DNA from: Dryococelus australis
Lineage: Eukaryota; Arthropoda; Insecta; Phasmatodea; Phasmatidae
Direction of reading: 5' to 3'
DNA: 64,000 bases
NCBI GenBank assembly: GCA_029891345.1
Contig: CM057002.1
Coordinates: forward strand, 59,324,777-59,388,776
Position 1 is the first letter of the stretch; each line of letters opens with the position of its first letter. The position numbers and the translations under genes are program-made. A model generated the notes under the pieces. It saw only the letters and a list, made by a program, of their open reading frames with translations, was not told where the DNA came from and searched no databases. Positions 1 to 64,000 of the stretch are shown piece after piece.

Positions 1-511
1 CCTCACTTCTTTGCATGTTCCTTGGTGACGCCCGCAATAAACAGTCACACCAACTCCACGATAGAAATACCAGCCAGCTGAAGCATAGTTTGTAGCACTG
101 CCATTAAACTTCGAGGATACAGAATAACACACCGCACAGTTAGCAGTCAAAATTTCTCAACTCGATTCCATGCAAGTATAGTTTGTCAACTTTCGTGGCA
201 AACATCCTGATCCTAATACCGTTTTATCTTTTTTTTATTATTGCATTTGGTTTAAATACGGAATCACGAAGTACTGGAGCTCCTATGAACGAACGAGACA
301 TTTAACCGTCCGTGTGCCCCACACTTATGTGATATTAATTCGCGGAAAATTTAACTAACCTTCCCTTCATTTTATTTTTTTATTTCGTGAAGTAGCGTAT
401 TAACCTAGTTTAGTTTGTGCTCAGTACTGAACTTTCAAGCAGTGTAAACAGAGATTCTCAAACTAGAGCTCGGCTGAAAGCGGAAGCACGGAGATAGTAA
501 ACGAGGAGATA
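1..511. other. AT-rich intergenic sequence, nothing recognised
   Basis: No tRNA, transposase motif, clear inverted repeat or codon-like frame was seen. It runs up to the left end of the first F2 element. Confidence 0.5.
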
Positions 512-1069
512 GTACACTCCATTCTAGGATTACTTCCAACTTTTCTGTACACCCAGGATATTACTTCGCCTCATGCAAACCAAGCTTAGAAATTACGCCA
601 CAGGGCCAACGCACCGTATTCATGCCCACTCAGTGTAATATTTTTCATAAGAACTATTTCTTACTGCAGGCTATTCACGGTAAAGTAAGCACTTTTGAAA
701 GCCCTCTCATTCGGTATAACAGTTGATAAATATATCTTATGCTAGCCCTAGACGTTAACTTCCGAGTTCGGTGGAATATACACACTTTTTATTACATACA
801 TGGCAATATTTCTTTTAAAAGGTGGTTAAAGGATAAAAAATGGCTGAAACAAAAAAGTAACTAGAGCTTCAGTCATTAACAACACACATATTTCCTATGT
901 CTTTATTCATATTAATTATTATGATTTATAAACAAAATATAAGTAGAAATTCAATTCAGCATAAGTAAGATACTTTTTATGTTAACACAAGTATAAAGCA
1001 CGTCATACATGGGATGTTTTTTCAGAGGTGTCATTAAAAAAGTGTGAAGAAACCGCGAATAGACCATAA
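512..1069 (-). mobile_element. F2 inverted-repeat element interrupted by M1
   Basis: The left part (about 512-668) and right part (about 886-1069) match the two halves of F2, the family best seen at 24465-24896 and 33299-33717. Shared landmarks are the block with AGGATATT and CGCCTC, the stretch of CGCAC and CCACTCAGTGTAAT, and, at the right, CACGTCATACATGG followed by GAAGAAACCGCGAATAGACC. The ends are imperfect inverted repeats starting TATAGTCCATTC in better copies. An M1 copy (669-885) lies inside, so F2 was here first. No coding capacity; non-autonomous. Confidence 0.65.
669..885 (-). mobile_element. M1 type B1 copy, right end lost, nested in F2
   Basis: Begins with GGCTATTCACGGTAAAGTAA, a variant of the M1 terminal repeat, and continues with the B core in reverse (GACGTTAACTTCCGAG, GGTGGAATATACACAC). 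The terminal repeat expected at the right is missing: the sequence passes from CTAGAGCTTCAG straight into F2. Confidence 0.75.
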
Positions 1070-1079
1070 CTTATGCGCC

Positions 1080-1626
1080 GAACTGCTGCACGGAAACACA
1101 TACACGAGCGAGCAACAGGCGAAGGCCCCGCGCGAGGCGCAACGATGCTCGCGGTTCCGCATTCGCCACGGGAATGAATGAACGTGGCAAGGCAATGTGC
1201 CCAGCGGCCAGGCAGACGAGGAGACGGGGAGAGACGTGGCAACAGCGCGCGCCCGCGCGACACTGGCGCTGGCTGCCGGGGATGACGTCACGGAGCTCAC
1301 GCATCCACACACACGCCGCTCGCTCCCCGCCCACCCAGCGCGCCCTGCTAGCCGCGCGCACCGCCAGGTGGTCCTGTCCTGTCACGTCAACCGCCAGGGC
1401 CAAACGTAGTCTTTGGAATGAAGGTGGGGTTGGCAGAAGGGGGGGGGGGGGGCGGACGCCTTTTCAAACCACACACACTCACAGCGCAGCGGCGGTAGAG
1501 GACCGGGGAAGCACGGAAAAAATTTCTCCATCGTCCGCTTTCCTCCCTCCGCTTCTTCCGCAGCCCGTCTTTTTCCCACTGGCGCCACAGCTGCCAACTT
1601 TTGAGAAAGTCTCTACATCACTAAAG
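1080..1626 (+). promoter_or_regulatory. CpG-rich island with probable 5' non-coding exon
   Basis: A sharply GC- and CpG-rich block in an AT-rich neighbourhood. It contains a full cAMP-response/CREB-type palindrome TGACGTCA at 1283-1290 and a G homopolymer near 1440-1452. It ends at CTAAAG followed by GTGAGT, a good match to a 5' splice site (donor at 1627). The pattern fits a TATA-less promoter plus first exon transcribed to the right. Open frames across the block are typical of GC-rich DNA and show no recognisable domain, so the exon is probably 5' UTR. Without transcript data the gene cannot be named; it could also be an unmethylated island with a chance donor. Confidence 0.45.
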
Positions 1627-2220
1627 GTGAGTTTACGATTAAAGACCGAATAATTAAGAATTGTCCGTAATGACTCGATAAGAATACGGAAATTGACAAT
1701 AAGATTTGCAGTTTATGATTGAATTAGCAACTGTTAAAGTCTAGCCAATCAAAATCGTAGGAGATGTAATTTACATATTTAATTATCTGTGCGCTTACTG
1801 CTTGTGTAAACGTTGGAAAAAAAAAAAAAAAAAAAAAAACTCGTGAAATATTATAGAAAAGGAAGCCGATGCCAACATTAGGCATTTGCATCAATAAATC
1901 TGAAAAGGTTAGTTAAAGCGAATTCAATAACCTCTTCCACGAAAGAAAACATGACCATGAACTATTCATTACATTAACGTGATACTATCGCTCGATTAAA
2001 ATAATTACTTTCATACGATTTCACAATACGACATAACCTAAATACAAGATGTAAATACAATTTCCCGCCAACAACAACTATCGCTGTGCTCTGATTGGCT
2101 ACTCCGTCTCGACTTGTACTCCCGCACACGAGTCATAAAATAATACCCTTGAATGCATTGAATCATATCTTAAGTACACGGCGAACTTATTCCGTTAAGT
2201 CAATTTTAAACCCACCTTAA
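1627..2220. other. AT-rich, putative intron; poly(A) tract
   Basis: Starts with the putative splice donor. Holds an A run at 1817-1839 and a short CCAAT-type stretch near 2093-2100 (TGATTGGCT), otherwise nothing recognised. Confidence 0.4.
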
Positions 2221-2640
2221 AGACTGTTCACGATAAAGTGAGCACTTTTGAAATGAATCTTGGGAAAAAAGTCACTGCCCCTGAACGTATATATTTTAAT
2301 GGGCGCACTGAGTATAATTTGTCCAGTAAAGTTGGTAACGATGGCTGGAAAATAGTTCCATATCTTAACGTCGAATAAAAATTATTAGGTAACAATGTGT
2401 GATAACTTCAATGATTTCCTTCGCTTTCTGGTTTTTTGACTGCATCGAAGTGTGAAAATGAGCATATTTGTATAATATTTACTTCACTAAACATACCAGT
2501 TTTACTTGATCGACACATGAATAAAGTGATGAGGCCCATGCAATGATAATTTTACATAAGGCGGAATAATACATAACGGGCATACACGTAGATCTTACGC
2601 AGGGCTTTCAAAAGTGCTCATTTTACCGTGAAGAGTCTAT
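2221..2640 (-). mobile_element. M1 type A, near full length
   Basis: M1 is a short inverted-repeat transposon family of this genome. The ends here are GACTGTTCACGATAAAGTGA at the left and its complement at the right (AAAAGTGCTCATTTTACCGT then GAAGAGTC). Type A cores carry, on the plus orientation, AGATCTACTTGTA near one end and a TTTTTATTCGACGTTAAGAT block two thirds along. This copy is reversed. About 420 bp, no open frame of note: a MITE that would depend on a transposase encoded elsewhere. TA next to the ends in cleaner copies suggests a Tc1/mariner-type target, by inference. Confidence 0.8.
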
Positions 2641-2764
2641 GTACAAAAATCACCACATTGTAATCTTAGTCCGTTTCATATTAAATTTCAACATAACATA
2701 TTTCAAAAAAATTTGTTCTCGCAGCCTGAAATTTCATATATTATTGCTCGTTATGGTTGTTTAA

Positions 2765-3190
2765 AGGCTGTTCATGATAAAGTGAGCACTTCTGAAATCA
2801 ACATTTGAAAAATGTCACTGTCCCTATTTGCGTGTGTTTTTAACGGGCACACGTAGTGACACGCGCCCAGTAAAGTTGGTTACGACCAAAGGGAAGTAGT
2901 TTGGTCCATGCCTCAATCTTGAATTTAAAATGTTCGATAAACATTTGTCACGACTACAATTACTTGTTCTCCTTTCTGATTTTTGTAATGCACATTAACG
3001 TACGGATTAGAAAAACTATAATATATTTACTTTTATAATAATTGTATACGTTTCCCTGCACTGGCGCATGAAAAAAGTGATCAGTTCCACGGCAATGTTG
3101 ATTTTGCATACGGCGGAAGCATACACAATATATTTACAAGTAGATCTTAATCAGATTTCAAAAGTGATCATTTCTAGCCTGAACAACCTA
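2765..3190 (-). mobile_element. M1 type A, full length but diverged
   Basis: Left end GGCTGTTCATGATAAAGTGA; right end TTTCAAAAGTGATCATTTCT then AGCCTGAACAAC, so the right terminal repeat carries several substitutions. The core follows type A in reverse. It lies 124 bp from the previous copy in the same orientation. Confidence 0.75.
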
Positions 3191-3570
3191 TACCACCATT
3201 ATGCATATTCACCACTGTTGGAAATCGAGCAGTTCAACATTAAAAGCAAATAAAATAAACCTTCTGAAATACTCATATGAAGTGTTCTCTACGATTTGCA
3301 TACAAACGCACTGTATATATTGAAACTTCCGAGTACTATTAATGTTCAGACATTTCCAAAACTTCGCTTACGATGGGGACGGGACCGTATAGTTATTCGC
3401 ATAAGAGACAGCTCGCACGACTGTGGATTTTTCAAGATATTCCCATGTTCTCTGTTACTGTTTAGTATTATCTCTGTTTCACCAGTGTCTAGTAAGGACT
3501 ACTAATTTTTCTCTAGTGTTTATTAATTTGTAAGCACTAAACTAAATTGTATTAGGTTCGTGTAAAAATA
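3191..3570. other. Unannotated gap between M1 copies
   Basis: Moderately AT-rich. Short frames only, without domain-like composition. Nothing recognised. Confidence 0.5.
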
Positions 3571-3806
3571 GGCCGTTCACAGTAAAGTGAGCACTTTTGA
3601 GGCCCTAGTTATTTTTTTTATTTTAGCTATTTTTTACCCTGCAACCACTATTTTAAACAAGTACTGCCATGTAAGTAATAAACACAGTGTGCAGATTCCC
3701 CCGCACTCGGAAGTTAACGTCCAAGGCTAAATATAAATATATTTATTGACTATTATTCCAAACGAGAGAGGACCTTCAAAAGTGCTCACTTCACCGTGAA
3801 TAGCCT
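3571..3806 (+). mobile_element. M1 type B1, full length
   Basis: Ends GGCCGTTCACAGTAAAGTGA and AGTGCTCACTTCACCGTGAA then TAGCC. The B core is recognised by AATAAACACAGTGTG followed by a GCACTCGGAAGTTAACGTC block and TTTATTGACTATTATTCCAA. At 236 bp it is about half the length of type A and shares only the terminal repeat with it. TA precedes the left end. Confidence 0.85.
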
Positions 3807-3846
3807 CTAATAAAAATGGTTATATTTAAACACAAGACAAATATAC

Positions 3847-3957
3847 TAACTGCGCCAAATAAAGACGATATTATTGTTTCGTGGAAATGAACAACGCAGA
3901 AGACATAAAAATGCGACAGTAATAATAATAATAAATCGTCCTTATTTGGCGCAGTTA
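3847..3957. mobile_element. 111-bp hairpin (miniature inverted-repeat element)
   Basis: Begins TAACTGCGCCAAATAA and ends TTATTTGGCGCAGTTA, with arms of about 22 bp (one base difference in the GACGAT part). The two arms enclose about 65 bp with a short TAA microsatellite. TA is present at both outer edges, compatible with a TA target duplication. Too short to code for anything. Confidence 0.65.
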
Positions 3958-4239
3958 AGGCATATCTTCCTTCTCTTACACTGAACCATTTTTACAATTT
4001 GCATTTGCTTATTACAGTGTAGGAAAAAAAAATTTCCTACTAATTAACAAACACGGCAGAAAATCAGAAGTCGTTACTACTAAGACATTAAAGGAAGAGG
4101 TAAGTAATACTAAATAGAGACATGCATATTTAAGTAGGCCTACTGAAAAATATATAAATTTAAGTGGTATTTATTAAGTTTAAACTAGTTCATAACACAT
4201 TGATGATAATAAAAAAAACCCTTCAGTAGATTTTTACAG
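3958..4239. other. AT-rich spacer
   Basis: No features beyond short A runs; nothing recognised. Confidence 0.5.
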
Positions 4240-4543
4240 AAACAACCAAAATCTCGATATGTCGCAAATACGAAATTTGCCCTTCTCCCCCCTGGATCCA
4301 CTTTCTGAGATCACGCGATCTGGTGAGAAAATCTCCACGTTGGCAACTCTGCCTGGCGTGCCTGAACAGCCCCCTTCCCCAACCAGACTACGGGCGGGAC
4401 CCTCACAAGCCGCCCAGCGCGGCAGCATCACAGCTGTCGGCCGGGGATGCAGGAGAAAACGACACCGGGAACCCCCTTTTCTGCCACAGGTTCTAGCCCA
4501 CACAGCTTCACGAGCTATTCGCTCTAGTCTCAGCAGCGCACGA
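4240..4543. other. GC-rich segment of unknown origin
   Basis: About 300 bp of clearly higher GC and CpG than its flanks, open in both directions (4259-4555 on + and 4234-4566 on -) as expected from composition. No TATA, donor site or recognisable domain was found. May be a decayed promoter island or a repeat. Confidence 0.3.
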
Positions 4544-4770
4544 AATTCGCGGTAAAGTAAGCGCATTTTAAAGCCGTCTCATTTCCTATAATAGTCAATT
4601 AATATACTTCGTTTTAGCCGTAGATGTTAACATCCGATTGCGGTGGAATAATATACACACTACGTTATTACTGACGTGGCAACATTTATTATAAAAGACG
4701 GTTAGCTGATAAAAAATGGCTGAAAGGAAAAAGTAACCAGGCCACAAAAGTGCTCACTTCACCGTGAACA
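4544..4770 (-). mobile_element. M1 type B1, reversed
   Basis: Left end damaged (ATTCGCGGTAAAGTAAGC), right end AAAAGTGCTCACTTCACCGT then GAACA. Core in reverse: GTAGATGTTAACATCCGA, then GGTGGAATAATATACACAC. Confidence 0.75.
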
Positions 4771-5082
4771 CATACTATTTAAAATTCTCTTGCGAGAAAT
4801 TAATCAAAAATCAACAAGTATTTCTTACCAATCCATTATCAACTCTTTATAATCACTTTTTTTTTTTTTTTTTTTCAAAAGTCCAAACACCTACGGGTTA
4901 CTTCCTTTATCCAAGTGAAAACTCTGGAACATTAGATACCATTTAATGTAAAAAAAAATTTTAATGTTATTATATGTTTTTAAAGTGTTTCGAAATATTG
5001 GAAAATAGTTTAAATTCTAATTGTAGTTTTCCTAACAATTTGCCTTTTAAAAGGTGTGAATTCGTATAAGCTGTTGACTTGC
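4771..5082. other. AT-rich spacer with T tract
   Basis: Holds a T run of about 18 at 4858-4875. Nothing else recognised. Confidence 0.5.
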
Positions 5083-6047
5083 GGCTAATTAAGCACTTTT
5101 GGAATCTGCCTTTGAAAAAATGTCTTCCCCTACCAGCAAGCATTTTATTGGGCGCATTGACACACTTCTCAGGTGCGTATCTATACTGTCGCTTTGTGAG
5201 TTAATTTCGTGTTGAGCAGGTCTAGACTTTCGATTAGTGTAATTGGGGGAGGGGGGCATTGGCGTAGCCAGAAATTCCTCAAGGGAGGGGGTTACACTGA
5301 CCAAAGCGAAAGGAGGGAGGTTATATTGCCGTTATCAGTGCTGACCCACGTGTTAATTAGGCCTACGACAAATGATATAACTACTTCAAAATATGATGCA
5401 TTTTTCATATTTTAAAGCAATTTTTATCGAATTTTAAGCTTTATAGACAATTTTAATATTAATGTTGACAACCTTAAGGTTAAAAAGGGGTTTACAGCCC
5501 CCATGGCTTCGCCCAGGGGGAGGGGGACATTGTCTCGTAATTTTAGGAAACAATGTTAGATTAATAAAATCACTACTTTAAACAATTTGTGGTATTCCAT
5601 TTCAGTATTGAAACCTTTGCAGTACAGAATCCTGAAAATGTAAGGGGTTAGGGAGGGGGGAATTAATGTCCCCTGTAAACCCCCCACCCCCTCTTTTTTT
5701 CCTCTAAATTCACACCCCTGCCTCATGAGCCTGGTGAAGTTTGTAACGACGGGGATAAAGAAGTCTCATGTCTTCACGTTGAATTAAAAAGTTTTATGCA
5801 AAGATTTGCGATTACTGTAATGATTTATATTGCTTCCCGTTTTTTAATGCACACGAGTGTAATAATTTGCAAATCACTAAAATATTTATTTTTCTAATAA
5901 TTTTACAGCTTCTCTTGACCGACGCATAAATGAAGTGATAAGGCTCCGTGGCAACGTCAATTTTACATGTAGTGGAAGAATACACAATGTGCACTTAAAG
6001 TAGATCAGCAGGTTTTTTAAAAATAATTCTCAGATTATCGTGGAAGA
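5083..6047 (-). mobile_element. M1 type A split by a roughly 570-bp insertion
   Basis: The left terminal half (CTAATTAAGCACTTTTGGAA, then GGGCGCATTGACA) stops near 5165. The type A core resumes near 5738 (AAGTTTGTAACGACGG, then a TTGAATTAAAAAGTTTTATG block) and runs to TTATCGTGGAAGAGC near 6047. Both ends are eroded. The interrupting sequence is listed separately. Confidence 0.7.
5166..5737. mobile_element. Insertion with TGGCGTAGCCAG-type repeat
   Basis: Interrupts the M1 copy. It carries GGCATTGGCGTAGCCAG (5257-5273) beside G-rich runs, a second G-rich block CGCCCAGGGGGAGGGGG near 5510-5526, and a run of C and T before 5735. The GGCGTAGCCAG phrase recurs at 19670-19680. Similar G-rich phrases are common dispersed repeats in insect genomes. 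The superfamily is unknown and no clear terminal repeats or duplications were found. Confidence 0.4.
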
Positions 6048-6050
6048 GCT

Positions 6051-6340
6051 ATAACTGGAGCCCCGAGTATTTCGCGGATTGAGATGCAGCAAGCTAGGCT
6101 GTAGAGTCCTCTATACACTCGGGGCATTTTCGTTTGCTTACTGGTTCCTGTGATCAAGTGAAGCCTCTGTACAAGACTGTTAAACACTCACTCACACTAC
6201 TGCTTCCTGCTTATCACTGGCTCACAGTTAAACGGGGCATGTCTAAACAACTGTCGTCCAATCACAACAGTAGGAGAAAAGAACAAGTGTCTACCTCGCC
6301 TCCGATTGAACTCGCGAAATACTCGTGGCTCTACCTATAA
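6051..6340. mobile_element. F3 inverted-repeat element
   Basis: The left end has GCCCCGAGTATTTCGCGGAT and the right end the complementary CTCGCGAAATACTCGTGGCT, then CTACCTATAA. A 290-bp unit with arms of about 25 bp and a CCAAT motif inside (6258-6262). The same sequence, reversed, is found at 34714-34916, which supports a dispersed family. No coding capacity. Confidence 0.65.
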
Positions 6341-6631
6341 TTTTATTGCGTGTATACCAGAGTCATATACAGGATGTTTCAAGGGGAAACGGACGTACGT
6401 TGATAGTATGGACCATTCTGGAGGGGAAAACATCAATAAACATATGCTCTATTCGCAAAGGTGTCCAAGACACAGCTATGTGAAACTAACAGGAATGGGA
6501 ACAGTACAAGTGATAATAAATAAATAGATCGTTGACGTGGTGGGTTTTATTGTGTAAATTTAAGAAGCGAAGCAATTCCTGGCTTGTTTGCCTGTGGACG
6601 TCAGTCTTCAACCAACCCCACACACAATAAT

Positions 6632-6925
6632 TAGAGATGATGGAAAATCGCGAACATTTTTTGAGCGAACATATCTTCTATGACACTCTAACTAGTTTAT
6701 TCTTTCATGGTTGGATGAACAAGATTTGGACTCGGTTCAATTGTTTGCAGACCAATCACGAACGTTCTGCCTTATAGTATCAGAATCCTCATTGGCCCAG
6801 TGAAATAGGGTAGTAACTTTATACATGCATGACAGCCAATAAGGAAAGAAAATTGTTCGGTATGTGTACAGTACGTTGGATCCTAGCAAACAGTCAACTT
6901 TTCTCGCGATAAACCATCATCTCTA
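6632..6925. mobile_element. hAT-type MITE with 8-bp target duplication
   Basis: Terminal repeats TAGAGATGATGG and CCATCATCTCTA, followed inward by an AAAATCGCGAA/TTCTCGCGATAAA pair. The exact 8-bp duplication ACAATAAT is at 6624-6631 and 6926-6933. An 8-bp duplication and TAGAGATG-type ends are hallmarks of the hAT superfamily. It sits inside the transposase frame of the mariner fossil, between LTPLD and CVWGW. Internal CCAAT motifs occur at 6752, 6791 (reverse) and 6836. No coding capacity. Confidence 0.85.
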
Positions 6926-7162
6926 ACAATAATCTAAAGGAGTGAGTTCGGGTGAACGTGGTGGCCAAGCAACCGCACCTCCGCGACCGATCTAACGGCC
7001 AGGACAGGGTTCACTGAGGAAGGTTCTGTACCACTGGTCGTGTGGAATGTGCAGGGGCTCCAGCCTGTTGCAAGTACACTCCAGCCCTTGTTGCTAATGG
7101 AACGTCCTCCAAGTACTCCGGCAACAGATCTTGCAGGAAGTGCAGATACCGTTCTCCGTTAA

Positions 7163-7515
7163 GGGCAATGGTGGACGAAAATAGTATATTTTTATAACAT
7201 TTCTCACAATTTGTTTTATAGGATATTTTTCGTTAGACAGGACGAAAATAAGAATTTTGAACATCTTATTACATGGTTAAAAGATTCCCTGCATTCGTTA
7301 TTCTCGGAGCTCTGGCTGAAGATAAGAAAAAAAAAATCCTTTCATTTCTTTCATCAGTGCTCCGAGAATAATGAAGGCAGTGAAAATCTAACAACGCAAA
7401 AAGTTGTTGAAAATTATTATTTACGTCTTGCGGAGCCAAACATTTCAATAAACTCTTTGGAAAACGACTTATATCGAAAATCGGGTAAATATACTGCTTC
7501 CATGCACCATTCCCC
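7163..7515. mobile_element. piggyBac-type (TTAA) non-autonomous element
   Basis: Flanked by TTAA at 7159-7162 and 7516-7519. Ends GGGCAATGGTG and CACCATTCCCC are inverted with one mismatch. It interrupts the mariner transposase codons between HL and NGERYL, and excision to one TTAA gives back an intact reading frame there. The interior includes a second, internal inverted pair around 7291-7320 and 7348-7380 (CATTCGTTATTCTCGGAGC against GCTCCGAGAATAATGAAGG). Confidence 0.8.
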
Positions 7516-7740
7516 TTAAGATGGCTGTCTACAATAACTGGACCAATGAGTTGGCTATCAGTGATACCGCACCACACATTCACTAGCTGATAAACGACGA
7601 CGTGTCACATAGCTCTATCTCTGACATCATCGCGAATAGAGCATGTGTTTATTGGTGTTTTCTCTTCATAATGGTTCGTATCATCACTTACCGTATGTCC
7701 TTTTCCCTCTGAAACACGTTAGTTACGCTGTTCATGTTAA

Positions 7741-8181
7741 AGTGGCCGCCTTGGTAGGCTGCCGAACGGTGTGTAGAGCTCCAGCAAAAAAAGGGTTTTA
7801 TTCTAAAACCGTCCAACGTGTCTGAGTGAGGTCTGCTTACGAATAGCGTCTAAGAAATGTTACGCGTCTGTATACGTTATTCAGTTCCTTCATTTATCTC
7901 TACAGCATGTTTCTGAGGTAGTGAGAATGGCTGAAACGGATGTTTTCACGGTCATTTTTACGTATGAATATCCCGGTACAAAACAATGAAGAAGGAATAG
8001 GGACGTGCGTTTTTTTAATTGCGTCATAAAATGGCAGTGTCTTCGCTGAAAGACTGCACTCCAGTTCAGTGCTTTGCGCGTAGAGGCGATGATAGAGTTG
8101 ATGCGCATGTCTCGGTCGCCCCTAGCGCTCCCACGCTTTAAGGCCTCAGACGTGCAAAATTCCTTCAACCAGACGGCCACC
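7741..8181. mobile_element. TTAA-flanked non-autonomous element, P2 family
   Basis: TTAA at 7737-7740 and 8182-8185. Left end AGTGGCCGCCTTGG; right end in reverse GGTGGCCGTCTGG. The interior, read in reverse, shares a block near AACTGGAGTGCAGTC with the element at 12391-12866, which also has GGTGGTCGCC ends, so both are probably one family. No transposase frame. Confidence 0.65.
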
Positions 8182-8185
8182 TTAA

Positions 8186-8366
8186 GGTCCGACTTCGCCT
8201 CTTATGTTGAAAAACTTCGTTTTCGTATAATAATTTCAAATTCAGAGCAATCGTTAAAAATGTATAACTAAAAATAAAAAAATACATTATAAGAGTAGTT
8301 GTTAATATTTTTTGTAATTCTTATTACCTACTATTTGGTAGTTTTGAAAAGGCATGGAGGTACTGA
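8186..8366. other. AT-rich spacer
   Basis: Nothing recognised apart from the TGA target copy at its right edge. Confidence 0.5.
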
Positions 8367-8903
8367 GGCCGTGTCCGAATTGGCAGATTTTGTAGACAAA
8401 ACGATCAAGTGACCCGTTTTTGTATACTAAAATGGAGACGTATTTGGTAATTTGGTATTTCGTATCTAGCGGATGTTAGCAAAAATACCAAATGATAAAA
8501 TCAGCGCCATGTTTGTTTTTACTTTAAAAACACTTGTGGGAATGCGTTAGTAAAATGACTTTTAAAACTAATAACTGCACATAAAATACACTACAACTGT
8601 TTTAAAAAGCAAGGAAGTGTCGTGCTTTGTACATATTTAACGGTAAAAAATATTTTTTAAAAGACGTTATTGCATCATTTATTATTTTCTTATTTATAAA
8701 CGTATTCGTAGTATTCCAGTGATGATTGCAGAAATATTACGCCTGTTTCAAGCATTAAATTTAGATAAAAAATATCGTACACTGTTAGTGTAATAATGTG
8801 TTGCTGCGAGTGCTAAACAAGCGACTGACGACAACGTCCGAATCGATACCTACCAAATCACAAATTTACAAAATCACGAAATTTTGTCGATTCGGACACG
8901 GCC
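8367..8903. mobile_element. Harbinger-like MITE with 3-bp TGA duplication
   Basis: Ends GGCCGTGTCCGAATTGGCAG and, in reverse, GGCCGTGTCCGAATCGACAA. TGA is present on both sides (8364-8366, 8904-8906). A 3-bp duplication with GGCC-type ends fits PIF/Harbinger, as inference. The 537-bp AT-rich interior has no long frame. Confidence 0.7.
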
Positions 8904-8989
8904 TGATATTCTAAACAAGCTGTATATTAGGCTACGACAGTTGTGACAAAATTTTACGTCGACTGTTCCAAATTCTTAAGCCGGTTGGA

Positions 8990-9160
8990 AATTATAAAGA
9001 ATCCGCCGTGACGCCAGCCAGGAACCGGGTGTCGCGAAGGCGGCAGCCCGCCTGGTAGGAGGAAGAGGATCATGTTAGGGGAGGGGGAGGGGGTCAGCCC
9101 ACCCACAGCGCTGGCCTGCGCTTGACGGAAGCTCGCGCGAGAGGTCACGATCGCAACAGT
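8990..9160. other. Short GC-rich island
   Basis: About 170 bp of GC-rich, CpG-rich sequence with a G-rich run at 9078-9093. No TATA, splice signal or domain visible. Confidence 0.3.
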
Positions 9161-9348
9161 ATATTTTTTATTCGCAGTAGAACACCCACATAACGAAAAA
9201 TAAGGATATCATTACCTCTTTTTTTTTTAACTGGGTACATATAAAACGAACAAGGAAATCACTTAACAGATAGGCGAGGTTCCGTCAATTCACGGAAAGT
9301 TCTGTGAAATTTCCGGAAAGTCCGCTATTTTTTTTATTCAACGTATGT

Positions 9349-9763
9349 GCTGTTCGCGGTAAAATGAGCACTTTTGAAAGCCCTGCTTACGATCTACTTG
9401 TACATGCACGTTGTGTATTCTTCCGCCTTACGTAAAATTATCATTGCCATGGGTCTCGTCGCTTTCTTCTTGCGTCGGTTAAATGAAAATGTAAAATTGT
9501 TAGAAAAATAATTATAAAAAAAAACTGCTAATTTTTACACTTCGACGCATTAAAAGAAACAGAAAGTGATAGAAATATTTTAATTTATCACAAATGGTTA
9601 CCTAAAACTTTTTATTCGACGTTAAGATATGGAACAACTTTCCCCTACATCATAATCAACCTTATTGGCCGCATGTCACTCAGTGCGCCCGTTAAAATGC
9701 AGGTTGAGGCAGTGACCTTTTTCTAGGGTTCATTTCAAAAGTGCTCGTTTTATTGTGAACAGC
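9349..9763 (+). mobile_element. M1 type A, plus orientation
   Basis: Left end GCTGTTCGCGGTAAAATGAG with AAAGCCCTGCTTACGATCTA. Contains the TTTTTATTCGACGTTAAGAT block and ends TTTCAAAAGTGCTCGTTTTA then TTGTGAACAGC. Confidence 0.85.
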
Positions 9764-10184
9764 GAACTGCATATATCAGTAATTTTGCGGAGAGTTTGCC
9801 AGCAAAAATGAAGGAACAATTTTTTTAACGGTGTACTCACAGCCAGTGTCACAGACCGAAACCTTTCTCAGTAGCAGCTGAGTGTGTAAAGGACTATGAA
9901 ATATAACTTCGCTCTCATTCAAGTCACTGAAATGAAGAATTTTTGCTTCCCCGGGTGACCCATGGATGCGGTCAGGAAACGTGGGGAACTTCTACGGGTC
10001 TCCTTTACACCGAGGAAAAGGTTTTGTCGAATAAAACCAAGTCTGTTTGGCGAAACCAAATTAACATTGTTTGTATAGTAGGGGCAATCAAATATGTTGT
10101 CGAAACCAAATTATTTTATTATCTGGTTACCCCAAACGAAGAGTTCGTTGACGTAACTACAAGCTGTTCACTGAAATTCAATTT
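9764..10184. other. Unannotated, contains a short open frame
   Basis: The frame at 9943-10197 has no recognisable motif. Two short repeats of GAAACCAAATTA-type sequence lie near 10054 and 10105. Nothing assigned. Confidence 0.4.
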
Positions 10185-10260
10185 TCTAATTTCCTGACTT
10201 TTCCCTGCTTTCCAGGCAGAATTTTACTGTTTTCCCTGACTTATTTTTAGGACCGAAACC
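10185..10260. repeat. CCTGACTTTTCCCTG-type repeat
   Basis: Degenerate iterations of CCTGACTTTTCC with CTTTCCAGG. Related pieces occur at 10885-10957, 19130-19185 and 19420-19535, the last ending in a GGGAACCCTGA phrase. Widespread in insect genomes; mechanism unknown. Confidence 0.5.
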
Positions 10261-10462
10261 TTCCAATACCACATTTTTCCATTGTTCGCAGAACAAATAT
10301 TGATGTCAGTGAAGTTGAACTCAATTGCACTGCAACAGACTATCCAAGCAGCGCCAACACTTGTTCCGCTTAACTATATTTCTCGCGATACACGCTATTG
10401 ACTTCACACTAGTGCCCATCACCAACACACAAATACTTTATTTTGTGCATATAGGCCCTGTG

Positions 10463-10746
10463 TCTAGAGCTAGTGATTTTTCGCACAAAAAAAAATATGA
10501 GTACACGGTAGACTTCAATACTATTAGCACCCAAAAGCAGTTTTGTCTCTTGTCATTGGTTGTTGTATGCTTGAGAGGACGTTTTCGTATTTGACCGGGC
10601 CACTCAGAATTCGGCAACATCGGCACGGCTCCTACGTGTTTAGTGTGCAGAGAGATTCAGCCAATCAAGAAAAACAAGCGACCCTACAGTGTTTTAAAGT
10701 ATAACTTGTCTTGAAATCTTTTCGCGAAATTTCACTACCCCCTACC
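10463..10746. mobile_element. F3b element, copy 1
   Basis: Strongly similar over its length to 13546-13850 (shared TTTGACCGGGCCACTCA, AACATCGGCACGG, TATAACTTGTCTTGAAAT). Ends: CTAGAGCTAGTGATTTTTCG and TTCGCGAAATTTCACTACCC, an imperfect inverted pair. CCAAT motifs at 10555 (reverse) and 10661. Lies between two pieces of the CCTGACTTTT repeat, suggesting it inserted into that older repeat. Confidence 0.65.
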
Positions 10747-10884
10747 CTATGTCCCTTGGCAAAGATGCATTATTGCCATTTCACAAACTTAAAAATTTAA
10801 ATTATAAAAATGTATACACTTATAAAATTACATTAGTATTCACACAGCTAATTACTTCTGCATAGTAACAATTATTTACATTTT

Positions 10885-10957
10885 ACCTGACCCAGGTGAA
10901 AATTCCCTGACTTTTCCTTGTTTTGCAGGTTTTCTCTGCGGGTGGACACCCTGATTA
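10885..10957. repeat. CCTGACTTTTCC-type repeat, distal piece
   Basis: ATTCCCTGACTTTTCCTTG, then a GTGGACACCCTGAT end. Probably the other part of the repeat at 10185-10260, split by F3b. Confidence 0.45.
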
Positions 10958-10984
10958 CTAAGGATCTGTTTGTTTCTATTTAAA

Positions 10985-11095
10985 TTAAGCAGTTTTGGTT
11001 GGTATAAAGGAAGTCGGAAGCCCGATCGAGAATCGAACGTGGACCATCTTAGCCCGAACGCTGCGCCGCGGTAACCTTGGCTTAAGTTACTACTG
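10985..11095 (-). repeat. Possible tRNA-derived SINE remnant
   Basis: Read on the minus strand it has a GTTCGATTCTC phrase like a B box and GCGCAGCGTTCGGGCTAA upstream. No convincing A box, cloverleaf, tail or target duplication was found. Confidence 0.25.
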
Positions 11096-11159
11096 GAGAA
11101 ACTAGAATGTTTAAACATACAGTTCAAATACTGGACAACGCGTGCGAACACATGATTTA

Positions 11160-12036
11160 AAGTTTTACTGTTTAGTTTCCAGTCGAACGTGTTTTATTAG
11201 GACGTTTATACCATTATTAAGCATCAATATTTGCACTAACAAACACGGTTACTATCCTAATTGTCAAAAAAAAAAAATGCAAACACTCGTGCTGTATTTT
11301 CAAAGGAGTGCAATCAAATGAGTGGCCACACAAATTGATTCAACAAAATATTTTGTTGACAGTATAATTTCTTTTAGGGCAATAGAGAGGATTTTGTTTG
11401 CAAGTGTGTGTTTGGTTGATGGATTAACAAAATTAATTTAGTTGCTTTTCAAGTTTTGTCGGGGTGACTAAATATATATTTTTAACCATACATACAAATA
11501 TTTCGTTGGCTCCTCTCTCAGTGAAATTCCGATCTTCCAAAATTTTTCTTGGTTATTTAATCAGCCATTCTCAAGACAACCTCGTATACGGACTTAAAAA
11601 TGAACGATTGCTTTGAACACGCAGCTGGGGGAAAAAAAAAAAAAGGCGTAAATCAACCAAATGTAATAATGTTGCTGCTAACTGATCTTTTGTTCGAAAT
11701 ATATCGTATTTAACTAAAAATATCGTTTTGTTGACAAATTGAACGCTATGTTTGCTTACACTAAAATATTTAACATATTGAAACAAAAAAATATTTGTTT
11801 GTCACAAACAAAATTGGTTTAAATAAATTATTTGGTTTGGTGAAGAAATGGTGGAACGGAGACTTGGTTGTACCAACAAAACATTATTTAGCTGAAACAA
11901 ATTAATCATTTCGTGATTGACAAAGTGATGCAGCAGAGCTGTGTGCGCGAATTTGAGCGCTCAGAGTGTTGTGATGACCGAATCTCGGGCGTTGCACATA
12001 CCACTCCTCAAGGCGAGGTTCGTTCTACCTACGGGA
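11160..12036. other. AT-rich repeat-like zone with ACAAAATT/GTTTTGTTGACA phrases
   Basis: AACAAAAT- and TTGTTGACA-type phrases recur near 11341, 11413, 11727, 11808 and 11874, suggesting a decayed dispersed repeat. No boundaries or genes seen. Confidence 0.3.
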
Positions 12037-12040
12037 TTAA

Positions 12041-12386
12041 GGCCACGATCCTTAATTTCTACAGCTTTGCGAGAATTAATTTTTTGTACCCAAACGGAGG
12101 CCCATATTGTAAAATCCTCTAATTTTGTTATAAATGGTTTTTATTATGTAGTCTAATTTTTTCAACACAAAAAACTGTATAATTTTAACTAATTATTGAA
12201 TTTACAAAACCTTCGTTAGTAAATTAATTGGATAAAAGTTTACACTTTTTTTTGTGCTGGAAAAATTGGACTACGTAATAAAAACAATTTGTAACAAAAT
12301 TGTAAAGAGGATTTTACAATATGGGCTCCCGTTTGGGCACCAAAAATGAATTCTCGCAAAAGCTGTAGAAATGAAGGATCGTGGCC
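12041..12386. mobile_element. TTAA foldback element (near-complete palindrome)
   Basis: Flanked by TTAA at 12037-12040 and 12387-12390. The left half pairs with the right half for roughly 170 bp per arm: GGCCACGATCCTT, then TTCTACAGCTTT, the CCATATTGTAAAATCCTCT block, and so on, with scattered mismatches. A transcript would form a long hairpin. TTAA duplication suggests mobilisation by a piggyBac-type transposase. Confidence 0.8.
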
Positions 12387-12390
12387 TTAA

Positions 12391-12866
12391 GGTGGTCGCC
12401 TAGTGAGACGCGTGTTTGTGTGAGGCGAGGCAAACATTGACGAAGCACTACGGGCGACGCCGACTGGCGTGTGTAAAGCGGTATCGCCTCTGAGTGCAAG
12501 GACGGTCAACTGGCGTGCAGTCTGAACGCCAGAGACTCGCCAGAACGTGACTTCATGCGATGACCCTATCATTTTATTGGACGCAACTCTGTAGCAAAGT
12601 TCATTCCATACCTCTATCGCAGTTTCGCATGGAACTGGTTCTATTTTGAGATTCAGTAGTCTGAAAAAGTCGCTTTCTGCTACGTTGGAGGGCATGGAAA
12701 TAATGTTTCCAGTGTGCGTAATGCCTTGAACGCACCATTACGTCATATTCTGGAATGTACTTTCTTTTCATAGGTAAACCTATTGGGGGTTTATTTGATA
12801 GTTTCGTCAAAAGAAACGTTTTTTCAAACACTGCGACACATTTCAAATGCTACGTTGGCGACCACC
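12391..12866. mobile_element. TTAA element, P2 family, abutting the foldback
   Basis: Ends GGTGGTCGCC and GGCGACCACC, flanked by TTAA at 12387-12390 and 12867-12870. The left TTAA is the same four bases as the right TTAA of the preceding element. The interior shares the AACTGGCGTGCAGTC block with 7741-8181 (reversed). Two reverse frames (12387-12695, 12601-12846) cover it but show no transposase motif. Confidence 0.7.
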
Positions 12867-12870
12867 TTAA

Positions 12871-13545
12871 AATATAATTTATTCAAATGACACATTTTGC
12901 GCGTCTTCGCGTGATACCGAGCCAATTTGCAGTTGCAGGAACTCAGGATGACTCCTCAGGATTATGATATTAACTTCCGGTTATTCCAAGAACTTCCAAT
13001 AGCGGATGTAGGAAGACAGGTCTGTTGAGAAGCTGTTTTTGTGACGAAGTGAGATTCAAATGCGTGGAATGCTTGTATGGCATTTAGGGCATGGAGATTC
13101 CTCATATAACAGTGGAATACCTCAGCGAGACGCCTGGGATCCACGTGTTTTTGTGCAGCAATATCGTCTTGCAAATCAAATTCCGCGGACTCTTTTCAAT
13201 TCGCTGAGCCAAATGCATCAATCAACACGCTCGGAGAGTGGCCGGTGCCACAGTAAGACAGCAGAGATTTCAGTTTCAGAAAGACGTGGCGCCAGCACAC
13301 TTCTACTTGGCGCACATGAGAAGGTCAGTGCTGACTTCAGTCGTTAGATTCAGCGCACGTCTGACAGTTACATCACCCGCACTGCAATGCAGCAAGGCCA
13401 CTTGACATAGTTCGCGGGTAACTTTTCCTTATGGAGTCTGGCTAAAGATAGCTGCATGCGCGGTGACACCGCTTCCCACTGGTGTTCAAGTGTCCGAACA
13501 GTTTTCTGCAAGTTGCCTGAGAATGTTAAATGGTTAGCAGCTGTA
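12871..13545 (+). pseudogene. Possible N-terminal mariner-like transposase remnant
   Basis: Around 13155-13260 the plus strand reads YRLANQIPRTLFNSLSQ and then GRC. This resembles the DUF4817-type N-terminal stretch of insect mariner-like transposases (pattern YP-R-IP---F--L-QRL followed by GRPR). No catalytic block in frame was confirmed and no terminal repeats were found. Weak call; the rest of the interval holds nothing recognisable. Confidence 0.25.
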
Positions 13546-13850
13546 GTAGAGCTAGCGAATTTTCTCGAAATAATATGAGTACAAGGTATACTTCAATACT
13601 ATAAGCACCCAGCATCAGTTTGTCTACTGCCATTGGTCACTGTCTGCTTGAGAAGCAGTTTTCATATTTGACCGGGCCACTCACTCGGAATTTGCCAACA
13701 TCGGCACGGTTCCTACGTGATTCGTGTGCAGACAGTTGACACGTGTAAAAGAGTAATTTAGCCAATCAAGATAGGTAAACGAGCTTAGATTATTATTAAA
13801 TATAACTTGTCTTGAAATTTTTTCGCGAAATTTCACAACCCCTAGCTATA
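13546..13850. mobile_element. F3b element, copy 2
   Basis: Ends TAGAGCTAGCGAATTTTCTC and TTTCGCGAAATTTCACAACC then CCTAGCTATA, an imperfect inverted pair. CCAAT motifs at 13632 (reverse) and 13762. Similar to 10463-10746 over nearly all its length. Confidence 0.7.
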
Positions 13851-14132
13851 AGTAGAGACCTGCAAAATTCACGTTATTATTTGAGAACAGTTTAAAATGA
13901 AAACACTTTTACTTTTGCAATACGTTTGTCATTGGACCCCGGTAAATCTGCGCCAATAAATGGACACTCCATAATAGTGTGCCCCAACCACGTACAGTTC
14001 ACTTAAATAGCGAGTGACTTCATATCTGGGTAGCAGCCAATGAAGGAACAACGCCGTCTCGAGTATATACAGCACTATGAATTTTAGCTTGATGCCATAA
14101 AATAACGAAAATTTTGCAGTTTCCTAGCTATA
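13851..14132. other. Spacer, nothing recognised
   Basis: Mixed composition without frames or repeats beyond a lone CCAAT near 14038. Confidence 0.45.
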
Positions 14133-14370
14133 GACAATTCGCGGTAAAGTGAGCGCTTTTGAAGGCCCTCCCAACAGGCATTAACCGCAAATAAATATAT
14201 TTTGTTGCAACCTCACATGGTAATTTTTGATAGTGGAAACCTATGCATTGTGTTTGTTAGTCACATGGCAATTTTTATGCTAAAAATTGAAGGAAAGATA
14301 AAAATTGGCACATAGAAAAAAATTAGCAGGGCCTTAAAATTAAAAAGTTCTCACTTTACCGTCAATAGCC
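14133..14370 (-). mobile_element. M1 type B2
   Basis: Ends GACAATTCGCGGTAAAGTGA and TCTCACTTTACCGTCAATAG, then CC with TA outside. B2 is a diverged sister of B1: the reverse of its GTGTTTGTTAGTCACATGGC block lines up with the AATAAACACAG block of B1. It starts with CCTCCCAACAGGCATTAACC, as the other B2 copies do. Confidence 0.75.
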
Positions 14371-14544
14371 TACACAAACAGTGAATTTCCCGGAAATTAT
14401 CTGAGCGCGCAATATAATTTAACTCAATAGACACACCTTAAAAAGTTATTTTAAGCTGGCTTCTTGCTTGTGTGAAATGTGACTTCCCCATCTGACCTGG
14501 TCAATACTAAACGCCCATGATCACTGTGCAGATAGCTACGGCGT
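14371..14544. other. Spacer
   Basis: Nothing recognised. Confidence 0.5.
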
Positions 14545-15225
14545 GCCAGGTAAAGTCTGTTTCGGTTTCTTCGCAAATTTTTAATCAATCCTTAGAAAAT
14601 TCATTCCCATGCATGATGAAAGCTTGTAACCAAACAAGCTTTCTATACTTGTGTAAACATAAGGGAATATACGAGAACCTTAGAGTTGGTTAAATCGAAA
14701 CTGTATTCATATTTTAACCTTACATAATAGCATTTTATTTATTATTAATAAGAATAAAAAGTGAGAAAATAGGCGTGTTGGTAATACGTATAGGTTGTTC
14801 ACAGTAAAGCGAGCGCTTTTCAGGCCCTAGTTACTTTATCTTTTCAGCCATACTTAATCCTTAACCGCCTTTTAAAATAAATAGTGCAATGTAAGAAATA
14901 AACACAGTGTGTATATTCCACAGCACTCGAAAGTTAACGTCTAAAACTAAAATTAAATTTATTTATTGACTATTATTCCAAATGAGAGGGCTATCAAAGG
15001 TGCTCACTTTACTGTTAATATAGTAAGAAATAGTTCTCTGAAAAATATTACTACACTGAGTGCGCACGAATGCCGTGCGGTGTCCCTTTGGAGTAATTTT
15101 GTAGACTCGGTTGAGCTATGTTTGCATGAGGACGGAGGAATATTCTGGAAGTAGATCTTTAGCAGCAATTCAGAAAAATTGGAAAGTAACGGCGAATTGA
15201 CAATAACAGCCATCCATTCAAATAC
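14545..15225 (+). mobile_element. F2 element carrying a nested M1
   Basis: The left part (GTTTCTTCGCAAATTTTTAATCAA, of which the first bases pair with the far end) and right part (ACTGAGTGCGCACGAATGCC, GGAGGAATATTCTGGAAGTA, ending near AAAGTAACGGCGAATTGA) match F2 halves. The core is split at about 14792 by a B1 copy of M1. Confidence 0.7.
14793..15021 (+). mobile_element. M1 type B1 nested inside F2
   Basis: Ends GGTTGTTCACAGTAAAGCGA and GGTGCTCACTTTACTGTTAA; core AATAAACACAGTGTGTATAT intact. F2 sequence resumes directly after it with TAGTAAGAAATAGTTCTC, the phrase that follows the same point in uninterrupted F2 copies (29598, 49766). Confidence 0.8.
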
Positions 15226-15699
15226 GTAGACTGAATTCGCAGTCTACTTTAACACTAAGTTGGGTGTTTTCGGGGCAGTGTAAAACACTTCTCCCGCGAC
15301 GATTCTAAAGGTCCTGAGTATGTAAACACACAATTTCGTTTCTCGGGGGAAAAAAAAAACTTTTTTTTAGCAGGACAAATCTATGAATTAGTAGTCTAGT
15401 AAATATGGGAAAATATATGAATATAGCTTGTAAATATTTTTAAAAAAATATTGCAATGATTGTAACTTTATAGGCTACTGCATCAAACAAATTACAAACA
15501 TTTCTCGAAATAAATTTTTTGGTTTCAGCTTAAACGTATTTTGCAGTCACTCGAATGCAATGGAGAGATATGCTTCAAGTTCAGCACTTTGCCCGTTTGC
15601 GATTTAGTCGCTTCCGTTTCTGAATTTAAGGCCACCACGAAGAAATTTATTTGCATTACTCTGGCGAAACCAAACATTTCATTCACTGTACTGCGTGAC
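15226..15699. other. AT-rich spacer, nothing recognised
   Basis: Only homopolymer runs near 15351-15368. The frame at 15541-15801 overlaps an M1 fragment and is not a gene. Confidence 0.45.
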
Positions 15700-15940
15700 T
15701 TGCTACGAAACTATCAAACTTTTGAAAGCCCTGCTTCAGATCTGCTTGTATGTATATCGTATATCCTTCTTCCACTACATGTAAAATTGACGCTGTCATA
15801 AGGATCAGTTTATTGATGCGTCGGTCAAGTGAAACTGTGAAATGGTTTTAAAAGTAAGTAGTTTACCAATTTGCTACTTGTATGCAATAAAAAAAAAACC
15901 AGAAAGCACGATACATCGTTTATGTTTTGTTGCAATTACT
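15700..15940 (+). mobile_element. M1 type A, 5' fragment
   Basis: Begins within a ruined terminal repeat (AACTTTTGAAAGCCCTGCTT) and follows type A as far as the AGAAAGCACGATACATCG region, then loses similarity. The other end is missing. Confidence 0.65.
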
Positions 15941-16279
15941 CCAAGTCAGTGGGTGTAGTCATGTTAGTTAAGGGCTGGAGGCCATAATTAAATAAAAAAT
16001 TGAATTATAATTTCATAATTAATTTACAAACACTATACAGAAAGTACTATCGACTTAAAAGCTGACGGTTAATTGCTATCATTTGCTACTTACAACTAAT
16101 ATTAACATAATCGCCAATCACCTCTCAGTAATTCACGCAATCGAATAATTAAAATTAGCCCCAATAAAAAGTGTGTCAACGCCTGTTGAATTATTTCATC
16201 AATAATATTTGACATTTACGATGGAGTCCGTACCACACACAGTCCCGCCTTGATTCAATTCAAACTCCGCCAATCTGGA
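15941..16279. other. AT-rich spacer
   Basis: Nothing recognised. Confidence 0.5.
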
Positions 16280-16477
16280 ATGTTATAGAGTGCTCCCATC
16301 GCCCCCATGCACAGTAGCCCTCAAATCGTTGGGTACCACGCCCTCTTGTCCGCCAACAACAACACACACACACGCACTCGTACTAAGTCGTTCCGCTCCG
16401 TCGTCCGTCCTCTTGGCTGATGTCCCTCGCTGCACGAGACTTCGCCCGATTGCCGATCCTCCGGCTGCGGCGGTATA
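16280..16477. other. GC-rich segment, left of M1
   Basis: CpG-bearing sequence with a small CA run near 16361-16373. With 16887-17100 on the other side of the M1 copy it may have formed one island before M1 inserted. No gene signal strong enough to call. Confidence 0.3.
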
Positions 16478-16886
16478 GGCTGTTCACGGTAAAGTGAGCA
16501 CTTTTGAAAGCCCTACTTAAGATCTACTTGTATACACGTTGTGTGTTTTTTCCGCCTTATGTAAAATTAACATTGCCATAGGCATCATTACTTTATTCAT
16601 ACTTCGGTCAAGTGAAACTAAAAAATTATTAGAACAGTAAACATTTCACAAATTTGCTCATTTTTACACTTCGGCGCATTAAAAAAAAATAGAAAGCGAT
16701 TGAAATAATTTAAGTTATCACAAATTATAACCGAACACTTATTATTGGATGTTAATGTATGGAACTACTTTCTCATCAATCGTTACCAACTTTACTTGGC
16801 ACATGTCGCTCATTGCGCTCTTTAAAGCATATGCAGGTTTTTTTCTAAGGTTTATTTCGAAAATGCTCACTTTATCGTGAACAGCC
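16478..16886 (+). mobile_element. M1 type A, full length
   Basis: Left end GGCTGTTCACGGTAAAGTGA preceded by TA, then AAAGCCCTACTTAAGATCTA. Right end AATGCTCACTTTATCGTGAA then CAGCC. Confidence 0.85.
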
Positions 16887-17100
16887 TTCATTTAAAGACT
16901 ACGTCGGGTGCAGTCCACAATCTTCTTCAAATGTCGCGTTCCGTCGAGGAAAATGATTACCAGAGAATTCTTACCAACCCTCTCCTCAAGTCGTTGGCAG
17001 GGGCTGTGACGGCAGCCGGGTCACGTAGCGGTGTGCGGATCTGCCCGGGGAGGAGGGGGGAGGATCGAGGTGGGTAACAACCCACAGCGCCGAAATCGCA
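16887..17100. other. GC-rich segment, right of M1
   Basis: CpG-rich, with a G-rich run at 17048-17065 and a GAGGTGGGTAA phrase near 17068 that resembles a splice donor. The short frame through it has no recognisable motif. Confidence 0.3.
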
Positions 17101-17159
17101 CGAGTCCTTGCGTATCAGTGTTCACAAATGTTTAGAAAGCAGAATAAGTGTTAACAAAT

Positions 17160-17333
17160 GTTTATCTAACACTTTTAATTCAACACTAATAATATAATGG
17201 AACAACTTTCCCTCGGCGTGATTAACAACTATACCGGACACTTGCCAGCCCACCTGCCAATTAAAATAGCCTATATGCAGGTGAGGGAAGTGGTTTTGTT
17301 TTCAAAGGTTAGTTTCCGCCATGAACAGCCGTT
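17160..17333 (+). mobile_element. M1 type A, 3' fragment
   Basis: Only the distal part of type A survives: a TTAATGGAACAACTTTCC-like block, ACACTTGCCAGCCCACCTGC, then AAGTTAGTTTCC-type terminal remains and ATGAACAGCC. Confidence 0.6.
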
Positions 17334-17623
17334 ATTTGTGTTGTGCACTGTAGCGAGAGCCATTTAGAACAGTGTAACATCCTCTAGTTGGCTGTTTAAG
17401 GGGAAAGTATGCCTGCCATTTTGGATTTACGTATTTTCCTCCATAACTTAATTTTCAGAGTCAATTTAAAAAAAAACAAGCTAGTCGAGGCACTGGGAAC
17501 ATCTTAACAGTTATTTCGATGAACAAATTATTTTTCTAACATGAATAGTTTCATATGTAACCGTAATCAAATATTAGCTAATTATATAACAATCTCGATC
17601 TCACATTGGTAAATACAGGTAAA
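17334..17623. other. Spacer
   Basis: AT-rich, nothing recognised. Confidence 0.5.
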
Positions 17624-18038
17624 GGCTGTTCACGTTAAAGTGAGAACTTTAGGAATGAACCTTAGAAAAAGTCACTGTCCCTGCATGCGTATATTTTATG
17701 GGCGCACTGAATGATACTCGCCCAGTAAAGTTTGTAACGATGGATGGAAAGTAGTTCCACATCTTAACGTCGAATAAAAAGTTTTAGGCAACCATTTGTG
17801 ATAAGTAATTTTTTTTTCATTTTCGAGTTTTTTTTTTAAATTCGTCGAAGTGTAAAAATGAACAGAATTGTAAAGTATTTACTTTCTTAATTTCACAGTT
17901 TAATTTGACCTAGGCATGAATAGCGTGATGAGGCCCATGGCAGAGTAAATTTTACATAAGGCGGATGCATACACAACATGCATACACGTAGATCATAAGC
18001 AGGGCTTTCAAAAGTGCTCATTTTTACCGTGAACAGCC
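17624..18038 (-). mobile_element. M1 type A, reversed, full length
   Basis: Left end GGCTGTTCACGTTAAAGTGA; right end AAAGTGCTCATTTTTACCGT then GAACAGCC followed by TA. Core in type A order, reversed. Confidence 0.85.
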
Positions 18039-18179
18039 TATATAATTTAAACCGTACAAATTCTAAAAAAAAAATCTTTAAGTAGTCCTCTATGTTTCTG
18101 ATTTCGTATGTCTGGTCGTACAGTTTTATTACGAACATTTGTAGGAAAAATCGGAAGATGGAATGTATACTACCCCCTT

Positions 18180-18510
18180 TAAGGCCCACGTATGTTTCAA
18201 GGATGCACCACACGCGCTCCAGGCTCTCCTCGGGGCAGCCTCACAGGGGCGGCGCGGCTACCTGGCGGACATGCGCAGGGGGCAGAGCCCCAAGGACAGC
18301 CGTGCTCGTCACCCAACAACTGAGCGAGGGAAGCTGCAGGACGTGGCAGAGGGAGGGGAGGTGGGAGCATCTGTATTCGCCCCGCCGTCGGCGACGTTAT
18401 ATGCGGCCGGAATGCTTCCGCTACACGCGAGGCGGTCGGCACGTGCGTACAACGGACAGACTCCTGACCCGGAGAAGCCATCATACACACTGATTCAACA
18501 AGTATAAAAG
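18180..18510. promoter_or_regulatory. CpG-rich segment, possible island
   Basis: GC- and CpG-rich for about 330 bp and open in several frames. A TATAAAAG phrase lies at 18503-18510, just before the SINE cluster. No donor site or protein motif supports a gene, so it may equally be repeat-derived. Confidence 0.25.
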
Positions 18511-18560
18511 AGGGGACCGCGGGTGGTGTAGTGGCTAGACTGCTCGCCTCTTACCTGGAC
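18511..18560 (+). repeat. SINE S1, head fragment
   Basis: GGACCGCGGGTGGTGTAGTGG, shortened here to the A-box half, then ACTGCTCGCCTC. It matches the tRNA-like head of the next copy and stops before the B box. Confidence 0.6.
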
Positions 18561-18745
18561 GGGGCCGCGGTGGCTGAGTGGTCAGACTGCTCGCCTCCCA
18601 CCAAGACGAACCGGGTTCAATCACTCCGGATTGTCGCAAGTGGGAATCGGAGCCGGACGACGCTGTTGGTCGGTGGGTTTTCTCGGGGGTCTCCCGTTTC
18701 TCCCGCCCTTGTACTCGTTGTGTTGAGATACTTGGGTGGCTCTTT
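18561..18745 (+). repeat. SINE S1 copy, tRNA-derived head
   Basis: Head GGGGCCGCGGTGGCTGAGTG with an A-box-like TGGCTGAGTGG and a B-box-like GGGTTCAATC about 40 bp later, the internal promoter layout of tRNA-derived SINEs. The tail differs from the other S1 copies (CTCTTTAACAA instead of the GAGTATGGAGCAGCG-type end). Its accidental peptides resemble strings common in predicted stick-insect proteins. Confidence 0.7.
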
Positions 18746-18930
18746 AACAACGAGGTCTTGAGAGCCGATGAGCATACGGTGAGGTGAGTATGGAGCAGCG
18801 CCGAGAAAACTTGCAACATTGCCCGGCACGATTCCCACGTGCGAAAATACGGAAGCGACCCCGCCGAGAATCGAACCAAGTTCGCCTAGGTGGGAGGCGG
18901 GTAGTTTGACCACCACACCACCGCGACCCC
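18746..18930 (-). repeat. SINE S1 copy, inverted relative to its neighbour
   Basis: Starts with the tail in reverse (CGAGGTCTTGAGAGCCGATG, GTATGGAGCAGCGCCG) and ends with the head in reverse (GAATCGAACCAAG at the B box, then ACCACACCACCGCGACCCC). Directly adjoins the plus copy tail to tail. Confidence 0.75.
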
Positions 18931-19130
18931 TCGAATCGTTCACGTCCGTCCTCTCGTATCGCGTCTCCGCGAGTCCTCGCCTCGGCCACAGAGTAGAGAA
19001 GAATACAGAGGTGAAACAGCCGCCGACTTGCACCGCGAACTCCAACCCCCGCACACTCCTGCAAGATGGCGTCAAGGGCCAACAACGTGGTAAAACGCCA
19101 TTCGTCAATCAGCGCCTGGCAACTCAAGGT
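18931..19130. other. GC-rich spacer with a repeated phrase
   Basis: The part near 19060-19130 (AAGATGGCGTCAAGGGCCAA, CAATCAGCGCCTGGCAA) is similar to 35625-35695, so it is a dispersed repeat with a CAATCAG box. Confidence 0.4.
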
Positions 19131-19535
19131 TGACACCTTTCTTCCATTGGAAAATTCCCTGACATTGCTCTGATTTCCAGACAAAAAAAATATTTTTTCC
19201 TATGCTTTTCTTAAAATATTTTTTCTGTAAGTATCTGCGCCTTTGCATTATAACACACTTTTACACCAACATACTTCTCTGATCTTACAAAATTGCTCAC
19301 CAATAGATTGCAAAGCAAAATGCCTACGCATTTAGTTCACAATCATTAAAATAATTTTATATGATTCTGGCAGCGGTGCACGACTGATAATAGAACTGCC
19401 AAATATATCATGCAATCACAGAATTCTCTGACACTTAGCTAACTTGTTTGAAACTACCTGACATTTACCCGATTCCCTTGAAATTTTCAAATTACCTGAC
19501 ATTTCCGTGTTTTCCAGACCTGTGGGAACCCTGAC
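19131..19535. repeat. CCTGACATTTCC-type repeat pieces
   Basis: Pieces at 19131-19185 and 19420-19535 (ATTCTCTGACACTTAGC, CTACCTGACATTTACCCG, then TTTTCCAGACCTGTGGGAAC) with unrelated AT-rich sequence between them. Same family as 10185-10260. Confidence 0.45.
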
Positions 19536-19816
19536 TCGCCCACCAGTAGTTACCCCCCCCCCCCATCTCCTCCACCCAATAGGAAACCTCTCGCTGCACG
19601 CAGAAGCCAGTTCCCAGAGCATCATCACACGGCCAGTCAGGGAACAACAGGTAGGCCTACACCCAGTGGCGTAGCCAGACATTCAATATTCCTTCACTGA
19701 TAAAACATTTGAAGACCAGTAGACACCTGCAGGCCTATTTTTTATTTTACTTAATTTAGTTTGCTTATTTCTTACTGCTTAATAACACCTAACTTCTCAT
19801 TTCACTGATAATTATA
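19536..19816. other. Spacer with C homopolymer
   Basis: C run at 19551-19564. A GGCGTAGCCAG phrase at 19670-19680 recalls the repeat at 5257. Nothing else. Confidence 0.4.
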
Positions 19817-20043
19817 GGCTGTTCACTATAAAGTGAGCATCTTTGAGATCTTTTTAGTTTCAGCCATTCTTGTTATCCTTTAACCAGCTTTTTAAATAAA
19901 AATTGCCATGCAAGTAATAAACACAGTGTGTATATTCCGCCGCACTCATAAGTTTACGTCTAAGGCTAAAATATAATATATTTATTGACTATTTTTTTAA
20001 GTGAGAGGACTTTAAATAGTGCGCACTTTACCGTGAATAGCCC
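19817..20043 (+). mobile_element. M1 type B1, full length
   Basis: Left end GGCTGTTCACTATAAAGTGA after TA; right end AGTGCGCACTTTACCGTGAA then TAGCC. The core contains AATAAACACAGTGTGTATAT. Confidence 0.85.
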
Positions 20044-20579
20044 ATAATTGCATTTATTTCTTAACTTTTGTGTGTCCATATTTCGGGGGAAGTTTGAACC
20101 CAGAATCCCCCAACCTCGGTCTTCCATCAGCTCACGCCTGCCATCTTACACCTTAGCCGAGACAATCGCGCGTGGCTTTGGATTTAAGGCGGATTCCCAC
20201 CCGCCATCTTGGATTTATCGATTTACTTCTATTTCAAAAGGTGTATTGAAATTTCTCGCACGGCAACAGCTTCCCAAACTGTATCGAACAAAGGCAACGA
20301 TATCAATAGTAATAAAAAAAAATGCTGACCTTAGACAATGCACTAGGCAATGCTCTGTGCCCTGTCATTCCAAAAACATGATACAAAATTGCATTTCCAG
20401 AGTATGGCAAAAAAATCCACGAAAATCCGCACGAACAGTTTATTGCATTCTCACGAGACGTACTTTAACACGTAACTATCTTAATACAAGAAATTTTACA
20501 TATAGAATTGTAAAGTTAATGTTTAACTACGCCAGTATGGGGGCCCTTTGCGAAGCCCGTCGGAGGCATAGCTAGTCGT
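20044..20579. other. Region of a 175-codon open frame, not called as a gene
   Basis: The open stretch 20048-20575 is long for the window but shows no recognisable domain, and its first third runs through a tRNA-like phrase (GAACCCAGAATCCCCC near 20096, complementary to a B-box-like GGGTTCAAAC). Probably a repeat remnant. Confidence 0.3.
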
Positions 20580-20779
20580 CAGAAAGCTATAGAAATAATT
20601 TAAGTTATAAATGGTTACCTAAAACTTTTTATTCTACGTTAAGGTATAGAACTACTTTCACCTCCATCGTTACCACCATTATTGATCACTCAGTGCGCCC
20701 GTTAAAACGTATGAAGGTAGGAGCAGTGACTTTTTTCTAAGGTTGAACTCAAAAGTGCTCACTTTATCGTGAACAGCCT
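20580..20779 (+). mobile_element. M1 type A, 5'-truncated
   Basis: Begins inside the core (AGAAAGCTATAGAAATAATT), contains ACTTTTTATTCTACGTTAAG, and ends AAAAGTGCTCACTTTATCGT then GAACAGCC. Confidence 0.75.
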
Positions 20780-21164
20780 TTAGTGTGACTCCGGTCTAAA
20801 GGCACGCCGGAGGGAGGGCAAAATACTCTGCTAAGAGGCCGTTCCCACACCGTAAAAATTTTTCTCTAAAACTTCCTAAACTGTAGGTTACGTTTTTAAC
20901 ATATACACTGTATGGAAATAATACTACACATCTGACCATGAGTTAGGCAGCTCTCTTTCCGCTGGCACCCGTGAGATGAAGGGTTTGCCTCCCTGTCTGC
21001 TAATTCGGCGTGAAGACATAAGTTATCCCGGGTTCATCCCTTTTCGCTTATCAGTACATCTGATCACAAATTATCTTATATTATTTATGCGGAATGCACA
21101 CAAATTCTAATCACATTCATGCCACCATTAGAACGCCAAACGACAATATAAATGTTTAGTGGAG
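20780..21164. other. Spacer
   Basis: Mixed composition, nothing recognised. Confidence 0.45.
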
Positions 21165-21720
21165 ACGCCGAGAATTTCACGGCTTTATTTTTTAGACTGG
21201 TTGGAATTCACGCACATGTACGTTCATGTTACGTTTGTAATTGGTTGATGTGTTGATACACTTCCTGAAGATAAATGAGCCAATAACAAACAAGCAATAA
21301 ATTGTGCGCCCAGCCATCGCTTATTACTACCACAACAATCAATCTATAAACAGCTGATATATGTATGACAGTATATAAGACTGTGAAGTCTAGCCTACAG
21401 GTCACTGAACTCGCGAATTTCTCGGGGGTCTGATTATTTAAAACCCGAGAAATTTTGGCAATTCATTTCAGGACAAGCTAGACCTCAAACTCGCATACTT
21501 ATGAAGTGTAGGCCTACTTCTGAATTTATTTTTCAATTGGATCGCAGTTTGTAAGACACACCCTTGACGAATTTAAGCCAATAACAACTCTGTAATTAAA
21601 AGAGCACCGAATCCCGAGCTACCTGAACAAATTTCTGAAGCTCGAATGCACAAAGAATTGTTGTCTGGCTTGTTGCCAACTTAATCCACGAAATTTCCGG
21701 GTCTCTATAAATTATGTTTC
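21165..21720. repeat. F3-like fragments with hairpin
   Basis: Several pieces resembling the F3/F3b class: CGAGAATTTCACGGC near 21170, an inverted pair at about 21397-21436 and 21452-21483 (AATTTCTCGGG against CCCGAGAAATTT), and a distal block (GAATCCCGAGCTACCTG, CCGGGTCTCTA) that recurs at 34506-34620. CCAAT motifs at 21240 (reverse), 21282 and 21580. Individual boundaries are unclear. Confidence 0.4.
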
Positions 21721-21994
21721 CATTAATATACTTTGGTGATTGCTGTGTCCATTTCACAAGCTGCGTGGTAAAGTTGGCAACTTAAAAGAATATTAGAATT
21801 ATACGGATATGAGGATTTTTAATAATAAATTAAACTATTATAAGGACGATGTAAACAATGTAAAGAAATATTGATGTAGCAAAGGAAGCTTATAATAGTG
21901 CCATTCAGTATAAAAAAAATGCGAAAATGCGATGGAATGCTCACAATGAATTAAAAGAACAATCCAACACTAAAATATTGGAAAAAAAGAACAA

Positions 21995-22154
21995 TTTTGC
22001 AAGGTGGCAGTAAGTACAACGGTATCTACTGGTAACAGTGAGGGCAAAATAAGGTTCATTACTAAGGAGTTTTATTTTGCAAGGTGGCAATAAGTACAAC
22101 GGTATCTACTGGTAACAGTGAGGGCAAAATAAGGTTCATTACTAAGGAGTTTTA
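21995..22154. repeat. 80-bp tandem duplication, two nearly identical copies
   Basis: Copies 21995-22074 and 22075-22154 are the same except for one visible substitution (GGCAG against GGCAA at 22010/22090). No repeat unit flanks them, so it looks like a recent local duplication, or an assembly duplication. Confidence 0.85.
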
Positions 22155-22579
22155 GTTTATCCTACTGTATTTGCAGACGAGATTCCCATCGGAGTACTTA
22201 TCGATACGTCATAACGATCAGAGAACCGATCACGATGATTACTTAGCGCAAAATTAGTAATAAATTAAAACTTGAAACAAAAAGCGGGATTATATGAAAA
22301 CTCGTACAACATTTCAGTTAGTGTTACCAAACATGTGTTATAATATGCCGCCTATTAATGTATTTCGTCAAAAAAATTAAGAACGAACTAGCATTTACAC
22401 TTAACGTGAGGTATCGCGTATGAAATATCAGTATTAATTTTGCCACGAAATCCAACGAAATAACTTCTCTCTCTAATCCTGATAGTCATCTGCGATACCA
22501 CTTTTTTTTTTTTTTAGGGTGTAGTATAAGAAAACGCACCTGAATATCCTTGCGCTTGAAAGCGATAAAGATTTATCTA
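22155..22579. other. AT-rich spacer
   Basis: T run at 22503-22516. Nothing recognised. Confidence 0.5.
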
Positions 22580-23158
22580 AAGCATTTACGAACGCCCTGC
22601 AGCGGATGCTGGATAGCAATCTCCCCTCGACATAGCCGACAAGACGACTAACGACCCCACGTTTAAGCTAGCGTAAAATGTTCCGTCAGTTGGCGGGGGG
22701 AACATGCTAGAGGGGTGTGGAGCAAAGTCAAAAAAAAAAAAAAAAAAAAACGATGGGGCAGTTGCTAAGTACCGCGAAGCAGGCGGTGGGTTTATGCCTC
22801 CCCCCCCCCCCCATCGCCAGTCGCTTACACCCTCAGTTTTGAAAAGCGTGCTTCGTGATTTATAGCGCAGCGCGTCCTCAATGCAGCCGGCGTCGACCCT
22901 TATCCTTGGTGCTCTGGGGGGGTCAGCCCAGGCGCGACAGGAAGTAAGATACTGTTGGTTGGAGATGTAGAATGAAAAAAGGGGGGGGGGGGGGGCGAGG
23001 CGCGTTTCCGAAGACTTCGGGCAAGGCACGCCCTCTCAGCTCTGCCCGTCCCGCGAAATGAAGAGACGTGCGAGGCGCAGGCAGCACGAGCCACTGAGAC
23101 AGCGCGGCACAGCGGCAGCACAATTCCGAGGCGATATTTGTCGTACCTTTTCGCGTAA
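22580..23158. promoter_or_regulatory. GC-rich segment with homopolymer runs
   Basis: CpG-bearing block with an A run (22730-22750), a C run (22799-22812) and a G run (22981-22995). Reverse frames up to 147 codons cover it but their sequence is compositional and interrupted by the homopolymers. May be a promoter island; no splice or TATA signal supports a direction. Confidence 0.25.
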
Positions 23159-23159
23159 A

Positions 23160-23583
23160 GACTGTTCCCGATAAAGTGGGCACTTTTGAAAATCAACCTC
23201 TGAAAAAAGTCACTGCTCCTACCTGCATATATTTTAACGGGCGCTCTGGGTGACATGCGCCCAGTAAGGTTGGTAACGATGAATAGGAAGTAGGTCCGTA
23301 TCTTAACGTCGTATAAAAAGCGTTAGGTAACAATTTCTGATAACTTAAGTTGCATATTTAGCTTTATGGTTTTTTTTAATGCATTAAGTGTAAAAATGAG
23401 CAGATTCGTTAAATACGTACTTTTTTTTCCAAATAATTTCACAGATTCATTTGACCGACGCATGAATAAAGTGATGTGGTTCATGGCAATGTTAATCTTA
23501 CATAAAGCGGAAGAATACACAAAGTGCATACAATTAGATCTTAAGCAGGGCTTCCAAAAGTGCTCATTTTACCGTGAATAGCC
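23160..23583 (-). mobile_element. M1 type A, reversed, full length
   Basis: Left end GACTGTTCCCGATAAAGTGG; right end AAAAGTGCTCATTTTACCGT then GAATAGCC. Core contains ATCTTAACGTCGTATAAAAA in reverse order. Confidence 0.8.
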
Positions 23584-24464
23584 CATACCTATCAAAATAA
23601 ACCCTAACCATGTGACTTTCAGCTGGTGTTTATATCAGCTGGCTCATACGTCCGCTACACTCATTAAATAAACAGCAAAATGTAATAAATATTATTACTA
23701 GCACAATAAACACGTACACGTTAATTTCAGCAAATAATGGTGGTTTGTGAATATTGATCGATGTTCGCGATTCTTGTTTCTGTGTAGACGTAATTTTTTT
23801 TTTTAAACTATGGTCAACACTTCCGAGCACATAAGAAAATATGTTACATGTACGTCACCAAAAAAAATTAAATATTCGTTTTCCCGTTACAAAAACAACG
23901 CCAAGACGTTTAGAGCGCTCGCCTTTATGTAGTGTTAAAGATGAAACGTTCGCCCGTTCAAGGAAGGCAAACTATCAGATTATACGGTGTTTTTTACTCC
24001 TTCATACATATGACAACGTGCTCCAAACTGTTGTTAAATGACCAAATAATTATGCTTAACTTTTACGAGTGTAATTATATTCTATAAGTACCTCAAAAAT
24101 CGATATTTTAAGACAACACAACGTGCAAGCAAAATGGCGCGCGTTGCTATCCCATTACGAGTACCGACCGTAATGAAAACAAATATCATGCCATTGAGTG
24201 TCTGAACATAATTTATAAATGTTTACAGCATACCTCCACAGTAATATTTGCAACCGAAGCATGTTTCGTAACAATTCTTCCAGCCACGCAGGTTTTAAAG
24301 CACATTGCACTAACGTTTGCTAAGCTTTGCCTGCAAAAAAAAAATCACTTTTCACTTATAAGATTTAAATGCCTTCACTGATATGAATGTAATTACACCA
24401 CCATATTGAAGACACAATTGCTAGACGATGACACTGCTGTAGTAGGTGAAAGGGAATTCATGCG
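23584..24464. other. Unannotated AT-rich region
   Basis: About 880 bp with only short frames. Nothing recognised. Confidence 0.5.
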
Positions 24465-24896
24465 TATAATCCATTCGCGGTTACTTCAGCCTTTTCTGAA
24501 ACTCTGCTAAAGTTCTACTTCCAGGATATTCCTCCGCCTCGTGCAAACTAAACTTAACAAGTCTGGATAATTACACCAGAGGGACAACGCGCCACATTCG
24601 TGCGCACTCAGTTGTAATGATATTTTGTATAAGAACTGTTTCTCACTAGACGTTACCTACATACCTATTTTCTCCCTGTTTTTTATTAAAATTATTTATC
24701 AATGAAGCATTATAATTTATAGATAAGACATCAATAACATTTCAATTTAACAGGAAAAAAAGTAACTTTTATGAACACAAGTATAAGACGCTCGTGATAC
24801 AGGGCGTATTTAGGAAATAACTAAACACGTCATACATGGGGAAATTTTTCAAAGGTTTGATTCGAAAAGGCCGAAGAAACCGTGCATGGACTATAG
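24465..24896 (-). mobile_element. F2 element, full length reference copy
   Basis: Left end TATAATCCATTCGCGGTTAC, right end in reverse TATAGTCCATGCACGGTTTC: inverted repeats of about 35 bp with several differences. Landmarks are ACACCAGAGGGACAACGCG, the CACTCAGTTGTAATG phrase and GTGATACAGGGCGTATTTAG. At 432 bp it has no coding capacity. Six other copies in the window share this order. Confidence 0.75.
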
Positions 24897-25189
24897 GAGC
24901 CTTGGAGACGCATTCCGGATTTTGGCTCCACCTTGAATTTCCGCCATTTTTTTTTTTCGTACAAAATCGCTTGTTTTTACCCAAAGATCACTTTAGAAAT
25001 CGATTATTTTTGCCCAAATTCACCTAAAAATGTCCCGTTTTGCCCAGCTGCAAAAAAAGGCTCCCCCAGAAAAATCCTTCAGGGGCTCTGGCTGCCATCT
25101 CGGATTTCCGACTCCCTGCTCTGTCATTCCGGTCACACGACCACCACCTTGGATCTGTGACCTTGACCTTCGACCTTTCAATCCTAAAA
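24897..25189. repeat. Repeat with GCCATCTCGGATTTCCG / CCTTGACCTT phrases
   Basis: TTTTGGCTCCACCTTGAAT, GCCATCTCGGATTTCCG and GTGACCTTGACCTTCGACC are iterated pieces of a degenerate repeat. A related GCCATCTTGGATTTA lies at 20201. No boundaries seen. Confidence 0.35.
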
Positions 25190-26503
25190 AATTTAACAAA
25201 TAAAAAAAAATTTAAACATAAAATCGAATTCGAAAAAAAATAAAAAAATTATAATCCAAAAAAAATACTAATAAAAATCATTACAAATAATAAGATTTAT
25301 AAAGAGCTTCCAAAAAAATCCCAAAAATCGCAAAAAATGTAAAATACTTAAGAACATATCACGTAAACCTCACACTCATCCTACCATCCTAAATATCTAC
25401 CCCTACCCTTACCTACCAACCTACCAAAACTACAAAACAAAGAAAAATCACACAAAAAATTGAGAAATATAGACCAAAAATCGTAACTCCAGCATGTCTC
25501 TCATGGCATCATTACCATCAGACACCAGCCAAATATCATAACAGCCAACAAACAAACCACCTGATTATACCAACTATACCATACAAATAAAAAATGCTGA
25601 CCACGCCTCAGACATATGATCACAAATATGAGTAACTCTGCTGAACATGAGAACTGGGTACTATACCAATCATAACCCAGGATACTTCACTCATGCCACA
25701 CAGATCACATTGTAGTCAAACAATGCAACATAACAACTACTCATTTCATACCAGCTACACCATCCATTAACCACATCAACCATAACATACTAGGTGACAA
25801 CCCTCCAGCATATACCAAACATTTATATAAATCACTATATCAACCAACAAACCAGTTAATTATGTCAGCCATCCATGCTAATAGCTGCTCTTACAAAACC
25901 TACCAGGTAACATACCTCCAGCATACTTAAGAATCACAAAACCTACCAGATAACATACCTCCAGCATACTTAACAATCATAACGATAGCCCAATGGTACT
26001 GAGTACCAAAAACAAATATATTACATTTCACCAATAAATTACCTTGCCTCAGCTACATGACGTCGAAAGCCATACAACCCATCATACCAACATACTATAC
26101 CATCTGAATATATCAACGAACCCCCACAGCACATAACCATATCAACCAAAATATACAGCCCCAACCATATAATTTGCTCTAACCCACGCATACATCAGTC
26201 TAGCTACTATCAAAACAGTCCATATCAACCACCATATATCAGGTTTACTGATAAATCATAACAGTCGACATTGACTACCATTTCAGCCCAACTAACTTCA
26301 CCAGTTACGCATATAAACAAGCCATACCAGCCACTGTAACTCATGCATGCCAACTGCTCTACCACCCAACACCACACGAAATATACTCATCGTTCACACT
26401 TCTTACTATAAATCAAACATACCTCAACCATTCAGTTCAAACTGATATTACCAAAAATTTACTTTCTGCTGTACTGGCCAACACCAGTCAAATATATACT
26501 ATA
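25190..26503. repeat. Strand-asymmetric A+C-rich, G-poor block
   Basis: For more than 1.3 kb the + strand is dominated by A, C and T with very few G (for example 25200-25480). Phrases such as CATACCA and ACCTACCA recur, and a 43-bp unit is tandemly repeated at about 25895-25980 (AAAACCTACCAGRTAACATAC, 21 letters shortened to its start here). This suggests a decayed satellite rather than gene sequence. Confidence 0.5.
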
Positions 26504-26736
26504 GGCTGTTCACAGTAAAGTGAGCACTTTTCAGGCCCTGGTTACTTTTTTTCTTTTAGCCATATGTTATCCTTTAACCACTTTTTAAAATAAGTATTAC
26601 GATGTAAGTAATAAACACAGTGTGTATATTGCACCGCACTCGGAAATTAACGTCTAAGGCTATAATAAAACATATTTATTGACAATTATTCCAAATGAGA
26701 GGGCTTTCAAAAGTGATCACTTTACCGTGAATAACC
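26504..26736 (+). mobile_element. M1 type B1 inside the A+C-rich block
   Basis: Ends GGCTGTTCACAGTAAAGTGA and AAGTGATCACTTTACCGTGA then ATAACC. Core AATAAACACAGTGTGTATAT. The A+C-rich composition resumes on its right, so it was inserted into the block. Confidence 0.85.
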
Positions 26737-26940
26737 AGTCACTATACAACCATACCAACCAACTATCCACTATAACCCAAGTCATACCAGACCACCCAAC
26801 ACCCCAATTACATTACCAAAGAAAACTGCAATTCACCCACACTTTGACTCAAGTATGCCTTAGTATTACAGGACTCACTGACACACGCACATATATATAC
26901 ACACACACACACACCTATACACATACAATGAGCCCGAAAT
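26737..26940. repeat. Right part of the A+C-rich block with TA/CA microsatellite
   Basis: Same G-poor composition as 25190-26503, ending in a TATA run and an AC repeat around 26892-26913. Confidence 0.5.
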
Positions 26941-27219
26941 ATTCAAATTTGTAGACTCGCTCCATCAATCTTTCGCAATCTTTTATTTCGCAATATTTCA
27001 CACTTTTCGCAATCTTTCGGTTTGAGCCTCCCTCCCATATGTATAGCAATTACATTCGTAATGAGGCATGAATATATTAGTTTATAATATATGCAGATAA
27101 TTTACCACGTTCATTGCATGCAATGTTGAGTATCGGCCATTTGTCGTATAGCACATGGCCGATGTTGGTTAACAGCTAAAATGAACAGACGCTGGATAAC
27201 TCGCCGCTCACTCGCGAGC
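26941..27219. other. Spacer
   Basis: Contains two TTTCGCAAT phrases (26971, 27007); otherwise nothing recognised. Confidence 0.4.
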
Positions 27220-27830
27220 ATGCCTATGATGAGAGTCAATGCAGCACCATCCGATCGGGACTCTGAATATTTTTCCCCACTGGTGTAGGACTTGTAAATT
27301 TTTCTGCTGGTGCAGGACCACGTGTAAAGACTTAGGAAAAAATTTCCACTGTGTTTTCTTCCGGGGTGAACGAGTATCTGGGTTTTCTCAGAGTGAAGAT
27401 GAATTGCGAACACGAAGGTCCGCCTTTGACCTCGACTACCATGGAGCCGCGACCTACATCATTGCTAACTAAAGTCCTACATGAATGGTCGAGTCCTACA
27501 CCAGAGGCAAAATTTACAAGTCCTGACATGGGGTACAGTGGATGTGACTAAGTTAAAAAAATTTTCCGAGTCGTACACAATATGAAAATATATTCTAAGT
27601 CCTACACAAGGTGGAACGAAAGTGACTTAAGTGGAAAAATATTGAGTCTTATAAGAGGCGAAAGATATTCAAATTCCTACACAACGTTAACATATTTTTT
27701 AAGACCTACACAAGATGAAAATTTTTTGTAAGTTGTGTATACAGTGGAAGTTGTTTTTCTACGTCTTTACACGTGGTGCAAGGTAATATTAAGTCCTACA
27801 CGAGTGGACATCCCCTGGCTTTCCCCTGTT
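27220..27830. repeat. Degenerate tandem and inverted repeat of AGTCCTACAC unit
   Basis: The unit, roughly 35-40 bp and centred on AAGTCCTACAC, recurs from about 27470 to 27810. Left of it the unit is in reverse (GGTGTAGGACTTGTAAATTT at 27281). The reverse of this pairs with CACCAGAGGCAAAATTTACA at 27500. The whole is therefore an array with an internal orientation switch. Confidence 0.5.
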
Positions 27831-28331
27831 TTCGCTGTGGGTGGATACCACGGAAAAGACGGCACCCATGTAGAGGTGGGAGATGGAACAATAAATTGTA
27901 GCGCTTAAGATAAGGGGGCTGCCCAACTTAGCGAGCAGATATTCTGACAGCGACGCATTTCTGTCGAGTTATGGCGGAGTAACAATCCCTCGAAGAACTC
28001 ATAACGACAGCCCCGACACAACGAGAACTTTATAACGACCAATATGAAGCTGAGTCAGCCCCACAACATCTCAGTCCCGGCTGCACGTTTGAAGTAGATT
28101 CGATTTATACGTCGCCATATCACGCTTGTCGCGTAATGCAAAGAAGGCGAATACATTACAAAATAACACTACGTGCGTATTCGCCTCGTGTTAGTATATA
28201 ATAAACAAACTAACTTGGCGCCAAAATCAGATTTCTGCTGGTTTTTAAAAATGAATGGTTCAACGAAACTTCCAATTTTGTCAAGGGCAAGTATTACATT
28301 CACGTTTATGACGTAAATGCATGATGTAATA
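27831..28331. other. Unannotated
   Basis: Slightly higher GC at the left; nothing recognised. Confidence 0.45.
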
Positions 28332-28567
28332 GGCTGTTCACGGTAAAGTGAGCACTTTTTAAGGCCCTCCCAAAAGACGTTAACCACTAATAGATATATT
28401 TTACTGCAGTCTCAGACATTAAATGTTGAGAGCGATGAAATGTTTACCGTGGATTTATTAGTCATATTGCAATGTTTGGATTTAAAAAAGTGGCGGAAAC
28501 GTAGAAATTAATTGAAAGGAAAAATTTTGCAGTGCCTTAAAAAGTGCTCGCTTTACCGTGAATAGCA
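28332..28567 (-). mobile_element. M1 type B2
   Basis: Ends GGCTGTTCACGGTAAAGTGA and AAAGTGCTCGCTTTACCGTG then AATAGC. After the left repeat it reads TTTTTAAGGCCCTCCCAAAA as in other B2 copies. Confidence 0.85.
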
Positions 28568-28963
28568 TATATTTGAGTGACTTGCCATTTTCGGATTTTC
28601 TAGCAGCTAAGTACAACACTTAAAGAGTGTTACTAATTCGAAACGCTACGTTTTTCCCCTGTACATCCCGCTCGTTTACACCTCAGCTAGAGTAGTTATA
28701 TTTGTGGCCACCAGGCTGTAGCACCTCCTACAGAGAAACTAATGAAAAAATACGGCTAGTGATATAATCAACTGGAATTAATAATACTAGTTATATGAAG
28801 ACATTTCAGCAGAAATACTTGTGTTTTTTAGTTCTAAACCATAGTAACTATGGCTTGTCGTTTAGATTTAAGAAATAACTACCGTATTACAACAACAAAA
28901 GCGAGTTTTAAAAATGCCTTTCTTGAGGTGGTAATTCAACATGTCCACAGTTATGAAAACAGC

Positions 28964-28966
<3 letters not shown>
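28568..28966. other. AT-rich spacer
   Basis: Nothing recognised. Confidence 0.5.

Positions 28967-29014
<48 letters not shown>
28967..29014. repeat. (AT)24 microsatellite
   Basis: Uninterrupted AT dinucleotides followed by a short GTGTGTG run. Confidence 0.95.
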
Positions 29015-29018
<4 letters not shown>

Positions 29019-29351
29019 GTGTGTGTGTTTATATCATTGCAGCCTACGAATACAGTACGTTAGTACATGGTTAAAATTACACATGAATAAAATATAAGGA
29101 CATTTCCTCCACAATTTACATTATATTAGTAATATGGAGTTCCCATTTACATAATTCATTCATTAAAAAATTTTATTTTAAAATAAATTTCTAATCTTTT
29201 ATTTAAAATATTGCCTAGAAGTTGATTATATGAGTATAAATAAGACAATTTCCAGTTTTGGGTGTAGTTCATTACATTAAATTTAGGGCTAAAATGGCCT
29301 TAAGGCGTGAGACATTACGCTAGAGGAATGTGTCGCAGCAAAAAAGTGTAT
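29015..29351. other. AT-rich spacer
   Basis: A lone GGCCTTAAGGCG phrase at 29297-29308 could be one edge of a lost TTAA element. Otherwise nothing. Confidence 0.4.
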
Positions 29352-29740
29352 ACTCTATTCGCTGTTTCTGCACACATTTTGAATCAAACCTTTGAAAAAT
29401 CACTCCATGTATGGTGTGTTTAGTTATTTCCTAAATACGCCGTGTATCACAACCGTTTTATACCTTTGCTAACACAATAGTATCTTATTTTTCGACAAAT
29501 TGAAGTTTCATCTATATTTTAATTATGAATTATAACATTTCATTGATAATAAATACGAATAAAAAATGCGAGGAAACACGTGCGTTGGTAGCGTCTAGTA
29601 AGAAATAGTTCTCATGCAAAATATTATGACAACTGAGTGCGCACGAATTCGGTGCGTTGTCCTTTGGTTTAATTTTCTAGTTTGCGCGAGGCGGAGGAAT
29701 ATCCAGGAAGTAAAACTTTTGCAGGGCTTTTGCTGGTGCG
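29352..29740 (+). mobile_element. F2 element, right end lost
   Basis: Starts in the left terminal repeat (ATTCGCTGTTTCTGC), then GAATCAAACCTTTGAAAAAT, the GTATCACAACCGTTTTATAC block, CACAACTGAGTGCGCACGAA-like core and GGCGGAGGAATATCC. It fades after CTTTTGCAGGGC and lacks the closing repeat. Confidence 0.7.
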
Positions 29741-31500
29741 TACACGTGATTTCATTTTGGGAGGGGATGAACCCCGATATCTTAAGAGAGCACCTTGCGC
29801 AATAACCGAAACACTCTTCCCAATGTAAAATATTTTTTTAAATTTCAAGTGCTTACTCATGGAAAACTTATTGCAATTGTTTATTTAAATTTCCAGTAGG
29901 GGGCCTACATAATTTATAGTTAGTTTTCGAAAATTTGTTTATATTTATTTATACTTTGACTTGTTTGGAGGGGCTGCAGCCCCTTCAGCTCCCCCCCCCC
30001 CCCTTCCCCGTACGAACCCAACTGTGTGCAACTGTTTCAGCTAGCCTCATGTCTATGTGGACTCACAATAATCCGGACGCATCCGTCTGTCGTGTTCGTC
30101 CGTCAGTTGAAAGCGATTCACAACAATCCATCGTCCGTCAATACTACCGTACGGCTAAATTTCAGTGTGAAAATTTAACATCACGATGCATTTTCAAGAG
30201 AAAACAATTCAGGAGAAATATTTTTTTATGTAATAAGAATTTATACATTTCTTTTACACTCGAAATTATCGACCACAAAAGATACAAAAAAAAAAAAAAC
30301 AGATCCACGTGTTAAATTATATTTCAGAGCGTATTCGCGTTGCAGTGAATGAAGTCAGATTACAGAGCCATACCCATATTACAGAGCCATACCCATACCC
30401 ATATTAAGAATTGTATACGTTCCCGTATGTAAACTAAGATAAGAAATTTGCTATTTAATATAAACTTAGATTGATATGTAATATAATGATGCAGAGCGAA
30501 ATGGAAAATACATTTAAATGCATGTGTGCTAGTGATTTAGCTTCTTTATTCTATGTTTATGCAAAGTGTAAAATATTTTATGTTTCTTATTCTGTTCGAA
30601 ATGCTCGGTGTAATTGTTTATTGAATATGAAAGTTTTGTCAAGAAGAATTCTACATACTGTGCGGTTTTAAGAACATGCTGGAGTTTTATGATGGTATAT
30701 TATGAATATTTAATGCAAATATTGAATGAATGTGATTCGTATTTGAAGATGTAGCACATGCAATTACGATTATGTTGTAATGGAGAATAATTTGATGTCT
30801 CACAAGTATGTGGTATAATTAGTTGATTACCTCAAGGACACATATGGAAGACATATGGCAATGTTGATTTTTATATTAAAGTAATCGAATTTTAAAGTAA
30901 ATCGCACTGATTTTTCTTTTAATACCCTGCAGAAACCTGAGAGCTTAATTAATTTTGCAAGAGCCGGAGATTTTCACCAAGAAATTTTCAACGTTGATTT
31001 ACTAAGATTGAATACAGATAGTATATTCAAATTGCATTATGTTTAATAATTACTATTCTTCTCTGATGAAACTTAAAATACTTAAGGTTCTCATTTAGTT
31101 AGTATGTTGGAGTAGCACTGAAAACTGATGTTTAGATTATCTTATATGATGTAGTTGTAGATAGTTAAGAAATAAAATACCTAAATCAGCTAAATGTACG
31201 ATACATGTATTTATATTACGATGTTGTTGTGGAATGTGCGATTTAATATGTGCCAGGGAAATACGTAAAATAATTTATGTAAAGAAATCTTGTGCATTTA
31301 AACATCAATAGATGTGGAATTCAAATTAAAAATTTGAATATCACGGAAAATCAATAATATTATTCTCCTTTGTTTAAATCACGAATTTTTTTTTCCCATC
31401 ACACCTTTCTATTGCAGAGAAAATTTGTGTGTACATAATACATGCATAGGTACTTAACACACATTATTTATACACAGTTTGTGTCTGTATATAACGTCTA
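29741..31500. other. AT-rich region, nothing gene-like
   Basis: About 1.75 kb. Contains a C run at 29989-30003, a 21-bp tandem duplication near 30360-30402 (TTACAGAGCCATACCCATA twice), and A runs. Short frames only. No repeat boundaries found. Confidence 0.45.
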
Positions 31501-32017
31501 ATTCCGGTTGCACCAACATCTTCCCCGATCCGAAATAGAATTATCCTATTTCCAAACCATGATCCAATTTGATCTTGGTTCCAAAGTGAGAGATCGAGAT
31601 TAAGTTTGAGATAAATTCTGCTGTTTGGTCGTAATATATGACGTCATGGAAGTAGGCGTAATTTTCACTAAAGATAGAACTAGATGTGCGATATTTTATG
31701 TTTTAAGTAAACTATTCTCACACGAATTTTACTGAATATTATTCAAGTAAATCAAGTGTGCATAGTGTTGTTTTAACGTCCCAAGAAAACAATCGAACGT
31801 AGTTCTATCTGGCGGCGTATTTTCAAACTACATTTGTCGTCGACGATGGCTGCTGATCTCGGATCGAGATTTCGAACCGCCCAATTTCGGCGGTTCGAAA
31901 TGAACTTCATCTCGATCTCCAGTCCAACTCTGAACTCGAATGGTGCAACAGTTTTCTGTAACGATGTTAGATCCGATCTCGGATCGTGTTTCGAACCACG
32001 ATTGTGCAACCGGACAT
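31501..32017. mobile_element. TA-flanked inverted-repeat element with internal hairpins
   Basis: Ends ATTCCGGTTGCACCAA and, in reverse, ATGTCCGGTTGCACAA, with TA outside each (31499-31500, 32018-32019). The interior repeats a GATCTCGGATCGAGATTTCGA-like phrase (shortened: GATCTCGGATCG at 31855 and 31975) and contains a hairpin TTCGAACCGCCC/GGGCGGTTCGAA-like around 31871-31900. No transposase. Confidence 0.65.
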
Positions 32018-32019
32018 TA

Positions 32020-32872
32020 GGAATGTCGTCAGAAGGCAGAAAGTGGTCCGTCCGTCAGTCGAAAGTTAAAGTTTGGTAAATATTTGTGGGATGTACGAAT
32101 AGAAAACAAAGTTGCCTTGCAGTTGGCTGAAGATCACATGACTGACTGACGGATGCTCCGAAAACCACGATACGGCGAAAATTCCAGCAAAATCACGACA
32201 AAAAGTTTAATCCGGCTAAGGTTTTATACCCATGTTGGGAAGCTCAAAGCTTTTAGTTTGGCAACTAACATTTTTCGCCACTAGTACATGAATTTCCTCT
32301 ATTTTCTATTTAAAAAAAAAAAATTGCAATAATCATGAATAAAGTATAAAATAACTAAGTAACAAAGTAAAATCTAACCCTTTTATTATTCACATAGCTT
32401 AACATAATTAAAAATGACTTATTCGAAACACTGAGCACCTATGGGCGGAAATTTTCCGTTCGCCAAACTCTCCCATAAGAAAACTCGTTTTGTGCCTAAC
32501 CTGAGAAGAATTAACCTTAATCCTGCTAGGCGGCGAATAGTTTAGCCGTTGTAAGAAGCAAATTTTCCACTGCAGCGGAAGTTAAGTGAGCTACTTCGTT
32601 ATATACAATGTCGAACACCCAGTTCGTCGTGCTGCACGACACGAAAAAAAAAAAACCCCTGAAATAATTGCAAATCCAAAACTGCTGGTCGTGCTGACGT
32701 CCAACGCGTTCGGTTTGAGCTGCCGTGTAGGGAGTCCTCACATTCTCCTGTTCCTAGGGACGCAGTGCGATATCATCTCGATACACGGCACAACACGTAT
32801 CGATTCAAAAATAGGGAATTGTCGCAAATGCGACATGTAAAATACCATAATGTAGGTACAAGAGAACGACAT
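32020..32872. other. Unannotated
   Basis: Mixed composition. A run of A near 32643-32656. Nothing recognised upstream of the tRNA pair. Confidence 0.45.
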
Positions 32873-32944
32873 TCCTCGGTAGTATAGTGGTCAGTATCCT
32901 CGCCTGTCACGCGGGAGACCAGGGTTCGATTCACCGCCGGGGAG
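32873..32944 (+). tRNA. tRNA-Asp (GTC), T stem imperfect
   Basis: A 72-nt tRNA shape: acceptor TCCTCGG pairs with CCGGGGA (one T-G pair) and discriminator G. The anticodon arm CTCGC-CTGTCAC-GCGGG reads GTC, as in cytosolic tRNA-Asp, which would deliver aspartate at GAC/GAU codons. A box TAGTATAGTGG and B box GGGTTCGATTC are good. The T stem CAGGG/CACCG has two mismatches where animal tRNA-Asp genes normally have CGGGG/CCCCG. TTTTT at 32948-32952 is a pol III terminator. Either a slightly damaged active copy or a recent pseudogene. Confidence 0.85.
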
Positions 32945-32952
32945 GTGTTTTT
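32945..32952 (+). terminator. pol III terminator of tRNA-Asp
   Basis: T5 run a few bases after the mature 3' end. Confidence 0.7.
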
Positions 32953-33166
32953 ATAATCTACCACACGGTGCCACCAAATTCAACCAAGATCTTTCATACT
33001 TCAGTCGCGTGTTTGGATTTAATGTGCCGTTAAACACACCAGTAACGTTAGTTTTTATTTCCTATCATCAGAAGTATTTGTTGAAATTGGTAAATAGCTA
33101 TTACCGAGTTAATTTTGAAGCACATTTTAGTTCCTTAGGTAATAGAATAAAAAAAAAACACAACAT
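32953..33166. other. Spacer between the tRNA genes
   Basis: About 220 bp, AT-rich, with the A tract 33149-33158 that would be the T-rich pol III terminator of the minus-strand tRNA-Gly. Confidence 0.6.
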
Positions 33167-33237
33167 TGCATCGGCCGGGAATCGAACCCGGGCCGCCCGC
33201 GTGGCAGGCGAGCATTCTACCACTGAACCACCGATGC
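33167..33237 (-). tRNA. tRNA-Gly (GCC)
   Basis: Read on the minus strand it is the standard animal tRNA-Gly(GCC): acceptor GCATCGG pairs perfectly with CCGATGC, discriminator A. A box TGGTTCAGTGG, anticodon loop CTGCCAC with GCC, B box GGTTCGATTCC, and fully paired T stem CCGGG/CCCGG. Decodes GGC/GGU. Followed on its strand by a long T run. No defects seen, so probably functional. It lies divergent in age and condition from the neighbouring tRNA-Asp. Confidence 0.97.
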
Positions 33238-33298
33238 TTCGTACATACACAATGTGAGATCGATTATTACACATGCACATTATATATATAATAAATAA

Positions 33299-33717
33299 TT
33301 ATAATCCATTCATGGTTACTTGTGCCTTTTCTGAAACCCTTCTAAGTTCTGCTTCTAGGATATTCCTCCGCCTCGTGCAAACTAGGCTTAACTAAGCCTG
33401 AAGAATTACACCCGAGGGACAACGCACCACATTCGTGCGCACTGAGTGTAACAGTATTTATGCCATAGGCGCTGCCAACATACTTATTTTCCCCCTTTTT
33501 TTTATTCAAATTATTTACAAATGAAGCATTATAATTTATAGATAAAATATGAATAACATTTCAATTCAACAGAAAAAAAAAGGCAACTTATATGAACAGA
33601 CGTATAAAACGCTTGTGATACAGGGCGTATTTAGGAAATAACTAAACACGTCATACATGGGGAGATTTTTCAAAGGTTTTATTCAAGAAGGCCGAAGAAA
33701 ACGCCAATGGACTATAG
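33299..33717 (-). mobile_element. F2 element, full length
   Basis: Left end TATAATCCATTCATGGTTAC, right end in reverse TATAGTCCATTGGCGTTTTC. Internal order as in 24465-24896, including GTGATACAGGGCGTATTTAG and CACGTCATACATGGGGAG. Confidence 0.75.
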
Positions 33718-34018
33718 AAAATTGCGCGTGGGATATCGAGTACCGTCACAATCACAATACTACGTAAGACACTAGACGAGAAGAACCTCGATAATTGGGA
33801 TCAATTGATGACAATTGTAGCTTACTTTATTTACTTTTCTAATTCGAGTTATGCGAGGGAGCATTTTTTGATTTTGCTTTAACATATCTTTGTTTGGATT
33901 ATTTTTTGCTTGGGTCGGTAAATTTTTGTTTTGTTTTTATTAATTAAAGTGTTTCATTTTCGCGGCTACGAGATTGAAGATTATGTACACTTTTTTCCTA
34001 CTCTGCCTTAATAATATA
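33718..34018. other. AT-rich spacer
   Basis: T-rich; nothing recognised. Confidence 0.5.
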
Positions 34019-34226
34019 AGTCATTCACGATAAAGTGAGCACTTTTGAAAGTCCTCTCATTCGGGATATCAGTTAAAAAATATTTTTTATTTTAGCCATA
34101 GACGTTAACTCTCGAGTGCGGTGGAATATACACACTGGGTTTATTACTTATACGGTAATATTTATTTTAAAAGATGGCTAAAAGGAAAAAGTAACTAGAG
34201 CCTTAAAAGTACTCACTCATAGCATA
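34019..34226 (-). mobile_element. M1 type B1, eroded right end
   Basis: Left end GTCATTCACGATAAAGTGAG; core reversed (GACGTTAACTCTCGAGTGCG, GTGGAATATACACACTG); right end only AAAAGTACTCACTCATAGC. Confidence 0.7.
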
Positions 34227-34358
34227 ACTGGGAGTAGAAAGCGAAGAATAAAATTAATTTAACGGTCCAGTTTACGATATCAAGCGGTAAGTCGCTTCGA
34301 GTCATCAGCTTAATAATTTCTGTGCACCTCCAACAACACTAGTGTGTGCAACTCTATA

Positions 34359-34473
34359 GACTGTTCACGGAAAAGTGAGAACTTTTGAGGCCCTTGTTGC
34401 TTTTCCCTTTCCGCCACTGACGATCTTTCAGCCTCCTTTTAAAATAAATATTGTCATGTAAGTAATAAACACA
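34359..34473 (+). mobile_element. M1 type B1, left half only
   Basis: GACTGTTCACGGAAAAGTGA through to AATAAACACAG, where it changes abruptly into another repeat (CCAACAATTACTATGCAAG). Confidence 0.7.
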
Positions 34474-34630
34474 GCCAACAATTACTATGCAAGTCAAAGA
34501 GCAACGAATCCCGCGCTACCTGGTCTGCGAAAAACCTTGAGCAACAGCCACAGTGAACAACTTCCTGATAGCTCGCGTACACAAAGATAGCTTGTCGCCA
34601 ACTGAATTCCCGGGTCTCTAGCAATAACGC
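34474..34630. repeat. F3-like fragment
   Basis: GAATCCCGCGCTACCTGG, then ACACAAAGATAGCTTGTCGC and CCCGGGTCTCTAG, parallel to the distal block at 21610-21710. Confidence 0.45.
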
Positions 34631-34713
34631 CTGCATAATTCTCGCGAGCGTTGACAGACTGCAGCGCTTATTTGACTGGCATGTGATGCACGCTCTTCAA
34701 AATACAGCACAGG

Positions 34714-34916
34714 TAGAGCCACGAGTATTTCGAGTACTCGTTCGGAGACGAGATGGACTCCAAACACTCGTTCTTCTCTCCTACTGCTCTGATTGGAAGA
34801 CAGTTCTTTAGACACGCCCCGTTTAACCGCGAGCCTGTAATAAGCTGGGAGCAGTAATGTGAGTGGTGTGTTTAACAGTCCTGTACAGAGGCCTCACTTG
34901 ATCAAAGCAACCAGTA
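34714..34916. mobile_element. F3 element, truncated
   Basis: Reverse-oriented relative of 6051-6340: TAGAGCCACGAGTATTTCGA, CACGCCCCGTTTAACCGCG, GTCCTGTACAGAGGC. It stops where F3b begins. Internal TGATTGG at 34788. Confidence 0.6.
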
Positions 34917-35199
34917 AGTAGGGATAGGATAATTTCGCGAGTTCAATGAACTGCAGGGGCTAGACTCTTCAGTCCTCTACATACTGGAGCCTCAGCTGTG
35001 TGTTCATTGGCTGTTGCACCACACCTGGCAACCATGGGATTCGCAAGGTGTTTCCTGGCAAGTCTGCTATTGGCTCAGAGGCGTGCAGGGCGGGTCTAAT
35101 AAACTGTGATCCAATTGCGAAGGTAACTTCACAACAGTATAAGTGTTTGACGCCTATCTTGTCCCGAAATGAAATCGCGAAATTCTCCTAGCCCTACCA
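34917..35199. mobile_element. F3b-type element
   Basis: Ends GTAGGGATAGGATAATTTCG and, in reverse, GTAGGGCTAGGAGAATTTCG, with TA at the edges. CCAAT motifs in reverse at 35006 and 35069. It occupies the site where F3 sequence breaks off, so it may have inserted there. Confidence 0.6.
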
Positions 35200-35208
35200 A
35201 TACGCAAA

Positions 35209-35272
35209 CGATAATGACTCGAGTATATATAGGCCGTTCACGATAATGACTCTAGTATATATAGGCCGTTCA
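35209..35272. repeat. 32-bp tandem duplication including an M1 end
   Basis: CGATAATGACTCGAGTATAT and its copy (T for G at one site) start at 35209 and 35241. Each is followed by ATAGGCCGTTCA, so the first 12 bases of M1 plus flank are doubled. Confidence 0.75.
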
Positions 35273-35497
35273 CGATAAAGTCGACCACTTTTTAAGACCC
35301 TTCAAAATCTTCTTTTAAACCAGTTTTTATGTTTAAGCCATTTTTTTAATATCAGCATTATCACGTGACTAATAAATACAGTGCACACTTTCACCACTCT
35401 CAAAAGTTAATGTCCGAGGCTGCAATAAAACACATATATTAGTGGTTATTGCCTGTTGGGAGGGCCTTAAAAAGTGCTCACTTTATCGTGAACAGAC
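35263..35497 (+). mobile_element. M1 type B2
   Basis: Left end GGCCGTTCACGATAAAGTCG; right end AAAGTGCTCACTTTATCGTG then AACAG. Core contains GTGACTAATAAATACAGTGC and AAAAGTTAATGTCCGAGGCT, showing the link to B1 (AATAAACACAGTG, GTTAACGTCTAAGGCT). Confidence 0.8.
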
Positions 35498-35499
35498 TA

Positions 35500-35566
35500 T
35501 AGAGGACTGTCCAGCCTAGCTTGCTGCCAACTCAAACTGCGAAATACTCGGAGCTCTATACATCGA
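35500..35566. repeat. F3 terminal fragment
   Basis: GAGGACTGTCCAGCCTAGCT, then TGCGAAATACTCGGAGCTCT: the closing 65 bp of the 6051 element type in reverse. Adjoins the M1 end directly. Confidence 0.6.
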
Positions 35567-35579
35567 TGAAAAAATAAAT

Positions 35580-36160
35580 AAAACCGCCGTTCGAGCCGAG
35601 GCAGGGCTCAAGCCACGCAATCCAACAAAATGGCGCCACTGGCCGGCAAGATAATGGCACGCCGTTCACCAATCAGCGCGCGGCAAACCTATTCGCCAGC
35701 CAGTAGGGAAACTTCCGCAGAGTGCAGCAGCCAATCAGAGAATGACACCGCCATGCCCCTTCGCAGCTGTGCTTTTTGACGTTCCGTCTGTGACGCGCTC
35801 AGGAAGAGGAACTGAACGAGGGAATAAAGGGCAGTGCAAAAAAGGGGGGGGGGGACAGGGGGATGCGGCGGCCAGGGACTGGTGGGTTATTGGGAGGGGG
35901 AGGGGGAACTTCTCCCGGCGCGACCTTGGTGCACAGTAAGGCCGTCAGCTGGCAGACGAGGTCGGCGGCATAACGGCTCGAAGGACCCGGTTACACAACG
36001 ACACGACCGGGAACCAGATTTCTGAAGCGCCGGCGCTTGTCCCCAACGTCGTAGCTTAGAATCTTTATACAAAAAAGTCTCCCCACCCCCCTTCGCCGCC
36101 AAAACACTTATTTCCCCACACGCAACCATCTGCGCCGAGGGGATCTATAACTTCGCACAT
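35580..36160. promoter_or_regulatory. GC/CpG-rich segment with CCAAT boxes
   Basis: CACCAATCAGCGCGCGGC at 35668 and AGCCAATCAGAG at 35729 are CCAAT-type promoter motifs. The first part is repeated at 19060-19110. G runs at 35846-35856. Open frames exist on both strands without domains. Could be an old promoter or a repeat that carries one. Confidence 0.3.
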
Positions 36161-36672
36161 CCACCGGACCCGTATATCGATCATAGACGGAAGAGGCAAG
36201 GGAAACCAAGTTAAAAAATATTTTCTGTAATATTATAACAAGGAACTCTTTGGAAACTTGTCACCTGGATTATTTTCCTAGCAGCACAAGAAAATTAGAC
36301 AAGATGTTACCAAAAGTTAACGTGAAACGAGTGAACTAATGTTGAATCATAACAAGCACGTATTGTAGTCTTGGACGTGTTGTAAACACATACTACTCTG
36401 CTGTGGAGTTATAAGAACATTTTTTGGAAATTGGTTTGCAAATAATGGCGTCATTTCATGTGGCTGCATTACAAACCAAGAATAAGTAATTTTTTATTTA
36501 ACTCGTAATAGGTTTTAACCCAATAAATTAGCAACCTCTACTTACAACACAGTGGAAAAAAAAGTGGCAAAATACTGGTCCAAAACGATTACTTATATCT
36601 TACGGTACAACATTACACATTACATTATCACTGCAAGGTACTCGCAAGTACACTAGTAGTGTATTTGGTATA
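36161..36672. other. Spacer
   Basis: AT-rich, nothing recognised. Confidence 0.5.
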
Positions 36673-36876
36673 GGCTGTTCACGGTAAAGTGAGCACTTTT
36701 TAAGGCCCTATCAACAGTCATTAACCACCAATAAATATATCTTATTACAGCCTCAGGCATTAAGTTTTGAGGGTGGCGAAATTTCTACAGTGTATTTATT
36801 GGTCAAAGTGCAATATTTATATTAAAAAGCAGCAGGAAGATGCATTAAAAAGTGCCCACTTTACCCTGAACAGCCT
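36673..36876 (-). mobile_element. M1 type B2, shortest complete copy
   Basis: 204 bp with ends GGCTGTTCACGGTAAAGTGA and AAAGTGCCCACTTTACCCTG then AACAGCC, TA on both sides. Internal GAGGGTGGCGAAATTTCTAC corresponds to the B2 middle. Confidence 0.9.
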
Positions 36877-38270
36877 ATACTCGTTTATACTTCAATTAAT
36901 TTTTTTTTTGCTCGTGGGAGGTGCGTGCGTGCTGTTTTCATCACGTGACGAGTAAATGACTTAATTTGTAAATAAACACTTTGATACACGCGAGCCATTG
37001 GTGGCAATATCCTTCGTAACACCCATCAAGGAATTCTGAATTCCCGCAATGAAATTACGTTCTACGCTTCTGATTTTGTGCCGATTCATATCAAATACCT
37101 TGCATTTCGTACGTTACAGCATTTAGTAAACAGACAACAGTTCCCCACGACGGTTTATGAAAGCGATGAAACTCGGATAACGAAATCATCGGACATTCGC
37201 TCTGAATTTTCTTTACATTCGAATTTGTTTCGCCCCGAATTATAAAGGAAACGTGTTTTGACCTACTCGGGAAAAATGGCATGCTATGTGCGTATGAAGT
37301 CAAGATGCAATCAGAAGGGGATTTGATATTTAAACCCTGACAATGTTAACGAATATTTAGAGGTTGGTTTTTGCATTCTACCTTCTACGTAAAGAACGTT
37401 ACCACGCCCATGCAAGGAATTATGACATTATGTTCTTTACTAGAAAATTCGTAATTTTCACCAGAAGACACTGATTTTTCATGTACCGTTCGTGATTACG
37501 TCAAATCCATTGCTACCCAGGGAGTAAAAACAGTTAACGTAATATATTTTTAACAATGCTTTCCCAAAGATTTTTTTTTTGTAAAAAAAAACTGTTGTTT
37601 AGTTCTTTAAGTATGATGTGAAATGTGATTCTATGTAACGGTATAACGTTAAAGCCTAGGAAAGTAAGCTATTGCATGAATTTTGCTTTGTGTTTTGCTC
37701 CGGGTTAACGGTCGACTAAACAAAACAATCCAACGCGTTTTAATCACGACGTCGGCGAAACACAAAGGCAGAAACAATGACTAACCAAAGGGCAGGGTAA
37801 TTATTTCGTTCATTTAAAATGCTAATTTGTACGTATGAACTGACAAAGCGATACGCAACACAAAAAAGAAGACGAGAAAACAAGCACATAACCTCACTTA
37901 TTTATAGAATCCGCCGTACTGGTCTGCAAAACCGACTATATCAAACATGTGAATACTTCCAACGTAATATAATAAAAATTTTCCCTTAAATGAACGGACA
38001 TATAACGATTTGTGGAACTAAATTAATACCTAAGAAGTCGCGTAAGAAGCTTCACGGGAATTCACACGACTAAATATAAAACAAAGGCATACATACATCA
38101 CACGTTACGTCACAACACACGAAAACACGACCACGTGAAGGGCAGCGTATTTACGCAGCGTTCCATAAGTTAACTTGTTGATCAGTGACTTTTAAGTTAC
38201 TCGGTGTTTGCAAGGTCACGTGTCACGTTATCTCTCCATACACGTAAATAAAGCAATGAGAAACGAACGA
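36877..38270. other. AT-rich, probably host intergenic or 3' of the 38.4-kb gene's first intron
   Basis: About 1.4 kb without transposon ends or coding motifs. If the 38.45-kb exon is real, this is its intron. Confidence 0.4.
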
Positions 38271-39010
38271 CCACGCCGCCTGCTCACGGGATGACAATCG
38301 CGGGTTGTATGTACACACTCCGTCACGAACAGCGCTCCGCAAGTGGCGGGTACATTCCGAAAGTAAACAACGGTCGCGCTGAGAACAAGTGAAGGTTATT
38401 ATTCCTCTGCCAGCAGTGGCAGAGGGTAGAAAGTGTGTCTATGGCACTCACCTTGTCGATCTGCTGAAGCGCTAGCTCTGCGTCGGCCCAGCTGGTGCGA
38501 ACGTATAGATCAGTGTGGTGACGGTTCTTGGACGCGCTCGTACCCGGCGTAGCCACCATGTTGTCGTCGCTGGCGAACTGGCTGAAGCAGCCGCTTAGCT
38601 CGCAGTATCCACATTTAGACGGGTGTTGAGAGACCCGCGAGGCAAGTACATTCGGCGGGGGCAGGTCCGGGCCCCCTTGCTATCACCTGGCGATGCGGCT
38701 CGAACAACGGACGGAACACCACCGCCCAGACCCGGCTACCAGACCAACGGAACACGACTGCTGGCTGGTGTGCCCGTCGCTCGCCATAACTGCCTCGGCG
38801 GCACTGAGGGGCCCGAGCGCGCCCGAGCGCCGCCGGACTCGCACGAAGTGCGCCCGGCCGCTCGGAGCCGACCTGCGATTGGCTGGCTTTCCAGCGCGCG
38901 GAGATTTTCGGCTGTATGAGAAACGGGGGGGGGGGGGGGAGAGAGACAACCATCCCACCCGTATTCGCCGTCCTTTTTCCGCCCCGCAGGTCTCAGGACC
39001 ACCCAAGATG
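38270..39010 (-). promoter_or_regulatory. CpG-rich island, probable promoter of the minus-strand gene
   Basis: High CpG over about 740 bp. On the minus strand a CCAGCCAATCGCAGG box lies at 38873-38887, about 315 bp before the proposed start codon. The segment includes a G run (38927-38939). The many overlapping frames here on both strands are compositional. Confidence 0.45.
38452..38559 (-). CDS. Probable first coding exon, product unknown
   Basis: On the minus strand an ATG with CAACATGG context opens 36 codons and ends exactly at CAAG followed by GTGAGTGCC, a near-consensus splice donor (donor occupies 38451-38446). The phase is 0. The exon lies in a CpG island with a CCAAT box upstream. 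The peptide starts MVATPGTSASKNRHHTD and ends ALQQIDK; it is acidic/polar and not recognised. The frame stays open upstream of the ATG for at least 25 codons (including CGYCELSGCF), so the true start could be further upstream. The next exon would lie left of 38446 and was not found in the window. Confidence 0.45.
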
Positions 39011-40286
39011 TTCCGAGGAGAAATCTGGCCTCCAGAGCATCATTAGTAGCTTACTCTCGTCATATGTCACCTTAGGACTCATGCCACCCATTCATCGCCC
39101 CCACTTTTCTCTCTTTCTTGCCCGAGCTACAACAAAAGTAATAAATTATTCATTGTTATCTGATGGAGGGATAATTGAAATACCCTCATTTAGTTGATCT
39201 ATTATCTGTTTTCCTCGAAAAAGTGAAATTTATGACATGATACGGTATAACATTTTGTTCGAGGTAATTCAAGGACACGCATCAGTAAATAACTTGCACT
39301 TACTACACTGACTACAATTATCATCCTGCTTTGAAATTTTATAAATTAATATAAACTATTACTATGAAAATTAGTTCTGAAGTAAAAACTAAAATTTTCA
39401 CCATAACGTATGAGCTATTTCAATATTTATTTTGACATACATGTGCAAAATTATCACTAGAAATGTATAAACGATTCATTTCGAAATATTGTACAGGGGC
39501 AGTGCAAAAATCTGAAATTTTTTTGCACCGACGTACTTTCCAAAGGATAGAAGCAGGGGCGTGTGGTGAAGTGTTGCAAGGTAAGCTGTCGTTAGCTCTG
39601 TACTGTACCCTGTACTTGCTAGTTTACACTTCCACCTCTAGAAAGTGTGTAATGGATCCCTTGCTGCTCGCTTGTGAGTGGTCGGAAGGTGGTCAGTTTC
39701 CCCTAGGCTGCACGGTGGTCACTGGCTCCTGCTGCATGCACCGAGAATGTACAGTAGTGAGCAAGCACCGGCTTAACTTGCAATATTACACCACACGCCA
39801 CTGGATAGTAGGTTTCTTCGTTTCATGACTGGATGTATTTTTTAATGCGGCTGAACTCTACAGAATATCATAAATGTACAGTATGTGATTACCAGCATTC
39901 TTATTGGTCAAACGAAATGGGCAAACAGCTTCCTACACATACACACACGACACCTAAGTACGAAAGAAAAACGTCAGAATATACTGTACATACACAGTAC
40001 AGTGGAGATAGCGATCAGTTTACTTTCCCCGATAAATCATTGTTTATACATACATATACATCACCGTTTTATTGTTTCTTCTGAAGTTACCCAGATATTT
40101 TCCAGTATTCCCCTAATACTGGTCAACAATCCATCTTGAAGGTATATTTATTAGTTCGTTAACCAGCAAGACCCATTTAAATGTTTTAAAATAGCAAATC
40201 GTCAATGTTACAAAAATTAAAATCAACATTTATGACTTGCTGTCGAACTTACACTGTTGTGTATCCGCACATTACATCTGTATATA
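39011..40286. other. Unannotated
   Basis: About 1.3 kb. The 121-codon frame at 39463-39828 has no domain-like features. Nothing else recognised. Confidence 0.4.
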
Positions 40287-40521
40287 GGCTATTCACGGTA
40301 AAGTGAGCTATTCTGAAAGCCCTTTCATTTGGAATGATTGTTAATAAAAGTATTATTTTTTTTCTAGACTTAGACGTTAAATTCCTTTTGCGGTGGAATC
40401 TTCATACTGTGTTTATTACTTGCAAGGCGATATTTATTTTAAAAGGTTTTTAAAGTATTTAAAATGGCTGAAATATAAAGTAACTAGGGCTTCAAAAGTG
40501 CTCACTTCACCGTGAACAGCC
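40287..40521 (-). mobile_element. M1 type B1, reversed, full length
   Basis: Ends GGCTATTCACGGTAAAGTGA and AAAGTGCTCACTTCACCGTG then AACAGC; TATA on both outer sides supports a TA target. Confidence 0.85.
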
Positions 40522-41027
40522 TATAAACAAAATAATGTCCCCGTGAAAGTTTTCAGCAAAATGCATGGCTTATTAGGAATTATTCATTTAACTCGTAATA
40601 GAAAACGAATTCGTTATTTATATTGTCGCGTGGAAGAAATAATTTTCGTTTATAACTAGGGACTTGTCAGTGTCGAGTTAGAACTAAGATACACATCAAC
40701 GGGGACTTGCACCAAACAACCTCCCTGCTTTTCAGAACTGACAACAGCATACCAACTCAAATTGTTATAAATTTCGATTAATCGAGAAAGAAGATAACGT
40801 ATTTCGTGAAACCTCTCTGCTTTTCACATGTTATTGTCTGGCTGTACCTAGTTTGTGTTGGAGCTCTCCACATCCAGCTGCGCCAGACTATTTACCTACT
40901 AAGATGTACTTAAAAAGTATGTGCATTCGTTTAAAATTTATGAAAGGGCGACTTTTTTTAATCATCGCCATGGTTACTGAGTGCACTCGAATCACAGAAA
41001 AGCAAGTATGGTAACAACAACTAGAAT
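40522..41027. other. Spacer
   Basis: Nothing recognised. Confidence 0.5.
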
Positions 41028-41448
41028 AGGCTTTTCACGATAAAATGAGCACTTTAGGAATGAACCTTAGAAATAAAGTCACTGTCCCTGCATGCATATA
41101 TTTTAACGGGCGCACTGAGTGACATTCGTCCATTAAAGTTGGTAACGATGGATGGGAAATAGTTCCAAATCTTAAGGCCGAATTAAAAGATTTAGATAAC
41201 CATTCGTGATAACTTAAAATTATTCCTTTCGTTTTCTGTTTTTTTATGCATCAAAGTGTAAAAATGAGCATATTTGTAAAGTATTTACTTTCTTAATAAT
41301 TTCACCACTTCATTTTACCGGCGTACGAATAAAGTGATGAGGCCCATGACAATGTTAATTTTACATGTAGCGGAAGAATACACAACGTGAATACAAGTAG
41401 ATATTAAGCAGGGCTTTTAAAAGTGTTCATTTGACCGTGAACAGCCTT
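41028..41448 (-). mobile_element. M1 type A, reversed, full length
   Basis: Ends GGCTTTTCACGATAAAATGA and AAAGTGTTCATTTGACCGTG then AACAGCC. The last M1 before a gap of about 8.6 kb without M1. Confidence 0.85.
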
Positions 41449-41765
41449 AATTAAGGTCTATTCTTCTCAGTTGGGAAGCCCAATGTTAGTAGTTTTTCCG
41501 TCAGATTGATCTGGTTTTCACATAAACCAGATTTTCTTAGTTTTGTCTGCGATAGCAATTGGGAAAATTGCTATGCTCATGAAATAAATATAATTGTGTA
41601 AAATCTTTCGATTTGTATATTTTCCAGAACCCACGTACAGAATAAACTCTATAATTCGCACACTAGGGAGTGTGGAAATTTAGCGATACTACTTTCACTG
41701 TTCCGTCGTAAAATCTGAATTTAGCAAAACGTTTGCTTACGTAATTACGTCATTTGTGATAACTG
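41449..41765. other. Spacer
   Basis: Nothing recognised. Confidence 0.5.
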
Positions 41766-42452
41766 AATCGAAAAATTCCTTTCTGTGGCACGAGCGTGGA
41801 ATAATTTGCCCGCAGAAGTGAGGAACTTGAAAACATCTACAACTTTCAAGAGCAGTGCTGCCAAGTACATCATGAATATGCGCCGACGATTCCACACACT
41901 TGCATCATTTTTTCATAGTATTTTTAATATTTTTTCTTCTTAACTATTTGTAAACTTTACCTACACCTTTTGATTTATACATTCGCTTTGATCAATGTGT
42001 GAATTGTTTTGTTGCCCTTTGTCAATTTATTTGAATGTATTGCTGCATTCAATTTTCACAGTATGTAAGTGCATATTTAGTAGATATGTTTGGTTATGCA
42101 CATTTATATTTGTGATTGGTAAGGCGGATTATGAAACAGATTTTGTGGTATTGTAGATCAATATTTTGTGCTATTTTAATTTTAATTTCTTTAAACATTG
42201 CCTTGTCTCTAGTCCTGTTCAAGATATGCACGTAATATGAAACCACTGATCATTTTCAGATTTAATACTATTTGAGCTATCATATTTCTGTTTTGCATCC
42301 TGTTAATGTAGGCCTAAGTATTTTTTCTTGTTCTAAATGTTAACGTATATGTACACTGTGTTATACCTGTTAAGTGTAAGAGAAGGTATTGAAGCCTTAA
42401 CTTCGCCATCATAAATCAAGTCGAAATAAAAAATAAATAAATAAATAAATAA
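41766..42452 (+). pseudogene. 3' end of a CR1/L2-like LINE
   Basis: The plus strand reads ARAWNNLPAEVRNLKTSTTF followed by KSSAAKYIM and a stop a little later. This is the characteristic C-terminal signature after the reverse transcriptase domain of CR1/L2-type non-LTR retrotransposons (pattern R-WN-LP-EVR--KS---FK). After an AT-rich 3' UTR it ends in AAAT tetranucleotide repeats (42427-42452). The reverse transcriptase itself is absent: a typical 5'-truncated copy. Confidence 0.75.
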
Positions 42453-42729
42453 TCAAAAATATTTATTTCGATTTAAGTAACTTTTTTTACTAAATCAGTT
42501 TTTTTTTTTTTTTTAAGAACGCTTGATGCCAAACATATTTTTATTTCAACTGTAAACTCTTGTAAATACTTCGTGAAGGCGTAACTAATAGTTACTAAAA
42601 TAAAGTTAATAGTTAATATGTCAGCAGGAGCAATTATAAATAACAATCCAGGCCATACACCAAAGTTTACACACAAATAACTAGAATTTATTCATTTAAC
42701 GTCAGCTTAAAAGTAGCTTCTTTGGACCA
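42453..42729. other. Spacer
   Basis: T run at 42500-42515. Nothing else. Confidence 0.5.
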
Positions 42730-43460
42730 CCAGATTTCCTTAAGTAGGGCAAGCGGCGGGTTACTGGACCACTTCATTAGAAGGACATGCGGATGGAGTG
42801 GATAATCGGTTATAAAATTAGTTGATTAATCGAAATGTGCATGCATATCGACAAACCGAATGATCGATTAGTTGCTGATCAGTGGAAATTGTTTGACATC
42901 AAATTTCTTTGATACAATTTTTTTATTGTTTCTTTTTAGATTAGATTATTGATGTTGAAAGGATGGCGGAGCAGGATAGATGTTTATATAGCAGTTGATG
43001 TTGGTGTAAGAGTGGTGTAAGTGACATTGTAAATTGTGGATGGAGCGAGACAGCGGCGGGTTCCTGGATCACTAGGCGAGTGAGGAGCAGATAATCGATT
43101 GTTCGATTAATCGATTAATCGATTATGAGCAAGGGCATGCATGTCACTTCTGGACCACTACATGAGTGAGGTGTGGCTGGAGCGAGGGCTCACATGTCAC
43201 TTCTGGGCCACTAGGCGAGTGAGGTGTGAATGGAGCGAGGGCATGCATGTCATTTCTGGACCACTAGGAGAGTGAGATGTGGATGGAGTGAAGCACACAG
43301 GTATGTTTAACCCACTATGATTTACATTCAAATAGCCACATGAAATAAGTACGAATCATTAAAAAGTTACATTAATCACGCAATTACCACATGCAAAATT
43401 AAATCGAATTTATATAAACACGAGATATTAAAAATTACTTTAAGCATGCATTTACCAAAC
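42730..43460 (+). mobile_element. Left arm of a large inverted-repeat element
   Basis: Reads through GGCGGGTTACTGGACCACTT, a run of ATCGATTA phrases near 42800-42870 and 43080-43125, a GATGTTGGTGTAAGAGTGGT stretch, then three or more copies of a roughly 57-bp unit (ACTTCTGGACCACTAGGCGA, GTGAGGTGTGGATGGAGCGA), and a final AT-rich part to about 43460. Its reverse complement is found at 45340-46215. Such long arms with subterminal tandem units suit a large DNA transposon; a Polinton-like origin is possible. Confidence 0.7.
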
Positions 43461-45339
43461 ACGTCACAAGAGACAATTCAATAAAACGAATTACCCCGAG
43501 TATATCGCACACAACAGAACGGACCACAAAATTTAAATTAATATCGTAACAAAATATGAAGAACAAATTTCCTTAACAATATTTCAAACACCCGAATAAA
43601 TGATACTAAACAAATTTAATTAAATTAAACACACCCCCGACTAATATAAAATTTGAACTCGCCAGCACTCCAGATTCCCCTGACAAAAATCCCCCCCCCC
43701 CACACTGACACACACACGCACACGAATATAAATACCAACTTCACCCTCATCGCCTCTCTAAACACACATCGAAACCAGACGAACTGATTGATTACATAAT
43801 AAATTAATCTTAATACCAAATCACAAACCCCACATATTCTATTAAAGCTCACTATATAATTAAACCAAACGCACATACTTCATTATATCATGCGTGAAAA
43901 TACAATATGCCAGCATCTCTATCGCTCCCCTAATGTGAAAAACCTGTCAAACATAAATTAATAATGATAATAAAACTTAATAATCATCCAAACACGTGAG
44001 AGAAAAGTGTATTTGATGTGATCACTGCTCCAGGCAACTCGAGCAGAACTGATACCTCTCGTGAGGTAACAATTTCTCCACTTACCCAGAATCCTGCGAG
44101 ATGCATCTCCACCCCGAAACAAATACTGCTCAAGTGCAAACAAAAGAAGCAAAGATCTGCTCCCCCCTCTCTGCCCCACAACCAGGACACCCCTACACCA
44201 TTTCTTAACGCCCATTCCTATTCACACAAACAAGTGTGGATAAATGCATAGTTCAGAGATTCCCCGCCATAAGGCATAAGAAATGCGCAAATCGCTTTGC
44301 TCCCCTTTCCCCATGCCTAACCCAACCGATCCATCCATCTCAGATGTCTGTATGCTCAAGTCGACATGCTCGTTCTCCCCTGTGTTGTCGATAGGGTGAA
44401 ATAATTTGGCACAAGTTCTCACAATGTTTGAGACCACCCATTTTACAGTTTCACCCTCATCTTCTCCAATGCATACACGACAAGGACAAACCTCTCATGC
44501 TGTGCCAGCAAAAAAGCAATATATTATTCTGCCCTGAGCAGCATAGAGACAATGGAAGACATGCTATATGTAGAAAGTGCCATGTACCGGAGCATGTCCC
44601 CGACTTTCCCCTCAAACTTCTACTGCGCATGCACGTTCCTCCGACACCCCACCTTTTTTCCCAGTACGGACACCTCCGCCTGTGCTAAACACCTTCCTGA
44701 GAGTTATGGTTTCCTCCCACCACCATCCTTCCAAGGACTCCTCGCCCTATCAAGTCACATCGCATGGCCGACAACACAGAACTCTCTTTCGCCCAGCACG
44801 CTTGTCTCATCTCAGACCCTTTACTACAAGCCACACATATTTGCCGATCCGTCCCCACTTCCTATAAAGTGCTGCCAGCAAGGACAAACTCAAGCCTCTC
44901 ACACTGCCAAGAAAGCAATAAGTTATTTGCCTAACTGCTTCGGACAATGAACAAAGTCTATCCAATCACCAAGCCATCAACCTTCCCTTCCCTGAACTGT
45001 CATCCATATATCCACAAACTCAGCAACAATAATCGCAGATTCCCTTTCCCGCGACTGTACTCTTGTCCCAGCCCTGTCCATCAGAGCAAAGAAACCAGTT
45101 ACAAATCACATTGATAATAATGAATGTTACTTTCCCTTACCCATCCCACTAACGAGAAAACTAAGGCTAGTTGGTAAACTACCAACACTTTGAAAGACAT
45201 ACCCTCTGATGCTAAACCTTATTCTACAAAAAAAAAACTCTATCACTGAAACATACCCAGAAAATATATTGTTTTGGCATGTTAGCTCAGTATTTCTTCC
45301 TCAGGGAATACAAGGACTAAGGAACCTCCAAAACTCCAA
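43461..45339. mobile_element. Core between the inverted arms
   Basis: About 1.9 kb with C-rich + strand in the middle (44000-45000). Frames up to 132 codons (44552-44950) lie here. One reads CQQKSN then CPEQH and CRKCHVPEH, a Cys/His-spaced stretch reminiscent of a zinc-binding segment but not assignable. No integrase, polymerase or DDE motif was recognised; probably a decayed or non-autonomous core. Confidence 0.4.
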
Positions 45340-46215
45340 CACATGTGCTTAAAGTAATTTTTAATATCTCATGTTTACATTACTTCAATTTAATGTTGTG
45401 TATGGTAATTGTGTGATAAATATAACTTGTTAATGATTCGTTCTTATTTAATTTGGCTATTTGAATGCAAATCGTAGTGGGCTAGAACATACCTGCGTGC
45501 TCCTGCTCCATCCACACTTCCCTCGCCTAGTTGTCGAGAAGAGAGATGCATTCCCTTGCTCCATCCACACCTTACTTGCCTAGTGGTCCAGAAGTGGCAC
45601 GCGTGCCCTCGCTCATAATCGATTAATCGAAAATCTACTATCTGCTCCTCACTTGCCTAGTGGTCCAGGAACCCACCACTGGATTTTGCTCTATCCAGAC
45701 CTCACTCGCCTAGTGGTACAGGAACCCACCGCTGGATCTCGCTCCAACCACACCTAACTCTCCTAGTGGTCCAGAAGTGACTAACATGCCCTTGCTCATA
45801 ATCGATTATCTGCTCCTTACTCTCCTAGTGGTCTAGGAACCCACCACTGGATCTCGCACCATTCACACATCACATGCCTAGCGATCCAGGAGCATGCTGC
45901 TGGCTCTCGCTCCATCCACAATTTAAAATGTTACTTATACCACTCTTACACCAACATCAACTCCTATATAACATCAATATTGATCCATGATCCTTTCAAC
46001 ACAAATAAAATAATTTTAAAAGCAATAAAAAAATTATCAAAGAAATTTGATATCAAACAATTTGCAATAATTAATCAGCAAATAATCGGTCATTCAATTT
46101 TTCGATATGCATGCACAATTCGACTAATCGATCTATCGAAGAATCGATTATCCACTCCATACACATTCTAATGAAGTGTTACAGTAACCTGCCTTTTGCC
46201 CTACTTCCTTATATC
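45340..46215 (-). mobile_element. Right arm of the large inverted-repeat element
   Basis: Reverse complement of the left arm, about 145 bp longer because it has more copies of the 57-bp unit (units near 45490, 45560, 45650, 45700, 45760, 45830, 45880). ATCGATTA phrases at 45617, 45799 and 46125-46150. Pairing with the left arm extends from TACCACTCTTACACCAACAT outward to TGCCCTACTTCC near 46215. Confidence 0.7.
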
Positions 46216-46899
46216 AGACTCTGTCATGAGAAATCTCGTTTTGTTCCTAACCCAAGTATAATAAATCTTACTTCAAGTATCGGCATTCGAAACTATTTTT
46301 CGAAAAATCACTTATACTACGAACACTTGAGTGCGCGTAAAAGATTTTCGCACAAGGTAAACATCGTTAGGTGCACGCAGGAGATTTCCTTTCGTATTCG
46401 GACGAATGTCTTTTCTGATGAGTGAATCAATCCGATATTGAATGCCTGCAGTTTTAAAGCTGGCGCTTAAAACCCCAAACAATGATATCAGCTAATCGCA
46501 ATCCTGGCTCTGAACTAAAATATCTTGAAATACAACTCGTCATGAATTCTCTTCGTGAAAATCAGTTGGCAGTAGCAATACTAAATATCCGTCATTGTCA
46601 GCTGATATCTACATTAGGTAAAAAAATAAAAAATACGAACAACAAAGCCAAATCCAAGAGAAATAAACAAGTGTATATTAACAGCAAAATGCCCAGTTTT
46701 AACAGAAGACGATATCAATAATGGGTTATGTAAAGGAACATTAAAAGAAAAAATATATAAACTATATAATCAAAAAATAACTAATATAGAATTAATGTAA
46801 CTGATGAATAATTTACAATGAAATATCAACTTCACATAGCATCTGGATTCTGATATTATATTGTTTGTGTTTATCAATATTATAACATTCCAGTTGGTT
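46216..46899. other. AT-rich, possibly Polinton-derived
   Basis: Between the right arm and the polymerase fossil. Frames at 46111-46425 and 46482-46721 are lysine/asparagine rich and not recognised. If the fossil polymerase began here its N-terminal part is unreadable. Confidence 0.35.
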
Positions 46900-47490
46900 A
46901 TAGATCCCAAATGCACATCAATAGTCTATAGAATTAGTGAAAAAGAAACAGAAGTGATAGTAGAAATATATTCACAATTATAAACAATGAAACTGTTAAC
47001 TAAAGAAGAAATAATTATTCATAATAAATCAAGCAAATGTACAGTATGCGAATGCGATTATTCAGAAAATAATCACAATGTACACCATCAAAATTATCTA
47101 ATTGGTAAATTCATTAATCCTCTTAGTAATAATTGCAATCTACATTTGAAGCTACCCAATTTTGTACCATATATTTTTCATAACCTTACTGATTATGATG
47201 GACATTTATTTATTAAATAATTAGGATACGATTATAATAAAATAGATGTGATAGCAAATAATGAGGAGAAATATATATCATTTGGGAAACAAGCAAATAA
47301 TTTTAAAATGAGGTTTATTAATTCTTTTAAATTCGTCACTAGTATTCTAGATAGATTATGATCGAATTAAATTTTTAAAAAGGGCGAATATCGATATTAA
47401 TATATTTATAACTGGAAAAAATTTGAAGAAACTGAATTGCCTAAGAGAAATGAACTCTATAATAAATTTAATGAATATAATATGTGATGA
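46900..47490 (+). pseudogene. Polinton/Maverick-type DNA polymerase B, decayed fragment
   Basis: One reading frame (the frame of the ATG at 46987) carries, in order, CTVCECDYSENNHNVHH (a zinc-finger-like stretch), NNCNLHLKLPNFVPYIFHNL, then TDYDGHLFIK, later EEKYISFGKQ and MRFINSFKF, and KKFEETELPKRNELY. This is the order seen in protein-primed family B polymerases of Polinton/Maverick elements (usual forms: H-H-TG--RG-AH--CNL, FHNL--YD-H, EKYISF, FIDS--F, EKFEE--LP), at the start of the exonuclease part. Stops in frame lie at 46981, 47218 and between 47357 and 47397. No frameshift was needed, so decay is mostly by substitution. The palm and thumb are missing. Confidence 0.75.
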
Positions 47491-47739
47491 AAGTAGTAGG
47501 GACGCATATGTTGTACCCCACTTGAGATTAATACTATTATCGATACATCAAAAATTATTGGCATGATTAATCTGGTAAATAATATGTAATTAATAAGAAA
47601 AAATTTGAAATGTCATTAACCTGCTCTTCTAAATCCTATAAAAATAACTGCACAAAATTTAATTGATGAATTAATAATAATTTCTAAAAATATTTTTTTT
47701 GTGTCATTGTATAAATTTGGTATGTGTGATAAGGGGCCT
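47491..47739. other. AT-rich, probable continuation of the fossil
   Basis: No further polymerase motif recognised. Confidence 0.35.
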
Positions 47740-48050
47740 TTACATTTTTTGTTGGAGAGTGGTAGCATCGATATTCACTCTTGGATGTCTGTCAACTGAG
47801 GTGTGATGTGTTCAGGTAGAGGTATACGTGTAATGTGTAATATTTAATAATGGTATTGAGCAGGGCCATAAGAGTTCCTTCCCCTTTGCCATCTGGCAGG
47901 CGATGAGGGAGGGAGAGAGGGCGGCACCAAGACATGTGCAGTGTGGCCAGCATCTGAATCTTGTCTGAGGTTATGGCGGAGTTCAGAAATGCATATTTTA
48001 TAGAAAATGAATTATGTGCAAATAATGTGCTGAAATACACAACTGCAGTG
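47740..48050. repeat. Repeat shared with 59640-59830
   Basis: TGTGTAATATTTAATAATGG, GTTCCTTCCC..CTGGCAGGCGA and ATGGCGGAGTTCAGAAATGC recur in the same order near 59725-59810. Its distance from the polymerase fossil makes a Polinton-internal or terminal origin possible. Confidence 0.55.
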
Positions 48051-48785
48051 TACAAACCCATTCTGTATGCTAGGAATATAATGTATGACAAACAACAGAC
48101 ACACATATGATGCACGCAATAATTTCACTCCTCAACAAAAAGAACATACTGAATTACAAATTAATAAAAGTCAGGTAAGAAATGACTATTCTTAAATAAT
48201 CTTAGTGTATTGACTGAGGGATAAGACACCTGCAGCAATATCTGAATGTGGAGTGTATTAAGTGAAACAGTGGAAATGTGTAATAAATGAATAATATAAA
48301 ATAACAAAGTACCTAAGAAACATTACAATTTATAGAACACTACACAAAAAATGAAAAGGAATTACCCCAATTGCGACACAAACAAGTTGTAACTACACAA
48401 ATGTTTAAAAATCTGGATCACTGCTCGAATAATACATATTTAATTAATTAAACAGCTCTTGGCTCATTCCTCGGGGTAGCTTCGGCAATCAGTAGAGCAG
48501 TTAAATCAAATGGTAAACGAATGTATCTTAAACCATATTAAGTTGGACAAGAACAAAAAAACTCAAAACGTGGGAAAAATGCAGAAAGTCCTAAATAGTT
48601 TTCAAAAATGTGCATTCACAAACAAAGACATTCTTGTATTGTTATTTGTAAAGAAACTGGATATTCCCTACTTCCAACATGTGTTATGAGAGACGATTGA
48701 CCAATTACATTTTCTTTTACTGTGCGCAGTTATAATTATAAATGTCCTCTTCCCCCCCCCCCACCCTTGGAAGCAGCCGACCTAC
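48051..48785. other. AT-rich, nothing recognised
   Basis: Includes a C run at 48755-48764. No genes seen. Confidence 0.45.
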
Positions 48786-49028
48786 CTTGGTGTAGTCGGT
48801 TGGTGCGCCACCGATCTGAGGTGCGGGAGGCTCTGGGTTCGAATCCCGGGTAAGGCATGGGTGTTGATTTAAGATAGGTTATACGTTAGTTTGTAAGCCG
48901 TCCCCTGCTAAGCTTTCCGGCATAAAACCGGGGGACGTTAAAAAGCCCCTAAAATTCAAAATACACAACTTCCTGGAAGCCCATAATAAAATACGCTAAT
49001 TTGAAAAAGAAAAAAAAAAAAAAAAAAA
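48786..49028 (+). repeat. SINE S2, tRNA-derived, with poly(A) tail
   Basis: A-box-like TTGGTGTAGTCGGTTGG at 48787 and B box GGGTTCGAATCCCGGG at 48836, about 40 bp apart. A tRNA-unrelated body (GCCGTCCCCTGCTAAGC, GGGGGACGTTAAAAAGCCCC) follows, then an A-rich tail to 49028. A pol III-transcribed SINE family distinct from S1. The target duplication was not identified. Confidence 0.75.
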
Positions 49029-49095
49029 TATACATATGCTAAAGGTGCCATCGCAAACGCACATAAGTGGATGCAGGCACAGGGCATGGTAGAAT

Positions 49096-49511
49096 TTATA
49101 CAGAAAACATCACAATATTGAACCACGCCAAGAATGTATTGCAGGGGACCAACACTTGCAGGACGGAGTTAGTATGGTGCTGGACCACCCGTAGTACGGA
49201 GAAAGGCGACAATATTGTTGGGCATGGAAGATAAAGACGTCGGATGTTTTCCTGAGGAAGATCCCGCCACAGCTGGCGTAACTGACCCTCCAAATCAGCT
49301 GTAGTTTCAGCTGGCTGAAGTTGCCGTTCAGTCTTGTCCGTAACATTTACGATTGACGAGAGATCTGGGGACCTCGCTGGCCAAGGAAGCGTGTTAACAT
49401 CACGGAGGCAGGCCAGAGATACCAGTGTTGTGTGAGACCGGGCATTGTCATGCTGGAAAATGCGGGTGCGGTGATCGTAGGAAATGACACCCCGCACCAC
49501 TCTGAACACCA
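49096..49511 (-). pseudogene. Tc1-like transposase C-terminal fossil
   Basis: The minus strand reads GVISYDHRTR, then IFQHDNARSHT, LRDVNTLPWPARSPDLS, and LEGQLRQLWRDLPQENIRRL: the C-terminal catalytic half of Tc1-type DDE transposases (QDNARPHT, SPDLNPIEH, L---W--IPQ--I--L). The stretch between SYDHRT and FQHDN, about 50 residues in relatives, is missing. The position of the third catalytic Glu (PIEH) reads SIVN, so it is inactive. Cut at its 5' side by F2. Confidence 0.85.
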
Positions 49512-49951
49512 CTATATTCCATTCACGAGTTTCTTCGGCCTTTTTGAATCAAACCTTTGAAAAATCTCCCTATGTATGACGTGCTTGGTTGTTTCCAACA
49601 TACGCCATGTATCACACGTATTTTATACTCGTGTTAACATAAAAGTTGCTTCTTTTTCTCTGTAAAATTGAAATGTTATTCATATTTTATATATATATAT
49701 TATATTGCTTCATTTATAAATAATTTGAATAGAAACAGTGAGGAAACATGTGTGTTGGTAGCGCCTAGAAAGAAATAGTTCTTATACAAAATATTGTTAT
49801 AACAGAGTGCGCACGAATCCGGTGCGTTGTCCCTCTGGTGTAATCATCCATACTTAGTTGAGCCTAGTTTGCACGAGGAGGAGGAATATCCTGGAAGTAG
49901 AATTTTAGCAGGGCTTTAGCAAAGTTCGAAGATACCGTGAATCAACTATAG
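49512..49951 (+). mobile_element. F2 element, full length
   Basis: Starts TATATTCCATTCACGAGTTT and closes ACCGTGAATCAACTATAG. Contains GTGTGTTGGTAGCGCC, AACAGAGTGCGCACGAATCC and GGAGGAATATCCTGGAAGTA. Adjoins the Tc1 fossil. Confidence 0.8.
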
Positions 49952-50057
49952 TCGCCAGTTCGCAAGCTGCCACACTGCCCGTTCACGGCAGAAGGTCACA
50001 CGTATTAGTAATGGTAGATATAAGGGACGCCGCGATGACAGATACCGCCCTTCTATA

Positions 50058-50468
50058 GGCTGTTCACGATAAAGTGAGCACTTTTTAAAGCCCTGCTTAA
50101 AATCTACTTGTATGCACGTTGTGTATTATTTCGCCGTATGTAAGATTGACATTGTCATGGGCTTCATCACTTGATTCAAGCGTCAATCGAGTGAAACCGT
50201 GAGATTATAAAGTAAATATTTAATAAATCTGTTCATTTTACACTTCAATGCATTAAACATAGAAAGCGAAAGAAATAATTTTCATTATCAGAAATGGTTA
50301 CCTAGCACTTTTTATTCGACGTTAAGATATTGAACTACTACCCATCCATCGTTACTTAACCTTACTGGGCGCATGTCTCTCAGGACACCTGTTAAAATAC
50401 ATGCAGGTAGGGGCAGTGACTTTTTTATAAGGTAGATTTCAAAAGTGCTCACTTGATCGTGAACAGCC
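50058..50468 (+). mobile_element. M1 type A, full length
   Basis: Ends GGCTGTTCACGATAAAGTGA after TA, and AAAGTGCTCACTTGATCGTG then AACAGCC. Core with AAATCTACTTGTATGCACG and the TTTTTATTCGACGTTAAGAT block. Confidence 0.9.
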
Positions 50469-51269
50469 TTTAGCCGCCTGAATATGGAATTGATGTACAC
50501 AGGCCTATCCCCAGCTGCCTTAACACGTTACTAGAGCATCCCGGTGTGTACGCTGTTTAGACAAACGGAGCTGGAAAGCAGGCCACAAGGAGATTTATAA
50601 AACACAGATTCAAAACAACGAGCCACTTCTGCGATCAGTAAACTAACCAAGAGATGAGCGAGTTTAATCAGAAATTGTGGGTCCGGCAAACCTCATGAAA
50701 TTCCTTCGAAATACAAACAGATTACTGGGAAACTCCGCCCTAGGTGCACAGCGGGGACCAATAGAAATACACGTCTCAAACGAGCACGCATGGTGGGGCG
50801 AGGAGTGTGAAGGAAGCCACGGAGCCATCCAAAGATGCAGTCGGCGTCAGGTCGCCGGAGCAGCCAGCTGGGGATCCAGTACCAGAAGGTCGGAGCGGCG
50901 AGTCCCGGATTGGAGACGATGGTGAGAGCAACTCCCTGTATGCTTCTCTCAGTTTCCAAACTTTACCTCAGAACCATCTCCTTGCCTCCATAGTTTACCA
51001 GTCAACTAATTACAATGATATTGTAATTCTACCTTGTTATACATTAAAGTAACTTAGTACAATTTAACTTAACTATTATTCTCATTTAATACAATCCTTC
51101 CTATCTTCCCTCTTTCTAACAGTTTATGAGATGATGTTAAAGTCAACTTATAACAACGTCCATGGATAGCACGTGGCGACGCTCGTGGAGTGCTTACAGC
51201 CTGTCTGTCGCATGACGAAACGATCCTCCTAGCTGGTGTCGACCCGAGCCTTCTTCACGGGCGTGTATA
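50469..51269. other. Mixed region with a GC-rich middle
   Basis: 50690-50930 is GC-rich with an ACCAATAG box at 50757 and GACGATGGTGAGAG near 50917, which resembles a splice donor. No domain was recognised in the frames crossing it, so no gene is called. Confidence 0.3.
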
Positions 51270-51506
51270 GGCGAGTCACGGTAAAGCGAGCATTTTTTAA
51301 GGCCCTGCTGAATTTTTCTTTTCATTAGATTTCTATCATTTTGTCACTTTTTAACATAAACATTGTCGTCAGACTAATAAACACAGTGTGTACATTTCAC
51401 CACTAGCAAAAGTTAATGCCTGGACCCGCAAAAAAAAATCTATTCATTAGTGGTTAATGCCTATTTAAAGGGCCTTAAAAATTGCGCACTTTACCGTGAA
51501 CAGCCT
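51270..51506 (+). mobile_element. M1 type B2
   Basis: Ends GGCGAGTCACGGTAAAGCGA and ATTGCGCACTTTACCGTGAA then CAGCC; TA on both sides. Core contains GACTAATAAACACAGTGTGT, the bridge to B1. Confidence 0.85.
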
Positions 51507-51622
51507 ATACCATCCTGTTCTCACTGCGTCCAACACTGACCCACAGTGTAGGAAGAACGGTCCAAGTGGCGAGCAATGCGTTTGAAACGGCCAACCTGCC
51601 TCTCGGAGGCCAACGACGCGTG

Positions 51623-51672
<50 letters not shown>
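51623..51672. repeat. (CT)25 microsatellite
   Basis: Pure CT dinucleotides. Confidence 0.95.
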
Positions 51673-53676
<2,004 letters not shown>

Positions 53677-53841
53677 TAACATCGAGGTCTTCAGAGCCGA
53701 TGAGGGTCATTGAGGTGAGTAAGGAGGAGCACTATGGCGAAGGGGCGGGGGAAACGGCGGCATCGTCCGGCACGATGCCCACATACGAACATCCGGGGGT
53801 GACCCGGCCGGGAATTCAACCTGGTTCGCCTCGGGGTTCCC
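53677..53841 (-). repeat. SINE S1, head-truncated
   Basis: Tail in reverse first (CATCGAGGTCTTCAGAGCCG), then CATCGTCCGGCACGATGCCC and the B-box region in reverse (GGGAATTCAACCTGG). Stops before the A box. Confidence 0.7.
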
Positions 53842-53925
53842 CCGTTTGCACCACCCTTTCATTCCGGCGCAGCTCCATACTCACCTCAATCACTCTCATC
53901 GGCGCTCGAGACTTCGCTGTTACGT
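53842..53925 (+). repeat. SINE S1 tail in opposite orientation
   Basis: CAGCTCCATACTCACCTCAA, then CTCTCATCGGCGCTCGAGAC and TTCGCTGTTACG: the distal S1 part on the plus strand, joined to the minus copy with no spacer. Confidence 0.7.
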
Positions 53926-54892
53926 GCCGCCACACTCTCTTCCAGCATTCGGCGGGGACTTCCCTGCTGAATTCCTCCGGGTGCAGGAAGGGTTGCCTAC
54001 TCACTAGGCCATGCTATTGCTACCACTGTACCCTTCGTTTGCGATTTAACTGGAAACGGTGGGTCCTAGAGAGTTGCACCAATGCGACCTTATTTGCAAC
54101 TTACGTCGTCCTGCTTCATCGCATGGTATCCACAATCAATTTAACCTCACGGTGTACGTGTTGCATGCAATCAAATAGTGCCAACCCCTATTATTTACAT
54201 GATGGGGTTGTGTACGACCCACGCAATGTCCTTATCGCCCACTGCCTTTAGGGGCTGCTACAGCTCTTATTATTTGAGATGGACCATGGGCGTCCTGTAT
54301 CAATCTTCCTCTTTTCCAGTTACGAATCACGTGGGCGAGTTTGTACACATTATTCCTATACACGCTGCATAAGCTGCAAATCGTGCAGGGATATACTGCG
54401 CAGGCGAAAGGTTTTGCACGAATACACATGTTCCTACTATCTAGGTCTTATGGGCGCTTCTTCAAAATTACTTACATATATGAAATGGAGGTAAATACGT
54501 TAATTTCTTTTATCATTAACTTCTAGTTTATGTTACGTTTGTGCTTCTGTCTTGAGCGTATTAGCACCAGTTCGGAGACTACTGCGATGATGGCTGTTTC
54601 TTTGTCTTCAGCTCATCTGTGTATAAACCGTGTGATGTAAACCTTCACTTCAACGTTCATTTACTTAAAAAAATAATTACGCGAGAATGAATTCCTATTT
54701 AAAAATGATAGGGAGAGAATCGAGATTCCCATAACGTGTCCAATAAATATTACAAAAGTAAAAATATTCCGAGGTCCGTCGTGCTACCGAGTAAACTCGT
54801 CTAATTTGGAGTATTTGCTTAAGACGAGGCAATAAGTTAGTCGTATGTCCAAACGCACGTATCTGTCAGGGGAAAAAAAGACACGAACACAA
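53926..54892. other. Unannotated
   Basis: No repeat ends or domains. The 198-codon frame entering from 53655 is mostly SINE sequence. Confidence 0.4.
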
Positions 54893-55570
54893 CTATAGTC
54901 TGTTCGTTGTTACTTCACACTTTTTGTATCAAACATTTGAAGAAACACCCAACGTATGACATGCTTCGTTGCTTCCTAAATATTTCACGTAAGTTATCAC
55001 GGGCGTTTTATACCTCTGTTAATATAAAAGTACTTTATTTTCGGTTAAATGTTACTTTTACTTGTATCTGTCTTATCTATAAATATCCCGTTTATAAGTA
55101 ATATCAATAGAGAAAGAGAAAAAATAGGTAAATGAAGAGAATTGGACGGCTCGTAACCTCGAGGTCTTGAGAGCAGATGAGGATGATTGAGGCGAGTATG
55201 GAGCAGCGCCGGATTGGAATGGCGGGGTAAAAGGGACATCCGCTAGAAAAAACCGCTGACCAACGGCATCGTCCGGCACGATTCCCACATGCGAAAATCC
55301 GGAGTAACCCGGCCGGGGATTGAATCCGGATCCCCGTGATGTGAGGCGAGCAGACCAACTGCTCAGCCACCGTGGACCCCAGAAAAAATAGGCGTGTAAG
55401 TAATGCCTAGTAAGAAAAATATTCTCAGGCAAAATGCTATTACACTGAGTGCGCACTCGGTCCGCTGGTGTAGTTTTCTACACGTTATTTGCATTAGGCG
55501 GAGGAATATCCTGGAAGTAGGACTTAATCACGATTTCATAAAATCTGGAAGTTACCGCGAGTGGTCTATA
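54893..55570 (+). mobile_element. F2 element interrupted by SINE S1
   Basis: Starts CTATAGTCTGTTCGTTGTTA and closes TTACCGCGAGTGGTCTATA. The halves on each side of the SINE join at AGAAAAAATAGG, which matches uninterrupted F2 (GAATAGAAACAGTGAGGAAA region at 49727 and AGTGAGAAAATAGGCGTG at 14759). Confidence 0.8.
55129..55380 (-). repeat. SINE S1, full length with 12-bp target duplication
   Basis: The exact duplication AGAAAAAATAGG lies at 55117-55128 and 55381-55392, proof of retroposition into F2. Reading the minus strand: head GGGGTCCACGGTGGCTGAGC with A box TGGCTGAGCAG, B-box region GGATTCAATCC, body ACGATGCCGTTGGTCAGCGG, and tail ATCTGCTCTCAAGACCTCGA ending in a TCTCTTCATTTA stretch rather than poly(A). 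Confidence 0.9.
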
Positions 55571-56847
55571 TTCCGGTAAGAGTTATGCAGAACTTTTACT
55601 CCCTTTACTGTTACCTGATGGCGGCATTTTCTGATTGCCTGGCGGCAGTTTTCCACGCATTAAAACTGAAAGAACTACTTTCCGTGCCTCCACCGAAGAT
55701 CATTATGGGCTTGGATTCCCTTTATGCGCGAGGAGAACATATAATTGGCTATCCGAAGGGACACCACTTACGAGTTTCCTCATATAGACTTCCAACCGCA
55801 GAGAAGAGACTAAAAAAATAATAATAGAGTTCTGAAAACTCATCGCAAATGAAATTTCGCAGTACAGCAATAAATTAGTTCTTATGAGTAGCAGAACCAC
55901 AAACAGAACAGGAATAAAATACGTACTTTACTGCAAATTAATTTGTTTAGTGGCACGAAGAAAGCTTGCTTAAAATTACTTTAAATCCGCGGAAGGAAAT
56001 GTAGCACTACGTAGTAGTACATTATATGTTTTATAATAGTTTGCAAAATATAAAGGATACTGTGAAATTTTCTCGTCATTCATAATTCATATAGTACAGA
56101 AGTTAAATTTCTCATATGTAAAAAAAAATGTCCACTACACTACGGCATATGCGGACTTATAGTTGTAAAATGATGTGGCAATAAATGTTACTCAGTTGTT
56201 GATTAGCTGCCTGATACAAGAATTGAAACAAATGAAAAATTACTTATCCCTATTGCAAGAATTATTCAAAGAACATACCGTAACCTGTGTTTGATTGGCT
56301 TCGCAATGCTTTAGAAGGTTTCAGCTAGCGTTCAGAAATTTTTTTTTTTAGTTCTGACTGAAAATTTACATGTGAATTTTGCTAAGAGTACCTGCAGTCA
56401 TTTTGCTGTCAGAAGCGGCTGGCGTTCGCTATTCATGCATGCTGTTTTGTTTTTTGCTTCTGTATTTCTGTGAACATTGTGTATTATCTACTCAGAAATA
56501 ATCAGACGCAATGGTGTCTTATGGATATTGATGCGCTATGCTGTGGAGTGAAGTAGGCTACACAATCTTATCTGCTGCAGTGAACCATATGGGACAACAC
56601 GACTTGCTTGTGACCAGAGATCCGGAAATTTTCCCCGAGATCTTTTAGGACGAAAGGGAGTTGGAATCCTGGTAACTATGCAACCATCCTTCATGAAAAC
56701 ACCTCACTGAATTTAAATTAATTTAGCATTAGATGTGACTGCGATTTCAGTTACTCCAGTTCTTCGTAAAAATAAGCGCCTTGATAGATAACGAGAAGAG
56801 AAAATATTTACAAACACATTATATTCTTTTGAAGTTTCAAAAAAATG

Positions 56848-56851
<4 letters not shown>
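55571..56851. other. AT-rich, nothing recognised
   Basis: About 1.3 kb with short frames only. Confidence 0.5.

Positions 56852-56900
<49 letters not shown>
56852..56900. repeat. (TA)24 microsatellite
   Basis: Pure TA dinucleotides. Confidence 0.95.
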
Positions 56901-56902
<2 letters not shown>

Positions 56903-57339
56903 TACGAAATAGCTCGTTTGTAAATAAATTTTTGCGTTTGATTTTTCTAAAAAAACATCGTTACGATATTTGCTCTTTTGATCTAAGTTATGATAGATCG
57001 ATAATACGTTTGCGAAATTGAATGTTATCGTTAGTGGAAGAAAAAAAAAAAAAGAAAAGTAAGATAGTTTGGGGCAAGAGCCCGCAATTATGGAAACCGT
57101 AGTCAATTGTGTCTGTTGCAATTATGTAGTTCACATAAAACCACATGTAGGCCCTATATTACCCGAAAATGCATTATGTATGATTATATACAACAACTGA
57201 AATTTCAAATCATTCGTGAGAACTTACAATAGAAATAGAACACATGAGTGCATACTAAGGAAACTTGCCCATTTGCGGGGCAAGAATTACATTAAAGTGG
57301 GGTAAGAGTATTAATAGTATCAATTACATTTGGAAAATC
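56901..57339. other. AT-rich, with GGGGCAAG phrases
   Basis: TGGGGCAAGAGCCCGC at 57070 and GCGGGGCAAGAATT at 57276 recur close to the pogo fossil and may belong to its untranslated end. Confidence 0.35.
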
Positions 57340-58146
57340 CTTTTCCCGTGTAATCAGTACAGAGTTTCTCCCACAATTGATTTGCATTCGTGGCACACAA
57401 TCCAGTCCACAGATGGAGGATCTTCGTACATTGCACCACACCCACCCCAGAAATAGTCCGCCTTATCAGAGCTTGCAAAATCTTTCTCGCAACATAAAGT
57501 CAATTTGCGTTTTGCTCCAACGCCTTTGGTCTTCAAGCTTGCTGGTGTTGATGTTGCTGTCGTTTTCTTTAGGTTAGACCTATTTTTTTTTATTTCACTT
57601 TGTAACGACAGCATTTCAGCATATGGCGACGATGTATTCGAGCCCGTTTTGGATTTCTGCGCCTCTTTTGTGGATGACTAGCTTTTGGGAAGAGCCTGAT
57701 TATTCCTGGCGAAACAGAACACTTTACTGGAGTTGACACATTCCTAAGACAAGCGCTGGAATACACGTCAGTAAAGCTACCTGTAGAAAACCTTTACAAA
57801 CACTTTCATGGCCACTTTCAGTAGGCTTAACCCGAATGTTTGTGACAGTGGTTTCCTTGAATGTTTGCAAAGCACTGTGAAGTAGAAGCAAGTTGTACTC
57901 CTGCACTCGTGTCAGCAGTACTGTCACCAATAGGAGACGATTGATTATCATTATGATTTGGGAGAGCCTACCAGAAATTTCAGATGGAAGACAGCCAACT
58001 TCAGAAACAATACCAGGATACATCGGCAGTATGCTGCATGCCTGAAAGCTTTTGACCGCAATTACAATCGGAGCTGCCTTTTCATAAGCCAGTCGAAACA
58101 AATTGCGTTTTGCATCTACTGAGATGTTTACTAGATTAATCTGCAT
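57340..58146 (-). pseudogene. pogo/Tigger-like transposase, C-terminal fossil
   Basis: Two minus-strand frames. The upstream one (57724-58146) reads LAYEKAAPIVIAVKSFQACS then ILPMYPGIVSE, matching the segment after the DDE_1 catalytic domain (usual form A---A---F--TGI-P-N---F). The downstream one (57354-57614) reads WGGCGAMYEDPPSVDWIVCH with ECKS, a Cys-rich zinc-ribbon tail (C--C---Y----W--C--C) found at the C-terminus of many insect pogo-like transposases. The frames differ, so there is at least one frameshift, and the catalytic core is absent. Confidence 0.65.
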
Positions 58147-59379
58147 AATATGCTTTCAGTTTGGCGTACTACTTCACTAAAATCTGTTAGAATTATATTA
58201 CTGTTTCATTACTCATGTCATAGAAAACAGTGGCCAGCAGGCTACTTCTGGCTGATTTATTTTGTGACGTATTCCCACTGATGAAATGCATACCACTTAC
58301 TCAAATGAAAATTATTTTCAAAGTAATTACAATATGCTACAAAACACGGTGGTTACACATGAATAAATTCAATGGTCCACCCACAGAACCTTTCCAGTTA
58401 CACAAATGTAAACAAAATATTTTTTAATGACCGAGGTGAGTAAGTTAACATGAATTTATGTGTGGTGAACATGAGAAGAAAGGCGAGTAAGTTTAAATAG
58501 TCACTTAACATACATAGCATGTTTGTTGCTTAAATATGGAGAATAATAATTACAGTCTACAAATAACATGTGCTATTCAGAAACTCTTCTTTTTTAAATC
58601 TTTTTCACTAATTGAGAATTGACGAAACCAGCATCGTAAAAATGTTTATGCAAGGTGAGGGAATAAAACTGTAAAGAATGTATGGAATTATTTATCAGAG
58701 ACTTACGTGACTTATAGCAACTGAACACTAAGCCAATTAGGAGTGATTCTGAACAAAACTTATCAATTTTCTTAGTAAATTTAATATTTTTAATAATTTA
58801 AACTTGAAAAACTTGTGAGAAAACAGGAGACCCAGCTTGTAAAACTTGTGTGCTATTAACGTATACTGTTCGTACGATATATGAAAGTAAATAATACGTA
58901 ATAACTATACACGATCCACGTATTGAATTATTCAGAAACGTCTGTTCTCACACGTGAGCTGTGGCACAGAGAAGCGCGCTAGCTTGTGGTGCAGATGAGT
59001 GGTGACCTACTGAGTTGACACACTCCGTGCGCGACGTAGCGGAGATACAGCCGGGCTACAGATGGCGTCTCTTGCCTTGTGCTGTGGCGATAGAAGTATG
59101 CCTACGCGCTCTACATTACTGCATCACGACTACCATTTACTATAATATACATTATTTTACCCGTAATTTTAACAAGTGGGATTAGACGAAGGAATATATA
59201 AAACACTCCTTTTTTTTTAAAATAAAATATGAAGTAAGTGATTTTTTCAAATAATAAGAGGTAAAATTAAAAGACTTATAATTCAGATGCTTGGGAGTTA
59301 CACAAGGTCGGAAATGATCTCTTAATATTTTAAGAGGTGACAGTAGTAGGGCCCCGGGGAGGGGGGGGGGATTCTAGAT
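58147..59379. other. AT-rich, nothing recognised
   Basis: A more GC-rich patch at 58960-59110 without gene signals; G run at 59356-59369. Confidence 0.45.
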
Positions 59380-59505
59380 CACTTTTGATCAATCGGATTA
59401 TCAATTTGATATCAAATGGATTGATCGGACTATCCATTAATCCGATCTTAATCCGATTTAAAACATGTTTAATTCGCTAATCTTAATCCGATAAAATTCA
59501 TGAAA
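59380..59505. repeat. Cluster of AATCCGAT motifs
   Basis: AATCCGAT or its reverse ATCGGATT occurs at 59392, 59438, 59448 and 59485, with GGATTGATCGGAC between. Resembles the subterminal repeats of large DNA transposons, in the same way as ATCGATTA in the arms at 42.7-46.2 kb. Confidence 0.45.
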
Positions 59506-59639
59506 TGAAATTCAATTGTTTAATTCAATTAATTTAATTGGATCAATCATTTTTTATTTTAGAATTTAGTGTGAATTGGTAAGTGTATATTTTGGTGCAA
59601 AAGTGTGCAAAGGGTGTTTTTTTTTATTTCTTCATTTTT

Positions 59640-59830
59640 GGGGGTTGCGGAGAGGTCCTCACCCTCGAAGCTCTATCGTTGTACTGAGGTGTTATGAGTT
59701 GGGGAAGGGGTGTATATAGGTATTGTGTAATATTTAATGGTATTGAGTTCCTTCCTGTCTGGCAGGCGACTGAGGTAATGGCAGAGTTCAGAAAGGCATA
59801 TTCTTGCGAAATTAAATTATTAGAATGTTA
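59640..59830. repeat. Second copy of the 47740-48050 repeat
   Basis: GTGTAATATTTAATGGTATT, CTGGCAGGCGACTGAGG and ATGGCAGAGTTCAGAAAGGC in the same order as at 47.8-48.0 kb. It is about 130 bp from the AATCCGAT cluster. Confidence 0.55.
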
Positions 59831-60019
59831 TGTACGTATGTAATGAAAGACAATATATTAATTAATTAAACGAAAGAGACCTTAATACGATTTAAATCCA
59901 TGACGTCAGTTTCCTAACCCGTCCTGTATGGCAGTAATGACAAACAAGAGAGACTCGCATGTGACTATCACAAATCGATACAAATTATGTTTACGCTGTA
60001 CTTACTAGATAAAACAGCT
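59831..60019. other. Spacer
   Basis: Nothing recognised. Confidence 0.45.
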
Positions 60020-60420
60020 ATTACCCTAAAAATAAATTAAACGAATCAAATACTGAGGAATCGTAAATGACAAACGAATTACAGAGCCCAGCTTGGTGTG
60101 ATAAAGAAATTAAGCCACATGTAATACCTACAACGAACTATTTCTCTACAAAATAAATTCCACGAATCCAATACTAAGTAATGGAACTACAGAAACTATT
60201 TCCACTTCAATAACGACCTAGCTATCTTGGTGTCATAAAGAAATCAAGTAGCGAGTCATACCTACAACGAAGGAAAAAACTATTTCCATGCAAATAAATC
60301 AAACGAATCGCCAACGAATTACAGAGCCCAGCTATTCTGGTGTTATAAAGAATGCAATGTGTTAATATAATTATATCTACAACGAATTCAAAACACGTTC
60401 TTTAAGACATTAAATGTTTT
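60020..60420. repeat. Imperfect tandem repeat, three to four units
   Basis: Units of roughly 110 bp containing ATTACAGAGCCCAGCT, GTGTGATAAAGAAAT, ACCTACAACGAA and AAATAAATTAAACGAATC in that order recur at about 60030, 60130, 60220 and 60300. Units vary in length. Confidence 0.6.
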
Positions 60421-62502
60421 TAATGCAGGTCCGTTCGGTTGGGAGGTTGCTGTCGGAATGAGTCCAGTTTATGACTTGTAGTGAATTATTAGCTAGACGA
60501 GGTTTTTAACAGAGTGTGCTTGGGCCGCCGTCGACTAAGGTTATGGCGGAAACTGCTCGACTGTAAATAACTAAACATTACGACAAAAATTAATAAAAAT
60601 TATTTATCCCTGTTCACGAACTCACCGGTTTATATTTCCACTGTAAGCTAATCACAATACTAGACATGTATCGCTTATAATCTAATATGGAACGATCTAG
60701 CACTTCCAGTTAATACAGGCAAATGAAGATTTTAAAACTGAAGAGAAAATTGCATTATGAATTATACCTACAATGAAGTCAAAAACATATCCTATTTCCC
60801 TGCATATCTATGAGTTATGAAAAGCGCAAATTACTAACAAAGTGTTATAAAATAAATAAATTTTAACCAAACATAATAGGATACTAGACATGCACGCATG
60901 TCTCCATTATCGCCTCTTAGTTCTACAACGGACAAGGATGTAAAATTGAATCACAGAGAAAAAACTTACCCCAATGCAATGTTTTAAATTATTAATACAC
61001 AATTTCACTTGCATTCTTTAATGATGTATCCACAAACAAAGTTTCCTATCCTGAGAATAAATAATTCTTAATAAAACTTCCGCCTTAGTCTCGCGACCAG
61101 TTTGGGAAATACGCATTTACAAATCCTAGCCAAAAGAAAAATTGCATGCATTATAAAAAAAAAAAAAAATAGATGCACGTAAATGCCTTTACGGAATCGC
61201 TCTTAACACAATCTCTCACAATGGCAGCTCCGTATAAGTATCCAGACATAGATAGGCCTCAGAAAGGCATTTCACATGCAAATTTCCCGATAATCGACGC
61301 TAATAAAAAAATATAAATAATTTTACTAACACCCGTAAAAAAAAAGAAACTGCTTAACGAGATTCGCGGTTAGTCGTCACAGCCAGGTGGGTCCTCAGCC
61401 CAGGTAAGACTGCGCTGCGCCACCAGATTCCAGCATGCTGTGAAGTGAAGTGGTAGATCCCAACAGCGGAGACTGATGATGTGTTCATGTCAAGGGTTGT
61501 AGAGAAACTAAAATGCCTTCTCTCTGAGCTGCAGGGACAGTTGGAAGGTACCATTAAATAGCCCCCTCCCTCCCCTAGCCCAAATCACGTTGTTTGTCCA
61601 CCTCGAGCCCTGACTACCTCCCTCACCTCCGACCATGAACTTGGACCCTGCCAGAGCATTGACCCTGTTCTGAAGACCATTGGCCAAAGTCTCCAACCCC
61701 AGACACTGACAAGTTTTGAAGATTTGCTGGCATCGAAATAAAAAAAATTTAACAAGTCCTGCTGAAAAATTATTTTCTCAAAACTGACATTTATGTCTGA
61801 ATTTTAATTAATCCCAAGAAAAACTACAAGAAATGAATTTTAATTCGGAAATTTACAATAAATTTTAAGTTTAAAGTATTTCCAGTTAACTTATTAATTT
61901 AAAAATTCTGCACAAGATCAGGAAACTACGAATAATTTGACACAAGAGATATTTTCATTAACTAAATCTTACGCTAATCAAAGACTTTGTATATATAATT
62001 TATGTTTTATTAAGTATTGAAAGAACACTGTTTTCAAACATGTATCATTCGATTTATGCGATACATGAGTTATATGATTTAACTATGGAAAACGTACTTA
62101 TTCAAATATTTATGCATAGCAGAGAAAATTCATATTTTCCGTGTAGAGTTCTCTCATATTTAAGTTTGAACAAAGCTTCCATGCGAGGTTTTCGGTTACA
62201 GCATTTACCAGAAATGTGTATACTTAAACAAATATAAAGTTATTTTATTAAAAAATAATTCGTTTCGACATAAAATTAATGAAAGACTATGATTCCAGGC
62301 TGAAATGACGTCTATCGGAGCTGGAATATGCCAAACATAACGATATTTGGGAAAATCATGTTTTAAGCAAATTTAAAGGAAAATGTTGGCCTGTTTGTAT
62401 CCGTTTACTATATAAGAAGGGAATAAATTAATTTTTTTTCAGTGTTAAGTCAACAGCTACCAAAGTCACATTGTGTGTGTGCATGTACATTAAGGCAATC
62501 TA
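60421..62502. other. AT-rich region without recognisable genes
   Basis: About 2.1 kb. The part at 61360-61730 is less AT-rich with a CCCTCCCTCCC stretch near 61564 and reverse frames up to 66 codons that show no domain. A runs near 61145-61160. Confidence 0.4.
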
Positions 62503-62615
62503 CGCCAGGTATCCACACCACCGAGAGTTACACCAGGCATCCACAGCACCCATAACGACACCAGGCGTCCACACCACCAAGAGCTATTCCAGGTGATCGC
62601 AGCACCGGTTACGGA
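62503..62615. repeat. 28-bp tandem repeat, about four units
   Basis: Units begin CCAGGTATCCACACCACC, CCAGGCATCCACAGCACC, CCAGGCGTCCACACCACC and CCAGGTGATCGCAGCACC at 28-bp spacing. It lies directly at the end of the mariner fragment listed next, whose coding sequence provides the last unit. Confidence 0.7.
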
Positions 62616-62715
62616 GGGTGCCCACATCGTCCACTGGGGTTACATACACAAGTGCCTTTAAATGTCCCCACAAACAAAAGTCTAGTGGATTCACATCAGG
62701 GCTCCTCGGGAGCTG
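62540..62715 (-). pseudogene. Mariner-like transposase C-terminal fragment
   Basis: The minus strand reads RSPDVNPLDFCLWGHLKALV followed by YVTPVDDVGTLRNR and CCDHLE. This is the RSPDL-PLDFFLWG end of the insect mariner-like DDE transposases and the helical tail after it. Only this end is left. Distinct from the copy at 6.4-7.7 kb (there SPELTPLD-CVWGWLK). Confidence 0.75.
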
Positions 62716-62917
62716 GTATGGGGCTGCCAATTACAGCTGTCATAGCATTCCACAGTAACATGATCCAGCCCGCGGGCCATGCACTGTACATTATCTATTA
62801 TGGGCTGAAGTACAGATATAAAGCATTTGCGGACCTATGTTCAAATAACCTCCAGATGTGAGGAATGTTCCCCCGAAGTATTGACATGCTATATTGCAAC
62901 GTCCTGTATAAAAGCTT
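62716..62917. other. Spacer
   Basis: Possibly more decayed mariner sequence on its left; nothing definite. Confidence 0.35.
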
Positions 62918-63135
62918 GGCCCAATATAGAACGTATACCTCATTTTCGTAAGCGTAGTAAGCACGTATCTTGAGTAAGGGTCTTACCTATTCGGAATATA
63001 TAACGTATACATCATTTGTGTAAGCGTAGTAAGCACATATCTGGCGTAACTATTCGCAAAATCTTTAGAACGTATGCCTCTTTTGCGTAAGTTTAGTAAG
63101 TACATATCTTGCGCGAGACTCTTAACTATCCGCAC
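62918..63135. repeat. Tandem repeat, three units of about 72 bp
   Basis: Each unit has AGAACGTATACCTC-like start, TTTTCGTAAGCGTAGTAAGC and ACGTATCTTG, then a CTATTCGGA-like end. Units begin near 62928, 62998 and 63067. Confidence 0.7.
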
Positions 63136-63916
63136 CAAGATTTTATGTACTAAATATTAATTTATACAAAAATATTAATTTGTAGAAAAATTTGCTATGG
63201 TTTTTTGGCCACGTCTTACAAGGTCTACAAATTCTGTAACTACTCCTATAATAAGTGTTGTATTTTTAGTTCATTTATAAATAAAAGCTTGGTTTTAAGA
63301 GTTTTTTCAATTAATTTTAAGTTCACTTTTTTCTCGCCTATTTTTTTTTTTACTATATAGGTAGACTATTTATACATTCAAAGACTCATCCGTCATCTGT
63401 ATCACTTGCGTTCAGGCAAGTTTCAGTGCACTCTTTACGTGGGAAGTCGAACCGGGATGCTGAATATTCGTTGTTCATCTCACACGCGCGTGTACGGCGA
63501 TGGTATTTGACATTTCAATTCGACCTCACGCAGATCGGATTCTTCAAATGGTATTTCACATACACACACGTGGTCGATCATTTGAATTCCTTCTTGTGCT
63601 TCAAAGTTTGGATGGTGTTTTACCCACACAACCATGTGTAAACGAGGACTTCCCCGGCACTGAAACTCTACACGCCACCAGCAATCGACAACTTGTCCAC
63701 CAAGTACATCGTGATTGCTGGTGATTAGGTGAGCGCCGGACAGACACCTCGCTGACACCTACCGTACGTACAAACAAGCGAAGTTGAATAAAAGCTTGCA
63801 TAAAAGCTCGTAAAAAGATAAAGAATTTACCTAGTTACGAAGTTATTTTATATTTTATTTATGTTTAATGCAATCATCTTGTTTGTCAACGTATAGAACA
63901 GAGAAAAACTCTTATA
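63136..63916. other. Unannotated
   Basis: The segment 63420-63760 is less AT-rich, with overlapping frames on both strands (63500-63724 and 63480-63758). No domain was recognised. Nothing else. Confidence 0.4.
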
Positions 63917-64000
63917 GGCTGTTCACGATAAAATTAGCACTTTCGAAAGCCCTGCTTAAAATCTACATGTATGTACGTTGTGTATTCTTCCGCCTTATGT
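63917..64000 (+). mobile_element. M1 type A, cut by the window edge
   Basis: GGCTGTTCACGATAAAATTA after TA, then CGAAAGCCCTGCTTAAAATC. The rest lies beyond the window. Confidence 0.85.

Follow-up and report, generated by a model that had tools for sequence, protein, structure and literature searches.

The window analysed here, a 64,000-nucleotide stretch of the Dryococelus australis genome, is crowded with copies of a family of MITEs, short DNA transposons without coding capacity, that have common ends and are hugely abundant in a large stick-insect genome. Our favored explanation, which we regard as probable, is that the types A, B1 and B2, together with C as a more distant member, form a set of related D. 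australis MITE families mobilised in trans by a transposase of the Tc1/mariner type, with A and B going back to a common ancestor. The kind of element is ordinary; it is the copy number that stands out. That is, a search of the genome (3,415,067,245 bases or 3.415 Gb, in 646 contigs) with a 20-mer of the terminal sequence returned 164,281 + 163,786 = 328,067 matches at ≤2 mismatches, the very high copy number expected of MITEs, against 6 + 3 = 9 for the reversed 20-mer in the same search. The window is about 4-fold enriched over the genome mean (26 ends observed vs. 6.1 expected per 64 kb, at ≤2 mismatches), and at ≤3 mismatches it holds 32 ends, compared to none in 100 shuffles. The genome-wide ratio of A to B is based on 48 loci where the end is perfect: 36 carried B, nine A, and three a rearranged A or B (L115 and L117 of this set were classified by eye), and no third core was found among them. 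Viral contigs gave no exact match to a 24-mer of the end.

The initial annotation had described a terminal repeat of about 38 bp bracketing two element types, and this description holds: the consensus sequences of A and B both begin and end with an inverted repeat of ~38-41 bp (TAGGCTGTTCACGGTAAAGTGAGCACTTTT...), and inside it the window shows two types, A (~420 bp) and B (~235 bp, with the sublineages B1 and B2). The first ~40 bp are common to A and B, and the ends begin with TAGGC, except for the right end of A, which begins with AAGGC. Lengths are uniform and below the limit of ~600 bp for MITEs (408-424 bp in 12 copies of A, 203-241 bp in 33 of 35 copies of B, and 184 and 275 bp in the remaining two), and terminal inverted repeats, another MITE hallmark, are present in both types. 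Family C is a TA-flanked MITE as well, with an end sequence unlike that of A and B and a left end that resembles A. The longest stop-free stretch in any of the three consensus sequences is 80 aa, in agreement with the earlier statement that no copy codes for a transposase, and comparison of the A, B and C consensus sequences with the frames of the fetched transposase loci revealed no convincing similarity. Apparent coding remnants were rejected: matches at E ≤1e-3 were traced to frames that run across A copies (L024, L067 and L086) and to a frame of L090 that overlaps a C-like stretch. A single short match of B2 (6e-4) to L034 and L059, which are one and the same place, is unexplained.

Copies were placed in the window by BLAST with the A, B and C consensus sequences, and they lie on both strands, as had been noted before. 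Thirteen copies of A had been counted; we found 12, pieces included, of which eight are full length, one is cut by the window end, one is truncated and two are in pieces. The full-length copies on the minus strand are at 2218-2640, 23155-23588 and 41028-41447 (each 88% identical to consensus A), 17618-18042 (87%) and 2762-3193 (77%), and those on the plus strand at 9343-9763 (87%), 50054-50472 (88%) and 16473-16888, the last with one end that is perfect in the end search. This last copy sits between the pieces (15718-15907 and 17145-17316) of an older A that spans 15718-17316 on the same strand. The other fragmented copy (5092-6022, minus strand) consists of the pieces 5092-5160 and 5724-6022, only the right half remains at 20580-20782 (plus strand), and the copy at 63913-64000 (plus strand) is 93% identical over the 88 bp that precede the window end.

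The earlier count of 14 B copies stands, partial ones included. B1 copies are found at 3568-3810, 14789-15018, 19811-20047 and 26500-26731 on the minus strand and at 4541-4772 (left end diverged, located separately) and 40283-40526 on the plus strand, and B2 copies at 14129-14372, 28326-28571 and 36669-36879 (plus strand) and at 35260-35501 and 51266-51509 (minus strand). The remaining B copies are incomplete: 668-856 (plus strand) has lost its right end, 34024-34172 (plus strand) is a left part and 34355-34474 (minus strand) a right part. Copies of C lie at 553-1068 (plus strand, hosting the B at 668-856), 14689-15200 (minus strand, hosting the B1 at 14789-15018), 24465-24895 (plus strand, left end A-like), 29349-29724 (minus strand, 76% identical to consensus C), 33300-33716 (plus strand, 84%), 49513-49950 (minus strand, 83%) and, in pieces, 54909-55570 (minus strand). 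The gaps reported previously are free of A and B matches (41.45-50.05 and 51.51-63.91 kb), but they do contain copies of C.

The manner of insertion was read from flanks and from empty relatives. In a sample of 51 full-length A and B copies from the window and the fetched loci (64 full copies were found, and the count omits 10 from eight overlapping or passenger loci as well as three full copies of C), TA stood on both sides of 30 copies, on one side of 19 and on neither side of two, consistent with the earlier remark that TA is frequent at the edges. Empty relatives were available for six B insertions, and the target-site duplication expected of MITEs, and of TA in particular as the initial annotation had anticipated, was recovered: four insertions fit a 2-bp TA duplication (one of them exactly), one has AA and one is ambiguous. 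The exact case, L063, is a B1 inside a mariner remnant, which we compared with a further 17 mariner loci (of which two pairs overlap), and the junction is a single TA in those shown. L048 and the window insertion at 14789 also agree with a TA duplication, and the insertion at 26500, which has an empty relative in L011, agrees at one junction. The empty relative of the copy at 35260 is in the window itself (6058-6133), in ambiguous register. The AA exception is the insertion of the L014 family, for which a pattern search at ≤3 mismatches returned no empty host repeat, and L009 is a diverged empty relative of that repeat. For A there was no clean case, the sole candidate (window position 9344) being weak and gapped.

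Target-site duplications differ among transposon superfamilies, i.e., 3-bp TWA in PIF/Harbinger, 8 bp in hAT, TTAA in piggyBac and 9 bp in Mutator, and the 2-bp duplication therefore rules against a derivative of any of these. A TA duplication is by itself no proof of Tc1/mariner; it is from the anatomy that we infer A and B to be MITEs of this type. The 2-bp TA duplication, with its one AA exception, is that of the Tc1/mariner (IS630-Tc1-mariner, ITm) group, which is described as having ends of ~20-30 bp and known small non-coding derivatives (PMC7325037), and A and B resemble such derivatives in the TA target duplication (seen for B), small size and lack of coding capacity. Since the copies are non-coding, have the same ends and TA flanks and, for B, show a 2-bp duplication, it is plausible that one kind of transposase moved both A and B, which is the part of the earlier proposal that we retain. 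The most likely mechanism is cut-and-paste transposition, in trans, by a Tc1/mariner-type transposase of an autonomous element that may be rare, extinct or yet to be found; the A and B ends would be its putative binding sites, and 2 bp of target, normally TA, would be duplicated at insertion.

Unlike known Tc1/mariner-derived MITEs, A and B have no autonomous partner among the transposase loci checked. The predicted element of 2-3 kb with the same ends and a transposase had no true case in 66 loci, a small, score-biased share of the candidates (30 of the 150 PF13358 matches listed, 30 of 144 for PF01359 and six of the 150 PF03184 matches listed). Inward-facing ends surround a transposase in two of the 66 (L023 and L062), and both were rejected as parents. 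In L023, a Tc1-like element that has inverted ends of its own splits consensus A at position 357, and in L062 an A is interrupted twice, by a mariner at position 70/71 and, close to the right end of A, by ~355 bp with matches to repeats of L005 and L007. These two loci serve as a warning that finding a transposase flanked by a pair of matching ends does not suffice to identify an autonomous parent. End-like matches in L095 and L096 were weak (eight edits, no TA flank) and were taken as chance.

It had also been claimed that A and B have no similarity outside the terminal repeat, and this we could not uphold. The left side of A and the right side of B can be aligned in register for ~60-80 bp past the end repeat, with a score reached by none of 500 shuffles (by one of 1000 for B1 and one of 1000 for B2), three A copies match consensus B across 106-117 bp, and the best local score between A and B on opposite strands (35, above the shuffle maximum of 31) falls on the same stretch. 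The left side of A can be aligned with family C as well. The similarity of A and B past the ends is short and weak, and the profile test is weak and only suggestive: a B2 profile (nhmmer) picked up six of the 12 A copies in register, with E-values of 0.28-3.5 (7 of 240 for shuffled sequences), a B1 profile one of 12 (5 of 240 shuffled), and an A profile none of 35 B copies. The same test of A against C was negative, with no real hits. Alternatively, A and B may be independent derivatives moved by one transposase, their unrelated interiors having arisen through separate deletion or capture events within shared ends, as the initial annotation suggested. That most of the interiors cannot be aligned (the best same-strand score, 30, is within the maximum of 31 in 30 shuffles), that the profile test is weak, and that ends and TA flanks are common to A and B would all fit this alternative, which we consider possible although on balance doubtful given the in-register alignment, the opposite-strand score and the three A copies with B-like stretches. 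Hence, we favor a common ancestor of A and B, an element of which the left end (~105-125 bp) would still be recognisable in the left side of A and the right side of B, with interiors that later diverged via deletion and replacement; A, B and C give the impression of branches that have diverged within a single lineage.

The right side of A and the left side of B have only the terminal repeat in common, and among the loci examined there was no longer element holding both interiors, the subterminal similarity being one-sided. The lack of further similarity between the right side of A and the left side of B would fit an exchange of ends, in which an unrelated MITE gained the terminal repeat through recombination or gene conversion and A and B are hybrids joined by their end sequence alone. 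Divergence of window copies from consensus is also lower at the ends than in the core (A: 0.066 and 0.095 vs. 0.139, n=8; B1: 0.105 and 0.097 vs. 0.124, n=5; B2: 0.063 and 0.161 vs. 0.204, n=5); however, this comparison rests on few copies, selection by the transposase predicts better-kept ends too, and on one side the similarity of A and B extends past the end; we regard end exchange as unlikely. A further reading, in which A, B1, B2 and C form a very large modular MITE system of ~300,000 copies, with lineages that swap their ends and interiors or substitute them independently, one transposase mobilising all of them and C-plus-B composites also moving as a unit, strikes us as rather improbable.

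The family can be placed among other stick-insect repeats. In Clitarchus hookeri, MITEs are reported as the most abundant repeat type (87 models, 1,214,018 copies, 5.79% of the assembly), and they are reported in Bacillus stick insects too and as absent in Timema cristinae (PMC5691397); the likeness of A and B to the C. hookeri MITEs is in high abundance, by description rather than by sequence. If the same family were the dominant MITE of C. hookeri, it would help explain the growth of stick-insect genomes. The D. australis genome is given as 63.29% repetitive, with 9.45% DNA transposons and most repeats (1.56 Gb) left unclassified, and the words MITE and mariner are absent from the main text of that paper (PMC10268593). 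In the article text searched, no paper contained strings of the end sequence of A and B. The family probably makes up some of the repeats left unclassified in this 3.4 Gb genome, and the consensus sequences and target duplication obtained here make it annotatable.

Finally, some copies have also multiplied as passengers in other repeats. B is carried at fixed sites within a long repeat (e.g., at one site in six of 30 DDE_3 loci) and inside copies of family C, and one end belongs to a 63-bp tandem array. That the family spread chiefly in this way, in larger repeats or satellites rather than by transposition, is nevertheless highly improbable, as copies stop at the same terminal bases in differing flanking DNA and empty relatives reveal individual insertions.

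We regard A and B, the non-coding MITE types of the window that share one inverted end, as a new MITE family that is very abundant, belongs by its anatomy to the Tc1/mariner type and has a putative transposase partner. The 20-base end GGCTGTTCACGGTAAAGTGA has 32 matches in the window at up to three mismatches (0 in 100 shuffles), and mapping the consensus sequences back to the window gave 12 copies or pieces of A and 14 of B (one of the latter, 4541-4772, added from a separate search); the initial annotation had counted 14 B, the same number, and 13 A, close to ours. Copies of A are 408-424 bp long (n = 12) and those of B 203-241 bp in 33 of 35 cases (184 and 275 bp in the other two), and the proposed division of B into sublineages B1 (13 copies) and B2 (22) holds, mean distance being 0.23 and 0.20 within them and 0.34 between them. 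The two gaps reported earlier are indeed free of any A or B match in the consensus mapping, and both contain copies of C, a third TA-flanked MITE that was absent from the earlier list, is about 430 bp long, has an A-like left end and has ends of the sequence TATAATCCATTCGCGGTT... (seven copies or pieces: 24465-24895, 29349-29724, 33300-33716, 49513-49950, 54909-55570, 553-1068 and 14689-15200). The window also holds a minisatellite-like stretch at 45502-45923 (direct repeats recurring locally at spacings of 53-130 bases) and long (AT)n tracts near 28960-29010, 52830-52885 and 56850-56905.

A scan of the whole genome (3,415,067,245 bases in 646 contigs) at up to two mismatches located 164,281 forward and 163,786 reverse matches to the end, compared with 6 and 3 for its reversed control. 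At this threshold the window has 26 ends where the genome mean predicts 6.1, and is therefore an end-rich region; since the number of such ends there roughly equals that of A/B copies, we infer a genome copy number on the order of 300,000. The 48 perfect-end loci sampled (among 100 places listed, all on contig C1) comprised 21 B2, 15 B1 and 9 A, a sample that under-represents A because each A consensus end is one base off the pattern, and by eye the remaining three were one A and one B2 with internal shortening (L115 and L117, respectively) and a tandem array that includes a B end (L047). Neither a third core nor a long element occurred among these 48 loci. Mean identity to consensus is 0.858 for A (n = 12), 0.869 for B1 (n = 13) and 0.887 for B2 (n = 22), in copies partly chosen for perfect ends; with an insect substitution rate of about 3e-9 per site per year, these values suggest an age of roughly 40-50 million years.

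High MITE abundance was already reported in another stick insect, Clitarchus hookeri, where MITEs are reported to be the most abundant repeat (1,214,018 copies, 5.79%; PMC5691397). In the Dryococelus paper, 1.56 Gb of repeats have no assigned class and the term MITE is absent from the main text (PMC10268593), and a full-text literature search with end-sequence strings matched no paper.

The ends read (T/A)AGGCTG... with flanking TA, which is present on both sides of 30, on one side of 19 and on neither side of 2 of the 51 full A/B copies that remained once 10 from overlapping or passenger loci had been set aside. Empty relatives were located for six B insertions. The one in L063 is exact, ...GGTTT-TA-[TAGGC...GGCCTA]-TA-CTAACAAATG vs. 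...GGTTT-TA-CTAACAAATG in its mariner relatives, a comparison over 17 loci (among them two overlapping pairs, and L065, which has a deletion at the site). The insertions in L048 (TG at the site in empty relatives) and at window position 14789 are consistent with a 2-bp duplication, as is the left junction at 26500, where the right end is decayed; the register at 35260 is ambiguous, and the L014-family insertion has AA on both sides. The TA duplication expected by the initial annotation is borne out for B by empty-site comparison. The A empty site is a single weak, gapped case (window 9344), so that target duplication in A is argued from its flanks.

The earlier claim of no similarity between A and B outside the terminal repeat describes most of the interior, which does not align past consensus ends alike for about 40 bp, but not A-left against B-right, which align in register with the repeat removed (equal score in 0 of 500 shuffles with the joint consensus, and in 1 of 1000 with each of B1 and B2). 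The other end combinations (three joint-consensus, six B1/B2) were at chance, the best being equalled by 46 of 500 and 146 of 1000 shuffles. Consensus B matches three A copies over 106-117 bp by BLAST (16474-16579, 23482-23587 and 41337-41451). The nhmmer results are only suggestive of a relation beyond the ends: the B2 profile matched 6 of 12 A copies at one shared position (E 0.28-3.5; shuffled, 7 of 240), the B1 profile 1 of 12 (shuffled, 5 of 240) and the A profile none of 35 B copies. BLAST aligns C with A-left over 98 bp (66%, E 3e-6) and, with ends removed, the A-left/C-left score was equalled in 0 of 200 shuffles for each of two C copies and in 9 of 200 for a third, among 24 end combinations tried; nhmmer gave no A/C match. 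We interpret A, B and C as anciently diverged members of a single lineage whose left end they share.

The longer transposase element with the same ends that the initial annotation envisaged did not turn up as a real case among 66 transposase loci (30 PF13358, 30 PF01359 and 6 PF03184, from 14,198, 720 and 8,242 first-look candidates, respectively), a small sample picked by transposase score, and hence a parent may have been missed. Inward-facing ends surrounded the transposase in two loci, both rejected as parents. L023 consists of A 427-357, a Tc1-like element bearing ends of its own and A 357-6, and L062 of A 421-377, a repeat of ~355 bp (resembling L005 and L007), A 397-70, a mariner and A 71-3; both are interrupted A copies. 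Mariners also lie in inverted, foldback arrangement at L062/L076 (G000:C3, near 187.51 Mb; L062 arms of 633 bp, 95%) and, as paired opposite matches, at L080/L084 (G000:C17, near 205.03 Mb).

Finally, a B copy occupies one fixed site in 6 of 30 DDE_3 loci (L014, L021, L026, L028, L033 and L034), three of which, fetched at 7.5 kb (L059, L060 and L061), are ~88-94% alike over nearly their full length and all carry a second B copy, which belongs to B1 wherever it is complete (two loci) and is only partly recognised in L059. In two window copies of C, likewise, B occupies one site and has the same orientation. Some B copies have so multiplied along with their host repeat. The B-carrying repeat of the DDE_3 loci is longer than 7.5 kb in the three copies fetched, its own ends lying beyond the fetched stretch; it contains a transposase frame of Tc1-like kind (free of stops over 361 aa in L034/L059), and its two B copies, some 4.4 kb from each other, point the same way. 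The array in L047 (1-1001; G000:C1:4346700-4347700) has a 63-bp unit that includes the B left end and adjoining DNA, terminates in a B copy, and is possibly a young satellite derived from a MITE end.
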